Shown here: in pieces, positions 1 to 64,000 of the stretch
Numbering within the stretch: position 1 is the first letter of the stretch
Layout: every line of letters starts with the position of its first letter
Origin: Allolobophora icterica
Taxonomy: Eukaryota; Annelida; Clitellata; Crassiclitellata; Lumbricidae
Assembly: GCA_963556255.1 (NCBI GenBank)
Contig: OY744607.1
Location: forward strand, 54,454,264-54,518,263
Direction of reading: 5' to 3'
DNA: 64,000 nt
The notes under the pieces: generated by a model
What the model was told of the DNA's origin: nothing
The model's input: only the letters and a program-made list of their open reading frames with translations
Database searches by the model: none
Position numbers and translations under genes: made by a program

Positions 1-3000
1 ACGTCTTCATTCGTAACTCTCATGGTAACCACTTTAGGTTGTTCCTCATCCGGACCTCTAGACATCGCGTCTGCGTTACCGTGTTTTGCTCCCGGTCTGT
101 GACATATCTCCATGTCAAACTCCTCTATCATCTCTAACCAACGAGCCTGTTGGCCAATCGGTTCCGGTGTTCTGCGTAACCACTGAAGTGCGGAGTGGTC
201 TGTTCTGAGTAGGAATTTACTACCCAGTAAGTACTGACGAAACTCTTTCAAGAAATACACCACAGCTAACAACTCTCGCCTGGTAACGTTATAGTTCCGT
301 TCCGCCGTCGACAAGAGCCGACTCGCGTAACAAATCACTGTCTCTTCTCCTTCTTGTACTTGCGATAACACCGCTCCAATGGCGTATGCCGAGGCATCCG
401 TATCTAGGATGTACTGGCCCTCGTCGTTCGGTAACCCAAGTATAGGTGCGGAAACCAACTTTCGTTTAAGTTCTTCGAAAGCTCCCTGACATTCGTCAGT
501 CCAATGGAACGGTACATTTTTCCTGGTCAGAAAATGAAGTGGTTGAGCTACCACCGCGAAATCATGTATGAAACGTCGGTAATAGGAGCAAAGACCAACG
601 AAGGATCTGACTTGCCTCAAGTTCCGAGGAGCAGACCATTCTTCTACGGCCTTGATCTTGCTCGGATCCGTCGCGACCCCTTCTTCACTCAAAACGTGAC
701 CAAGAAACAATACTCTCTGTTGTAACAGGTAACATTTGGATGGTTTCAGCTTGAGATTATACTCTTGTAATCTCCTGAAAATCATCTCTAGACGTTGCAT
801 GTGCGTCTCTACGTCCCTCGAGAACACAATTATGTCATCCAAGTAAACCAGACAGATGTCATAGTTTAGCCCTGTCAAGACTAAGTTCATTAGTCGACAA
901 AACGAGGCCGGACTATTGCACAATCCGAAAGGTAACACTTTGAATTGGAAGCTGCCCCTTCTCGTAACGAACCCGGTCTTGTGTTTGTCTCTTGGGTGCA
1001 AGGCCATCTGGTGATAACCTGCTCTCAAATCGAACGTACTGTACCATCTGGCGCCACCCAGGGTATCTAAACTCTCGCGGATAAGGGGTAACGGATGAGC
1101 ATCTTTCCGTGTCTTCAGGTTCAGTTGCCTGTAATCGATACAGAAACGCATACTGCCATCCTTTTTCTTAACCATTACGACATTGGATGCCCATTCCGAT
1201 ATCGAAGGTTCAATGATTCCTTGTCTCAACATGTCTTCTACCTGACGATCAACTTCCGGTAACATGGAAAGCGGTTGACGTCTCAAAGGTTGCCGAACTG
1301 GTTTCTCCTGTCCCGTATCGATCTCGTGTTGGATCACCGAAGTGAATCCGTTATCACTTTCGTTAAGGGAAAACGTTGCGCTGTACGCTAGCACAAGTTT
1401 TCGTAACCGGATTCGCTCTTCTTCCGAAATGTCTGCTGGCACTTCTTCCCATAGTCGTTTTAGGGTCTGTTCGGCAAGTGGGTTGAGCGTCTGCTCCGCC
1501 ACACTGGCCGTTGTACTAATCTTCGATCCAAACCGGTCAATCGTACTTTGCTGCTTTCCTCGGCGTTCCTCCGGATAACCTGGGCCCATAGGCTTCTCCG
1601 GGTTTTCGCTTCGGTAAGGCTCATCATACGATTCCGTTCTGGCTCGATTAACTGTCACATCGACTACGTTCACTCGCTCCAGCGGACATTCAGTCCGTTT
1701 CTTGACTAGCGAATCTCTGTCTCCAACATTCAACATCCTGATCCACACTTCCGTGTCTCTTCCTGTCACCAACGTACGTCCGATTATCAAATCTTTTGAT
1801 AATTCCATTGGAATGGTCGTCCAATCTTCGTTATCTTTTTGGAAATGCGGGTATACGACCCAAGCTGGAACGTCAACTTCGCTCCTTGGAGGAACTATTA
1901 TGTCCTCTTGCACAATAACCCTCCGGCACATGGACTCGGTAACGACCTCTTTCAGAGGGATCCTCTCGCTCCCAAGGAAAACGCATCGACTTGCGAAGTC
2001 CCATCTTGCCTGATTGGCTTCCAGCCAAGATAACCCCAAGATCACTTCTGTCACTTGGTCTGTAACTAGACAGGGTACAGGGTACACCTGCTTTCCGATC
2101 CGAATCTTAAGGTTAGTTTCACCATCCACCTTAATCTGACTTCCATTAGCGGCTAGGAGTCGCTGTTCTGACGGTACTAGTACAGCGTCTAGCACGAAAC
2201 GTCGTGGCACAAGTGACATTTCACTTCCAGAATCAAGTAGACAGTGTATACGTTTTCCTGCCAGTCTCGCAACCACGTAGGCCACCCTACTGCCTTTGAC
2301 CAGTCGGTTTTGGGTTTCCTCTTGTATCGGTTCAGCCTTTGTAGGTTCACTGGTACCGGTTGCACCATTCGTCTCAGCGTTTCTCTGAGGACAATATCGC
2401 TTCACGTGTCCTTTTCGTTTGCACAAGTAGCATTCGATATCCGGGTTACGCAACCGTGTGGGCGGATAAATCCGTCGCCACCCCACATTCGGTTCGGTTG
2501 TCCTCTGATCTCCCACCGCTAGATCAGAACTGTTCTCCCTTTCATGAGGATTTCTCGGAACGATGCCCAAATTCTGATTTATTGTCACTCGATCAAGTTC
2601 TCTTGAAAGATTTTTAATCTTTCGCTCGAGATCTTCTAGACGACGAGACTGTTGCCCCTCAGTGCTCGAGTCTTTTCGGTCTTCCATGGTAACTTTAACT
2701 CTCGCGTGTCTTCGGTCTAAATCACCACCTTGTGTCGAAGATCGACCATAGGCATCCAACCTCACCGCATGTTTATACGCCGCTTCGAGGTTAACTGGTT
2801 CTCGCTCGCGCACCTTCTGCCCCAAATCTTGGTTTGCCAGTGCATCAATGAAAGCGTCACAAGCGACCGTCTCGACGATATCACTTGTTGGTCCTGGGTA
2901 TGCCAAAGCCATTAGCCTTCGTACTTCCTGCACTACACTACTCAGCGTTTCTCCGTGAGCCTGCCGGTAAGTGCGAAGTTTCATCCGATATAGGCTAGTT

Positions 3001-3161
3001 TGGTCATCAGACCCGTACCGGGCCTTAAGCCGCTCAACAAGTTCTCGCCAAGACACGTCCCTCTGTGCACCCATGTCCCACAACAGCTGCGAAGCGGGAC
3101 CCGTAACAATCTCGGAACCCTGCACGTACGCCAAAACGATGAGAACCGTGATAGCGACAGC
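1..3161 (-). CDS. Ty3/gypsy-type gag C-terminus and pol (NC, protease, RT, RNase H), open at left edge
   Basis: Read on the minus strand, one frame stays open from a TAG at 3162-3164 to the window edge (spot-checked for stops, not checked codon by codon). It begins in the C-terminal part of a capsid-like gag (GPASQLLWDMG near 3095). A CCHC zinc knuckle follows, CYLCKRKGHVKRYC (2424-2383). Next is an aspartic protease with DSGSEMSLVP (about 2240). The reverse transcriptase shows DGSMRFCIDYRQLN (about 1160-1120) and the catalytic box VYLDDIIVF (about 850-825). The RNase H start DTDASAYAIGAVLSQ lies near 410-370. NC, PR, RT then RNase H is the order of Ty3/gypsy-type elements; integrase and the 3' LTR would lie left of base 1. 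Gag and pol appear fused in this frame with no stop between them. The upstream gag ORF is in a different frame, so this copy is probably defective. Clade was not assigned. Confidence 0.9.
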
Positions 3162-3165
3162 CTAT

Positions 3166-5577
3166 TTAATGATGCTTTCGATCCGAAAGGGCACACATTA
3201 ACTGGTCTGCTTTTTCCTGATCACTCCACCGGTTGCACCGTGCACAAACTTCGAACTTTGCTAGAAAGGCTGCGATCGCTGACTTGCCGTCGTACTTCTC
3301 TAGCTTGATTCGTATACCGCGATCCGATCGGTCTTCGCCTCTTGTCCGCGTAACAAGTGATCTTCCGACACTCTTCTTGGGATTTCCTCTCCGGTTGTCC
3401 CCATCGTTACTCCTGGAATCGTTTTCCTCGTCTGTCCTCACCACTGACCGGTGCCGACTCTGTCCCCTCAGAGTACCCAACGTCTTCCCTGTACGCCACT
3501 TAGAATACATCGTAGTCATCTCTCGGTCGTCTGACGTTGCACTGTCTTCATCAGAGATGTACTCAGCCTGTCTCTGACCTTTTCTACGAGGCTCACCACC
3601 TGCGTAGTCTTTGGACTCCGATCGTTTATATTTATTGCGAGAGCTCTGAGAGTTTCCGTTGACGAACGTAACTCTTCTGTCTTCTTCGCGAATATCTCTT
3701 TTTCCTGACTCTGGCGGTCTGTCAGATTCGTCGTACCTATGCCAATTACGACTTCTCGAATCTGGTTTGTGCCCTTTAGAGTACCGCTCGTGGGTCTCAT
3801 CCCAGGCCAAATGATCTCTGTCTCTTCCCATGTTCGATTCTCTCTCGGTTTCTCTATCAAGTGCCTGTTTTAAACCGCGTCTCTCGTACTCTGGTAGACG
3901 TTCCTTACCATACGTCTCCCTTTCAGTTTTCTCATAACTCTCGTGTCTTCCTCGTTGGCGGAGGTTTTTCCTGTCAAAGACTCCGGTTCTCATGGCCTCT
4001 TCTGGACCAACACTATCGGTGTCTGAATCTGAAGAACTCACTGACGAACGTAATTTCGCCTCAACCCTTCCTCTTGTCAACAGACGTTGTCGACTCGATT
4101 GCCTTGCCGTTTTACCGTGTGACTCTCTCCCGCTGTCCTCGGGAAGATAGCGGCTACGTAACTTTTCCGAAGTTTCCGAAAGCGAAACTTCCTCACGTGT
4201 CTCTGTGTTACCTCGGCTCCGTGCCGACTCTTCGATCTGCAGCTTCCCTCGGCGATCCATCTGGTAACCTGGGCCCGTAGGCTTCCCCGATGTCTCGCGT
4301 TGGTAAGACTTCGCATGCTGAGCAGCAGGAACAGACAGTTCTTCAAGTTTCGAACTCATCATTGCCACACTCTGTCGCAGGTAAGACATCTCCGCTTGCC
4401 AATCTACCTCATCTGTCACAGGTCTTGGGCGACCTTCTTCCATGTTGGTAAACGGTACTCGATTGCCTTCGTTTCGCTGATGCGCCACGATGTCACCACT
4501 CGTTTTCTGCACTACGGCGTCACCCCGCGGTTTCAGGCCTGTCTCAATGTCTCTTGGCCTATCACAAGCCTGTCTCAACTGTACAGGTTGCCTGCCCCGT
4601 ACGATACTAGGTACTTGAACCTGCACAAGGTTCCCCGATCTATTGTCGACGAGTGGTTTGGACCTGTCAAACCTACTCTCACCAACGGTCTCTCGCCAGT
4701 GTGTGAATGTCTCGTTATTCACATCGTTCTGTACTACCTCAGTAGTCTTTGGAACGGTTATCAACCATCCGTTATCCTCATGGAAACCTCTTTCACGCCC
4801 ACTGCGGGTTCCAGCTTCCGTTTCAAATGCACTGGTTTCGTCAGGTGCACCCGTTTCATCAAGCAACCTTCGTTTGCTTTTCCGTTTACGTAACTTTGGA
4901 CGCGCGCCTCCGTGCTCACTATGGGGCACTTCATCCGACTCGTCCTCGGGATCTTCCTGACCTTGCCTGGTTCTGTGACAAGAAAACGTTAGGACCCCAC
5001 TTCTGGTACCAGTTTGTGACGTTCGTCGCTCGAGATCAACTAACCCTTCATCAGACGTGGTACCAATTTGTGTCGGTCTTACCCGAGACGCTGCTTCGTC
5101 GTCGGGCTGGGTTCGGCTCCAGCCAACTGACCTTCTGGAGTCGCCCGGGTCACTATCCTGTCTACTTCTGCTGTAGACGAGCGGTTCCCTGTCTCCGCTC
5201 TCAGTGCCCATTTCTCCAAGAGGAGGTCCCGAGGGTATCGCTTGTTTGCAAACAGTGTCGCTGTCAAGCTCCATCTCACTTTCGGACTCTGCCACTGCCG
5301 CGGTCGCCGGGTGGGCAACGTCCTCGTCCTCAGGATGGCCGTCCTTTAGAACAGGGTTCGCTCCCTTGCCGGCAGGAGTCCTCAGCTTCCTGTGAGATCT
5401 CTTAGTCAAAGACTTTCTCTTTTTCTCCACCTTAACCGAACCCTCACGTACCATTCTGCATCTCATGACTCTCGAGTTATCGTCAATAGGGGAAAACTCT
5501 GAACGTTCTCTTGTCCGAGAGGACAAGGTGTACATCTGACGAGTCGTCACGTCGTGCCGTCTCAAACACGCGAACAT
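3166..5577 (-). CDS. Ty3/gypsy-type gag, long charged N-terminal part (803 codons)
   Basis: An ORF directly upstream of the gag-pol frame. About 750 residues are extremely rich in Arg, Ser, Glu, Asp and Lys with no recognisable fold. Only the last 50 residues look like the start of a retrotransposon gag domain: IKLEKYDGKSAIAAFLAKF followed by W-S-D-Q-E-K-A-D-Q-L. The frame ends at a TAA (3166-3168) in the middle of that domain, and the domain resumes in another frame from about 3095 (GPASQLLWDMG). Roughly 70-80 bases therefore separate the two halves out of frame, which suggests a small insertion or frameshift. Most gypsy gags are much shorter, so the charged extension is unusual. It could be a genuine lineage-specific extension or a fused unrelated ORF. 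ATG at 5577 is the first in the frame; the true start was not established. Confidence 0.75.
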   Translation of the reverse strand: MFACLRRHDVTTRQMYTLSSRTRERSEFSPIDDNSRVMRCRMVREGSVKVEKKRKSLTKRSHRKLRTPAGKGANPVLKDGHPEDEDVAHPATAAVAESESEMELDSDTVCKQAIPSGPPLGEMGTESGDREPLVYSRSRQDSDPGDSRRSVGWSRTQPDDEAASRVRPTQIGTTSDEGLVDLERRTSQTGTRSGVLTFSCHRTRQGQEDPEDESDEVPHSEHGGARPKLRKRKSKRRLLDETGAPDETSAFETEAGTRSGRERGFHEDNGWLITVPKTTEVVQNDVNNETFTHWRETVGESRFDRSKPLVDNRSGNLVQVQVPSIVRGRQPVQLRQACDRPRDIETGLKPRGDAVVQKTSGDIVAHQRNEGNRVPFTNMEEGRPRPVTDEVDWQAEMSYLRQSVAMMSSKLEELSVPAAQHAKSYQRETSGKPTGPGYQMDRRGKLQIEESARSRGNTETREEVSLSETSEKLRSRYLPEDSGRESHGKTARQSSRQRLLTRGRVEAKLRSSVSSSDSDTDSVGPEEAMRTGVFDRKNLRQRGRHESYEKTERETYGKERLPEYERRGLKQALDRETERESNMGRDRDHLAWDETHERYSKGHKPDSRSRNWHRYDESDRPPESGKRDIREEDRRVTFVNGNSQSSRNKYKRSESKDYAGGEPRRKGQRQAEYISDEDSATSDDREMTTMYSKWRTGKTLGTLRGQSRHRSVVRTDEENDSRSNDGDNRRGNPKKSVGRSLVTRTRGEDRSDRGIRIKLEKYDGKSAIAAFLAKFEVCARCNRWSDQEKADQLMCALSDRKHH

Positions 5578-7140
5578 CTTGCGATAATATATGCACGTGT
5601 GATATTAACGCGGTGTACTGGTCTCACGACACTCTCTTCTGATAGGACAGGTTCTAGGTCTAAAACCTCCCTAACCGCACGCAGAACTGTGTTCCGACCG
5701 GCGCACGAGGTGGGCCCTACTTCGCACTTCGGTCAGTTCTCGGAACTACGTGTTTCGATCACCAAGTTATTTGCTCTGAATAACGCTTGGTTTGAATACA
5801 AGATTTTCCTGACTCTATCGTTTTTCCTGGTCTTACCGCACTGTAATCAGTTGTCGGGCGGTCTTTTCCCGTACTGCGGTCTTTCGGTAACAGTGGTCTT
5901 TCCCAGTAACTATTTTTAGTTACCGGGCGATGGAGCCCCTCCAACGCTCCACCGGCGTGTCAGCCATCCAAGTGTCACAATCCAAATGTAACGCCGACCC
6001 CGTAAGGTTACCAGAATGTCCTGAATTTTGTTCCCAAGAATTTCCGAATTTTGGTTCCCTAACGAAGGTCACGCTTACTCCCACAGGTAACCGGACAAGC
6101 TCCGATCGCGGGGTTCTTCAAAACCCAAGAGGGAACTTCCTGCCTGTCGCCAAATTTACCCTTATTATCGTTTTTGTACTAAACTGGTTTTTTCAGGTAT
6201 CCCGACGGTCACTTCACCGAGTGCCGAAGTCGCGTAAAACTCTCCCAGCCGAAGACGCCGAAGTCGCGTAAAACTCTCCCAGCCGAAGACGCCGAAGTCG
6301 CGTAAAACTCTCCCGGCCGAGTACGCCGAAAGCGCGTAGAACTTCCCCTGTGTCGAGTACGCCGAAATCGCGTAAAACTCGTCTCAGTGTATAAAACCAA
6401 ACACTGTCGGATCTTGGAGTTCTTCGAACTCCAAGAGGGATTTCCTTGCCCGACGCCAAATTTACTCTTGGTTTCAAGGATTTCAGAATTCCAGAAAATG
6501 GCTACCTTAAGAAGGTCACCTTTACTCCCATGGGTTACCGGACAAGCTCCGATCGCGGAGTTCTTCTAAACCCAAGAGGGACTTTCCTGCCCGTCGCCAA
6601 ATTCACCCTGGTTTTCGATCTCACACTGAATTGGTTTTCCTGTGTATCAACGGTATCCTTCCCCGAGTATTACTCAGCCGTAGATTTCCCGCAATCGGGA
6701 TCTAGACCGCTTCGCGATCAACTGAGGGATCCAACCCGCCGGATCGGCGCTGTCGGCCCGTCTCCCAACAGTGAACTTCTTTAGCTGTACTCGGGATCGC
6801 CTGATTATATTATTCGAACGCCCCTTTCGTCCGTAAATATATTTGTACTAACCGGAAACTCGAACTCTGACTCGGTCGTAACCAAAATCACTCGCCTACC
6901 ACACTGAGTGCAGTATATTTGAATCGGTAACTGAGTCGCTAACCAACAACGCTGTTTAACAGTATTGCTATGTATGAAGAGTCGAACCAACTCTTCACGT
7001 ATAAAGCAGCGCACCGTGAGGCAGGCTCTATGCATCCCGAATGAGCGCGTCTGCTCGCTATGCGCTGGCTTTACACCGTCGATCGGGCTTCCCTATCACG
7101 GTCGTTGCTGGACAGTCGCCTATTGAAATTAAATAAAAAT
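5578..7140 (-). other. Gypsy-element leader / 5' LTR candidate region
   Basis: This stretch lies upstream of gag on the element's strand and should hold the 5' leader, primer-binding site and LTR. I could not fix LTR ends because the matching 3' LTR lies outside the window and no convincing primer-binding site stood out. It holds diverged direct repeats (about 6063-6205 and 6511-6652, with a partial third at 6409-6470) sharing 'accggacaagctccgatcgc', and a 34-bp minisatellite listed separately. No host gene was seen. Confidence 0.4.
6223..6387. repeat. 34-bp minisatellite
   Basis: Four to five head-to-tail units built on 'gccgaagtcgcgtaaaactc' plus about 14 further bases. The first two units are identical, the third has a few changes, the fourth is 36 bp and the fifth is partial. 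It lies in the leader of the gypsy-type element. Confidence 0.9.
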
Positions 7141-7284
7141 TAAATGATCGATGCTGGGCCTTCGCATGAAAAAGTAAGAGAAACGATGCTGTTCCCTTCG
7201 CATGTAAACTGAAAGAAAACTATGCTATTCGCATAAAATAAATCCTCCCACATACGCACTGTGACCTTGACCGCCACAAAATCA

Positions 7285-7620
7285 AGGTGAGGTAGGGTAG
7301 GTTAGGGTAAGGTACAGTGTGGTAGAGTAAGGTAAGATAAGGTAATGCAAGGTAAAGGAAGGTAGGCATGGTCTGATATTCACTTTCAGGTATTGAATAT
7401 TCTATATGGAAAGCTGCACGTCAGATACGTATTTAGATCGAAGTCAAGGTAAGGTAGCCAAGCCAAGGTAAGGTAAGGTTAGTCAAGTATAGGTAGGGCA
7501 TCATAAGGTAAGATGAGTTAAAGTAAAGTAAGGTTATCTAAGGCAAAGAAAGACAATGCAGGACATGGTAGGATAGGATAAAGTCAGTTAAGGTAATTAA
7601 TGTGAGGCGGGTAAGGAAAA
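7285..7620. repeat. Degenerate (AAGGT)n low-complexity tract
   Basis: Imperfect 'aaggtaaggtaagg' repeats fill this stretch, broken by a unique segment near 7370-7440. No coding potential was seen. Confidence 0.85.
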
Positions 7621-7677
7621 GCAATCACTCATCTATTAAAAGCCTGGAACTTCATCTAAAAACACTAGACTTTTAAG

Positions 7678-8833
7678 TAGGGACCTGCGAATCACAAATT
7701 TTCCGTCGAATCGAATCTCGAATCGAATTGGGGGTTACGATTCGAATTCGAATCGAATCTCGAATCGAATCAGCGAGTACCAAAACCTAGTTTTGATATT
7801 CAAATAGTATGTATGTGATAGCACAGGCGTACCACAGTATCAATATCTCAATAACATTTCTGCAGTTTAAAATCAATTAAACTAAACATTAAGCCAATTA
7901 ACAGAATAACTCACAAATAATTTATGAGTTAAGTAAGTAAGTATATTCTTTATTGTACCAATTGCATAACCACACTTTGGTGTACATTCATCTAAGTCAG
8001 GCATGGGCAACGTCTTTTAATAGAGGGCCGCCCTATAAGATTTTAAGGGCAGCTCTGGGGCCGTAGGCCAATAACAGGCTAATTTTTGCTAATTTGCCCC
8101 AGAAAATGAGAAAATATTAATTTCGGTTAAACTTCAAGTTTAAAATAAATGAAAATAATTTTTATGATGAAAATATAATTATCCTAATGCCTACAGTTAT
8201 ACACTACAATAAAAAAAATATGTTTCAAGTTTCTTCAGTTTTAAAAATACATAAAACTTTTAGTCTGAACAATGCTAGATGTGCAATATTTCATATATAG
8301 GCCTAATAATGATTTAGGTGAGATTTGACACTTCTTCCCACCACACAAATCCAGAATGTTTTCTTTAAATTTCAAGTGCCAATTCGAAGTTCATTGGAGA
8401 GATTGTCATCTGTTAGTCTGCATCCGTTTTTGCATTTTGTTAGTTTCATCTCTGAGAAGAACTGATCACGAATTCGCGAATATAGGTGCTTGGAAACAGT
8501 GCAACCATTTTCAGGGCATGAAATCTATGTGAAGGGTATGAATCCTGAGAAATGTAGTTTATAGAACTAAATCAGAGGTAGGCCTACTTCACGAAATTTC
8601 CTTTTCAATTCACTGTTGCTGAGGGTTTGCTGTCGTCGTGTGCCGCGTTGCACGCAGAAATTCAATAGCCAATCCACAGTAAACAAATAACACAATTAGT
8701 TTACAACAAAGGGCTAATCATTTCTCCGAAAAAGATTCGAAATTTTTCGAATCATGACATCATTTTCGAATCGAATCGAATACCGCCGCCCGATTCGTTT
8801 TCGAATCGAATATCGAAGCTTCGCAGGTCCCTA
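7678..8833. mobile_element. hAT-type DNA transposon, non-autonomous (1156 bp)
   Basis: The ends are inverted: TAGGGACCTGCGAA at the left, and its reverse complement at the right. They are flanked by a perfect 8-bp duplication CTTTTAAG (7670-7677 and 8834-8841). Subterminal 'tcgaatcgaat' words crowd both ends, a hAT-like habit. The interior holds a second diverged hAT remnant (separate entry). An 8-bp duplication with a TAG start fits hAT; no intact transposase is present. Confidence 0.9.
7997..8515 (-). pseudogene. Nested hAT (Charlie-like) transposase C-terminal remnant
   Basis: Inside the 7678-8833 element. On the minus strand about 8510-8350 reads CTVSKHLYSRIRDQFFSEMK and continues L-T-K-C-K-N, then CRLTDDNLSNELRIG. 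This resembles the C-terminal 'F-S-x-M-K-x-x-K ... R-L-T-D-x-x-L' block of Charlie/ZBED-like hAT transposases. A stop follows and no upstream catalytic region is readable. 'caggcatgggcaac' at 7997 resembles a Charlie-like terminus; I did not find its partner. Confidence 0.55.
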
Positions 8834-9221
8834 CTTTTAAGTTAAGTTCGTGCAACAGCAATAACGGGACTCAAGGGTCTGTATGGCCTAGTTGATCAAC
8901 TTCAAGAGAGCAATACGTTCACAATAAAAACAGATCAGCAAATACCTCCGATGAGTCTCTCTCGAAGTGGAGCTATAGAAATTTGCTATTACAATAACAA
9001 TTACCCAAATTTTCTGCCGTGAGGGGACTTTCTAAACAATGATCTTGCAAAGGATGAAATTTATACACGATTATGACAACACCAGTTATTATGACAATAT
9101 TCAGATACTTGAATATTTGGTATGGAAGCCCGCAGGTCAGAGACATTAACACTTTAATATTTTAACATTTCTACACAAAATGTTCTCACAAAACCATTAC
9201 TAACCAACCGTTACTCAAGTA

Positions 9222-9630
9222 CAGAGGCGCATTTACAGAAAATGGGGCTCTAGGCAAAAATAATTTTGGGGCCCTTCTGAACTTGAAGACTGAGAGTCTG
9301 AAGTTGAACTTGAAGCCGTTGTTGTGACACTGGCACTGTAATTATGATTAGATATAAAGCTATTTTCAAGGAATGTGAAGTTATTTGATTTAATGATTTT
9401 AGTAAAAAAAACTGACATCGGGTGTTGAATCAACAATCAGCGCGAAATACGTGGCCATTTTTACTTCTTGAATAAATTTAGCTCTTAAATTGTCCCCATT
9501 ATTGTTAAAAATTCATCACAAATAATATTGGATAATTCTATAATTGTAAAAAATATTTCCATCGTTTGGGCCCTCCGAGGTTTGGGGGCCCAAAGCGTGC
9601 CTAGTGCGCCTACGTGTAAACGCGTCTCTG
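9222..9630. mobile_element. hAT-type MITE (409 bp)
   Basis: Termini CAGAGGCGCATTTACA and, inverted, CAGAGACGCGTTTACA. The flanks carry a perfect 8-bp duplication CTCAAGTA (9214-9221 and 9631-9638). The interior contains 'ggggccc' words near both ends and no credible ORF. Confidence 0.88.
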
Positions 9631-9788
9631 CTCAAGTAGGCAAACAGAAAACAATCTCAAACTGATTTCATTGTGTCTATCGTCGCTTAACAAACGGCCC
9701 CCAAAATACTTATCACCATTATTATCGCTTAACGATTATAATTATCAGTTGATCATTAACATTAATTGATTTCAATATAACACTTACA

Positions 9789-10029
9789 TGATGTTCTGCA
9801 GTTTAACATTTCCTTCCGTAAACTCCTCGAGCAGGCGAGTCTCCTCCGTGGCAACAATAACGCAGCTGTTCCTCGCTTTACTTCCCACAAGTTTAAGCGC
9901 ATTCCTATCCGGTCCAGCCAGATTAGGCAGCGAAAGTTTACGCTGCGGTTCGGGGTCCACGCCCGTAGGGAGAACTACCTCCGTGAGCCGAGGACGCGCG
10001 GCGGACGGTTTAACGGTGTACATGTCCAT
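9789..10029 (-). CDS. Probable first coding exon, unidentified gene
   Basis: An 80-codon frame starts MDMYTVKPSAARPRLTEVV and runs to AGAACATCAT|GTAAGT, a consensus splice donor at about 9788. Composition is that of ordinary protein (no repeats, GC-rich against an AT-rich background), and it includes ARNSCVIVATEETRLLEEF, which could begin a helix. I do not recognise the family. Later exons would lie to the left, among transposons, and I could not identify any. The absence of an in-frame upstream ATG and the donor exactly at the frame end support a real exon. Confidence 0.5.
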
Positions 10030-10038
10030 GATTCGATG

Positions 10039-10478
10039 TGTACTGACTTTCGGCCCAATAAGTCAACAGTCTTTTAAAGTTGCCGGCTAAACGACGAACG
10101 ATAAATCATCGTTTAAAGTGTTAGCTTCGTTGCCATCGCCTCTATGTCAACTTCCGTCGATGGCCGAGTCATAGGTCAAGTAGTCTGGTGCTCTGCCTTC
10201 AGATGTTTTGTGCTGTATTTATATAGCGCTACCATTGTATATTCTTTTTTACTGAGATAATCTAGCAGGCAAATTGTTGCTTTGTTACAAGAGTATTTGG
10301 AAGCGTTGGTTTAACAGGTAGTCAATAGTTTCGAGTCTCAGGCTTAGTAGATATTCTAATATAGCATGCGGGGTATATAGTTTTTGCGTTTTTTTCTGGA
10401 AGGTTAAGATTATGCGTCTACTGGGGCCGTAAAATGTAGGCCAATGTGTTAAAATTTTGAGGAGAGCAAAGCCCACGG
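10039..10478. other. No feature recognised
   Basis: AT-rich sequence upstream of the candidate exon at 9789-10029; it could include that gene's promoter. No repeat or coding frame was recognised. Confidence 0.4.
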
Positions 10479-11180
10479 AGTACATGCAGTGGCGTAGAAA
10501 GGTTTTTGGGGGCCCTTGTGCAGAGCTTCGATGATGGGCCCCTTGAACCCCTTCGATTTGAAAAAACCGCTGTGCAAACAACGCTTTTTTAAATAAACAA
10601 CATTAATGGTCATGATTCATATTTAAAATCTGTGTGAAATTTACAAATTGTCAAAACGATGTGTACTTGCTAATCATTGTATAAATTTGACTGACTGTTA
10701 CACACTTGTATTAGGGCTACCTTGTTAGCGGAACCTGAGGTTCCTTAGGGTATTACCCTTTGTCACTGAAACTGTACATGTTTTTTTGCAATATGCAAAC
10801 ATTGCTTATTTTGAAATGATGCGGTGAACAATAAAAAAAAATGATTGATTGATTGATTGATTGGCGCTTTTGCGATATTTGCTATTTTGCACCTTGAAAA
10901 ATATGCAAATATCATAAATCGCACCCCAATTAAATAATAATTGAATAATTACATTTCAGTTATTTTCTGCGATTTAATTTTTTATAAAAATTGTTTTTTA
11001 TTTCACCAGGCTAGCATTAAAAATTGAACTAGGCCTAGAGATAATTAATCTACACACATGCTATGACTGCTAAAATATGAATTATCCACACTTAAATTAA
11101 TTCTGTCAAATTGTGAAACAGTTGGGTTGGTTGGTAAAAATAACGAAACAGTTTAACAAATTAGACAAGTTCTTAGTTTA

Positions 11181-11780
11181 CGGTAGCCTAAACAGAAGAA
11201 TCCTAAAATTCCGAGAAGTTAAAATGTTCGTTTGCGCGCCTTGTCTTGCACAAAAATAGGGCCTATCTACTACTGTTGAAGTGTCAAGCTTTCTGGCATG
11301 TTTATTTTCTACTGACAAGATTGCCAAGTCGCTCAGCTGCTCTTCTGACATTGTACTTTGTATACAGATTGTTTTTTTTATTAGCTTCAATTTTGAAAGT
11401 GATCGTTCACATAGCGCAACAGCATTGGCGGCGATCTTGTTTGACAGGTGGGGGGGGGGGACATTTTGGAACTGATCTGGTGAAAAAAGAGTTTTGAACT
11501 GATCTGGTGAAAAAAAGAGGTCAAAAAATTTTTTCGCGCTGATGCGCCAACAAATTTGATGACCTTTTTGGGGGGTTTCCTCAAAATTTGGGGGGTCCGA
11601 TGTATGGCGTGTCCCCCCCCCCACTCTTAAAGGTGGGGGTCTTGTCCCCCTCGACCCCCCCCCGGGATCGCCGCCCATGCGCAACAGAGTCACAGACAAA
11701 GTCAACAGGAACATGTAGGCAGTGCAGACATCGCTGAATGTAGGCGAAAGAGTCTACGAGTAGCAGTTGTGCAATTTCGA
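11181..11780 (-). pseudogene. hAT transposase C-terminal (dimerisation) remnant, interrupted by a MITE
   Basis: On the minus strand MFLLTLSVTLL (about 11714-11680) is followed, after a 257-bp MITE, by NAVALCERSLSKLKLIKK, then STMSEEQLSDLAILSVENKH. This matches the well-known hAT C-terminal motif 'LxTxPVxxAxxERSFSxLKxIK ... M-x-x-x-R-L-x-x-L-x-x-L-S-I'. The MITE sits within the motif, and no catalytic domain remains upstream. Confidence 0.8.
11423..11679. mobile_element. Nested hAT-type MITE (257 bp)
   Basis: Inverted ends CATTGGCGGCGATC and CATGGGCGGCGATC, with the 8-bp duplication CGCAACAG at 11415-11422 and 11680-11687. It contains G-tracts, C-tracts and two 'gaactgatctggtgaaaaaa' direct repeats. 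A related terminal fragment is at 28645-28705. Confidence 0.9.
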
Positions 11781-11975
11781 AGGTGGTTGATCATTTGAGT
11801 GTTTATTACTGTGCACGCTGTTGCTAACTTGCTGTACATGTAGATTCACTTCTATAGGCTAAAAATGATACTCACTGTCAGAGGCCCTTCTGACCGCCGG
11901 GGGCCCTTCTGACCGCCGGGGGCCCTTGTGCTTTGCACAACCTGCACAACCCATTGCTACGCCTCTGAGTACATG

Positions 11976-13450
11976 CATCTCGTTGCATAGCTCACTATGT
12001 GCCTATGGTGTCGTGATTACCTCAACTAGATCGCCGTAACAAAATAATTATCAATTTTTTATAGCAATTGTTGTAGAAAATGTTTCCTTTGCATTCGTTA
12101 GATGGCAGCACAGTTTCAAACCAATATTGATCGAACGAAAATTCTGGCATTTGATTGACATTAAACGAGACAAATTAATGTTAATGAATATTATGTAGCA
12201 ATATGTAAATGTAAAACTTCGAAATTTCTTAGCGCCACACAATACGCTAAGTCGCCTAAGGGAGACCAGCTTAATTCACCATACTGACCCTACCAATACC
12301 TCCATTTCCCGTCATCTGCCTCAGGCTCCTCTACTCAACACCCTCAGGCTTCCGCTTTCCAATTCAAATCGAAGTGATTAGTAAGTGACAAATCTGTACG
12401 CGAACCATCTAAACTCTTCAATAATTCCTATTCTGATCCATCCGATCCTCTGCCTCCCAAGCTTTCTCGTCCTCAACGAAATCCGCCGTAGGCCCTAACA
12501 GCTGGACAGATCTGCCTCTATGGTCTCTCTGGCAACCGGACTCGGACCTACAGTTAATGGACATCGAACTCTGGACAACCCTCGGATACGACGCAGTGCT
12601 CGTGAATAAGCTGGTGCATTGCGCTTAGCTTTAGAGTGACGCTTTATAAAATTGGATATTACGATTACTACTTTCACAGCTGAATTTATGTGATTGAACG
12701 TGTTTTGAATTATGTAGTTGAAGAAATAAATAAATAAGAGGTTGCTGGGTCACTACAAAAAGGTTTAAAACCATTGATGCAAGACAAAGTACCGTGCTCT
12801 CATATTTTAGTGCTTTTCCACGAATTAAACTCATACAAAAACTGTGCAGGCTACTATATTTTAGACGACTTCTATATTATTTTAATTCAAAAATAATAAA
12901 TCTTTACGTGAATCACCAATATGTCGAATATGGGTTACCAAAAGGTGGCGCGTCGTTTTCCTGTTAGCTTGTGTGGACTCTGTAAGACGGATGTGTAATC
13001 ACTTCGAAGATTCCTTAAGAAAGTAAGAACGAACCTCGGGCAGTTTTTAACTTGGGAAGTGTGGTGCGTTTTAAGACTTTTAAACTAATTTTAGCTGTTT
13101 TAAGTAATTTACGGCCGAGGTTGGTATATGAAAAGCTAATGTAATTTTGCCACTGTACGGTTGAATTGATTTCTGAAACTATTACTATATGTACTGGCCA
13201 ACGTAAGGTGGAGTACTCTAGGTACAGGTACTCTAGGCGATAATAAGAATTTTGAAGAGTTATTTAATATCCTTCTGTTTTACGACGAAGTTGTCGGTTA
13301 AATTATACATTATTAAATATTATAAAGAGTAATATTAAGGGAAAGCCAGGTAAACTGTGCAGAGTGCCTAAAAGGCTCAAATGAGGATCGCTGAATGATT
13401 TTCGTGCAGTTTTTTCTCCAGCCTCTCCAATTCTTAGATAAGCCACAGCT
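11976..13450. other. No gene recognised
   Basis: Mostly AT-rich unique-looking sequence. A 'gaaagtaagaac' donor-like site near 13019 could end a non-coding exon of the downstream plus-strand gene, but nothing else supports it. Short frames here lack family features. Confidence 0.35.
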
Positions 13451-13452
13451 TC

Positions 13453-14142
13453 ACTGGGGCTCGTCCGGAAACCCGAATTCCCGAAAACGCTGAAAATACA
13501 CAACAGTTTGAATTCCCGAAAACATTTTTATAGAAAGTGGTCGAAATCCCGAAAACTATTCAGATATCCCCAAAATTAAATTGTAATGTTTGAAATATAG
13601 CACCCTGTTTAAAAATGAATTGTTGAAGTTTGGTAATCCTGGGTTTTAGCGTCGGAAATTATTTACATTGCATGAGCGATGAAAACATTTCACAGTTAAA
13701 CTCAAACAAGAAGTTGGAAGATTGATGAAAATATCAATGAAACTAGAAGCCGGATGAGCAATGAAATTATTACACATAATAAAAGTCAAACTAGAAGTTG
13801 GAATTACGACGAAAATATATCGTTTTAGTGCCGATATTATTCCCGTGTATGAGCGATGAAAACATTTCATAGTAAAATTCGAACTAGAAGTTGGAAGATT
13901 GATGAAAATGTTCACGAAACTAGAAGCTGGATAATCGATTAAAATATAACTGAAACTAGAAGTTGGATGAACGATGATTATTTATTGTATTATTGTATTA
14001 GAACTTTTCAATGAAATAATTTCCGACGCTAAAACCCAGGATTACCGAAGTTTGAACTCTTATACATGACATAAATTGATTTCGGGGATCTGGCCGAAAT
14101 TCGTTTCGGGGATTCGGGTTTCGGGGATTCGCTATGCACCCA
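13453..14142. mobile_element. Probable outer inverted-repeat element with CCCGAA repeats
   Basis: The left end 'ctggggctcgtccggaaacc' is followed by repeated 'cgaattcccgaaaac'. The right end, inverted, reads 'ctgggtgcatagcgaatcc' followed by 'ccgaaacccgaatccccgaa'. This is consistent with a transposon carrying subterminal repeats, into which the 13632-14046 element inserted. No target duplication was identified. Confidence 0.5.
13632..14046. mobile_element. Inverted-repeat element with 7-bp TSD, copy 1 (415 bp)
   Basis: Ends are a perfect inverted repeat of at least 32 bp beginning GGTAATCCTGGGTTTTAGCG. The flanks duplicate GAAGTTT (13625-13631 and 14047-14053). The interior is made of diverged direct repeats of 'aactagaagttgga' with 'gatgaaaatat'. 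It has no ORF. Seven-base duplications are not typical of hAT. Confidence 0.85.
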
Positions 14143-14391
14143 GTAACGGCCTTCTGAACAACGTCTTCAGTCAGGAGAGCCTTGAAAGTGGGATGATGCC
14201 AGATTTCCTAGAAATTCTCTCTACATGCCCTATTTTTGGTTTATTTGTAGGACCAGTTGCTCAGGTTGGCAAAAGAAATATTAAAAACATTGGTAATAAC
14301 GCATGTAATTATTAATAGTATAATATTATTAACAACAATATTTCAGTAAGGAAAGTTGGACATTTGCAAAGATTATCTGAACTCTTCCTTA

Positions 14392-15747
14392 GGTAAAACC
14401 GGCTTTTAGCGTAGGAATTATTTCATAGTAAAACCCAAACTAAAAGTTGGATGATTAATAAAAATATTACTGAAACTAGAAGCTGTATAATCGATGAACA
14501 TCAAACAATATAATTACTATCATACGTCCCATAACTCGAGTCCTCTGAAACCAGCCAGTGAGGGAGGGAGGAAAGGAGGGCCTACGGCCCTTCTTCCCTC
14601 ACACACTCAGGCCGGCCCAGTCAATAGGTTAGCTCCCATCAGGCCGGTGCTGAACTATCGACTGGGCCGGTCAGCTGACCTATCTCTCTGTCTCTGTCTG
14701 TATGTCTGTCTGTCTCTCTTTCTCTCTGTCATACTCACACACAAAGCACAGCTGTACCCGGGCTTGCCAACCCTATCAAGGTTAGTTGTCAAAGGCAGTA
14801 TGCTCAAATGTACGTTATTGATTCCAGCATGCTAACTATTTATGACTCCAGCACCCGTCCAATGAACATATTGACGCTGCAGCTGGACCAATTGATTAGA
14901 CAGATTAATGTATATGTTGCAGCTTATAAAATACTCCGTGAAGTAGAGATTGAAGAAGAAACTTTGGCAGCAGAGACAGGTCGCGCAGTTCCTTTAGTCG
15001 GCCCAGTTTCTGAACTAAATTTACATATCATGATTTTTCACGGGTTACAGCTAGTAAATAATAAAACTCAACCTAGAAGTTGGATGAGCGATGAAACTAT
15101 GTCATTTAGTGCCAGTGTTATAGCCGTGGATAAGCGATGTAAACATTTCATACTAAAACTAGCTTGAAATTGGATGGTCAATGAAAATATAGCTCAAACC
15201 AGAAGATGGGTAATCGATGAACATATAACTGAAACTAGAGTTGGATGAACTGTGATTATTTATTGTATTACTAGCTGGTTTACCCGGCGTTGCCCGGGGA
15301 GTTCAGTGAAGTTAATGTGAAGTGAAATCCCTACGGCTGCGCCATCTGGCGAATCTTTAGAAATGCGTGCCGGTGACAGAGAATTGGCGGTCAAAGACAC
15401 AGAATCTTCTCGGGCGGCGCCATCTGGCGAGTGAAAATAGGTTGAGTGTAGGTTTTTTTACCAGCTAAATATGCATTGGCCGGCTAGGTTTTGGCCCGGC
15501 ACACCATGGTAGCGGTGAAAACGGGGGACGCAAAGCCTCACACTGGGTGTGTCATGCCCACCCCGACACAGTAGTGAAGGTTTCGAGTGAAAAGCTCCAA
15601 AACTGTAGAAATGCATCCCAGTCAAAGTCGGTGTGACAGACAGATTCTTCTCTTTATTTATATAGATTTATTATTTTTTGTATTATAATGTTTGAATGGA
15701 AGTGCATCTCTTGAAAATAATTTCCGACGCTAAAATCCGGTTTTGCC
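14392..15747. mobile_element. Inverted-repeat element with 7-bp TSD, copy 2 (1356 bp)
   Basis: Related to the 13632-14046 element. The left end is GGTAAAACCGGCTTTTAGCG; the right end, inverted, is GGCAAAACCGGATTTTAGCG. The flanks TTCCTTA/TTCCTTT (14385-14391 and 15748-15754) match at six of seven bases. The interior carries the same 'aactagaagttgga' repeats, a low-complexity stretch (14520-14800) and a nested 398-bp dispersed repeat. Confidence 0.8.
15270..15667 (+). mobile_element. Dispersed repeat 'ACTAGCTGG...TATATAGAT', copy 1
   Basis: Begins actagctggtttacccggcg, continues 'ttgcccgggg' and ends 'ctctttatttatatagat'. It contains 'ggtagcggtgaaaacggggg' and 'gtgaaggtttcgagtgaaaa', shared with the copies at 21520-22839 and 44644-45473. 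No clear inverted ends or ORF. Class not assigned. Confidence 0.75.
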
Positions 15748-16054
15748 TTCCTTTCTTAGCAATGTTGTTCCCACCTGGATAGTTACTTATGGGTTAAAAA
15801 TAATAATACTAATAGTAATAATTATAGTAATAACTTTTGCCACAGAGTTTGGCATCAGTGAAGACTAGCTGTCCCAGAAAAATGCCATCCCTAATTTTTG
15901 AAATCCCTAGGGACCATTTGTATCTCGGGTAAAAGAAATGATGATGATGATAATGAAACGTAAAATGTTGGTAATAATGGTAACGATGAAAATAGGTTGT
16001 AAACGATTTCAGAGACATATTTTCGTTTACAGTTTTATAACGGTGAGAGAAGAC

Positions 16055-16159
16055 ATGGAAGAAGAAATCGACTGGACGACGATGGCAATATGTCCATTTG
16101 ACGCGACTCACGTTGTCGCAAGATTGAGACTGTCCACTCACGTCAACAAGTGCAAAAAG
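16055..16159 (+). CDS. GTSF1-like coding exon 1 (CHHC finger 1)
   Basis: 35 codons from MEEEIDWTT, ending TGCAAAAAG|GTTGGG in phase 0. It holds all four ligands of finger 1 (C, H, H, C). A possible 3' splice site 'tttcgtttacag' at 16032 upstream suggests a separate 5' untranslated exon. Confidence 0.85.
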
Positions 16160-19100
16160 GTTGGGATTTGCTCGATTTTTGTTAACTTGACATTCTTAGG
16201 TTCAGCATTCAGTGTGTATTATTTTATTATTATTATTTTCTCCTGCTGTGCAAATGAGTCCTCAGGAATTAAAAATGTTATCCAGAGAATACAAAATTAT
16301 TATTATTATTAGTATTATTTCCCTTGGTACAAATGATCCCTGAGGAATAAAAAAATTATCCAGAGAATAACAAAATTATTATTATTATTACACATTTGTT
16401 AAGTGCCACTATGTAATGACCAAGCATCAATCAATGGTGCTGAGCAATTGTGAGTGAAATACTTGCTCAAGGTCCCTGCACAGTAAACGTCTCAGGGGAG
16501 GAGGATTGAACCCATTCTCTTCAAATGGACGTAGATCATTGAGCTATAAAGTTGTGTGAAAACTGTGTTGTACATGTGACATGTGACACATGTTTTAAGC
16601 ACTACATTGTTATTATTCTTATTTTACATTGCACTAGATTTGAAATAAATGCATCCATGTATTTGTTTCAGTCGGTGAGGGCTTTTTATATGCATGGGAT
16701 GCAAGCCTTTCTCTGGGTTGTTGTGAAAAGTAGAACCATTCTTGGTGAATGAGCTCTTTAAGGTTGTTGGACCGTTCTTTGCTGGACCTAAATTTTGGGT
16801 CTTCTCCCAGTATCTGTCCATTCTGCTTGGTCTCCTGTGTCATTTCGGTCTCAGCTCCGGACCTCTGCTCTTTGGGGCCGTCCACATATTACGTACGCAA
16901 TTTGGGGGGGTCGGGGGTCGGATTTTGGCGATTTTGCGTACGGGTGCGAACGGAGGGGGCGGGACAAAAGTGTACGTACGCAAAATAAATTTCTAATTAT
17001 GACGTCCACATTAGCCTATTTATAACTCTGTATTGTCCTATAGTCGTCCGATGGCATTTTATTACATTATATAAAAGCCATGTGCAGTTATTCTGTGCTG
17101 TGAACGAGACACCTATAATTTGTCTATATTGGCCCTCACTCATCCTTCAATCTGGCCTAAAGTGCAGACTTTCGAGACACTTTCTGCAGCTGGTCTTCGG
17201 GGGGGGGCGCGTCAAGTGTACGTACGCGGGGGGTGTGGGGGTGTGGAAGAAAGTACGCTTGCGAACAGGGGGGGAGGGGGTCCAATTTTCCCGGATTTTT
17301 GCGTATGTAATATATGGATGGCCCCTTTCAGGCTGGCTTATCCACGGCAGGTTGTCTCTAGCTCAATGGACTGACCTTTGAGGCATTCACCTTGTGACCT
17401 GATCACAGCTTGGCATAATTGCAATTGTAATCTGACCTTTACAAAGAGCCACTTCAAGAAAAAACATCACTGTTACTCCCGACCCATACCAGTGAAATCA
17501 CTGTCAAATAATACAGACCCAAGGCGCTTGTGAAACTGTAGAATGGCCAAACAGGAGATCGAGTCGCGTCTCTTGCAAGGCGATTCCAGCTGGTGGGCCC
17601 AACATAGGCAAAGCGTAGACTGCGCTGTAGCAGTATGCATAGGAGGGACAGTCAGGAGTCCATGGGAGCTGACCGAAGGGTGCCATGACCTGGGACCAAG
17701 GAGACTGAAATGCAGAAGTCTCCAAGCTATATGATGGCATAGATTTGTTGCTGCACCATCGGTTGATGCTTTATGCTGTGGATGTTAGTAATTAATTGAT
17801 AATAGTAATCTTATTATTTATTTATTTTTATTTGTTTTGCTAGCACCACCCGGAAAAGCACGTTAGGATGTGTCCTTTCAACGCAACACATTACATCGAG
17901 AACCATGAGTTTCAGCATCACCTGCTCCACTGCAGCGACCGGGCAGTCATAGATCGGGATATCATGCAGAGTACGTTAAAATCATCTCAATCTTTATGCA
18001 TTTAGAGATGCTTGGGTCGTCCGTTAATTAATTAATAGTTAGTTTTAATTATTCTTAAATATTATTATTCATATTTAAGTTTTGCTGTGGTTGGTCCATC
18101 GTTGTGTGCATGAACTGCTCAGCCTCTCTCTGCCTCTTTTCTGCAAGTGATTGAAGACCAAATTCTGTTCAATCATAGTTTCATTGTGTTAGGTTGGGAG
18201 TGTCTCTGAGCGCTCTTGAAGTGGTGTTAGATAAATGCAATTACCATTACCATTAATTAGTAACTTCTGTGGCACACTAGAACCAAGCTGTAATCAGGTA
18301 TTCTGTAGATCAGGTCCTAATGGTAGAGAGGCATTCTATGGTGGATTAGCTGTGTCAGGATTTGAGGCTTTTGCACTCGCATGCCTCTTTCATTTGGTAC
18401 CGGTGAAAGTTGAAAAGTGAACAGCAAGTCCTTTGACATACTTGTCCTGTGTCTGGGATTAGGATGGTAATCTTGCATAATCTCAATCTAATCTATAATC
18501 TAATCTGATCAGTTTTAATCTAAAGGTTTTGCTATTCCTATCAGATGTTACGTGATCCTATCTTAATTGACTAAACACATGTTTAAATCCAGCTATTGAT
18601 TGGTTTGCTCTGATCTAGTCTTTGTTATTATTATTATTACAAATTTAGTGGGTGCCACTATCTAATGACCAGGCATCAAACAATGGTGCTGAGTAATAGT
18701 GAGTGTAGGACTTTGCTCAGGGTCCCAACACAGTAACCGTTTCAGAGGCTCAAACCCATACTCTGCGCTTTACAGGGCGAGCGCTCTAACCAGTTGGAGA
18801 GCTTGTGATGATCATTTCTGATCTAATCCGGTCTCATCTTAATCTTGCTTAACCCAGTAACAATATACAGCTCAGTGCAGTCTCAACAGATCTTAACTGT
18901 TGTACTGGTGAGATGTAAACCTCTTGAATTTCTGTGAATAGGCTCAGAGATGGACGATGGACTGAGCTACAGTGGTAACGTCGCTCTGCCAGCATACGAC
19001 AACATCTGTGAGTCGGAAGAGAATTGGGACGAGGGTAGGTTGCTTTAAATATGGTTTTTCCTATTTTTTTTAGTACAACTGACTTTTTTCCATTTTCGTA

Positions 19101-21471
19101 GTGCAGCATAATTTTTTCCTTTTTCGTAGTGCAACTAATTTCTTCATTATATTTTTACAATGGTGTAGGAAGTGAGTGAGTTGCCCCACCTAACTTTACC
19201 TTAACCGCGGAAGGGTGTAATAAATGTGAAGGTGAGAAACTCATTTTCAAAGCTCTAGAAGCTCCTCATCTGTACAAAGGTATTGGTACCAAGCTTGTTT
19301 ACTTAATTTCACTGAGCCTGCCAACAAAACCAGTCTAATTAATTAGTCGTTACTAATTAATAATGACTGACTTCGTCTTTAGATAACTAACTTTTTCAAA
19401 TTGCTTATCCACCATAGGCTGCGTATCTGTATTAGTGGACTGATCTTCTGGATATTGACCTCATTAAGGCTTGGTTATGATGCACCATAGCTTGATGCCT
19501 TGTGCATTAGACACAGGACATTCAGAAGCTGCTTTATTTTTTTAACCCTTGCAAAGTCACACAGAAATGCGAATCTGACATGATTGAATTGTCTTTGAAC
19601 ATTAATTTAAGAACCTGAGGAATCATGGCTACCTCAGATAAGAAACAATAATAATTGTTTCCTGTGTGTTAGACACCAGCACAATAGAAAGTAGAATTGC
19701 AATTACAATGTCCAATGGTCACTGTTTTGAAACAGAATCTGTCTTACGATTTTATTTTTCAGTGGAACTTACTAATTACAGCTATTTAACTGACTAATGT
19801 AAATCTGTGTCTGTTTCACAGAGGCAAACTTCCCAGGCTTTAGTTGGAACAGCATTCCCAGTTACCCCTCTTCGACCCAGGTGCGGCAACCGCGACAGGA
19901 ACCAGCGGTTCTCGACGCCATGGACCAGGCCGAGATAAGCCGGAGGCTGGAAGAGAGACGCCGGGGCCGACAGGTGAACACATCGAACTCCTTCCTGGGC
20001 AGACCAGGCGACAATCGCATGGGCAGCAATGGTGCAGGCGCGAGCATCTATCATGGCAATGGTGCTGCTCACAACAGCATCGGTCGTGTTCATAACAGCA
20101 ACGGTGCGAGTGGCACAAACAGTGACAGCGATGGAAGCGGCACGACTTCTGCGAGTGGTGCTAGTGGGGCAGGTGGCACTGATGAAAACAATGTTTGTCG
20201 GGAATTGCAAAGAGATGGCAGTTTCGGTGAGAACATTTTCGGTTTCTGCGCTGCTGAGTATTGCATTTCATTAGATTGTATTGTATTATACAGTATTGTA
20301 TTTGTTGATTTATATAGCTCCTGTCAGGAATTTCAAACATCTGGTTATCCCGGGAGTTCGTTTATCAGTTTTTGATAGGGCAATTATTGCACTGGATTGT
20401 GTTATTATAATTATTATTATTATATTATTATTTTATTATATTATTATTATTTTATTATTATTATTAGTAGTAGTAAATAGCTACATCTGTAGCGCAAGGG
20501 TATTAACAAATGGTGCACCAAAAACTCCTCAGTAATCAGGTCAACATTCAGCATATAGTGTGAATCGTAAGCATGAACTCCAAATTTCTAAAGTGCTACT
20601 CTAAAGCAAGGCGCAGAGCACCAGCTTATTTGTAATTGCTGCATCAAGTCAGAGGGGTGCTTGGAAATAGTTTACTTGAGGGTCACTCATTAAGGAATGC
20701 AGGCAAGGCGTAGGGAGGAGTCCGGAGATGCCAGTGGAATATCGGAGTCTGGAACTTTGTTTGTTTTAATTTTTCTTTCAGCTGCACCAGTTTTGGCCGG
20801 TTTAGGCCGGGGCATCTCTGCCCAGGAACGTGTTCCAGCATCTGTTTCACCAGTCCCTGCAACAGTCGGTCGGGGCCGTGCCGCCCAGTCCCTGCAGCAG
20901 CCGAGAAAGGTCACTCAGACCGCCGCCTTCACCCTGCCTGGCGTCGGTCGTGGATTCTCGGCCTTCGGAAGAGGGGGAGGAGGTATGATGATGTGTCGTT
21001 TGGTGGACGACGGTCTCGTGCATGGGTGTTTATTTGGATGCATGGCAGTATCTGTGTGTATGCTTGCATGTATGTTGACATGCATTAATATGTATGTATG
21101 TATTATTATGGTGGACTACTGGATCTTCATCTTGCTGACGACAACACTTGCAACCGGCTGGGCACAAACCACACAATTGTAATTGTTAACTTCTATTGTG
21201 CCGGTGTGTAATGCACAAGGCATCAACCGATGGTGCACCAAGCCAAAATCAGGTCGATATCCAAAAGTTCAGTCTGTAAGCTAGAAGACAAATCAAGGAA
21301 TAGATTCTGATGTGTTGCTTATTTTACCGTGTATCATGATTTCCTTATGTAATCTCTTCCTCGGTCTCACCTTAACTAATCTCTTAGCAGCATGTTTGAT
21401 AATTACACAGCGTGTCATTAATTGTTGCAGCTCCAGGTGGCGGGGCGCGGCCAGGACAGGGCGGACGGTAG
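16055..21471 (+). CDS. GTSF1-like CHHC zinc-finger protein (spliced, 6 coding exons, 323 aa)
   Basis: Joined exons 16055-16159, 17844-17970, 18942-19034, 19822-20226, 20782-20982 and 21431-21471 total 972 nt, an exact frame ending in TAG. Two U11-48K-type CHHC fingers are visible: finger 1 MAICPFDATHVVARLRLSTH then V-N-K-C (residues 10-33); finger 2 MCPFNATHYIENHEFQHHLL then H-C (residues about 44-65). Acidic and tryptophan-bearing sequence follows (ESEENWDEEANFPGFSWNS), as in gametocyte-specific factor 1 (GTSF1/Asterix), a cofactor of Piwi proteins whose C-terminal tryptophans contact Piwi. Known vertebrate GTSF1 is about 170 aa; here a Gly/Ser/Asn-rich segment and a Gly/Arg tail extend it. 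All introns use GT-AG. The ATG context is gacATGG. GTSF1 homology is firm at family level, while orthology versus a paralogue is not resolved. Introns carry SINEs and MITEs. Confidence 0.85.
16255..16391. repeat. Tandem ~75-bp duplication with (ATT)n
   Basis: Two units of 'aaatgatcctgaggaat..ttatccagagaata' are each followed by (ATT)n. It lies in intron 1 of the GTSF1-like gene. Confidence 0.8.
16385..16560 (-). mobile_element. tRNA-derived SINE (family 1), degraded copy
   Basis: Shares 'gtgccactatgtaatgacca' and the following 'agcatcaatcaatggtgctgag' body with the better copy at 18636-18815. Confidence 0.65.
16874..17325. mobile_element. MITE with 27-bp inverted ends (452 bp)
   Basis: Left end GGGGCCGTCCACATATTACG then TACGCAA; the right end, inverted, is GGGGCCATCCATATATTACA then TACGCAA. 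The flanks are TTT on both sides, a possible 3-bp duplication. G-rich tracts and 'tacgtacgc' words are internal. It lies in intron 1 of the GTSF1-like gene. Superfamily uncertain; a 3-bp duplication would fit Harbinger or CACTA. Confidence 0.8.
17844..17970 (+). CDS. GTSF1-like coding exon 2 (CHHC finger 2)
   Basis: Acceptor 'tttgttttgctag', donor ATGCAGA|GTACGT, phase 0 to 1. It encodes HHPEKHVRMCPFNATHYIEN and the rest of finger 2, then CSDRAVIDRDIMQ, which matches the spacing after finger 2 in GTSF1. Confidence 0.9.
18636..18815 (-). mobile_element. tRNA-derived SINE (family 1)
   Basis: Read on the minus strand, 'ctctccaactggttagagcg' resembles a pol III A box region, and 'gtatgggtttgagcctctga' about 30 bases later resembles a B box. 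The body has 'gggtgccactatctaatgac' in plus orientation. It lies in intron 2 of the GTSF1-like gene. Confidence 0.75.
18942..19034 (+). CDS. GTSF1-like coding exon 3
   Basis: Acceptor 'tttctgtgaatag', donor GACGAGG|GTAGGT, phase 1 to 1. It encodes SEMDDGLSYSGNVALPAYDN and then ICESEENWDE, the acidic Trp-containing linker. Confidence 0.85.
19822..20226 (+). CDS. GTSF1-like coding exon 4
   Basis: Acceptor 'tgtctgtttcacag', donor GTTTCG|GTGAGA, phase 1 to 1. It starts EANFPGFSWNS (second Trp), then a basic stretch ISRRLEERRRGRQV that could be helical. A low-complexity Gly/Asn/Ser region follows, with imperfect NSNGASG and ASGASGAGG repeats. Confidence 0.85.
20401..20476. repeat. (ATT)n microsatellite
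   Basis: Interrupted 'attattatt' run in intron 4 of the GTSF1-like gene. Confidence 0.95.
20580..20690. mobile_element. SINE-like body fragment (family 3)
   Basis: Shares 'gtgctac' then 'gcgcagagcaccagcttatt' with 24085-24140 and 28395-28480 ('gcgcagggcatcagcttatt'), indicating a dispersed short element. Ends not resolved. Confidence 0.55.
20782..20982 (+). CDS. GTSF1-like coding exon 5 (Gly/Arg motifs)
   Basis: Acceptor 'aatttttctttcag', donor GGAGGAG|GTATGA, phase 1 to 1. The peptide has repeated Gly-Arg-Gly motifs: GLGRGIS, TVGRGRAAQ, GVGRGFSAFGRGGG. GRG/RG motifs are typical arginine-methylation sites read by Tudor domains in Piwi-pathway proteins; that function is inferred here. Confidence 0.8.
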
Positions 21472-21482
21472 CGAAAATACAG
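21431..21482 (+). CDS. GTSF1-like exon 6 with stop codon
   Basis: Acceptor 'taattgttgcag'. It encodes APGGGARPGQGGR and then TAG (21469-21471), with a donor ACAG|GTAACT 11 bases after the stop. A 3' untranslated exon probably begins at 24593 (acceptor 'tgtgctgtctttcag'). The stop lies too close to the junction to trigger nonsense-mediated decay by the usual distance rule. Confidence 0.75.
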
Positions 21483-21519
21483 GTAACTCGGTTTGTATTG
21501 TGTTCTTCATTTATATGGT

Positions 21520-22839
21520 ACTAGCTGGATTACCCGGCGTTGCCCGGGGTTATAAGCTTCACACCACCACCACCACCACCACCACCACCACCACCACCAC
21601 CACCACCACCACCACCACCACCACCACCACCACCATCACCACCACCACCACCACAACAACAACAACAACAACAACAACAACGACTGCTTAGCAATCTTGG
21701 CAGTCGCCCTCTGGCGGCGACTGCTTCGCAGTCTTGGAGGCCCTTGTGGCGTCTGGCGACCTGTGGCGGAGACTGCTTCGCAGTCTTGTAGACGCCTTCT
21801 GGCATCTAGCGACCTCTGCCGTGGACTGACTGCTTCGCAGTCGCCCTCTGGCGGCGACTGCTTCGCAGTCTTGGAGGCCCTTGTGGCGTCTGGCGACCTC
21901 TGGCGGAGACTGCTTCGCAGTCTTGTAGACGCCTTCTGGCGTCTAGCGACCGCTGCCGTGGACTGACTGCTTCGCAGTCGCCCTCTGGCGGCGACTGCTT
22001 CGCAGTCGTGGAGGCCCTTGTGGCGTGTGGCGACCTGTGGGGGAGACTGCTTCGCAGTCTTGTAGACCCCTTCTGGCGTACAGCGGAGACTGCTTCGCAG
22101 TCTTGTGTACGCCTTCTGGCGTCTAGCGACCTCTGCCGTGGACTGACTGCTTCGCTGTCGCCCTCTGGCGGCGACTGCTTCGCAGTCTTGGAGGCCCTTG
22201 TGGCGTCAGGCGACCTGTGGGGGAGACTTCGCAGTCTCCCATGGACTGACTGCTTCGCAGTCGAAGAGGCTGAACCGGGAGTTGGCGTGTTAAAGAAAAC
22301 GCCAGAAATCTAGCCCTCACTGCCGGTCTGTAGTCGGCCTCGCCCTTAGTAAAGCAGACTGGTTGTTTCATATACTGTAAATAATTTAGATCTTTGTCTT
22401 TGAACATACATGTGTTAAAATTTAGCTGTAAAACGACGAATATACTTCGAATCGATCGTCATTAAATTTTGTGCGAAAGTAAACAATTTATGCGCATTAT
22501 TAATGACGTTGGGAATACCGGCGCTATAAATAGAACCGCGGTGTCGTTACGCGCATTATTAGTGACGTTGGGGAATACCGGCGTCATAAATAGAACCGCT
22601 TCGCAGTGGAATAGGCGAGCTTGAGCGTGATTGACGTCGGGTGGGTAGAGTTTTGGGGCATTTTCACCATGGTAGGGGTGAAAACGGGGGACGCGAACCC
22701 CTCCACTGGGTGTCCGAAGCCGAGGCCGACACAGCAGTGAAGGTTTGGAGTGAAAAGGTGCAAAATTGTAGAAGTTAAGCCCGGTCAAACAGACAGACAG
22801 AGGGACACACACACAGAATTCTCGCTTTATTATATAGAT
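21520..22839 (+). mobile_element. Dispersed repeat 'ACTAGCTGG...TATATAGAT', copy 2, with hairpin array
   Basis: Starts actagctggattacccggcg and ends 'tctcgctttattatatagat'. It contains a (CAC)n/(CAA)n microsatellite, then a tandem array (about 21690-22275) of ~130-bp units. In these, gactgcttcgcagtc, a perfect 6-bp stem with a 3-base loop, recurs about 13 times. The tail shares 'aaattgtagaa' and 'taagcccggtcaaacagac' with the other copies. It sits in the last intron of the GTSF1-like gene. Confidence 0.8.
21563..21681. repeat. (CAC)n followed by (AAC)n microsatellite
   Basis: About 30 CAC/ACC units with one CAT interruption, then about nine CAA units. Confidence 0.98.
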
Positions 22840-23289
22840 AACCATCTAAATTAATCTAATGACTTCTATGGCAGTTAATATAATGCACAAGGTATCAGTT
22901 GGCAGTCACTTCAAGCAAAATCATGGTCGAGAGTCATAAGCCGTTGGAGAGGCTGAGTCAAAATCCTATTGGTCAAGACATGTAGGCTAGGTAAGAAGTG
23001 AGCTGTACTGATTTCAGTGAAACCATTGTCCCTGTTATTTAGCAACTTCTGTCGCACCAGTGTCTAATGCACGAGTCGTCAACCGATCATGGACAAACAA
23101 ATTGTTATTGGTTGGAGAAGCGTAGTTCAAATCCAGTGAGCCCGGGAAAGCAGAAGTCAGGCTCTGTCATGGGTAAGCAAACTGAATTGGATTGGGTTTA
23201 CATTAGGATGTGAATTACAGTAAAGAACTGAATGAATGCACAAAACTGTAATGAATTGTAAATAGTCCAGTGGACCAGTAGGCTGAGCC

Positions 23290-23485
23290 AACTCTGAAGA
23301 CTGTCACTGCATTCGTGGGGGACGGTAGTCGATCGGTTAGAGTACGGGTTTGATCTTCCTCTTCTGAGAAGGTTGCTGTGTACGGACCTTGAGTCCTTCA
23401 CTCACAGTTGCTCAGCGCCATTGATCGATGCTTGGTCATTAGACAGTGGTGCTTTATAAATGCTTAATAAAAATAGTAGTAGTAG
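23290..23485 (+). mobile_element. tRNA-derived SINE (family 1)
   Basis: A-box-like 'gatcggttagagtacgggtt' and B-box-like 'gggtttgatcttcc' are followed by the shared body 'tgctcagcgccattgatcga' and 'tgcttggtcattagacagtg'. It ends in a short (TAG)n run. Confidence 0.75.
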
Positions 23486-23515
23486 TAGCAGTCTTAGTAG
23501 TCTTTTGAGTAATTG

Positions 23516-23954
23516 GTAACCGATTAGGTAAAGTGCTGGAGTCCGGGGTCGAGCCTTCTTCCTTGAGATGGTTACCGTGTAGGGACAACTGCTCGGTGCC
23601 ATGAGCTGGTACTTGGTCATCAGGTAGTGGTGCCTAAAAGATGTGCATTAATAATTCATCACCTCAGCAGATGAGGGAGGGTTGGCAATTCTCACCTGTC
23701 CATCCACTAACAATGCACAACTGATGGGGTCGATAACCGATTAGGTAAAGTGCTGGAGTCCGGGGTCGAGCCTTCTTCCTTGAGATGGTTACCGTGTAGG
23801 GACAACTGCTCGGTGCCATGAGCTGGTACTTGGTCATCAGGTAGTGGTGCCTAAAAGATGTGCATTAATAATTCATCACCTCAGCAGATGAGGGAGGGTT
23901 GGCAATTCTCACCTGTCCATCCACTAACAATGCACAACTGATGGGGTCGATCGA
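23516..23954 (+). repeat. 217-bp exact tandem duplication of a SINE-containing segment
   Basis: 'cgattaggtaaagtgctgga' begins at 23521 and again at 23738. The two copies appear identical through 'actgatggggtcgat'. Each contains a family-1 SINE-like head (gctggagtccggggtcgagc) and body. Confidence 0.9.
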
Positions 23955-24269
23955 TGGCCAAGGTACCAAGCTGTGTTTGTCAGATAGATCTCTCAAATTA
24001 CTTTGTCCTGTTGGTTACTGGAATCGCCTACTTCTGATTAAGTTGTTTCAGGATGTGGTGGAATCGTAATCTAGAAATTTCGTAAGTGCTACTTAAAACC
24101 TAGGTGCAGGGCACCAGCGCTGCATCATGTCATCAGAGGAGTTGTGATTTGCTGTTATATGTTGGTTGTGTGTCCAGACTTGATATGGTAACTTTAAGAG
24201 TCTGACAACAGTGGTGCATATGCTAAGCCGTACTGATATTAGTCTTGTCTTGCGTAACGAAATGTGGAT

Positions 24270-24522
24270 CATGGACATCCGGAGGGGGTATTTGCCCTCG
24301 GGATTTTGCAAGTATTTTGAAAAAAATAATTTTTTTATTATGATTATTACAACAGTCCCAACATGATTTTCAATGCAAAAAACACTTAATTATTTAGGTA
24401 AAGTCCTTGATCATTATTTATTTTATATTTTTTCTATGCAAATTTTTTCATATGCAAAAAACATCATTTTGGCCCCCCCTAAAAATTTGCCCCTACCCAA
24501 AAAAATTATGCGGACGCTCATG
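24270..24522. mobile_element. hAT-type MITE (253 bp), copy 1
   Basis: Ends CATGGACATCCG and, inverted, CATGAGCGTCCG. The flanks ATGTGGAT/ATGTTGAT (24262-24269 and 24523-24530) match at seven of eight bases. A diverged, inverted copy is at 43754-44029. Confidence 0.75.
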
Positions 24523-24592
24523 ATGTTGATCTGTAAGGAAACGGTGTTGAGATATTAATCAGCATTTTGTGCTGTCTTTCAGGTATCTTTCA

Positions 24593-24720
24593 AGACAATA
24601 ATCTGGAAAAGGATCGGACAATTAGGATTTGATGTCATATAAAAAACGACAGATTTTATCATTGTGTTTTTTGGACTGCAAGCCTTTGTTCATTGAGCAT
24701 TTGTAATTTAAGAGATTTAA
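24593..24720 (+). other. Candidate 3' untranslated exon of the GTSF1-like gene
   Basis: Begins after 'gtgctgtctttcag', a strong acceptor with a polypyrimidine tract, and pairs with the donor at 21482. No canonical AATAAA was seen soon after, so the end is a guess. Confidence 0.4.
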
Positions 24721-25834
24721 ACGACTGACTGCCAGTGCAAAGCTAGTCTCAAAAGTTTCTGTCGATTTTTGCATTGTTTTGTCCCTCAAACAGCAAATCA
24801 GCTGCTCTGTCTTTCAAAATCCCAATTTGTTCAGTTGCTGTCCAGTTTGGAAAATCATTTAAATGCAATCTATTTGAAGTGATCAGTGGAAGGGCTAGTA
24901 AGAAAAGATGAGTTAACATGCATTACCAAAGGATACCTTGAGAAGACGTCTGAATTTAAGTCTTGGGTATTGATATGGACTGTGGTAAGCATGGTTCAAA
25001 AGTTGTGCACTCGTAGGGCCTACTGTTTGTGATTTCCACTGAGAATTTTAATGGGAAATTTAATTAAATTTAAGTTTTGTTTAGACATTTGATCGGTTGG
25101 CACAAAATCAACAATGGCTGTTAAAAAATCTTTTAGCATTGCTGTTTTTGAGTACCGTAGTGGAAATATCATTGTTTGAATTGCTTCGGAACATTCTGAA
25201 CAACTTGCGTTGTATTAGATATGGCCCTTGAATGTTTATATCCTTTGACATTGTTCGATAACATCCAAGAAGGCTTTTGACAAATTTTAGAAAATAGCAA
25301 CTGCATATCAAGCCGCTTCCTTCCACTGTTTGTTCATATGGTTTGTTACTTAAGGCAAGTTCTAATAACGAAACTAGGGTTAAGGGAACTTTGAAGTATT
25401 ATTATGTCTATAACTCATTTGATTTAATTGTTGGTTTGAAATCTGGTGACGGGAGGTTCGTTACTCTTTAATATCTCGCAGTAATATCTGTTCTGTTGTG
25501 GAGTGTGTTCGTAACGTTTCGAATCAAATTGTTCTGGAACAGTTTTGACTACCGTAAGCTAAATTCAGACTGTGGGTGTTTTTCTTTAGATCCTGCGGAA
25601 AAGATTATGCAGGATCTCTGTAATTTTTTAAAATTTGTTTCAAAATTTCCTAAGAATGTCTACAGTAAGATTTTCAGTAAGGGTTATGTCAAACCTTACG
25701 ATAAATGTGACTGATGCTACAAGAGTTGAGCCAAAACTAGCCGTGATAAATGGGACTATAGCTGCAAAGTTTGTTTCAACAAATCTTGCCAAAAATGTCA
25801 TAAAGAGGACTGTTTCCATAAGATTGTGTCTATT
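24721..25834. other. No feature recognised
   Basis: AT-rich sequence; the short frames here have no family hallmarks. It may include the 3' UTR of the GTSF1-like gene. Confidence 0.35.
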
Positions 25835-25835
25835 C

Positions 25836-27341
25836 ATTCGTTCGTTCATTCATTCTGGAAATTTATAAAGCACTTCTTCAAGAGACCAACTCATAGACGC
25901 TCCCTGCCCAGCCACGGCTAAACAGATAGGACTTGAGTTGTGGTAAGAAAACAGGTGAATTATTCCGGGGAAGCAGAGTAAGGAGATTGGAAGACCATTT
26001 CAGGCAAAGCTCGAGGGTACGTACCATACGTATTCTATTTTTTGAAAGGTACGTACGTATTTTAACGTACCCTATTTTAGGGTACGTAAACAATACAAAA
26101 ATACGTTAACCACGTCATTGCTCGTTATCCAATCAAATAATTGTTTTTCGCGTTTTTCGCATTTTTCAACACTTTCACGTGCGTCCATTCCTTCCCACGT
26201 TCTCTGGGCATCGCTGAATCGCTGACTGATGAGTATAAAGATATACTACAACTTTTGAGTTACAGAAATTTGCAAACCAGTGACGTGTAGGCCTACTTAG
26301 CTCTCCTCAGAATGAAAGTACAATTTGCATTAAATTAATTATAAACGAAGAATTGATCGAATTAAATTTACTGCTACGCTACCGGAAGTACCGGTTTCAA
26401 TGACTCATACTGTTGACGTCAGATATACGTAGGCAATGGGTCGCCGAGTAAACCATAAATAAAATTTTCGTGTATGATACGTACCATACGCGTATTGTAT
26501 TTTTTGAAAGGTACGTACGTATTTTAACATTCTATTTTAGGGTACGCGTACCCTCGAGCTTTGATTTCAGGTAGGCGGGCCAACAATCGAGAAGGCTAGG
26601 TGTTGCCTGACTGCGGAGCGGGCCCAAAGGACCAATAGTTCCCCATTAGTCGCAGAGCGCTAAGCTCTGCGAGAGGCTAAGTCAGAAATCGGGCGACAGA
26701 GTTCAGACAGGTAGGATGGGGCACTACCGGAGAGATACCGCCAAACTAGTGCTGCTATCTTGTAGGAGATGCACTTAGAGGCATGAAGCCAATGCAAGAC
26801 GTCACGCATATAGGCAGAGACGGGCGTATTTTGGAATACGACCAATAAGTCTAGCAGCAGAACGAAGCCCCTGGTTAAGTCGCTCTTTTAGGTCCCTGGA
26901 GCGACCAACAAGGACCGAGCAACAGTGGTCGACTCTCCCAGTGACAAATGCACGAACTAAGATGACCGCAGCATCATGGGAGAGGGACCTCCGTACAACA
27001 CGCAACTGCAGGAGCTGATAATAACAGTTCTGCATGACCAAGTTAACATGCTGAGAGAGAGACTAAGCTCTCGATCCAGCGTAACACCTAGGTCACGAAC
27101 AGTAAGGGAGAAAGTGATAAGGGGAAAGGTCTCGGTCAACAGATGTAGGTCATCCCCCGCCAGCTGCCTACGACCACCAAGCCAAATGAATTGAGTTTTG
27201 GACGGGTTCAGAAGCAACCGGTTTGAGGCTATCCAAGCTGAGAGGGCATCAGTAGCGCGGCACATCACCCAAACAGAAGCCACCGCATCAGCTGCGCGGC
27301 AGTGGACATATGCTTGAATGTCGTCAGCATAAAGCTAACCT
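25836..27341 (-). mobile_element. CR1-like LINE, 5'-truncated, with nested MITE
   Basis: Minus-strand RT remains begin at LYADDIQAYVHC (about 27341-27306), which includes the catalytic YADD. Then come WIASNRLLLNPSKTQFIWLG, VRDLGVTLDRELSL, LVRAFVTGRVDHCCSVLVG and RDVLHWLHASKCISYKIAAL. These are the C-terminal blocks of CR1-like RTs, with frameshifts between them. The 3' end is a (GAAT)n-like tail near 25836-25856. A MITE interrupts it at 26005-26563. Confidence 0.82.
26005..26563. mobile_element. hAT-type MITE rich in GGTACGTACC (559 bp)
   Basis: Inverted ends CAAAGCTCGAGGGTACG, with the perfect 8-bp duplication ATTTCAGG at 25997-26004 and 26564-26571. Both subterminal regions repeat 'tttttgaaaggtacgtacgt'. 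It is inserted in the 3' part of the CR1-like LINE. Confidence 0.92.
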
Positions 27342-27344
27342 TGT

Positions 27345-27475
27345 CAGCAATATGGGCACTGTATCCAATTGGTTGGAACAATTGGCTTATATGGGTTCGA
27401 AACTCCATGAGATGGTTACTGTGGAGGGACCTTGAGATTATAATATTCACTGACCTTGCACAGAATAAATTAGAT
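27345..27475 (+). mobile_element. SINE fragment
   Basis: 'tatgggttcgaaactccatg' (B-box-like) followed by 'agatggttactgtggaggga' and 'ccttgagattata' resembles the family-1 SINE head and body junction. Confidence 0.5.
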
Positions 27476-27689
27476 ATAATAATTAAGAATAAATGCAGTG
27501 TAATTATTAAGAATAAATTAAATGTAATAGTTAAGAAAATAAATGCACAAGTTTTGTGTCAAAGCTTGCCAAAGAGGTCAGAAATGGTAGGTCTATGTCG
27601 AACCTAATTGTTAGAGATACTAGCATGTAAATAGGAATAGGGAACTGTCTCCAAGTTGTATGTTGAAACATGAGGATGCTCGATGGTCT

Positions 27690-27950
27690 GATCACTAGTG
27701 GTTAGCATACTGGACTGTCATTGAAAGTTCAGAGGTTTCAATTACCCGCCAGGGTAGAGATTTTGTGTAGAGATTTCTGCTCCCATCTACTCGGCTATAA
27801 TGCGTACACTGTCGGTCGAAAGATGAGATGATGAGTGAGAGGACCCGCCCTCGTCTGCCGAGGCTAAGCAACTGAAGTAGCTAGCAGTTCATATCCAACT
27901 GGCTGCCTCTTGGGCTAGCTTAAGGGACTTGTCACCATCACTATCATCAT
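27690..27950 (+). mobile_element. tRNA-derived SINE (family 2)
   Basis: tRNA-like head 'tagtggttagcatactggac' with a B-box-like 'gaggtttcaattacccgcca', then the body 'tactcggctataatgcgtac' and 'gagaggacccgccctcgtct'. Body relatives occur at about 58440-58640, 61250-61380 and 63270-63390. Confidence 0.75.
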
Positions 27951-28229
27951 GTGCCGAAACGTGATACGGATTTCATATGCTGGCGCGATATCCCTTATAT
28001 TGGGGTACGAGGCAAGACTTCTATAGATATCACAAGGCGTCGCCCATAAAATTGACCCACTCTGGACCCCCTACCTCTTGCCTGTATTCCTTAGTTCTCC
28101 AGCGCTACCAGTACTCTGGTAAATATGCCAGTCCCTGGCTTGGAATAGGAAGAGGTCGACAACTCGACGCCAACCATCTTTGCTATGACACTCGATCGTT
28201 CAAAACGAACCAATTAATGGACGTAGGCC

Positions 28230-28369
28230 CAGTATGAGAATTGTAGAAAAAAGACGGGGGGGGGTTAGACCTTGATTCATGTGGAGTTTGGGTGTGCAGT
28301 GAAGACTACTATGGGGTCCTAAGAAAGACAAGGGGTTGAACCCCCCAACCCCCGACAATTCTCACCCTG
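28230..28369. mobile_element. hAT-type MITE (140 bp)
   Basis: Ends CAGTATGAGAATTGT and, inverted, CAGGGTGAGAATTGT. The perfect 8-bp duplication CGTAGGCC lies at 28222-28229 and 28370-28377. Confidence 0.9.
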
Positions 28370-28389
28370 CGTAGGCCCTAATCGTTAAC

Positions 28390-28640
28390 TCTGAAATTTC
28401 TGAAGCGCCACCTGAAAGCTAAGCGCAGGGCATCAGCTTATTCACGAACGCTGCGTCAAGTCGAAGTTGACGAAGGGGTTGTCCACAGACAGCAATGGAG
28501 ATCCTAACGAATAAAGACCCCCATGTAAAGTTTTTCCAAGTACATGTCATGTATACACAGAAAAAGGCGGGCAAGTACAATATTTGTAGCCTGTAGTAAG
28601 CCCATATTTTGTTGCATCCTCTACTTACACAACATAGGTA
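28390..28640. mobile_element. SINE-like body fragment (family 3) and unique sequence
   Basis: 'gaagcgccacctgaaagcta' and 'gcgcagggcatcagcttatt' match the bodies at 20580 and 24085. The rest is unrecognised. Confidence 0.5.
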
Positions 28641-28644
28641 TTTT

Positions 28645-28705
28645 CACCGCTCCAGATCAGTTCAAAAGTGTCCCCCCACCTGTCAAAAAGATCGCCGCCT
28701 CCGAT
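28645..28705. mobile_element. Terminal fragment of the GGCGGCGATC MITE family
   Basis: 'ccagatcagttcaaaagtgt' then 'cccccacctgtcaaaaagat' and 'cgccgcc' align with one end of the nested MITE at 11423-11679. Confidence 0.7.
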
Positions 28706-28892
28706 ATTAGGCCTATATCCAGTTGAGAATTTTTTAAAAACTATTAAGCAAACCCCTTTGCCACAGTTAACCACTTGAATCACTAAATTTACTCTGTCGT
28801 GAAACGTGAATGGTTTACAAATAAAGCTAATCGTAAAGTAGAATATTTCTAATACTATACTTAAACACGATTGCTTGGTCCATAGAAAATTA

Positions 28893-29136
28893 CCCTGTCA
28901 GCATGCCCGCGTATTCCAATACCGATCCCATATGGGATCTGTATCAAGCCTACCACGGGTCCCATATATTGCCCATGACATGGTAGCCATACGAAGAACA
29001 AAGCAGGTAGAATAAAAGGGTCTCTGCCTGCATGCCCACACGTAGCCCATATATATATATAGGACCCATATTCCAACACAGTACCCATATAGAGCACATA
29101 CGGGTTCCATCTAATGTCCATGGAAATGCTGACAGG
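28893..29136. mobile_element. MITE-like inverted-repeat element
   Basis: Ends CCTGTCAGCATGCC and, inverted, CCTGTCAGCATTTCC. The interior repeats 'cccatat' words and has a short (TA)n run. Target duplication unclear. Confidence 0.6.
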
Positions 29137-29204
29137 TAGGATCGAAAGAGTGACACTGACTAGTTAGTTATCATAGGAAAGTTTTAGACGAGAGAACACG
29201 AAAA

Positions 29205-29990
29205 GCCAGTATGATTCTCGTTTAACGATAACGGTAACGAAAATGTTTGTTAGCGAAAATATAATGATTTTGCTAAAGATAACTATAACTGTAACTAAAA
29301 ATATAATTAACTATAGGCCTAACGAAAATACATAAATAGGCCTACATAGGCGTAATATACGGAGGGAACGAGGGTCACCCGTACCCCGACTTTTTGGACT
29401 GGGGTACCGTACCCGCACTTTCTGAATAGGCCTAATGCCAATCAATATTTTATTATTGTGCCTTCCAGAATCGCAGTCTCCGCCTTGCTTCGTGTATGTA
29501 AGAAATTGGTACCCCTCCCACTGTTAGACCAAAGTTAGGCCTACACCCTTGCGAAAAATAACACTAACGAAAATTCATCGTTGTTTTCATTACAAAACAT
29601 AAAAAGTGCAATATCGACAAACATGTGAACGTGAAAATGCGCTACAACTAATAGGTGTAGCCAATGTTCGCCTCGGATGTCGGTGAATTTGGAGCGTCAT
29701 CTAGTCTATTCGTGAAGCTGAATAATTTGCACCTATTCTAAATGCCTTTAGAGCTCTATGCAAATTGTGTAACGCGTCTTAATAATTTACGTACAGCTGC
29801 TGCGTCTGTAGGCAATTTCGCTGAGCCTTATTGTAACTAAGTAGGGGCCTACTAACTAAAATAAAATCCAGTAACTATAACTGTAACTAAAAATAATACT
29901 AACTATTACTGTAACTATAGGCCTAACGAAAAACCAGTAGCTATTGTATGCCCTAATGGTAGGCCCTAATTGTAACTAAAATAAAATGTG
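29205..29990. repeat. Repeat-rich region with 'taactataactgtaactaaa' motifs
   Basis: Clusters of this motif occur at 29211-29330 and 29860-29985, suggesting subterminal repeats of a non-autonomous transposon. Clear ends were not found and no gene was seen. Confidence 0.5.
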
Positions 29991-30287
29991 TAAGGAGAAT
30001 CACACTGCGGAGATCGGTGGAGGTCGAACGGATTTAGGCATTGTCAATAGATAATTAGAATCCGGTAATTAAATTATTAGCCTAATCTTAAAGAATCCGC
30101 TTGGACGAACACTCCGTCGTCTGGACTAAGAGACGACATGCCACGAGTAGCCTCCATGACAAGTTGTGCGGCGGGTGGCTTCAGGGAAGCGCCTCCTCTC
30201 CTGCTGGCCCTGAATGAACAGGTAACAGTTACAAGGTGAAAAAGGTACGCACGAAACCGTATATGTAGGTGTATGTATGTAGTCATG

Positions 30288-30291
<4 letters not shown>

Positions 30292-30370
<79 letters not shown>

Positions 30371-30435
30371 ATGCATGTATGTTTGTATATATGTATGTGT
30401 TTGTGTATGTAAGTATGTATGTAAGTGCATATGAG
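30292..30435. repeat. (TA)n, (GT)n and TATG microsatellites
   Basis: A (TA)n run to about 30350, (GT)n to 30370, then degenerate 'tatgtatg'. Confidence 0.97.
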
Positions 30436-30594
30436 TGTGTATGCATGTATTTAGGCTACGTATACATGTACATACATGTATGTATGTATGTATGCGACCT
30501 ATGTATGCAAGCAATCTATTTCTATATGCCTACTCATGTACGTGTGTATGTATAGGTATATACTTGTATTTCACTGTGCAAAAGTGTGCATGCG

Positions 30595-30595
<1 letters not shown>

Positions 30596-30651
<56 letters not shown>
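30596..30651. repeat. (TA)n microsatellite
   Basis: About 26 TA units. Confidence 0.97.
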
Positions 30652-30654
<3 letters not shown>

Positions 30655-30689
30655 ATGTAACTGTGTGTGGATGTAATTTAACGCCGGCC

Positions 30690-31330
30690 AATGACAAGAC
30701 GTGTTACAGGAGCAACATATTATCCAGTTGATGCTGATGGAAAAGAAGATCGGCCTTCAGAGCTACATGATACAATCCTGGAACATAAGTACAGTAAGGT
30801 GGCAGATGATTTGCACGTGCTATACACATAAGGTGTGCCAGATTGAAGCAGGTACGTTCACAAACAGGAAGCCAGTGTAGGGAACGAAGAGCAGGTGTTA
30901 TGATGTCTCGATACATTCACGAGTCCAAGACATAGTATTACAGCCTGGTGCATTGTTCTAGTGGTAGGAAGGAGTGTGCATTCAGAGGGACCGTAGAGTA
31001 TAGAGTTGCAGTAGTCAAGTCTCTTGAGAATAAATCTGTGCATAAGTGTTTTCAGTGCTGCTGAATCCACGGTAGAGCGAAGCTACCGGATCCTTAGGCG
31101 ATGAAATAAGCACCCACGAGAAATTGTAGTCATTTGAGGTTTTAGACAGAGTGTCGAGTCAAGGATGATTTCAAGATCTCGAAGAGTAGAGAGTGGGAAG
31201 TGTAAAGAGGAGGAAGTAGAGAGTGAAAGTTCAGCACACTGAAGGAGCTCTGAGGAACGGTGAAATCAGATGAGATTGCCAGAATTACGTTTGTGACGCA
31301 CCTCACTTCCGCCGTGTTTGTTATAGTAAC
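30690..31330 (-). mobile_element. CR1/L2-like LINE RT remnant
   Basis: Minus-strand pieces include DSAALKTLMHRFILKRLDYC then NSILYGPSE, and ITPALRSLHWLPVCERTCFN. These are the conserved 'LDYCNSLLYG ... ITPVLRxLHWLPV' blocks of CR1/L2-type RTs, with frame breaks. It lies just 3' of the array gene. Confidence 0.75.
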
Positions 31331-31421
31331 CTGGTTGCAACTAAAATACACAGAGTTCTGATTTTCTTAGTACTGTATAGGCTATTTAATTAGTTAATTC
31401 AAATCAGTCAATTATTATAAG

Positions 31422-31648
31422 TTAGGTAAGTCCAACTTTCAGATACCATACCAATGTTTTGAAAGCCTTTTGCTCTGTGTAGTTGTAGCGATGCCTGCGG
31501 AGGAAGAACGGGTAGAAGCGACAGCACCAGCAACAGAACGTGAAGAAAGTCACCAGGATTCCTCCAAAGAGGAGCAACAAAATGGTCAGAAGAATTCGCC
31601 AGTCGATTCCTGTGTCGAGCAATTTCGATAAAGTATCCGAATTGTTGG
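31422..31648 (-). CDS. Terminal exon: transmembrane segment and cytoplasmic tail
   Basis: Acceptor 'cttattttactcgtag' is followed by [17 protein letters not shown] and a hydrophobic helix [20 protein letters not shown]. Then come a cysteine cluster CCWCC (possible palmitoylation) and a basic tail [17 protein letters not shown] ending before TAA (31422-31424). Phase 1 matches the stalk exon: T plus CC gives a Ser codon. An ATTAAA variant polyadenylation signal is possible at 31385-31390 on this strand. Confidence 0.78.
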
Positions 31649-34600
31649 CTACGAGTAAAATAAGAAAGGGAATGGTTGTAGTGCAAATAGAGATATGAAT
31701 AATATTATTATGATCCAATTATCCCACAGCAGCGTCCTGCAGGACATGAACTTCGTATGAAATAGGCCTACTCCCACATGGGCTTCGTATTTCCTACATA
31801 ATTATGGAATCATGTGGGCCAATATGCAGGACCTTATGAAGCCCACATTATCCCCACATGACAATATTCCCATACGGATTTCATATGTCTTGCATATGAG
31901 GTTGCTGTTAGGGAGGAGAAGTTCTTCAAATTGCGCAACGCCTACATTCCTTTGCGATCCCACTAAATCTGCTCTTCATCTTCTCGCCTCCAAGTTCTCT
32001 ACCCTTGGACAGGTTCAAACGTCCTCTCGAAGCTGGGCCTCCTCCGTCAGTCTACTATATCCATCCACCATCATCCAGTTCAACAGCTTCCGTCTGGGTA
32101 TTCCTCTCGTTTTCTCTCCCTCCATTCCTCCCTCTATGACAGTTTTCAGTAGGGAATCCTTCTCAAAATGTGACCAATCCACTTCCTGTCTTTCTCTTAT
32201 AGGAGGCCTATCCATAAGAGACCTATCCTCTTCCACCTTATACAGCCAAACATATCGGCGACCTAAAATTAAGTCCAGCCATTAACAGAGAAATTGGAAA
32301 AATCAGCTTACAAGATGACGTGTTGTTGCCATTTCCGAACGGATTGAAAGTGGTAGACGACCATTGTCCCGTGAGCGGTGTAAGTGGTCCCCCATTCGAA
32401 ACAGTTGATGATCCAGTTCCTCCACTGTTCGACGATGTATTTCCTGTTAATGAGGGATCGATGGTCGAAGCACCTGATGGTACAGTTCCTCCGCTGTTCG
32501 GCGATGCACTACCTCTTGCCGAAGGATCGATGGTCAAAGGGTCCTTCAAAGCACTGAAGGGTCTCGAAGTGGTGATAATGGAGTTGGGGGTGGTAGTGGT
32601 AGGCTTCGGCGTGCTTGTTGCCACTGTAAGGCAAAGAGCCAAAAAAGTTGAATACACAATTCTACTGCGTCATACACAGAAAGAACAGTTTCGTACACAA
32701 ATGCAGTATCTGGTGCCATTTGACTTGACTTCACATGATGTAACGTGACATTCATAACAAAACAATGACTTTACAACACCTTTATTACAACCCTACACCG
32801 AACGATGCAGAATTTTCTATCGCTATGATTTTACGTTGAACGTGTGTTAATATTGCCTACCCGTGCAAGTTCCGCTTGAAGTTAACTCGTAACCACTTTG
32901 ACATGCGTCGCATCCGCCGGCACCAGACATGTTACAGCCGACACTTGCGTTACAGTTCAATGCACATTCTAAAATAAGGGAATAATAGATGCTATCACAT
33001 CTGAAAGAATACAGGAATGCAACAGAGTGTGTAGCTGAAGAGCCTCTCTCGAAAGTGATTGTTGTATTGAAGCCGTAAAAACGACCTTTAATTTCTGTCA
33101 AAACCTTACTGCAAATGTATACAGGTACACGTGTGAGGTCGAAATTGAATTTATACATTGTTTCAAAACCAACTATGGTCAATCATCGAAAGCATGGAAA
33201 GAAACATATATGGGCTCGAATGGAAGCATATTTTAAATACCAGAAAGAAATAGCCAGCTTTAACAAAGATTTTCGTCAAAAAGCGTCAGAACCTAGTAGG
33301 CCTACTGTGCAAAAATATTAATTTAAACATATAAACTCTGCAGTCGTTAACACATAATGTCGCAAAAGTCATTTGCTGTCAGTCCTTATCACGGATCACA
33401 TCGATCGCACGTCGACGATATTGCATCCGGCTACGCAGTACGCTAGCTTTCCTGAAAAGCAGAATAGCCTACAGGAGCATCAACCCGTGAAAACGTTTTG
33501 AATTATCGTGATACTAAAGATGTAGATACCAGCTTAGGCCCACGTCATAATTAAAAGAAAATTTCGGTAAATTACGTCAAAACTGAAGAAGAAAAAACAG
33601 AAGCAAAAACAAACTATATTAAGGCATAACTATAAGCATGCTACTGAAATCAAAATCAATAGTACATACTGTCGCACGATCCATTTGTCGTAAGTGCATA
33701 TCCAAGATCACACCGATCACACTTATAGACGCCAGAGATGTTGCATCCGGCTGAACAATTAGATGAACATTCTAAAATAGCATATACAATACAAGAATGC
33801 AATTAATGTGAATAGACCTTAAGCAATATTCTAAAATAGAGTAAATCTAAAACACACTATAAGTTCCCTAAACATTATGAGGCCCATCAACGTGTTAATT
33901 CTGAAGGACTAAGCTGAAAAACCAATACGTTGAATGCGATCTCACATAATAAGATGGCGGCAGCGAGAGATGTTGTTGTGTCGGAGGTATTGTGTTTTAT
34001 TTTGAATAAATTTGGCAAAGTTCCGGAAAATAATATTAAAAGTATAGTTACCACCTTCTATAATGAGTCGGAGATAGCTGCTGGAAAAGAACTGTTCTAC
34101 CAGCGCCTGGAAGGCAAGAAATTAGCAAGTCTACCGCGCCTTGTGAAACGCAAGGGCGATAACAGAGTAAAATCGGACGTGGACGACCTGCTTGCGTTGG
34201 TCAATCTCGCCGACCAGGAGCTTGTGCTCGGTGAATTACCGAGGTTTGTCGCTGAGGACTTAAGTCGCGTCCCGAGCACCAAGCCCGAGGATCTGGACCT
34301 GTTTGTCTTGGCCAAAAAATCCGCGACAACGGAGGACAAGGTAAACGCGCTGACTTCAATGGTCACGGCTGGGGCAACAAGCGATGATAAACTGAACGCT
34401 GTAGCCTTAAAAATTTCGGTCTTGGAGGACATGATAGCTAGTCTGGTCTCAAAGATTGACGCAAGCTCATCCGATGTGCAAGGTACTGCGAAATCAAAGA
34501 TGGATGTGTGCCCACCCAAAGCTCAAGGGACGGCAACATCGGGAGGCGGTATCGTGCCGAAGAATCTTTCTGAGGTGCCTGTAAACAAGCATGAATCTGT

Positions 34601-37600
34601 TTGCATCCCAAATAATGCGACACAGAAACCGTCATTTGCCAAAGTCGCAGGACAGTTGAGTACTGATGGTGGCACGTTCACCACAGTAAAGTCAAAAAGG
34701 AACAAGCCACAGAAAATCACGGTTGGTTCAAGGGAGGGCAGCAGTGCAAAGATTGGAGCAGCAAAACCAGTGCTCTTTAAATCGATCTTCCACATTGACA
34801 ACATCTCAGGAGAATATGGCCCTGGCGACCTTGTGGACCATCTGAAAAGCGTTGACATTCCGGCTCTGTCCGTTTTTGAAAGCAAATCGTGGAGAAAATC
34901 AGGCCCTGATGGTGATGTGTTCAAGGCCTTTCGGCTCTGCATTGAGAGGCAGCATGCAGATCGCATTATGGCAAAAGATACGTGGCCAAAAGGCATCTTG
35001 GTACGCCCCTGGAAGTTCAAGGCTGCAGCCACTGGAACAAAACTGACATCTAACGACGTATCGATAGAAGAAGCCAAGAACACTACCACCAAATCATCAT
35101 GAATCTTACAATTAGCACTTTCAACCTGTATGGACTCAATCAAGGGCTGTCCATGCTGGCAGAGTTGTGCCAGGACTGTAATGTAATTTTTGTGCAGGAG
35201 CACTGGCTGTTGCCAAGTGACCTCGAACGTCTTTCTACAGTGGATTCTAAATTCACTAGTATTTCCAGTTCAGCGATGGAGGATACCAGTGGGCGTGGTA
35301 TATTAAGAGGCAGGCCTTTTGGAGGTGTTGCTATCCTTGTTGAAAATAGACTTATGCCAAGACTAAATATAATAGTCAAACTAGATAGGCTAATTGCTAT
35401 CAAGATTGCAGATTGTGTATATATTAATGTGTATTTTCCTGTACTAAATTGTGACTCGTATGATGACATAATGACAGAACTTCTTGCAAACATCGATGGC
35501 ATCCTAAGCGAAAACTTGGGTTGCAACATCATCCTTGGAGGAGATTTTAATCTGGAATTTCCTAATGGGCTATCCCACTGTCAAATTTTTAATGATTTTA
35601 TTAAGGGTGCAAATCTGATGCTGTGTGACAACAGGGTTGTAGGCCCCACTAAGTACACTTACTTATCTTTTGCGCACAAAACTACATCCTTCATTGATCA
35701 CTTTTTCATCAATAATGCCTTGTTGGATAAGGTGGAGTTATCTGAGATTATTGATAGTGGTATAAACCTGTCAGATCACCTACCATTGGTGCTACACCTT
35801 TCTGACTGCCTACCAGTTAAAAACAGTGACTGTGATAGGCAAAGCTCATATAACAATAAGCATAAAAGATTGAGATGGGATAAAGCTGACCTCATCTCAT
35901 ACTATCATGCTACAAATGTTTATCTATCTGATATTAGTTACCTTAATATGTGCACGAACTGTGCAGTGGGTTGCACCTGTAAGTGTGGTAATGATATAGA
36001 TGCATTCTATGACAAAATAGTTGAGGCTTTATGTAGTGCAGCAGATAAGCACTGCCCCATGACATCTGCTTCTTATTATAAACATTACTGGGATGATCAA
36101 CTCACTGATCTCAAGCACAAGTCTATAGCAGCCCATGATATGTGGAAGGCGGTTGGTAGGCCCAGCCAAGGACCAATTTATGAAGCCAAAAGATGTGCAA
36201 AAGCTGAATACAAGCTTGCTATTAGAAGCAAAAAGGCAGCAGAGGATAAGCACATCTCTAATGACTTGCATGATTATCTACTGGCAAAAGATACCACTGC
36301 ATTCTGGAAAACATGGGAAAGCAAGTTTAAAAGTAAACGCAAAGTTTCTGTGGTAGTGGATGGTTTTACTGAACCCAGTAAAATTGCCAATGCCTTTGCC
36401 ATCAATTTTAAAAATGCATGTTCACCCAATAATGAAAAATATAATGAAGAACTCAGAAGTAAATTTCTTTCTCGGTTCAGCCAGTACAATCCAGCTTTTG
36501 ATTACAGCACAGTATCTGTAGAGGTGGTTGACCAGTGCATCCGCAAAATGAAGCGTGGTAAAGCCCCAGGTTTAGATCGGATAGAGGCAGAGCATCTAGT
36601 ACATGCTCATCCTAGACTGTGTGTGCTCCTATCTCTTCTATTCAACCAGATGCTTAGGCATGGCAAGGTACCTACCAAGTTTGGCTTAGGCATCATTATA
36701 CCTGTGGAAAAAGGGGCCACCCTAGACAATAGTAAGAGTGACAACTATCGAGGTATCACATTGAGCTCCAATCTGTCCAAGCTCTTTGAAATGTGTTTGC
36801 TGGAACTGTACGGTACCTACTTGCTGACTTCCGACCTGCAGTTTGGTTTCAAAAAGGGGTTGGGCTGTTCTCATGCATTGCTTGCTGTAAGATCAGTAGT
36901 TGATTACTTTTCTATTCATGGCTCTAATGTAAACCTGTGTGCATTAGACATGTCTAAAGCTTTTGATAAAGTCAATCACTATGCATTATTTAGCAAGTTA
37001 ATGGATAGATCAGTCCCTCGTGAGTTTTTATGCATCCTCATAAGTTGGTATAGTATGAGTGCAGCATATGTGAGATGGGATAGCATGTTGTCTGATATGA
37101 TCAGTCTAGGCTGTGGAGTCAGGCAGGGTGGTGTCCTCTCACCAATACTTTTTGCGGTATATGTGAATGATGTTATAGAAAAATTGAGCAAGTCCAACCA
37201 TGGCTGCCGGATTGGGGAATTATTTCTGGGATGCATCATGTATGCTGACGACCTTATCTTGATGTCAGCTTCTCTATGTGACATACAAGCCATGGTCGAC
37301 ATTTGTGTGAAAGAACTAGAGAGTATTGACATGAAATTAAATGTAAGAAAATCTCAGGTAATGAGGATTGGCCCTTCCTATCGTGCCGCATGTAAAATGA
37401 TTAGGCTAAACAGTGTTCAAATTAACTATGTAGAAAAACTTAAATACTTGGGGTGTTGTCTTGTTTCTGCCAAGTCATTTAAAGTTAGTTTGCATGAAAT
37501 GAGAGTCAAATTCTACAAATCTTTCAACTCTTTATATAGTAAATGTTGTAAATTCACTGAGCCAGTTCTACTGCATCTTGTTAGTGCTTATTGTAAGCCA

Positions 37601-40600
37601 TTCTTGCTTTACGGAATGGAAGCTATGAGCCTCAGTAACAGTGAACTGAACACACTAAATTACACCTACAGCACTGCCATCTGTAAGATCTTCAAGGTCG
37701 GCCACTGTAGTGTTGAGGACATACTGCACTTCATGCAGGAACCTAACATTAAGGACTGCTGGATGTTAAGAAGAACAAGACTCTTTCTTAGGGGGCCAAT
37801 TACAGGGAATACTGTTGTAAACTTTGTGTGTGAACTTTTATGTACATAGTATAATTGCATTATTAAGGAAATGTGAACTATGTAATATGTTTAATTAGCA
37901 TACTGTCCATTGAATGCTGTATCGATTGTTTTGTTCTGTTTTTGTTGTGCTACCATATTTGGTGAATAAAGATTGATATATAATTAGCCTAATTGGTTAT
38001 GTAACATTCTAGTTATTTCTTGAAAAAGAATAGCTCAGCCACATTTACTCGTTCCCCGTGTCAGGACTTCTCTGGCTGAATCTAGGTCTTTTGCTTCCAT
38101 TGGCCCTGCTCTTTGGATTGAGCTTCCTCCGTTCGTTCGTTCTTCTGTTCTCTCAGGTAGGCCTAACGTTTCTTCCTCTTTTACCTTTCTTAACACTTGG
38201 TTTTTCTCTAGGGGTCTACCGCATTGGCAGCGCTTCTGAATGGCCCGCCCGCTAGAAGCGCATTATAAATATCCGAATACAATACAATCAAAGTGATATG
38301 GTCAGTCATTGAAAGCATGGTTAGACCAACAGGGTTGAATGGCAGCCTCTTCTAAAAACGTGAAAGAAAACAGCTAGCCTTTAGAGATGTTTTCGACCAA
38401 AAGCTTTATAGTCTACTGTGCACTTTTTTTTAATGTATAGACTCAACAGTTGTCCTAAGATGCTATCGCAAGAGCCATTTGTTGACATCTAAGGCGAACA
38501 CTTAGCCAAAGTCAATAGCACGTACTGTCACACGATCCATTTGCTGTCAATGCATATCCAAAATCACACCGATCACACTTAGACGCGCCAGTCATGTTGC
38601 ATCCAGCCGAACAGTTGGCTGAACACTCTAAAATATCAAAAATGCACAAACACTATTAAAATGAATACTGGACATTCTGAAATGCCGCAATTCGAAAACG
38701 TTTGCACTAGTTCTAATAACATTTTTAGACCAATCAAGATGGCATTTCTGAAGGACGAAGTTGAAACAAAATCTATGCGCAGAATGCGGAATCAAGTAAT
38801 GGGAAGCTTATTTAACGCTCCAGCTCTATTGGAAAATGAACAAGATGGCTACATTCAGAGAACTATCTTCAAAATCTTCGAACTCATGGATAAACCTATA
38901 CGGCCGAATGGCAACCTCTTTTTTAATGTGAGAGAAAACTGTTTCCCTTGACAGACTTTTGTAGTAAACCGTAATAACCGACCGTCCAGCTGAATATTTA
39001 TTTTAAAATAGAATTCACAATCGTTAACACATAGGCTATTGTCGCTAGAGCCATTTGCTGTCGGCCCATATCCCGGGTCACAAAGATCACACTAATAAAC
39101 GCCGGTGATATTGCAACCCGCTACGCAGTACACTGAACATTATGTAAAACAATACACAGGAACATCCACCTGTGAAAACCTTTTGAAATATCGCGATACA
39201 ATAGATGCAGATACCAGCAAACGTTACAGTTGAAAGGAACTTTCGATAAATTACGTCTCAGTTTAAAAACAAATACGTTTGAGTCACTAGCAAAGACAAG
39301 ATATGTTGTTCTTATACATCACAGCTATTTTGCGCCAGAAGCAAAGAAAACCAAATTAAGGAATTACACATAATATGAAAATAATGCTTAAATAAAATTC
39401 AATAGCACATACTGTCGCACGATCCATTTGCTGTCACTGCATATCCAATATCACATCCATCACACTTAGATGCGCCGGTCATATTGCATCCGGCTGTGCA
39501 GTTCGCTGAACATTCTGACAAATGAAATATTCAGAGAGACGTTAATTCCGTAAAACCTTTTGAAATATCATCATACCAAAGACGGAGGTACAACAATACG
39601 TCGCATTTAAAAGATAATGAAAGACAAAAAGGTTCGCGTCAAAAGCAATAATAAAGTACATCTAAATAAGACATAAAGCAAATCTAAATGAAACACGATT
39701 ACAGAAATATGACAACCATCAAAGGTTTTGAAATATCGTCATACTAAATATGCAGCAACGTGATTCCGTGGCAGTTGAAAGAAAATGAAAGACAAATACG
39801 TTTACGCCACAAGCAAGGAAATGCATAATCATACACAACTAAGCTTTGTTTCATTTCTTTCTACTGCACTGAGCATCCCTATCCCGTTTAACGCCCAGAC
39901 TTTTCTTGTCTTTTTCTACTCGCGTCGGGAAGGATTACTTATATATGCCATACACTGAATTATGTTACTTGATCTGTCGGGTGTCCGCGCATAGCGGGAT
40001 AATTATCCCTTTGGGGCCACCCATTGCTTCCATCACCGACTGTTCTCTCTCACCTTATTTAATGAAACAGTATTAAATGTACCTGACTTGTTATCCTTAT
40101 GTAATTGTTATTTACTGATTGGTTGCAATAAAAAGATATTGATTGATTGATTGATTGATTGATTGAACTATATGGAAAACATATTTAAGTTAAATTCAAT
40201 TCTACATACTGCCACACGATCCATTTGCTGTCAGTCCAAATCCTGGATCACACCGATCACACTTAGATGCGCCAGTCATGTTACATCCAGCTGAACAGTT
40301 AGCCGAACACTCTAAAATATCAAACGCAAGAGCACAATTAAAATGAATTCCGGACATTCTGAAATGCTGTAATTTAAAAACCTTTGTACCAGCTCCATGA
40401 ACATGATTAGATCAATCAAGATGGTATCTCTGAAAAGCGAAGCTGAAGAAAACCTATGCGTAGAATGCGGTATCAAGTAATGAGACCAAATATGATAATA
40501 TGATACATCTAAGGCGAATACTCAAGATTTTACGTTTTGACATATAGTGATGATAAAGATGCACATACCAGCTTAGGTCAAAACCGATAGAGAATTTAAA

Positions 40601-43600
40601 TAAATATTATTACGTCACAGTTGTTTTGCGTCAGAAGCAAAGACAAATTATATTAAGGAATAACACATAATATGAAAATAACGCTTAAATAAAATTCAAT
40701 AGCAAATACTGTCGCACGATCCATTTGCTGTCACCGCATATCCAATATCACATCCATCACACTTAGATGCGCCGGTCATATTGCATCCGGCTGTGCAGTT
40801 CGCTGAACATTCTGACAAATGAAATATTCAGAGAGACGTTAATTCCGTAAAACCTTTTGAAATATCATCATACCAAAGACGGAGGTACAACAATACGTCG
40901 CATTTAAAAGATAATGAAAGACAAAAAGGTTCGCGTCAAAAGCAATAATAAAGTACATCTAAATAAGACATAAAGCAAATCTAAATGAAACACGATTACA
41001 GAAATATGACAACCATCAAAGGTTTTGAAATATCGTTATACTAAATATGCAGCAACGTGATTCCGTGGCAGTTGAAAGAAAATGAAAGACAAATACGTTT
41101 ACGCCACAAGCAAGGAAATGCATAATCATACACAACTATATGGATAACATATTTAAGTTAAATTCAATTCTACATACTGCCACACGATCCATTTGCTGTC
41201 AGTCCAAATCCTGGATCACACCGATCACACTTAGATGCGCCAGTCATGTTACATCCAGCTGAACAGTTGGAAGAACACTCTAAAATATAAATGCAAGAGC
41301 ACAATTAAAATGAATTCCGGACATTCTGAAATGCTGTAATTTAAAAACCTTTGTACCAGCTCCAAGAACATGTTTAGATCAATCAAGATGGTATGTCTGA
41401 AAAGCGAAGCTGAAACAAAACCTATGCGTAGAATGCGGTATCAAGTAATGAGACAAAATATGATAATATGACACATCTAAGGCGAATACTCAAGATTTCA
41501 CGTTTTGACATATAGTGATGATAAAGATGCACATACCAGCGTAGGTCAAAACCGATAGAAAATATAAATAAATATTATAACGTCACAGTTGTTTTGCATC
41601 AGAAGCATGACAAATAATATTAAGGAATAACACATAATATAAAAAATAACGCTTAAATAAAATTCAATAGCACATACTGTCGCACGATCCATTTGCTGTC
41701 ACTGCATATCCAATATCACATCCATCACACTTAGATGCGCCGGTCATATTGCATCCGGCTGTGCAGTTCGCTGAACATTCTGACAAATGAAATATTCAGA
41801 GAGACGTTAATTCCGTAAAACCTTTTGAAATATCATACCAAAGACGGAGGTACAACAATACGTCGCATTTAAAAGATAATGAAAGACAAAAAGGTTCGCG
41901 TCAAAAGCAATAATAAAGTACATCTAAATAAGACATAAGGCAAATCTAAATGAAACACGATTACAGAAATATGACAACCATCAAAGGTTTTGAAATATCG
42001 TCATAATAAAATTGGCAGCAACGTGATTCCGTACGTGGCAGTTGAAAGAAAATGAAAGACAAATACGTTTACGCCACAAGCAAGGAAATGCATAATCATT
42101 AGGGTGGCTCAGAAAAATTATTTTCTTATTTTTTTAACTCTCACCCTCTCATAATGTTCCAAATAAATAAATAAAATTTCCTGTGAAGTTTGTGATTTTT
42201 AGGATGATGTTTAGGGGTGCCTCTTGGCAGGTGTAGTTTTACATAGGCGTGTCCTATTCGTACAGTGCCGCTAATTAGTATTAAGTCTAAGCAGTGAACA
42301 CACTGTATTCATTGTCTACTGTCTAGCAGTGCACGCATTATTAACCACAAGCAGTAACACTGTAATCAACAGCTAATTAAAGGATTATTAAAGTAAGTTC
42401 TGAAAATGGTTCTAGTCCGACATAGCCTTCAACATAAAAAACACATAATACAAAAAGCATTTCAGTCCGGCCACAACTGTGGATATCTTAGAGTCTATGA
42501 ACAACTTTTTATGCTCAGCAACTACTTGAAGGAGAAAGTGTTTCGGTTCTTCGTTTCTGGTCAGATCAGCATTAAACTCATGAATCAGAGTCACACATCT
42601 TTCTGCCGTGTCGTTTACAACTTTCAGTGCCTTAACATACTTCAGCGCTGTTTTGAAATCAGAATTGTAGCACCACAGACCAAGACCAATCTTAAGGAAT
42701 TCTGTGGGCAAGCTCAATGCTGTGAAGAATTGAATACTCTGCTGAGTGACAAAAGAGGTTAGAACATTTAGATTCCTGTTTGCTGAAAGATCACCCATCA
42801 TGGTGATTCGTTTTGTTGGATTGCTGTTTCCAAGAGGCCAACTGTTAATTGCGTTCACCATTCCTCATTTCACTTCAAGAGTGACAAACGGATCAAACAT
42901 TGCAAGGCATATGATTTCCTGATTCAGATACCCCAATAGCTTCTGCACCGCACCATAAACTATGACCTTATTTACTGCAGACTATTGCAACCTTTCCAGA
43001 AGCAGCAGGTCATTAATCGGAACCAAAGCTTGGATGTATCCACCATTGTAAAGCAGAGAAGCTGAAGTAGACTATGTTCTTCTTTGGCTGTCAGCTTAAA
43101 CTGGACAACATCTGCCTGGATAAGACCTAACATTGAGATTTTGAAACCGTATAACAAGCACGCCATCCATTTTGCTCGGTGGAGTCCAGCTGGAGTACTG
43201 AAATGAATTTCACTTAGAGGGATGCCTCTCAGAAATATGATGACACGAATGAGCAGTTCCTGGTAACCTTCTCGTGGCTGAGTTTCCTGAAGTTGCTGTT
43301 CAACAACATTCAAAACTTCAGCTCTTTTGCCCGGTGTGATCTCTCTTGTGACTTCAACATCATTTAAACCTGGACGGAAAGCAACATGATCAATATCAGC
43401 CTGCAGCAGGATTGGAAACGTTTGACCATCTGCATATCTGGTCCAGAAGAAGGAGCTAATGTCAGTGAACAGATCTTAACCAGGATTATCTCATGCATAT
43501 GATGCCGACAGGCAAAAGATAACAGACGATTGCCCAACTTCTCCTCCACAAGAGTGCGTGCACCTGATTTAAGACATGTGTTCGACGATATGATGTCGAA

Positions 43601-46600
43601 AGCCATGCCACAGAGGCACAGATGCGTGGCTTCATACCCCAACCTTCGGTAGCTGTGAATACTGCAGCGGTTGTTATTTCTCTGGTCCCATTTGGTATGT
43701 ATGGAACAGCAAGCAGCTGATCAGTGCCTGCTCCAGATGCCAATACAGGCAAGCATCGGCGTCCACAGGCATTTTTAGGAGTGCAAAAATTTTGTAGGGG
43801 GGAAATTTTTTATGGGGGTTAAAATGTTGTTTTCGCATAGAAAAAAATGTGTATAGAAACAAATTTTAAAATAAATAATGATCAAGGACTTACTTTAACA
43901 ATTAAGTGTTTTTCGCATTGAAACTTGTGCTGGGACTATTGTAATAATCATTAAAATCCAAAAAATTATTTTAAAAAAATATTTTCAAAATGGGGGGCAA
44001 ATGCCCTCTTGCCCCTTCGGACACCCATGCAAGCAAGCGATCAATTTTAGCTTTTCCGGTCATGTGTGAAAGAAGTTTACCGTCCCAATGGACTTTTATA
44101 GGAACATCTCCAACTTTTGTTGCAAACTCTTCTTTGAGCTTCTATGGCTAAGTACAATCATGTATAGGCACCCCTAAATCTATTCAGAAACACCTGAAAC
44201 TTTGCCATAAATTTTTTATTATTATTTGGAACATAATGCGGGGGTGAGAGCTGCAACTTTTAAGAATTTATTTTTTCAGCATTGCCGATGAACCACCCTA
44301 ATAATCATACACAACTATATGGAAAACATTTAAGTTAAATTCAATTCTACATACTGCCACACGATCCATTTGCTGTCAGTCCAAATCCTGGATCACACCG
44401 ATCACAGTTATAGGCGCCAGTGACGTTACATCCAGCTGAGCAGTTAGCTGAACACTCTAAAATATCAAATGCAAGAGCACTATTAAAACGAATACTGAAC
44501 ATTCTGAAATGCTGTAATTCCGAAACTCTTGCATTATTTGCATGAACATTTTTAGACAAATCAAGATGGTAGTTCTGAAAAGCGAAGCTGAAACAAAACC
44601 TATTCGTAGAATCCGGTATCAAGTAATGACCAAATATGATAATACTACCTGGTTTACCCAGCGTTGCCCGGGGTTATAAGTTTCAATCCCTGTAGCGAAT
44701 AAGCAACAAATTTGGGACTGACTGCTTCGCAGTCGCCCTCCGGCGACCACTGCTTCGCAGTCTCCCGTGGACTGACTGCTTCGCAGTTTACCCGGCGTTG
44801 CCCGGGGTTATAAGTTTCAATCCCTGTAGCGAATTCGCAGTGTTGTATACGCCTTGTCGCGTCTTGCGACCCCTGCCGTGGACTGACTGCTTCGCAGTCG
44901 CCCTCTGGCGACGACTGCTTCGCAGTCGGGGATACTGCTGCGCAGTCTCCCGTGGACTGACTGCTTTGCAGTCGAAGAGGGTGAACCCGGCGTTGGCGGG
45001 TTAAAGAAAACGCCAGAAATCTAGCCGTCACTGTCCTTAGTAAAGCAGAGTCTTTGAACATACAATTTTGCTGTAAAACGATGAATATAGTTCGAATCGA
45101 TCGTAATTAAATTTTGTGCGAAAGTAAACAACGTCGTTATGCGCATTATTAATGACGTTGGGGAATACCCGCGCCATAAATAGAACCGCTTGGCAGTGGA
45201 AGAGCGTTATGCGCATTATTAATGACGTTGGGGAATACCGGCGCCATAAATAGAACCGCTTTGCAGTGGAAGCGTGAGGGACGGTCGGTTGGGTAGAGTT
45301 TTGGGGGATTTTCAAAATGTTAGCGGTGAAAAGGGGGTACGCGAACCCCTCCACTGGGTGTCCGATGCCGAGGCCGACACAGTAGTGACGGTTTCGAGTG
45401 AAAAGGTACAAAATTGTAGAAATTAAGCCCGGTCAAACAGACACACAGAATTCTCGCTTTATTTATATAGATTATACATTTAAGGCGAATAGTCAAGATT
45501 TTACGTTTTGACATATAGTGATAATAAAGATGCACATATCAGCATAGGTTAAAACCGATACAAAATTTAAATAAATATTATTACGTCACAGCTGTTTTGC
45601 GTCAGAAGTAAAGACAAATTATATTAAGGAGTAACACAAAATATAAAAATAACGCTCAAATAGCACATACTGCCGCACGATCCATTTGCTGTCACTGCAT
45701 ATCCAATATCACAACCATCACACTTAGATGCGCCGGTCATATTGCATCCGGCTGTGCAGTTCGCTGAACATTCTGACAAATGAAATATTAAGAGAGACGT
45801 TAATTCCGTAAAACCTTTTGAAATATCATCATACCAAAGACGGAGGTACAACAATACGTCGCATTTAAAAGATAATGAAAGACAAAAAGGTTCGCGTCAA
45901 AAGCAATAATAAAGTACATCTAAATAAGACATAAAGCAAATCTAAAAGAAACACGATTACAGAAATATGACAACCATCAAAGGTTTTGAAATATCGTCAT
46001 ACTAAATATGCAGCAACGTGATTCCGTGGCAGTTGAAAGAAAATGAAAGACAAATACGTTTACGCCACAAGCAAGGAAATGCATAATCATACACAACTAT
46101 ATGGATAACATATTTAAGTTAAATTCAATTCTACATACTGCCACACGATCCATTTGCTGTCAGTCCAAATCCTGGATCACACCGATCACACTTAGATGCG
46201 CCAGTCATGTTACATCCAGCTGAACAGTTGGAAGAACACTCTAAAATATCAAATGCAAGAGCACAATTAAAATGAATTCCGGACATTCTGAAATGCTGTA
46301 ATTTAAAAACCTTTGTACCAGCTCCAAGAACATGTTTAGATCAATCAAGATGGTATGTCTGAAAAGCGAAGCTGAAACAAAATCTATGCGTAGAATCGGG
46401 TTTCAAGTAATGAGACCAAATATGATAATATTATACATCTAAGGCGAATAGTCAAGATTTTACGTTTTGACATATAGTGATAATAAAGATGCACATACAA
46501 GCTTAGGTCAAAACCGATACAAAATTTAAATAAATATTATTACGTCACAGCTGTTTTGCGTCAGAGGCAAAGACAAATTATATTAAGGAATAACACATCA

Positions 46601-49600
46601 TATAAAAATAACGCTTAAATAAAATTCAATAGTACATACTGTCGCACGATCCATTTGCTGTCACTGCATATCCAATATCACATCCATCACACTTAGATGC
46701 GCCGGTCATATTGCATCCGGCTGTGCAGTTCGCTGAACATTCTAACAAATCAAATATTCAGAGAAACGTTAATTCCGTAAAACCTTTTGAAATATCATCA
46801 TACCAAAGATAGAGGTATAAAATAACGTCGCATTTAAAAGAAAATGAAGGACAAAAAGGATCGCGTCAAAAGCAATAATAAAGTTCATCTAAATAAGACA
46901 TAAAGTAGGGGCCTAAATCTAAAAGAAGCACGATTACAGAAATATGACAACCATCAAAGGTTTTGAAATATCGCTATAGTATATATCCAGCAGCGAGATT
47001 CCGTGGCAGTTGAAAAAAAACGAAAGACAAATACTTCCACGCCACAAGCAAGGAAATGCATAATCATACACAACTATATGGATAACATTTAAGCTAAATG
47101 CAATTCTACATACTGCCACACGATCCATTTGCTGTCAGTCCAAATCCTGGATCACACCGATCACACTTAGATGCGCCAGTCATGTTACATCCAGCTGAAC
47201 AGTTAGCCGAACACTCTAAAATATCAAATGCAAGAGCACTATTAAAACGAATACTGAACATTCTGAAATGCTGCAATTCCGAAACTCTTGCATTAGTTGC
47301 ATGAACATTTTTAGACCAATCGAGATTGTAGTTCTGAAAAGCCAGGCTGAAACAAAACCTATGCGTAGAATCCGGTATCAAGTAATGAGACCAAATATGA
47401 TAATATTATACATCGAAGGCGAATAGTCAAGATTTTACGTTTTGACATAGGGTGATAATAAAGATGCACATATCAGCTTAGGTCAAAACCGATACAAAAT
47501 TTAAATAAATATTATTACGTCACAGCTGTTTTGCGTCAGAAGCAAAGACAAATTATATTAAGGAATAATACAACATATTAAAAAAACGCTTAAATAGCAC
47601 ATACTGTCGCACGATCCATTTGCTGTCAGTGCATATCCAATATCACAACCATCACACTTAGATGCGCCGGTCATATTGCACCCGGCTGTGCAGTTCGCTG
47701 AACATTCTAACAAATAAAATATTCAGAAAAACGTTAATTCCGTAAAACCTTTTTAAATATCATCATACCAAAGATAGAGGTATAAAATAACGTCGCATTT
47801 AAAAGAAAATGAAGGACAAAAAGGATCGCGTCAAAAGCAATAATAAAGTTCATCTAAATAAGACATAGTAGGGGCCTAAATCTAAATGAAGCACGATTAC
47901 AGAAATATGACAACCATCAATGGTTTCGAAATATAGTCATAGTAAATATCCAGCAACGAGATTCAGTGGCAGTTGAAAAAAAATGAAAGACAAATACGTT
48001 TACGCCACAAGCAAGGAAATGCATAATCATACACAACTATATGGATAGCATTTAAGCTAAATTCAATTCTACATACTGCCACACGATCCATTTGCTGTCA
48101 GTCCAAATCCTGGATCACACCGATCACAGTTATAGGCGCCAGTGACGTTACATCCAGCTGAGCAGTTAGCTGAACACCCTAAAATATCAAATGCAAGAGC
48201 ACTATTAAAACGAATACTGAACATTCTGAAATGCTGTAATTCCGAAACTCTTGCATTAGTTGCATGAACATTTTTAGACCAATCAAGATGGTAGTTCTGA
48301 AAGGCGAAGCTGAAACAAAACCTATGCGTAGAATCCGGTATCAAGTAATGAGACCAAATATGATAATATTATACATCTAAGGCGAATAGTCAAGATTTTA
48401 CGTTTTGACATATAGTGATAATAAAGATGCACATACCAGCTTAGGTCAAAACCGATACAAAATTTAAATAAATATTATTGCGTCACAGCTGTTTTGCGTC
48501 AGAAGCAAAGACAAATTATATTAAGGAATAATACAACATATTACATTAACGCTTAAATAGCACATACTGTCGCACGATCCATTTGCTGTCAGTGCATATC
48601 CAATATCACAACCATCACACTTAGATGCGCCGGTCATATTGCATCCGGCTGTGCAGTTCGCTGAACATTCTGAAAATCAAATATTCAGAGAAACGTTAAT
48701 TCCGTAAAACCTTTTGAAATATCATCATAACAAAGACGGAGGTACAAAATAACATCGCATTTAAAAGAAAATGAAAGACAAAAAGGCTCGCGTCATAAGC
48801 AATAATAAAGTTCATCTAAATAAGACATAAAGCAAATCTAAATGAAACACGATTACAGGAATATGACAACCATCAAAGGTTTTGAAATATCGTCATACTA
48901 AATATGCAGCAACGAGATTCCGTGGCAGTTGAGAAAAAATATAAGACAAATACGTTTACGCCACAAGCAAGGAAATGCATAATCATACACAACCATATGG
49001 ATAACATTTAAGCTAAATTCAATTCTACATACTGCCACACGATCCATTTGCTGTCAGTCCAAATCCTGGATCGCACCGATCACAGTTATAGGCGCCAGTG
49101 ACGTTACATCCAGCTGAGCAGTTAGCTGAACACTCTAAAATATCAAATGCAGAGAGCACTACTAAAACGAATACTGAACATTCTGAAATGCTGTAATTCG
49201 CAGCCACTGGTGAATAGGCCTACTGAACATTTTAAACTACAGAAAGAAAGAGCATTTGATCCAGTTTCTGAAGTTGAAATAAAAGCTGTACATTAACTGT
49301 GGTGTCATGTAATTGAGATCTTGTATTGCGCTCTAGATCTGAATACCAAAAAGAATAGTTTATCCACTGTCGCAAGAGCCATTTCCTGTCAGTCCATATC
49401 CTAAATCACATCCATCATACTAATAAGCGCCTCTCATATTGCATCCGGCTGTGCAGTTCGGTGAACATTCTGACAATCAAATATTCAGAGAAACGTTAGT
49501 AGGCCTACCGTAAAACCTTTTGAAATATCATCATAATAAAAGACGGAGGTACAACATTACGTCGTATTTAAAAGAACAGGAAAGACAAAAACGTTCGCGT

Positions 49601-52600
49601 CACAAGCAAGGACAAAGTATATCTAAATATAACATAAAGAAAATCTAAATGAAACATAACTACAGAAATATCCAGTCTTGTCCTCGACACCAAGGTCTTG
49701 TCCTCGAGCGCACTCGACTTCGTTTTTAAAAGTCTTGGTCTTGGTCTTCAGACCAAAAGTTTTGGTCTTGGTCTTGGTCTTGAGGTTCAAGGTCTTGGTC
49801 TTGGTCTTGGTCTTGAGGTTCAAAGTCTTGGTCTTGGTTTTGCAAAGTCTTGGTCTTGGTTTTGCAAGACCAAGACCAAGACTTTTGACAATATGAACAG
49901 TCATTTAAGAAAACGCAAGGATTTTAATAGTTTATCTAATAATTATTACAAACACAATTGCTTTAGTAAATTTACACGGTGTGAGTGAGGTTTTACTGTT
50001 GCTTTTGACATTTATTTTGACTTCCGGTTATTTACCATGGAATGATTTCAAAACAGACTCACAATTTGTACATTTACATCCGGTACTTGAAAAGCTGCTC
50101 TGTGTGCCAGTGAATACAGCACTGTAGAACGTATTTTTCACATTGCAGAATTTTTATGAGGTCCCACAGGCAGGCTGTAGTGGTAAAATTTGAGGTGAGT
50201 ATACGCTACCGGTAAGTTTTCCGAAACAAATTAGAGGTGAGTATGCGCTACAGCATTTTGTGAGTATACGCTATAGTAGGTCCTATATTAATATAAATAA
50301 ATATAAATATTTTGTGAGGTGAGTATACGATCTCTAGGCCCCTATACGCTGTATACCCGCGTATACCCTCGATTACAGCCCTGGACACAGGTCACGTCTT
50401 GGTCAGAAAGTTCTGAGCGAATTGGTTTTTATAAAATGCAACAGTCATTTGGAATAACATTTCGCACGAAGAACTTTTGTAAATACGAATTCGGAATTCT
50501 CTGCAGTCTGCATTTTGAGTTGTTTTTTTAAAATAAAAGATTCGTGTTTTAATTAAAATAGTGAGAAGTCCGACTTGACAATTTTTTTTAGTAAGGAATA
50601 GAAATCTGGATATGGTTGTGATTTTTGGGTATTGTTCTCGGTTTTGGTCTTGAGTTTCAAAGTCTTGGTCTTGGTCTTGAGGTTCAAAGTCTTGGTCTTG
50701 GTCTTGGTCTTGAGGTTCAAGGTCTTGGTCTTGGTCTTGAGGTTCAAGGTCTTGGTCTTGGTCTTGAGGTTCAAGGTCTCGGTCTTGGTCTTGGTCTTGC
50801 GGTTTAAGGTCTTGACAACAAGACTGGAAATATCAGAACCGTCAAACGTATAGTATTATCGTCATACTAAATGTGCAGGGACTAGATTACGCGGCTGTTG
50901 AAAGAAAATGAAAGAGAAATATCTTTACACCACAAGCAAGGCAATGCATAATGATACACAACAATATGGATAACATTAAAGTTAAATTCAATTTTACATA
51001 CTGCCACACGATCCATTTGCTGTCAGTCCAAATCCTGGATCACACCGATCACAGTTATAGGCGCCAGTGACGTTACATCCAGCTGAGCAGTTAGTTGAAC
51101 ATTCTAAAATATCGTGTATTATAAGCAAACTGTACTGAGAATGCTTAACTCTCTGAAATATAGTAAATCAAAACATTTGGAGTTGTCCCGTGAAAACTTT
51201 TCGGCCCATTGAGAGGTTAAAAAATTTCTTAATGGGCTTGGCTGAAATACAGTAAAACCTACACGCAGAATGCGGGGTAATGTATTTGGCCGCTTATATT
51301 ATGCTCTAGTTCTACATTGAAAAGGAATAGTTTAGCTACATTTGTGAACACATACTGTCGCAAGAGCCATTTCCTGTCAGTCCATATCCAAAATCACATC
51401 GATCACACTTAGAAGCGCCTGTCATGTTGCATCCGACTGTGCAGTTCGGTGAGCATTCTGAAAATCAAATATTCAGAGAAACGTTAATTCCGTAAAACCT
51501 GTTGAAATATCATCATACCAAAGACGGAGGTGAAACAATGCGTGGCATTTCAAAGAAAATGAAATACGAAAATGTTCGCGTCACAAGCAAGGACAAAGTA
51601 TATCTAAATATGACATAAAAGAAATCTAAATCAAACACAATTACACAAATATCAGAACCGTCAAACGTTTTGAATTATCGTCATATTAAATATGCAGCAA
51701 CGAGATTACGTGGCAGTTGAAAGAAAATGAAAGACAAATAGGTTCACGCCACAAGCAGGACAGTGTATAATAATACACAACCGTATGGATAACATTAAAG
51801 CTAAATTGAATTCTACATACTGCCACACGATCCATTTCCTGTCAGTCCAAATCCTGGATCACACCGATCACAGTTATAGGCGCCAGTGACGTTACATCCA
51901 GCTGAGCAGTTAGTTGAGCACTCTAAAATATCGTGTATATACATGTAAGCGCACCATTACTGAGAATGCTTAACTTTCTGAAATACAGAAAAATCTAAAC
52001 ATCTGGACTAGTTCCGTGAAAACGTATCAGTCCATTGAGATGTTAAAAAATGTCTGAATGGCTAAGCTGAAATACAGTAAACCCATCACGCAGAATGCGA
52101 CGTAATGTAATTGGCCGTTTATAGTGTGCGCTAGTTTATAGGCCTAGTGTGCGCTAGTTCTATTTGGAGATGTGGATTGGCGCAGAATGGAGGGTCAGCT
52201 GGGTGGAGCGCAGGACAAACGAAGAAATCCTAAGGATGGTGGAAGAACAAAGATCCCTGATAGGTACTATACGCGGACGACAGAGGAAATGGATCGGGCA
52301 CATACTAAGGAGCGACAACCTACTAAAAGACATCATTGAGGGAAGAATGGAGGGGAAGAAGGCGCGAGGAAGACAGAGAACAATGCTACTGGACTGGATG
52401 ATGACAGAAGAGGGATACAGTGGACTGAAAAGGGAGGCACAGAATCGAGAAAGATGGCGTCATTGGTCATACGAACCTGCCCAAGGGCAGAGAACATAAA
52501 GAAGAAGTTCGACATTGAAAAGCAATAGTTTATCTACATTCGTGAACACATACTGTCGCAAGAGCCATTTGCTGTCAGTCCATATCCAGGATCACACCGA

Positions 52601-55600
52601 TCACACTTGTAAACGCCGGTGATATTGCATCCGGCTGTGCAGTAAGACGAACATTCTGAAATACAGTTAACAAATCAGTCTGTGAAAACGTTTTGAAATT
52701 ATAGTGATAATAAAGATGCAGGAGTGGGAAAGAGTAGTGGTAACACTCATTGCCAGGAGAGCATAAGGTACGCGGACCGACTCCCGTAACTCCCCTCTAG
52801 GACGGCGCCTTGCATGGCTGCCAAACCGTGTATTAATTTAGATCTTGATTGTACTTTCATGTTTCAATGCAATCTTTCTGCGTCTGTCGGTTTGAAATAA
52901 TAAAGAATATATAATTATTATATTAATCAAAACTGATAGAAAATTTAAATAAACTACGTCACAGCTGGTTCGCCTCACTAGCAAAGAGAAATTGTATTAA
53001 AGCAAAACTACAAGCCTAACTCTTGAATTAAATTCAATAGCACATACTCTCGCACGATCCATTTGCTGTCAGTGCATATCCAAGATCACACCGATCACAC
53101 TTATATGCGCCTGTGGAATTGCATCCGATTGAACAGTTAGCTGAACATTCTAAAATATCATATACAAAAACCATATTAATTTGAATAAAGAACATTCTAA
53201 ACTACAGTCAGCAAGAACATTTGGTCCAGCTCCGTGAACATTGTTCGGAATATCGAGATGTTATTTCTGAAGGACTTCACCTTGTCACCTTGTGCTGTCA
53301 ACTCTTGGAGCTCTAGCGATCGTCACGATAAAAATTCTCCATTGCTTCCTATTCCTTAGTTAAGGGACCTGACTTGAAGGACTTAGTTGAAATAAAAGCT
53401 GTGCATAGAGTGTGGTCTCGTGTAATTGGGCTTCTTTATTGCGATCTACGTGTAGATCTGCATCACAAAAAGAATAGTTTATCTACATTACTGAAAACAT
53501 ATTGTCGCAAGAGACATTTCTTGTCAGTCCATATCCCGGATCACATCCATCACACTTAGGTCTATACGCGCCTGTTATTTTGCATCCCTCTGTGCAGTTC
53601 GGTGAACATTGTGACAAATCAAGTATTCAGAGAAACGTCAGTACCGTAAGACCTTTAGAAATATCACCATATCAAAGATGGAGTTACAACAATACGCTGT
53701 ACTTAAAAGAAAATAAAGACAAAAACGTTCGCATCACAAGTAAGGAATAAGCATATCTGTACATAACATAAAGTAAATCTAAATGAAACATAATTACAGA
53801 AATATCAGAACCGTCAAACGTTTTGAATTATCGTCATACTAAATGTGTAGCTACGAGATTACGAGGCAGTTGAAAGAAAATGAAAGAGAAACATCTTTAC
53901 GCCACAAGCAGGGTAAGGTATTTTAATACACAACTATATGGATAACATTAAAGCTAAATTGAATTCTACATACTGCCACACGATCCATTTGCTGTCAGTC
54001 CAAATCCTGGATCACACCGATCACAGTTATAGGCGCCAGTGACGTTACATCCAGCTGAGCAGTTAGTTGAGCATTCTAAAATATCGTGTATTATAAGCAT
54101 ACTGTTACTGAGAATGCTTAACTTTCTGAAATTCAGTAAATCAAAACATCTATACTAGTTCCGTGAAAACATATCGGTTTTTTTGTTCAGAAATTTCTAA
54201 AGGACTAAGTTGAGATACAGTAAACCCTACACGCAGAGTGCCGCGTAATGTATTTGGTCGCTTATATACTGCTCTAGACCTACATTGAAAAGGAATAGTT
54301 TAGCTACATTCGTGAACACGTACTGTTGCAAGAGCCATTTGCTGTCAGTCCATAACCAAGATCACATCGATCACACTTAGAAGCGCCTGTCATATTGCAT
54401 CCGACTGTGCAGTTCGGTGAACATTCTGACAAATTAAATATTCAGAGAGACGTTAATTCCGTATAACCTTTTGAAATATCATCATACCAAAGACGGAGGT
54501 ATAACAATACGTCGCATTTCAAAGAAATTGAAATACGGAAATGTTCGCGTCACAAGCAAGGACAAAGTATATCTATACATAACATAAAGGAAATCTAAAT
54601 GAAACACAATTACACAAATATCAGAACCGTCAAACGCTTGGATTTATCTTCATATAAAATATGCAGCTACGAGATTACGTGGCAGTTGAAAGAAAATGAA
54701 AGACAAATAGCTTCACGCCACAAGCAGGACAGTGTATAATAATACACAACCGTATGGATAACATTAAAGCTAAATTGAATTCTACATACTGCCACACGAT
54801 CCATTTCCTGTCAGTCCAAATCCTGGATCACAGCGATCACAGTTATAGGCGCCAGTGACGTTACATCCAGCTGAGCAGTTAGTTGAGCATTCTAAAATAT
54901 CGTGTATATACATGTAAGCGCACCATTACTGAGAATGCTTAACTTTCTGAAATACAGAAAAATCTAAACATCTGGACTAGTTCCGTGAAAATGTATCAGT
55001 CCATTGAGATGTTAAAAAATTTCTAAAGGACTAAACTGAAATACAGTAAACCCAACACGCAGAATGCGACGTAATGTAATTGGCCGTTTATAGTGTGCGC
55101 CTGTTTATAGTGTGCGCTAGTTCTATTTGGAGATGTGGATTGGCGCAGAATGGAGAGGGTCAGCTGGGTGGAGCGCAGGACAAACGAAGAAATACTAAGG
55201 ATGGTGGAAGAACAAAGATTCCTCATGATAGGTACTATACGCGGACGACAGAGGAAATGGATCGGGCACATACTAAGGAGCGACAACCTACTAAAAGACA
55301 TCATTGAGGGAAGAATGGAGGGGAAGAAGGCGCGAGGAAGACAGAGAACAATGCTACTGGACTGGATGATGACAGAAGAGGGATACAGTGGACTGAAAAG
55401 GGAGGCACAGAATCGAGAAAGATGGCGTCATTGGTCATACGAACCTGCCCAAGGGCAGAGAACATAAAGAAGAAGTTCTACATTGAAAAGCAATAGTTTA
55501 TCTACATTCGTGAACACATACTGTCGCAAGAGCCATTTGCTGTCAGTCCATATCCAGGATCACACCGATCACACTTGTAAACGCCGGTGATATTGCATCC

Positions 55601-58600
55601 GGCTGCGCAGTAAGACGAACATTCTGAAATACAGTTAACAAATCAGTCTGTGAAAACGTTTTGAAATTATAGTGATAATAAAGATGCAGGAGGGGGAAAG
55701 AGTAGTGGTAACACTCATGGCCAGGAGAGCATAAGGTACGCGGACCGACTCCCGTAACTCCCCTCTAGGGCGGCGCCTTGCATGGCTGCCAAACCGTGTG
55801 TTAATTTAGATCTTGATTGTACTTTCATGTTTCAATGCAATCTTTCTGCGTCTGTCGGTTTGAAATAATAAAGAATATATAATTATTATATTAATCAAAA
55901 ACTGATAGAAAATTTAAATAAACTACGTCACAGCTGGTTCGCCTCACTAGCAAAGAGAAATTGTATTAAAGCAAAACTACAAGCATAACTCTTGAATTAA
56001 ATTCAATAGCACATACTCTCGCACGATCCATTTGCTGTCAGTGCATATCCAAGATCACACCGATCACACTTATATGCGCCTGTGGAGTTGCATCCGATTG
56101 AACAGTTAGCTGAACATTCTAAAATATCATAGTCACAAAAACCATATTAATTTGAATAAAGAACATTCTAAACTACAGTCAGCAAGAACATTTGGTCCAG
56201 CTCCGTGAACATTGCTCGGAATATCGAGATGTTATTTCTGAAGGACTTCACCTTGTCACCTTGTGCTGTCAACTCTTGGAGCTCTAGCGATCGTCACGAT
56301 AAACATTCTCCATTGCTTCCTATTCGAAGTCAGGTTCCTTAGTTAAGGGACCTGACTTGAAGGACTTAGTTGAAATAAAAGCTGTGCATAGAGTGTGGTC
56401 TCGTGTAATTGGGCTTCTTTATTGCGATCTACGTGTAGATCTGCATCACAAAAAGAATAGTTTATCTACATTATTGAAAACATATTGTCGCAAGAGACAT
56501 TTCTTGTCAGTCCATATCCCGGATCACATCCATCACACTTAGGTCTATACGCGCCTGTTATTTTGCATCCCTCTGTGCAGTTCGGTGAACATTGTGACAA
56601 ATCAAGTATTCAGAGAAACGTTAGTACCATAAGATCTTTAGAAAAATCACCATATCAAAGATGGAGTTACAACAATACGCTGTATTTCAAAGAAAATAAA
56701 GACAAAAACGTTCGCATCACAAGTAAGGAATAAGCATATCTATATATAACATAAAGTAAATCTAAATGAAACATAATTACAGAAATATCAGAACCGTCAA
56801 ACGTTTTGAATTATCGTCATATTAAATGTGTAGCTACGAGATTACGAGGCAGTTGAAAGAAAATGAAAGAGAAACATCTTTACGCCACAAGCAGGGTAAG
56901 GTATTTTAATACACAACTATAAGGATAACATTAAAGCTAAATTGAATTCTACATACTGCCACACGATCCATTTGCTGTCAGTCCAAATCCTGGATCACAC
57001 CGATCACAGTTATAGGCGCCAGTGACGTTACATCCAGCTGAGCAGTTAGTTGAACATTCTAAAATATCGTGTATTATAAGCATACTGTTACTGAGAATGC
57101 TTAACTTTCTGAAATTCAGTAAATCAAAACATCTAGGCTATACTAGTTCCGTGAAAACATGTCGGTCCACTGAGATGTTCAGAAATTTCTAAAGGACTAA
57201 GTTGAGATACAGTAAACCCTACACGCAGAGTGCGGCGTAATGTATTTGGTCGCTTATATACTGCTCTAGATCTACATTGAAAAGGAATAGTTTAGCTACA
57301 TTCGTGAACACGTACTGTCGCAAGAGCCATTTGCTGTCAGTCCATAACCAAGATCACATCGATCACACTTAGAAGCGCCTGTCATGTTGCATCCGACTGT
57401 GCAGTTCGGTGAACATTCTGACAAATTAAATATTCAGAGAGACGTTAATTCCGTAAAACCTTTTGAAATATCATCATACCAAAGACGGAGGTATAACAAT
57501 ACGTCGCATTTCAAAGAAATTGAAATACGGAAATGTTCGCGTCACAAGCAAGGACAAAGTATATCTAAATATGACATAAAAGAAATCTAAATGAAACACA
57601 ATTACACAAATATCAGAACCGTCAAACGTTTTGAATTATCGTCATATTAAATATGAAGCTAAGAGATTACGTGGCAGTTGAAAGAAAATGAAAGACAAAT
57701 ACCTTTACGCCACAAGCAAGGAAATGCATAATCATACACAACCATATGGATAACATTAAAATTAAATTCAATTCTACATACTGCCACACGATCCATTTGC
57801 TGTCAGTCCAAATCCTGGATCACAACGATCACAGTTATAGGCGCCAGTGACGTTACATCCAGCTGAGCAGTTGGTTGAACATTCTAAAATATCGTGTATA
57901 TACATGTGAGCGCACCATTACTGAGAATGCTTAACTTTCTGAAATAGAGAAAATCAAAACATCTTGACTAGTTTCGTGAAAACATATCAGTCCATTGAGA
58001 TGTTCAAAAATTTCTAAATGGCTAAGCTGAAATACAGTAAACCCTACACGCAGAATGCGACGTAATGTACTTGGCCGCTTATAGTGTGCGCTAGTTCTAC
58101 ATTGAAAAGGAATAGTTTAGCTACATTCGTGAACACCTACTGTCGCAAGAGCCATTTCCTGTCAGTCCATATCCGAAATCACATCGATCACACTTAGAAG
58201 CGCCTGTCATGTTGCATCCGACTGTGCAGTTCGGTGAACATTCTGAATATAGCATAATGATAGAAGCATCAGAACTGTAAAACCTTTTTGGAATACAGTG
58301 ATACTATAGATGCAGAAACCAGTTTAAGTCATTATTGACCGAAAATTTATTTAAACTACGTCACAGTTGAAAGTTTACATCACAAGTCAAAGGAAATATA
58401 CATTGATTCAAAACGATAAGGATAATGCTTAAGCTAAATGCAACCTGCGCCCCTAGCCAACTCAGCTATTTGGAGTACAATAACCGTAGCGTGTCGATGG
58501 GACGATGAGTTGGCGAGGGAGAGGACTGGCTACCCGCCCTCGTATTCCAGGGCTAAGAAAATAAACTGGCCAATACTTCGCACACATGGCTGTCTCAAGG

Positions 58601-61600
58601 TTAGTTTAAGGGGCTGCACCTCTTCTTTTTCTAAGCTAATTGTTATATGCCTACTGTCGCAGGAGCCATTTGGAATCAGTGCATCGCATCTCCAGAATCA
58701 CACAGAGCTAACTTGCGGAAGCCTGTGATGTTGCATCCGGTTGAACGTTTTTTACATTACAAATTTTCATTTAAAAGAACCCTAATGCGAAGAGCACACA
58801 GCAGTCAGTAAAATTCGGTTTAGCTCTGTCAACGCTATTACACCCATGAAGGTGTTATTTCTGAAGAATCAAACTGAAATAATACCTATACGAAGAATGT
58901 AGAGTAATGTATTAGGATGTGTTTGTAACTGTCTAGCTCAAAATACACTGTATTGCAACACATACTGTCGCAAGAGCCATTTGCTGTCAGTCCATATCCC
59001 GGATCACACCGATCACACTTGTAAACGCCGGTGACATTGCATCCGGCTGCGCAGTAGGACGAACATTCTGAAATATAGTAAACAAGGACATCAGTCTGTG
59101 AAAATGTTTTTAAATTATAGTGATAATAAAGATGCAGACACCGTGTAAATCAAAACTGAAAAAAATTTAAATAAATTACATCACAGCTGGTTTGCGTCAC
59201 AAGCAAAGACAATCTGTATAAAAGGTAAAATTATAAACATAACACCTAAATGAAATTCAATGGAACATACTGTCGCACGATCCATTTGCTGTCAGTGCAT
59301 ATCCAAGATCACACCGATCACACTTATATGCGCCTGTGGAGTTGCATCCGAGTGAACAGTTAGCTGAACATTCTAAAAAAATCACGTATAAAAACATTAT
59401 TTATTTGCATAGTGAACATTCTAAACTACCGTAACAATGAACATGTGGTCCAGCTCCGTGAACATTGTTCGGCCATCGAGATGTTATTTCTGAAGGACTT
59501 AGTTGGAATAAAGCTGTACATAGACTGTGCTGTCAGGTAATTGGGATCTTGTTTAGCGCTCTAGACATGTATTACAAACAGAATAGTTTATCTACATTAA
59601 TGAACACATACTGTCGCAAGAGCCATTTCCTGTCAGTCCATATCCAAGATCACATCGATCACACTTAAAAGCGCCTGTCATATTGCATCCGGCTGTGCAG
59701 TTCGGTGAACATTCTGACAAATAACATATTTAGAGAGACGTTAGTACCGTAAAAGCTTTTGAAAATCACCATACTAAAGACGGAGCTACGGTATCACGTC
59801 TCATTTGAAAAAACCTGAAAGACTAAAGCTTCATGTCACAAGCAATGTCAAAGGATATCTAAATGTAACATAAAGATCAAATGCAATAAGACTTATCAGA
59901 TTATTGCCAGGGTGGCTCGGGGACGTGCTGGGCGGGGGGGATGAACCAACTGAGACTCCGGGTTTACTAGAGTCAAGAGCTTGAGAGTTCTTGGAGAAAT
60001 TATATCTGACACCCTTGGTTTCGATGAGCATATCGATCGAATTTGCTGTGGGGCCAGGCAGTCCTTGTATGGCTTTCGCGTGCTTACTGTCCCTGGTCTT
60101 GCTGATCCCAGGCTGCATGATGTGGTGCGAGCTACTGCGCTGTCACCTCTGCTGTATGCCGCCCCGGCATGGTGGGATATGCTGGACAACAAGAAAAAGG
60201 AAGGAGCCAGGCAGTTGTGAATAGGCAAAACCGACAGAGGTACCACCCTGGTGATTGCTCAAAGATCGAAGACATGTGCCGCCTGGCCGATACCCGTCTG
60301 TTTTCGGCAGTTCTCGAAGAACCGGGTCATGTCCTTCATGGGTTGCTCCCTCCAGTTAAGCCAAAGGTTTATAGCCTGCGCCCCAGACGCCATGACCGGG
60401 TGCTGCCAAAAGCAGACAATCCAAAGAAGAAAACATTTATAGTCAGAATGCTATTTACGTATTAATTTATTATGATGTATGAATGCTGATGCATGTTCAC
60501 CAGAGTGCTGTTTGGCAAATGGTTATATTAAAGAATATACTTACATACTTACTTACTTAAATCTCAATAAACTTCAATAAAAATATTAAATTTAATTCCA
60601 CATACTGCCGCACGATCCATTTAGAGTCAGTCCATATCCAGGATCACATCGATCACAGTTATAGGCGCCAGTGCCGTTACATCCAGCTGAGCAGTTAGTT
60701 GAACATTCTAAAATATCGTGTATATAAGCATACTATTACTGAGGATGCTTAGCTTTCTAAAACACAGTTAATTAAAACATTTGGACAAGTTCCGTGAAAA
60801 GATTTCGGTCCTTTTAGATGTTCAGAAATTTCTGAAGGGCTAAGCTGAATTACAGTAAAAGCGTACATGTAGAGTGCAGAGTAATGAAATTGGCCGCTTA
60901 TTATGTAATGCAATAGCTCTGTATTACAAAAGAATAGTTTATCTAAATTTGTGAACACATACTGTCGCACGAGCCATTTGCTGTCAGTCCATATCCAATA
61001 TCACATCGATCACATTTATAAGCGCCTGTCATATTACATCCGGCTGTGCAGTTCGGTGAACATTCTGAATGTAAAATAAATATAGAAGCATTAGAACTGC
61101 TAAACGTTTGGAATATCGTGACAATAAAGATGCAGAAACCAGTTAACATCATTATTGAAAGAAAATTTAGGTAAATTATGCTGAAAAAGTTTTCTTCACA
61201 AATCAATGGCAAGATACCTTAATTCATAACTATAAGGTAAACGCTTAAGGTGAATGCGCCCTTACCCAACTCACCTATAGCGAGTACACTGACCGTACAC
61301 TATCGGCGAGGGAGAGGAGTGAGAGGACTGACAACCGGCCTTCATATTCCGTGGTTAATAAGATGAAGTCGCTAATACTTTATTTGCTATCAGTGGATAT
61401 CCAGAATCACACAGAGGTAACTTATGGGAGACTGTAATGTTGCATACGGTTAAATTGTTTTTTTTTCATCACAAATTTCTTATAGCCCTACAAGAACACT
61501 AGTACCAAGAACACGCCGCAAGCAATAACATTTGGTCTAGTTCTGTCAATGCTATTACACTTATAGAGGTGCTATATCTGAAGGACCAAGCCGAAATAAA

Positions 61601-64000
61601 AAAATTTAATGTATTGGGATGTGTTTGTAACTTTCTAGCTCAATATACACTGTATTTCAACACATACTGTCGCAAGAGCCATTTGCTGTCAGTCCATATC
61701 CCGGATCACACCAATCACACTTGTAAACGCCGGTGATATTGCATCCGGCTGCGCAGTGGGACGAACACCCTGAAATACAGTAAACAAGAATATCAGTGTG
61801 TGAAAACGTTTTGGTATATAGCGATTATAAAAAATACACATACCAGATTAGTCAAAACTGACAAAAATTTAAATAAATTATGTCACAGCTGGTTTGCGTC
61901 ACAAGCAAAGACAATCTGTATAAATTTAAAATCATAGACATAACACTTAAATAAAATTCAATGGCACATACTGTCGCACGATCCATTTGCTGTCAGTGCA
62001 TATCCAAGATCACACTGATCACACTTATATGCGCCTGTGGAGTTGCATCCGATTGAACAGTTAGCTGAACATTCTAAAATATCACATTCAAAAAACATTA
62101 TTTATTTTCATAGTGAACATTCTAAACTACCGTAACCAAGAACGTGTGGCTCCCCCTCCGTGAACATTGTTCGGCCCATCGAGATGTTATTTCTGAAGGA
62201 CTCAGCTGGAATAAAGCTGTACATAGACTGTGCTTTCAGGTAATTGGGATCTTGTTTTGCGCTCTAGACATGCATTACAAAAATAATAGTTTAGCTACAT
62301 TAATGAACACATACTGTCGCAAGAGCCATTTCCTGTCAGTCCATATCCAAGATCACATCGATCACACTTATAAGCGCCTGTCATATTGCATCCGGCTGTG
62401 CAGTTCGGTGAACATTCTAACAAATAACATATTTAGAGAGACGTTAGTACTGTATAAGCTTTTGAAATATCACCATACTAAAGATGGAGGTACAATGTTA
62501 CGTCGCATTTGAAAGAAAAATGAAAGACAGAAACTTCGCGTCACAAGCAATGTCAAAGTATATCTAAATGTAACATAAAGTATATCTGAATAAAATTCAA
62601 TAAAAAATAATAAATTAAATTCCACATACTGCCGCACGATCCATTTACAGTCAGTCCATATCCTGGATCACACCGATCACAGTTATAGGCGCCAGTGCCG
62701 TTACATCCAGCTGAGCAGTTAGTTGAACATTCTAAAATATCGTGTATATAAGCATACTATTACTGAGGATGCTTAGCTTTCTAAAACACAGTTAATTAAA
62801 ACATTTGGACAAGTTCCGTGAAAAGATTTCGGTCCTTTTAGATGTTCAGAAATTTCTGAAGGGCTAAGCTGAATTACAGTAAAAGCGTACATGTAGAGTG
62901 CAGAGTAATGAAATTGGCCGCTTATTATGTAATGCAATAGCTCTGTATTACAAAAGAATAGTTTATCTAAATTTGTGAACACATACTGTCGCACGAGCCA
63001 TTTGCTGTCAGTCCATATCCAAGATCACATCGATCACATTTATAAGCGCCTGTCATATTACATCCGGCTGTGCAGTTCGGTGAACATTCTGAATGTAAAA
63101 TAAATATAGAAGCATTAGAACTGCTAAACGTTTGGAATATCGTGACAATAAAGATGCAGAAACCAGTCAACATCATTATTGAAAGAAAATTTAGGTAAAT
63201 TATGCTGAAAAAGTTTTCTTCACAAATCAATGGCAAGATACCTTAATTCATAACTATAAGGTAAACGCTTAAGGTGAATGCGCCGTTACCCAACTCACCT
63301 ATAGTGAGTACACTGACCGTACACTATCGGCGAGGGAGAGGAGTGAGAGGACTGAAAACCGGCCTTCATATTCCGTGGTTAATAAGATGACGTCGCTAAT
63401 ACTTCATTTGCTATCAGTGGATATCCAGAATCACACAGAGGTAACTTATGGGAGACTGTAATGTTGCAAATGGTTAAATTGTTTTTTTTTCATTATAAAT
63501 TTCATATAGGCCTACAAGAACACTAGTACCAAGAACACGCCGCAACAATAACATTTGGTCTAGTTCTGTCAATGCTATTACACTTATCGAGGTGCTATAT
63601 CTGAAGGACCAAGCCGAAATAAAATAACATAATATATTGGGATGTGTTTGTAATTTTCTAGCTCAATATACACTGTATTTCAACACATACTGTCGCAAGA
63701 GCCATTTGCTGTCAGTCCATATCCCGGATCACACCGATCACACTTGTAAACGCCGGTGATATTGCATCCGGCTGCGCAGTAGGACGAACACCCTGAAATA
63801 CAGTAAACAAGAATATCAGTGTGTGAAAACGTTTTGGTATATAGCGATTATAAAAAATACACATACCAGATTAGTCAAAACTGACAAAAATTTAAATAAA
63901 TTATGTCACAGCTGGTTTGCGTCACAAGCAAAGACAATCTGTATAAAGGTAAAATCATAGACATAACACTTAAATAAAATTCAATGGCACATACTGTCGC
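31422..64000 (-). CDS. Membrane protein gene with a tandem array of EGF/furin-like repeat exons (5' end outside window)
   Basis: This is the summary entry for the spliced gene; exons are listed separately. From the right edge leftwards there are 43 repeat exons (42 complete), a 312-nt Ser/Thr/Pro stalk exon and a terminal transmembrane exon. Nearly all repeat exons are exactly 102 nt, begin with the last two bases of a Lys (sometimes Arg) codon and end one base into the next, so every junction is phase 1. The repeat has six cysteines spaced C-x3-C-x3-C-x7-C-x2-C-x11-C with a Gly-Tyr/Phe after the fifth, resembling EGF or furin-like (FU) repeats; exact family not settled. Most repeats have sequons N-C-S/T, N-x-T and N-G-S. 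Donors are mostly A|GTATGT and acceptors TTTTAG or TGACAG/CAG. The likely product is a type I glycoprotein with at least 1,450 repeat residues. Signal peptide and any N-terminal domains lie beyond 64000. Whether all exons join one transcript is untested. Confidence 0.8.
31722..31915. mobile_element. MITE-like inverted-repeat element in last intron
   Basis: The left part 'cagcagcgtcctgcaggaca' and, inverted from the right, 'cagcaacctcatatgcaaga' are similar. The interior has 'cccacatg' words like the element at 28893. Ends approximate. Confidence 0.5.
31905..32285 (-). mobile_element. Degraded non-LTR RT C-terminal fragment
   Basis: Minus-strand reading includes [20 protein letters not shown] and [20 protein letters not shown]. 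This corresponds to the '[19 protein letters not shown] ... LLDWMM' block of the fragments at 52163 and 55126. Intronic. Confidence 0.7.
32312..32623 (-). CDS. Stalk exon, Ser/Thr/Pro-rich (mucin-like)
   Basis: Acceptor 'ggctctttgccttacag', donor CATCTT|GTAAGC, 312 nt, phase 1 to 1. It encodes [20 protein letters not shown] and two imperfect 23-residue repeats, starting [17 protein letters not shown] and [17 protein letters not shown]. Abundant Ser/Thr/Pro predicts O-glycosylation; NNTSS and GNTSS add N-sequons. It probably forms an extended membrane-proximal stalk. Confidence 0.75.
32861..32968 (-). CDS. Repeat exon 1 (most C-terminal, divergent)
   Basis: 108 nt, two codons longer than the norm: [34 protein letters not shown]. 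Donor ACGG|GTAGGC; joins the stalk exon as GTG (Val). Confidence 0.8.
32969..33669 (-). other. Intron between repeat exons 1 and 2
   Basis: Contains the decayed exon at 33357-33452 and a stretch (33176-33330) similar to intronic sequence at 38300-38430, i.e. duplicated with the array. Nothing else seen. Confidence 0.5.
33357..33452 (-). pseudogene. Decayed repeat exon a
   Basis: Recognisable from 'gacagcaaatg' and 'gccggatgcaatat', but the length is out of frame and the donor GT is changed (GACATTATG). Confidence 0.75.
33670..33771 (-). CDS. Repeat exon 2
   Basis: [32 protein letters not shown]. 102 nt with intact splice sites. The LINE begins 180 bp to the right in the next intron. Confidence 0.85.
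33954..35102 (+). CDS. LINE ORF1 protein (382 aa from preferred start)
   Basis: ATG at 33954 has a strong context (aagATGG). A further ATG 24 bases upstream extends the frame, but those bases align with host intron. The N-terminal region is acidic/basic and probably helical ([17 protein letters not shown]). The middle is linker. The C-terminal part, [20 protein letters not shown] then [20 protein letters not shown] and W-P, has the look of a nucleic-acid chaperone or RRM-like ORF1 domain. No CCHC knuckle was seen. It ends TCATCATGA, overlapping ORF2's ATG. Confidence 0.75.
   Translation: MAAARDVVVSEVLCFILNKFGKVPENNIKSIVTTFYNESEIAAGKELFYQRLEGKKLASLPRLVKRKGDNRVKSDVDDLLALVNLADQELVLGELPRFVAEDLSRVPSTKPEDLDLFVLAKKSATTEDKVNALTSMVTAGATSDDKLNAVALKISVLEDMIASLVSKIDASSSDVQGTAKSKMDVCPPKAQGTATSGGGIVPKNLSEVPVNKHESVCIPNNATQKPSFAKVAGQLSTDGGTFTTVKSKRNKPQKITVGSREGSSAKIGAAKPVLFKSIFHIDNISGEYGPGDLVDHLKSVDIPALSVFESKSWRKSGPDGDVFKAFRLCIERQHADRIMAKDTWPKGILVRPWKFKAAATGTKLTSNDVSIEEAKNTTTKSS
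35099..37849 (+). CDS. LINE ORF2: AP endonuclease and reverse transcriptase (916 aa)
   Basis: The N-terminal APE-type endonuclease has FVQEHWLL (E34), [11 protein letters not shown] (about 145) and [14 protein letters not shown] (about 225). The RT domain has [19 protein letters not shown] (about 485-505), [71 protein letters not shown] and the catalytic [14 protein letters not shown] (about 712). No stop or frameshift interrupts it. The start overlaps the ORF1 stop as ATGA, a layout that suggests termination-reinitiation. No RNase H or C-terminal zinc knuckle was recognised. Confidence 0.92.
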   Translation: MNLTISTFNLYGLNQGLSMLAELCQDCNVIFVQEHWLLPSDLERLSTVDSKFTSISSSAMEDTSGRGILRGRPFGGVAILVENRLMPRLNIIVKLDRLIAIKIADCVYINVYFPVLNCDSYDDIMTELLANIDGILSENLGCNIILGGDFNLEFPNGLSHCQIFNDFIKGANLMLCDNRVVGPTKYTYLSFAHKTTSFIDHFFINNALLDKVELSEIIDSGINLSDHLPLVLHLSDCLPVKNSDCDRQSSYNNKHKRLRWDKADLISYYHATNVYLSDISYLNMCTNCAVGCTCKCGNDIDAFYDKIVEALCSAADKHCPMTSASYYKHYWDDQLTDLKHKSIAAHDMWKAVGRPSQGPIYEAKRCAKAEYKLAIRSKKAAEDKHISNDLHDYLLAKDTTAFWKTWESKFKSKRKVSVVVDGFTEPSKIANAFAINFKNACSPNNEKYNEELRSKFLSRFSQYNPAFDYSTVSVEVVDQCIRKMKRGKAPGLDRIEAEHLVHAHPRLCVLLSLLFNQMLRHGKVPTKFGLGIIIPVEKGATLDNSKSDNYRGITLSSNLSKLFEMCLLELYGTYLLTSDLQFGFKKGLGCSHALLAVRSVVDYFSIHGSNVNLCALDMSKAFDKVNHYALFSKLMDRSVPREFLCILISWYSMSAAYVRWDSMLSDMISLGCGVRQGGVLSPILFAVYVNDVIEKLSKSNHGCRIGELFLGCIMYADDLILMSASLCDIQAMVDICVKELESIDMKLNVRKSQVMRIGPSYRAACKMIRLNSVQINYVEKLKYLGCCLVSAKSFKVSLHEMRVKFYKSFNSLYSKCCKFTEPVLLHLVSAYCKPFLLYGMEAMSLSNSELNTLNYTYSTAICKIFKVGHCSVEDILHFMQEPNIKDCWMLRRTRLFLRGPITGNTVVNFVCELLCT
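38040..38292 (+). mobile_element. CR1-like LINE 3' end
   Basis: One frame reads [20 protein letters not shown] and then S-V-L-S-G, followed in another frame by [11 protein letters not shown]. This is the usual C-terminus of CR1-like RT ORFs ('R-S-F-x-x-x-x-P-x-L-W-N-x-L-P'). It ends 'atccgaatacaatacaat'. Confidence 0.75.
38526..38627 (-). CDS. Repeat exon 3
   Basis: [32 protein letters not shown]; 102 nt, acceptor TTTTAG. Confidence 0.85.
39040..39141 (-). pseudogene. Decayed repeat exon b
   Basis: 102 nt retained, but the Lys codon before the fourth Cys is TAG, the sixth Cys is Ser, the donor GT is AT and the acceptor AG is gone. Confidence 0.85.
39413..39514 (-). CDS. Repeat exon 4 (type B)
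   Basis: [32 protein letters not shown]. Acceptor ATTTGTCAG. Confidence 0.87.
39839..40166 (+). mobile_element. LINE 3' end with (GATT)n tail
   Basis: Interrupts the conserved intron string 'catacacaact|atatgg'. It ends 'ggttgcaataaaaagatatt' then (GATT)6. The tail type matches 10831-10862. No ORF. Confidence 0.75.
40210..40311 (-). CDS. Repeat exon 5 (type A1)
   Basis: [32 protein letters not shown], then G. First member of the A/B dimer run. Confidence 0.87.
40710..40811 (-). CDS. Repeat exon 6 (type B)
   Basis: Protein identical to repeat exon 4, differing by a silent change (GCG for GCA). Donor A|GTATTT. Confidence 0.86.
41178..41279 (-). CDS. Repeat exon 7 (type A1)
   Basis: CSSNCSAGC variant of A1 (Ala to Ser after the first Cys); otherwise as repeat exon 5. 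Confidence 0.87.
41678..41779 (-). CDS. Repeat exon 8 (type B)
   Basis: Protein identical to repeat exon 4. The 2.2-kb transposon follows in the next intron. Confidence 0.87.
42412..43752 (-). pseudogene. Transposase remnant ('ACRHH' family) in three frames
   Basis: The frame changes near 43320-43370 and 42860-42970. An ACRHH motif, WxAxL-like hydrophobic blocks and a C-terminal segment remain. The catalytic acidic residues could not be identified with confidence. Confidence 0.65.
43754..44029. mobile_element. hAT-type MITE (276 bp), copy 2, nested
   Basis: Inverse orientation to the copy at 24270-24522. Ends CATCGGCGTCC and, inverted, CATGGGTGTCC. The flanks CAGGCAAG/CAAGCAAG (43746-43753 and 44030-44037) match at seven of eight bases. 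Confidence 0.72.
44355..44456 (-). CDS. Repeat exon 9 (type A2)
   Basis: [32 protein letters not shown], then G. Sequon N-V-T replaces N-M-T. Confidence 0.87.
44644..45473 (+). mobile_element. Dispersed repeat 'ACTAGCTGG...TATATAGAT', copy 3
   Basis: Starts actacctggtttacccagcg and ends 'tctcgctttatttatatagat' less one base. It contains about seven gactgcttcgcagtc-type hairpins and a second internal 'tttacccggcgttgcccggg' start. Two 'cgttatgcgcattattaatg' repeats follow, matching copy 2. It lies in the intron between repeat exons 9 and 10. Confidence 0.8.
45671..45772 (-). CDS. Repeat exon 10 (type B)
   Basis: [32 protein letters not shown], ending G instead of D. Confidence 0.87.
46139..46240 (-). 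CDS. Repeat exon 11 (type A1)
   Basis: Same protein as repeat exon 7 (CSSNCSAGC). Confidence 0.87.
46640..46741 (-). CDS. Repeat exon 12 (type B)
   Basis: Type B protein; acceptor TTTGTTAG rather than TTTGTCAG. Confidence 0.86.
47114..47215 (-). CDS. Repeat exon 13 (type A1)
   Basis: [32 protein letters not shown]; as repeat exon 5. Confidence 0.87.
47605..47706 (-). CDS. Repeat exon 14 (type B)
   Basis: [16 protein letters not shown]: Val to Leu relative to the other B repeats. Confidence 0.87.
48077..48178 (-). CDS. Repeat exon 15 (type A2)
   Basis: NVTGAYN. The exon begins GG, so the junction codon becomes AGG (Arg) instead of Lys. Confidence 0.86.
48568..48669 (-). CDS. Repeat exon 16 (type B)
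   Basis: [32 protein letters not shown]. Acceptor TTTTCAG. Confidence 0.87.
49033..49134 (-). CDS. Repeat exon 17 (type A2)
   Basis: [23 protein letters not shown]. Ends the 0.97-kb dimer run. Confidence 0.87.
49368..49469 (-). pseudogene. Decayed repeat exon c
   Basis: 102 nt, with a premature TAG in place of Lys before the fourth Cys, and that Cys mutated to Tyr (TAT). Confidence 0.85.
49673..50826. mobile_element. hAT-type element with (AAGACC)n-like subterminal arrays (1154 bp)
   Basis: Inverted ends CAGTCTTGT, with the perfect 8-bp duplication GAAATATC (49665-49672 and 50827-50834). Both ends carry arrays of 'ggtcttggtcttgaggttca' (49730-49870 and 50640-50815). The interior has no credible ORF; low-complexity translations such as [10 protein letters not shown] are artefacts of the array. 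Confidence 0.92.
51002..51103 (-). CDS. Repeat exon 18 (type A2)
   Basis: [32 protein letters not shown]. Thr after the first Ser marks the right-hand A2 subgroup. Confidence 0.87.
51356..51457 (-). CDS. Repeat exon 19 (type C)
   Basis: [32 protein letters not shown]. Confidence 0.87.
51821..51922 (-). CDS. Repeat exon 20 (type A2)
   Basis: [32 protein letters not shown] (Ala to Gly before N-G-S). Confidence 0.87.
52163..52505 (+). mobile_element. Non-LTR RT C-terminal fragment, copy 1
   Basis: 5'-truncated insertion with a 3' 'aaagaaga' tail and flanks AGTTCTA/AGTTCGA (52156-52162 and 52506-52512). It is open for 111 codons: [60 protein letters not shown]. This C-terminal block is common to endonuclease-RT LINEs; clade not assigned. 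It is intronic and lies opposite to the gene. Confidence 0.8.
52554..52655 (-). CDS. Repeat exon 21 (type D)
   Basis: [32 protein letters not shown]. Tyr replaces Asn, removing the first sequon. Confidence 0.87.
52721..52928 (+). mobile_element. Retroposon 3' end (no ORF), copy 1
   Basis: Interrupts the intron string 'gataataaagatgca'. It contains 'gtaactcccctctaggacgg' and ends 'gaaataataaagaatatata'. Confidence 0.65.
53048..53149 (-). CDS. Repeat exon 22 (type E)
   Basis: [32 protein letters not shown], ending E. Confidence 0.86.
53503..53610 (-). pseudogene. Repeat exon d with both splice sites lost, copy 1
   Basis: 108 nt. The frame is still open ([34 protein letters not shown]), but the acceptor AG is AC and the donor GT is AT. 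Probably skipped; symmetric phases would make that harmless. Confidence 0.75.
53974..54075 (-). CDS. Repeat exon 23 (type A2)
   Basis: [32 protein letters not shown]. Confidence 0.87.
54324..54425 (-). CDS. Repeat exon 24 (type C)
   Basis: [32 protein letters not shown], ending N instead of D. Donor A|GTACGT. Confidence 0.87.
54790..54891 (-). CDS. Repeat exon 25 (type A2)
   Basis: [23 protein letters not shown]. Duplicate of repeat exon 20 in the 2.97-kb unit. Confidence 0.87.
55126..55472 (+). mobile_element. Non-LTR RT C-terminal fragment, copy 2
   Basis: Same insertion as 52163-52505, carried by the segmental duplication (offset about 2963 bp) with few differences, e.g. a 3-bp insertion near 55225. 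Confidence 0.82.
55522..55623 (-). CDS. Repeat exon 26 (type D)
   Basis: [32 protein letters not shown]; Thr to Ala relative to repeat exon 21. Confidence 0.87.
55689..55896 (+). mobile_element. Retroposon 3' end, copy 2
   Basis: Duplicate of 52721-52928, near-identical. Confidence 0.65.
56017..56118 (-). CDS. Repeat exon 27 (type E)
   Basis: Same protein as repeat exon 22, with a silent change in the Asn-Ser-Thr codons. Confidence 0.86.
56486..56593 (-). pseudogene. Repeat exon d with both splice sites lost, copy 2
   Basis: Duplicate of 53503-53610 with the same AC acceptor and AT donor, so the splice sites were lost before the duplication. Confidence 0.75.
56957..57058 (-). CDS. Repeat exon 28 (type A2)
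   Basis: [23 protein letters not shown]; duplicate of repeat exon 23. Confidence 0.87.
57316..57417 (-). CDS. Repeat exon 29 (type C)
   Basis: [32 protein letters not shown], ending D. Confidence 0.87.
57782..57883 (-). CDS. Repeat exon 30 (type A2)
   Basis: [32 protein letters not shown]. Confidence 0.87.
58141..58242 (-). CDS. Repeat exon 31 (type C)
   Basis: [32 protein letters not shown]. Donor A|GTAGGT. Confidence 0.86.
58440..58640. mobile_element. SINE family-2 body fragment
   Basis: 'ccaactcagctatttggagt', 'gagttggcgagggagaggac' and 'cccgccctcgtattccaggg' match the body at 27770-27880. Related fragments in the 2.02-kb repeats are at 61253-61380 and 63278-63400. Confidence 0.6.
58655..58752 (-). 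pseudogene. Decayed repeat exon e
   Basis: 'gttgcatccggttgaacg' and 'actgtcgcaggagccatttg' remain, but several indels break the frame and the cysteine pattern. Confidence 0.7.
58966..59067 (-). CDS. Repeat exon 32 (type D)
   Basis: [32 protein letters not shown]. Confidence 0.87.
59271..59372 (-). CDS. Repeat exon 33 (type E)
   Basis: [32 protein letters not shown]. Confidence 0.87.
59612..59713 (-). CDS. Repeat exon 34 (type C)
   Basis: [32 protein letters not shown]. Confidence 0.87.
59895..60561 (+). mobile_element. 5'-truncated LINE, RT C-terminus
   Basis: Frame 1 has [20 protein letters not shown] and [18 protein letters not shown]. After a frameshift near 60210 come [40 protein letters not shown] and [11 protein letters not shown]. 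This is the standard C-terminal block of CR1/Jockey-like RT ORFs. The 3' tail is 'aaagaatatacttacatact' plus (TACT)n; the same tail in reverse occurs at 7931-7950. Confidence 0.85.
60606..60707 (-). CDS. Repeat exon 35 (type A3)
   Basis: [32 protein letters not shown]; the sequon is N-G-T here. Confidence 0.87.
60963..61064 (-). CDS. Repeat exon 36 (type C)
   Basis: [32 protein letters not shown]. Confidence 0.87.
61383..61465 (-). pseudogene. Decayed repeat exon f, copy 1
   Basis: 'atttgctatcagtggatatc' and 'actgtaatgttgcatacggt' are residual; frame and splice sites are lost. Duplicated at 63403. Confidence 0.65.
61668..61769 (-). CDS. Repeat exon 37 (type D)
   Basis: [32 protein letters not shown]; Trp replaces Arg between the fourth and fifth Cys. 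Junction codon AGG (Arg). Confidence 0.86.
61972..62073 (-). CDS. Repeat exon 38 (type E)
   Basis: [32 protein letters not shown]; Gln replaces Arg. Confidence 0.87.
62315..62416 (-). CDS. Repeat exon 39 (type C)
   Basis: [32 protein letters not shown]. Confidence 0.87.
62630..62731 (-). CDS. Repeat exon 40 (type A3)
   Basis: [32 protein letters not shown]; Val where repeat exon 35 has Leu. Confidence 0.87.
62987..63088 (-). CDS. Repeat exon 41 (type C)
   Basis: [32 protein letters not shown]; one residue from repeat exon 36. Confidence 0.87.
63403..63487 (-). pseudogene. Decayed repeat exon f, copy 2
   Basis: Duplicate of 61383-61465 at an offset of about 2.02 kb. Confidence 0.65.
63691..63792 (-). 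CDS. Repeat exon 42 (type D)
   Basis: [32 protein letters not shown]; junction codon Arg as in repeat exon 37. Confidence 0.87.
63995..64000 (-). CDS. Repeat exon 43, partial at window edge
   Basis: Only the donor-side six bases are inside the window, after the shared intron string 'aaaattcaatggcacatac'. Position matches repeat exon 38 at +2023. Confidence 0.7.

Follow-up and report, generated by a model that had tools for sequence, protein, structure and literature searches.

The window, our term for the whole 64,000-nucleotide stretch of Allolobophora icterica contig OY744607.1 analysed here, carries on its minus strand an array of one-repeat exons followed by a stalk exon and a transmembrane exon. 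We counted 42 open repeat exons, of which 41 are 102 nt long and lie between positions 33670 and 63792 (first exon 63792-63691, last 33771-33670). The other, at 32968-32861, is a divergent, membrane-proximal exon of 108 nt with C-x5-C between its second and third cysteines. All 42 are preceded by AG and followed by GT, have phase 1 at both ends and encode a single six-cysteine repeat, which is 34 residues long in the 102-nt exons. These counts bear out an earlier note on this DNA, which had claimed 42 repeat exons, all but one of 102 nt, in phase 1/1. Because each exon encodes one repeat and has phase-1 borders, duplication, loss or skipping of an exon preserves the reading frame.

A scan for phase-1 AG-102 nt-GT units carrying the motif that opens the repeat returned 42 minus-strand copies; of these, 41 are open and one bears a stop. 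The cysteine spacing C-x3-C-x3to5-C-x7-C-x2-C-x11-C, uninterrupted by a stop, occurred 42 times on the minus strand and never on the plus strand; when the minus strand was shuffled by mononucleotides 20 times, every shuffle gave 0 matches. Using a DNA profile built from the exons (nhmmer), we detected 50 copies at E ≤ 1e-3: the 42 open copies with canonical borders and eight broken ones that the earlier count had left out.

The array leads, as had also been claimed, into a phase-1 stalk exon and a transmembrane exon. The Ser/Thr-rich stalk exon (32623-32312, minus strand, 312 nt, phase 1/1) adjoins the 108-nt repeat exon and includes a tandem duplication of 69 nt (1.9 copies, 80% matches). The transmembrane exon (31648-31452, minus strand, 197 nt) enters in phase 1, leaves in phase 0 and encodes the sole strongly hydrophobic segment of the gene model, adjoined by CCWCC. 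A predicted last exon at 31340-31266 (minus strand) keeps the frame from the transmembrane exon, would encode a cytoplasmic tail and ends in TGA. Alternatively, reading through the transmembrane exon reaches a stop at 31422-31424, so that position 31422, the boundary drawn in the earlier reading, is this read-through stop. Both 3' ends appear possible. Joining 45 exons (the 42 repeats, stalk, transmembrane and predicted last exon) gave a stop-free model of 1623 residues with 125 N-glycosylation sequons; 36 of 41 repeats have three sequons and 5 of 41 have two. A protein search for relatives of the stalk end, transmembrane segment and tail gave four candidates with shared words, none at E ≤ 1.

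At its upstream end the array runs up to the window edge. Positions 63995-64000 (minus strand) read GCGACA followed by gtatgtgcc and align within exon 62073-61972 in a 2023-bp duplication, which identifies them as the final 6 nt of a further repeat exon; the array therefore extends past the edge. We identified no signal peptide or 5' end within the window, and the gene must begin beyond 64000.

The earlier note had argued that frame-neutral one-repeat exons are free to multiply or vanish in frame, and the window shows both block duplications and the eight broken copies. One of the latter, a 102-nt copy at 49469-49368 (minus strand), keeps a canonical acceptor; its frame is interrupted by a stop, and its donor, GTGGAT, is poor. 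Another, a 108-nt copy at 56593-56486 (minus strand), is open and keeps all six cysteines, with AC/AT replacing AG/GT. An identical 108-nt copy at 53610-53503 (minus strand) has lost its borders alike. As this border-less copy is present in both blocks of a 2972-bp duplication, it was probably broken before that duplication. We considered whether selection held the two copies identical and rejected this, since their clean stretch of 148 bp is shorter than one of 170 bp in the neighbouring intron. The others are degenerate remnants on the minus strand found with nhmmer, at 63468-63405, 61450-61382, 58746-58640, 39163-39013 and 33483-33336.

The repeat exons look selected. All six cysteines are kept in 41 of 41 exons of 102 nt, and over all pairs of these exons pS was 0.340 and pN 0.105, a pN/pS of 0.31 that serves as a guide only, given paralogous exons, possible gene conversion and non-independent pairs. 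Across nine overlapping pairs of duplicated blocks, mismatch ranged from 0.010 to 0.031 in exons and from 0.022 to 0.121 in introns. Exons were less diverged than introns in all nine, by about twofold or more in seven; the two rates were nearly equal in pairs 60558/62581 (0.020 versus 0.022) and 40166/41134 (0.020 versus 0.028). Codon changes, though few, numbered 2 silent versus 4 amino-acid changing in the youngest block pair and 0 versus 6 in pair 58688/61397, and this excess of amino-acid changes argues, on small numbers, against uniform or strong constraint. It is very unlikely that the array is a decaying or untranscribed relic of tandem duplication without function. Such a relic would fit the breakage of 8 of 50 copies, one with a stop behind a canonical acceptor, and the youngest block pair, which is without clear constraint. 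It would not fit the 42 of 50 copies that are open with canonical borders, the invariant cysteines and low pN/pS, or introns that have diverged more than the exons.

The array evidently grew by duplication of multi-exon blocks in two layers, with 5- to 6-exon units upstream and 2-exon units downstream. A 2972-bp block duplication spans 50827-58091 (4306 aligned bp, 95.0% identical), and the 2023-bp duplication, cut by the window edge, spans 60558-64000 (1421 aligned bp, 97.7% identical). Two-exon tandem units of about 960 bp (period 959) occupy 45471-49199, with 92.9% identity over 2792 bp. What the window holds, then, is tandem in-frame exon units of one module within one gene, together with recent block duplications that carry whole exons. 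Among the ends of eight block pairs, some of them shared, 30 of 32 fall outside the 41 exons; the remaining two are the window edge at 64000, inside the cut exon, and its partner at 61977. Since about 14% of the array is exon, this placement is modest evidence.

A distance cut of 0.12 set seven classes of open 102-nt exons. Their order along the array is 2-5-1-5-6 twice, altered versions of that order three times, 1-4 seven times, and then two divergent 102-nt exons, after which the 108-nt exon follows. The two divergent exons, nearest the membrane among those of 102 nt, are the farthest from the other open ones (nearest distances 0.118 and 0.127), as would be expected if exchange homogenised the interior of the array.

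Several other elements occupy the introns and flanks. A LINE-type element occupies 33918-37846 (plus strand), antisense within the intron of 4754 nt that separates repeat exons 38627 and 33771. It has an ORF with endonuclease and reverse transcriptase domains, which follows an ORF of 394 codons. Long ORFs at 42415-43809 (minus strand), perhaps of a mobile element, lie in a 2575-nt array intron; two of these were compared with Pfam and matched nothing at E ≤ 0.1. Open frames at 52158-52496 and 55111-55464 (plus strand) and 32018-32281 (minus strand) have a common motif, which we take to resemble the end of a LINE reverse transcriptase; two lie inside duplicated blocks and one between the stalk and transmembrane exons. 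The intron that precedes the stop-bearing copy has GTCTTG-rich minisatellites at 49732-49842 and 50628-50814. A satellite at 21696-22228 is composed of units 52 to 180 bp long in which CTGCTTCGCAGTC occurs, and translated units at 44696-45001 are similar to it by eye. Two adjoining 217-bp copies at 23517-23951 are 100% identical, and TAGGCCTA occurs 17 times in the whole window versus about 1 expected at equal base frequencies. Positions 1-8000 have higher GC (0.49 and 0.48) and long open frames on both strands; one ORF from this region had no Pfam match. Scans of the window with Rfam (gathering thresholds) and for tRNAs found nothing.

Relatives of the repeat were sought in a protein collection. 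Among about 8000 scored candidates in each search, a 501-residue query had at least two matches at E ≤ 0.001 and a five-repeat alignment at least six. P0001 has a hydrophobic N-terminal stretch followed directly by at least eight repeats, and in P0003 a single frame runs through two complete repeats and into a third that is present in part. Both carry repeats in series in one frame, which points to concatenation in these relatives and away from the use of one exon picked from many. The last repeat of P0003 shares C-x5-C with the window's terminal repeat; its identification as a counterpart is weak, as it scored 78 versus 77 for exon 38627 when four repeats were compared. P0002 is a weak relative (E 9.6e-8) whose long N-terminal half is without these repeats.

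The relatives bear on the possibility of combinatorial splicing, in which cells would pick subsets of the frame-neutral exons and isoform diversity would be the function, as in Dscam. All 42 open repeat exons are symmetric, which would permit such choice, and their classes are distinct, with a mean of 24.6 of 32 residues in common between classes versus 29.7 of 32 within them. In addition, making a full-length protein would require the stop-bearing exon to be skipped. Yet P0001 and P0003 concatenate their repeats, donors are near-uniform (GTATGT in 36 of 44 introns), and the exon classes are interspersed, unlike the clustered alternative exons of Dscam, of which one is used. Each of these observations is still compatible with skipping. 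Overall, we regard combinatorial splicing as the function of this array as unlikely.

Four further matches, P0005 to P0008, look like genomic fragments in which exons are read through their borders. P0005 aligned best with two neighbouring exons, 62073 (class 6) and 61769 (class 2), and the intron between them (E 2e-33); its second match, nearly as good at E 1e-31, paired exon 39514 (class 4) with the remnant near 39163, so the identity of the exon pair is not unique. The complete repeat of P0005 agrees best with class 2, at 29 of 32 residues, as against 24 for the next class. Class 5 is the nearest for P0006, by one residue, and for P0007, by two, and P0008 ties classes 5 and 8.

Because P0005 comes from another contig and has two adjacent repeat exons with an intron similar to the window's, it argues against an assembly artefact in which haplotypes or repeats were falsely placed in tandem. 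The top block identities of 97.7, 97.4 and 96.0% could fall in the range of haplotype differences. Against this, block identities are graded from 97.7 down to 76.5% among the best 60 of 86, and the longest exact repeat found was 349 bp, with each 200-mer compared to its first occurrence only. We consider false tandem placement highly improbable.

The earlier note had not recognised this gene as belonging to a described family, and our searches were in accord. With hmmscan, no Pfam model reached its cut-off for four repeats (E ≤ 0.1), for P0001-P0004 (E ≤ 1), or for 12 repeats, the 3' end and P0001 (E ≤ 10), negatives to be read with the caution that HMMER filters may penalise Cys-rich sequence. 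The strongest sub-cut-off match was to the unrelated Porin_8 (E 0.0038; 16.8 versus 25 bits). One sequence search of the PDB gave nothing at E ≤ 1, and another gave a single match at E 0.7, to an enzyme. A PDB profile search gave four matches, two of them to zinc-finger proteins and the others to a PHD domain and a PDI-like protein; at E 0.45 to 1.7, none was credible. We took the zinc-finger, porin, viral and Hemotin matches from the Pfam and PDB profile searches as composition matches. A literature search, weak as a negative because its coverage was partial, recognised no described gene of this build.

Six cysteines with C-x2-C and a final GY.L...G..C give the repeat a putative resemblance to the furin-like and EGF-like repeats of PC5B and growth factor receptors. 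Together with a 5' end that lies beyond the window, this likeness raises the possibility that the array belongs to a larger enzyme or receptor, such as a PC5B-type proprotein convertase, as its C-terminal, Cys-rich, membrane-anchored part, with the main domain upstream. There is precedent in that PC5B differs from PC5A in its cysteine-rich and transmembrane domains, PC5A having a shorter cysteine-rich domain and lacking the transmembrane domain (PMC9296861, in part). The long repeat-free half of P0002 likewise indicates that other architectures exist. However, neither furin-like nor EGF-like models were among the Pfam matches listed, and the repeats of P0001 start right after its N-terminal hydrophobic stretch. 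A larger enzyme or receptor of this kind seems improbable to us.

It is very likely that the locus is a real gene with a repeat absent from Pfam, and that it is built and evolving like DMBT1, LPA and CR1. In its full form, our preferred explanation is that the window probably holds the 3' part of one type I membrane glycoprotein gene, whose array evolves by unequal exchange and whose modules are under selection. The encoded protein would begin with a presumed signal peptide beyond the window, continue through at least 41 tandem 34-residue six-Cys repeats and a divergent last repeat, and end with a Ser/Thr-rich stalk, one transmembrane helix and a short tail. The array would be enlarged and homogenised, a block of several exons at a time, by unequal exchange between homologous introns; selection would keep the modules, and single exons would decay and drop out. 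Spliced in series, the disulphide-bonded repeats may form a long rod, each repeat bearing as many as three N-glycosylation sequons. The protein would extend from the cell surface and serve in adhesion or recognition, and repeat number would set its length. The receptor or adhesion role that the earlier note proposed is putative. The more specific proposal of a length-polymorphic recognition receptor from an uncharacterised repeat family, with alleles varying in the number and order of exon classes and a part in gamete, self or microbe recognition, is in our judgement unlikely.

The modules of CR1 are complement control repeats. The KIV-2 repeat of LPA (apolipoprotein(a)) is a 5.6-kb unit with two exons per kringle, and its product is not a membrane protein; in the window, unlike LPA, every repeat is a single exon and the units measure 1 to 3 kb. 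KIV-2 is a coding copy-number repeat with 1 to more than 40 copies per allele (PMC6314250, in part), and CR1 has surface-protein size alleles of 3 to 6 units that arise by unequal crossing-over of a long homologous repeat (PMC4842007, in part). The window, known from one sequence, shares tandem coding repeat units with LPA and, with CR1, a surface protein, here a predicted one, made from repeat units. In human DMBT1 (SALSA), CNV1 is a 4-SRCR unit and CNV2 a single-domain unit, with a potential 7 to 20 SRCR domains (PMC4851238, in part). Like DMBT1, the window, as read from sequence only, has a tandem Cys-rich array in one gene with multi-exon and short-unit layers. In contrast to the SRCR modules, secretion and CUB and ZP domains of DMBT1, it has a small six-Cys repeat and a transmembrane segment.

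By analogy with DMBT1, apo(a) and CR1, human cases in which repeat number varies from person to person, the best reading is a long, glycosylated protein that crosses the membrane once and whose length at the cell surface could ratchet by whole repeats. The array documents clearly the multiplication of a frame-neutral exon. Its units come in two sizes, its duplications are graded in identity, and an exon that had lost its borders was copied along with a duplicated block; the interior is more uniform, and the membrane-proximal exons are divergent. Should individuals differ in repeat number, the locus would be a counterpart of DMBT1 and LPA on another module, and would offer a way to study the effect of length on a surface protein.
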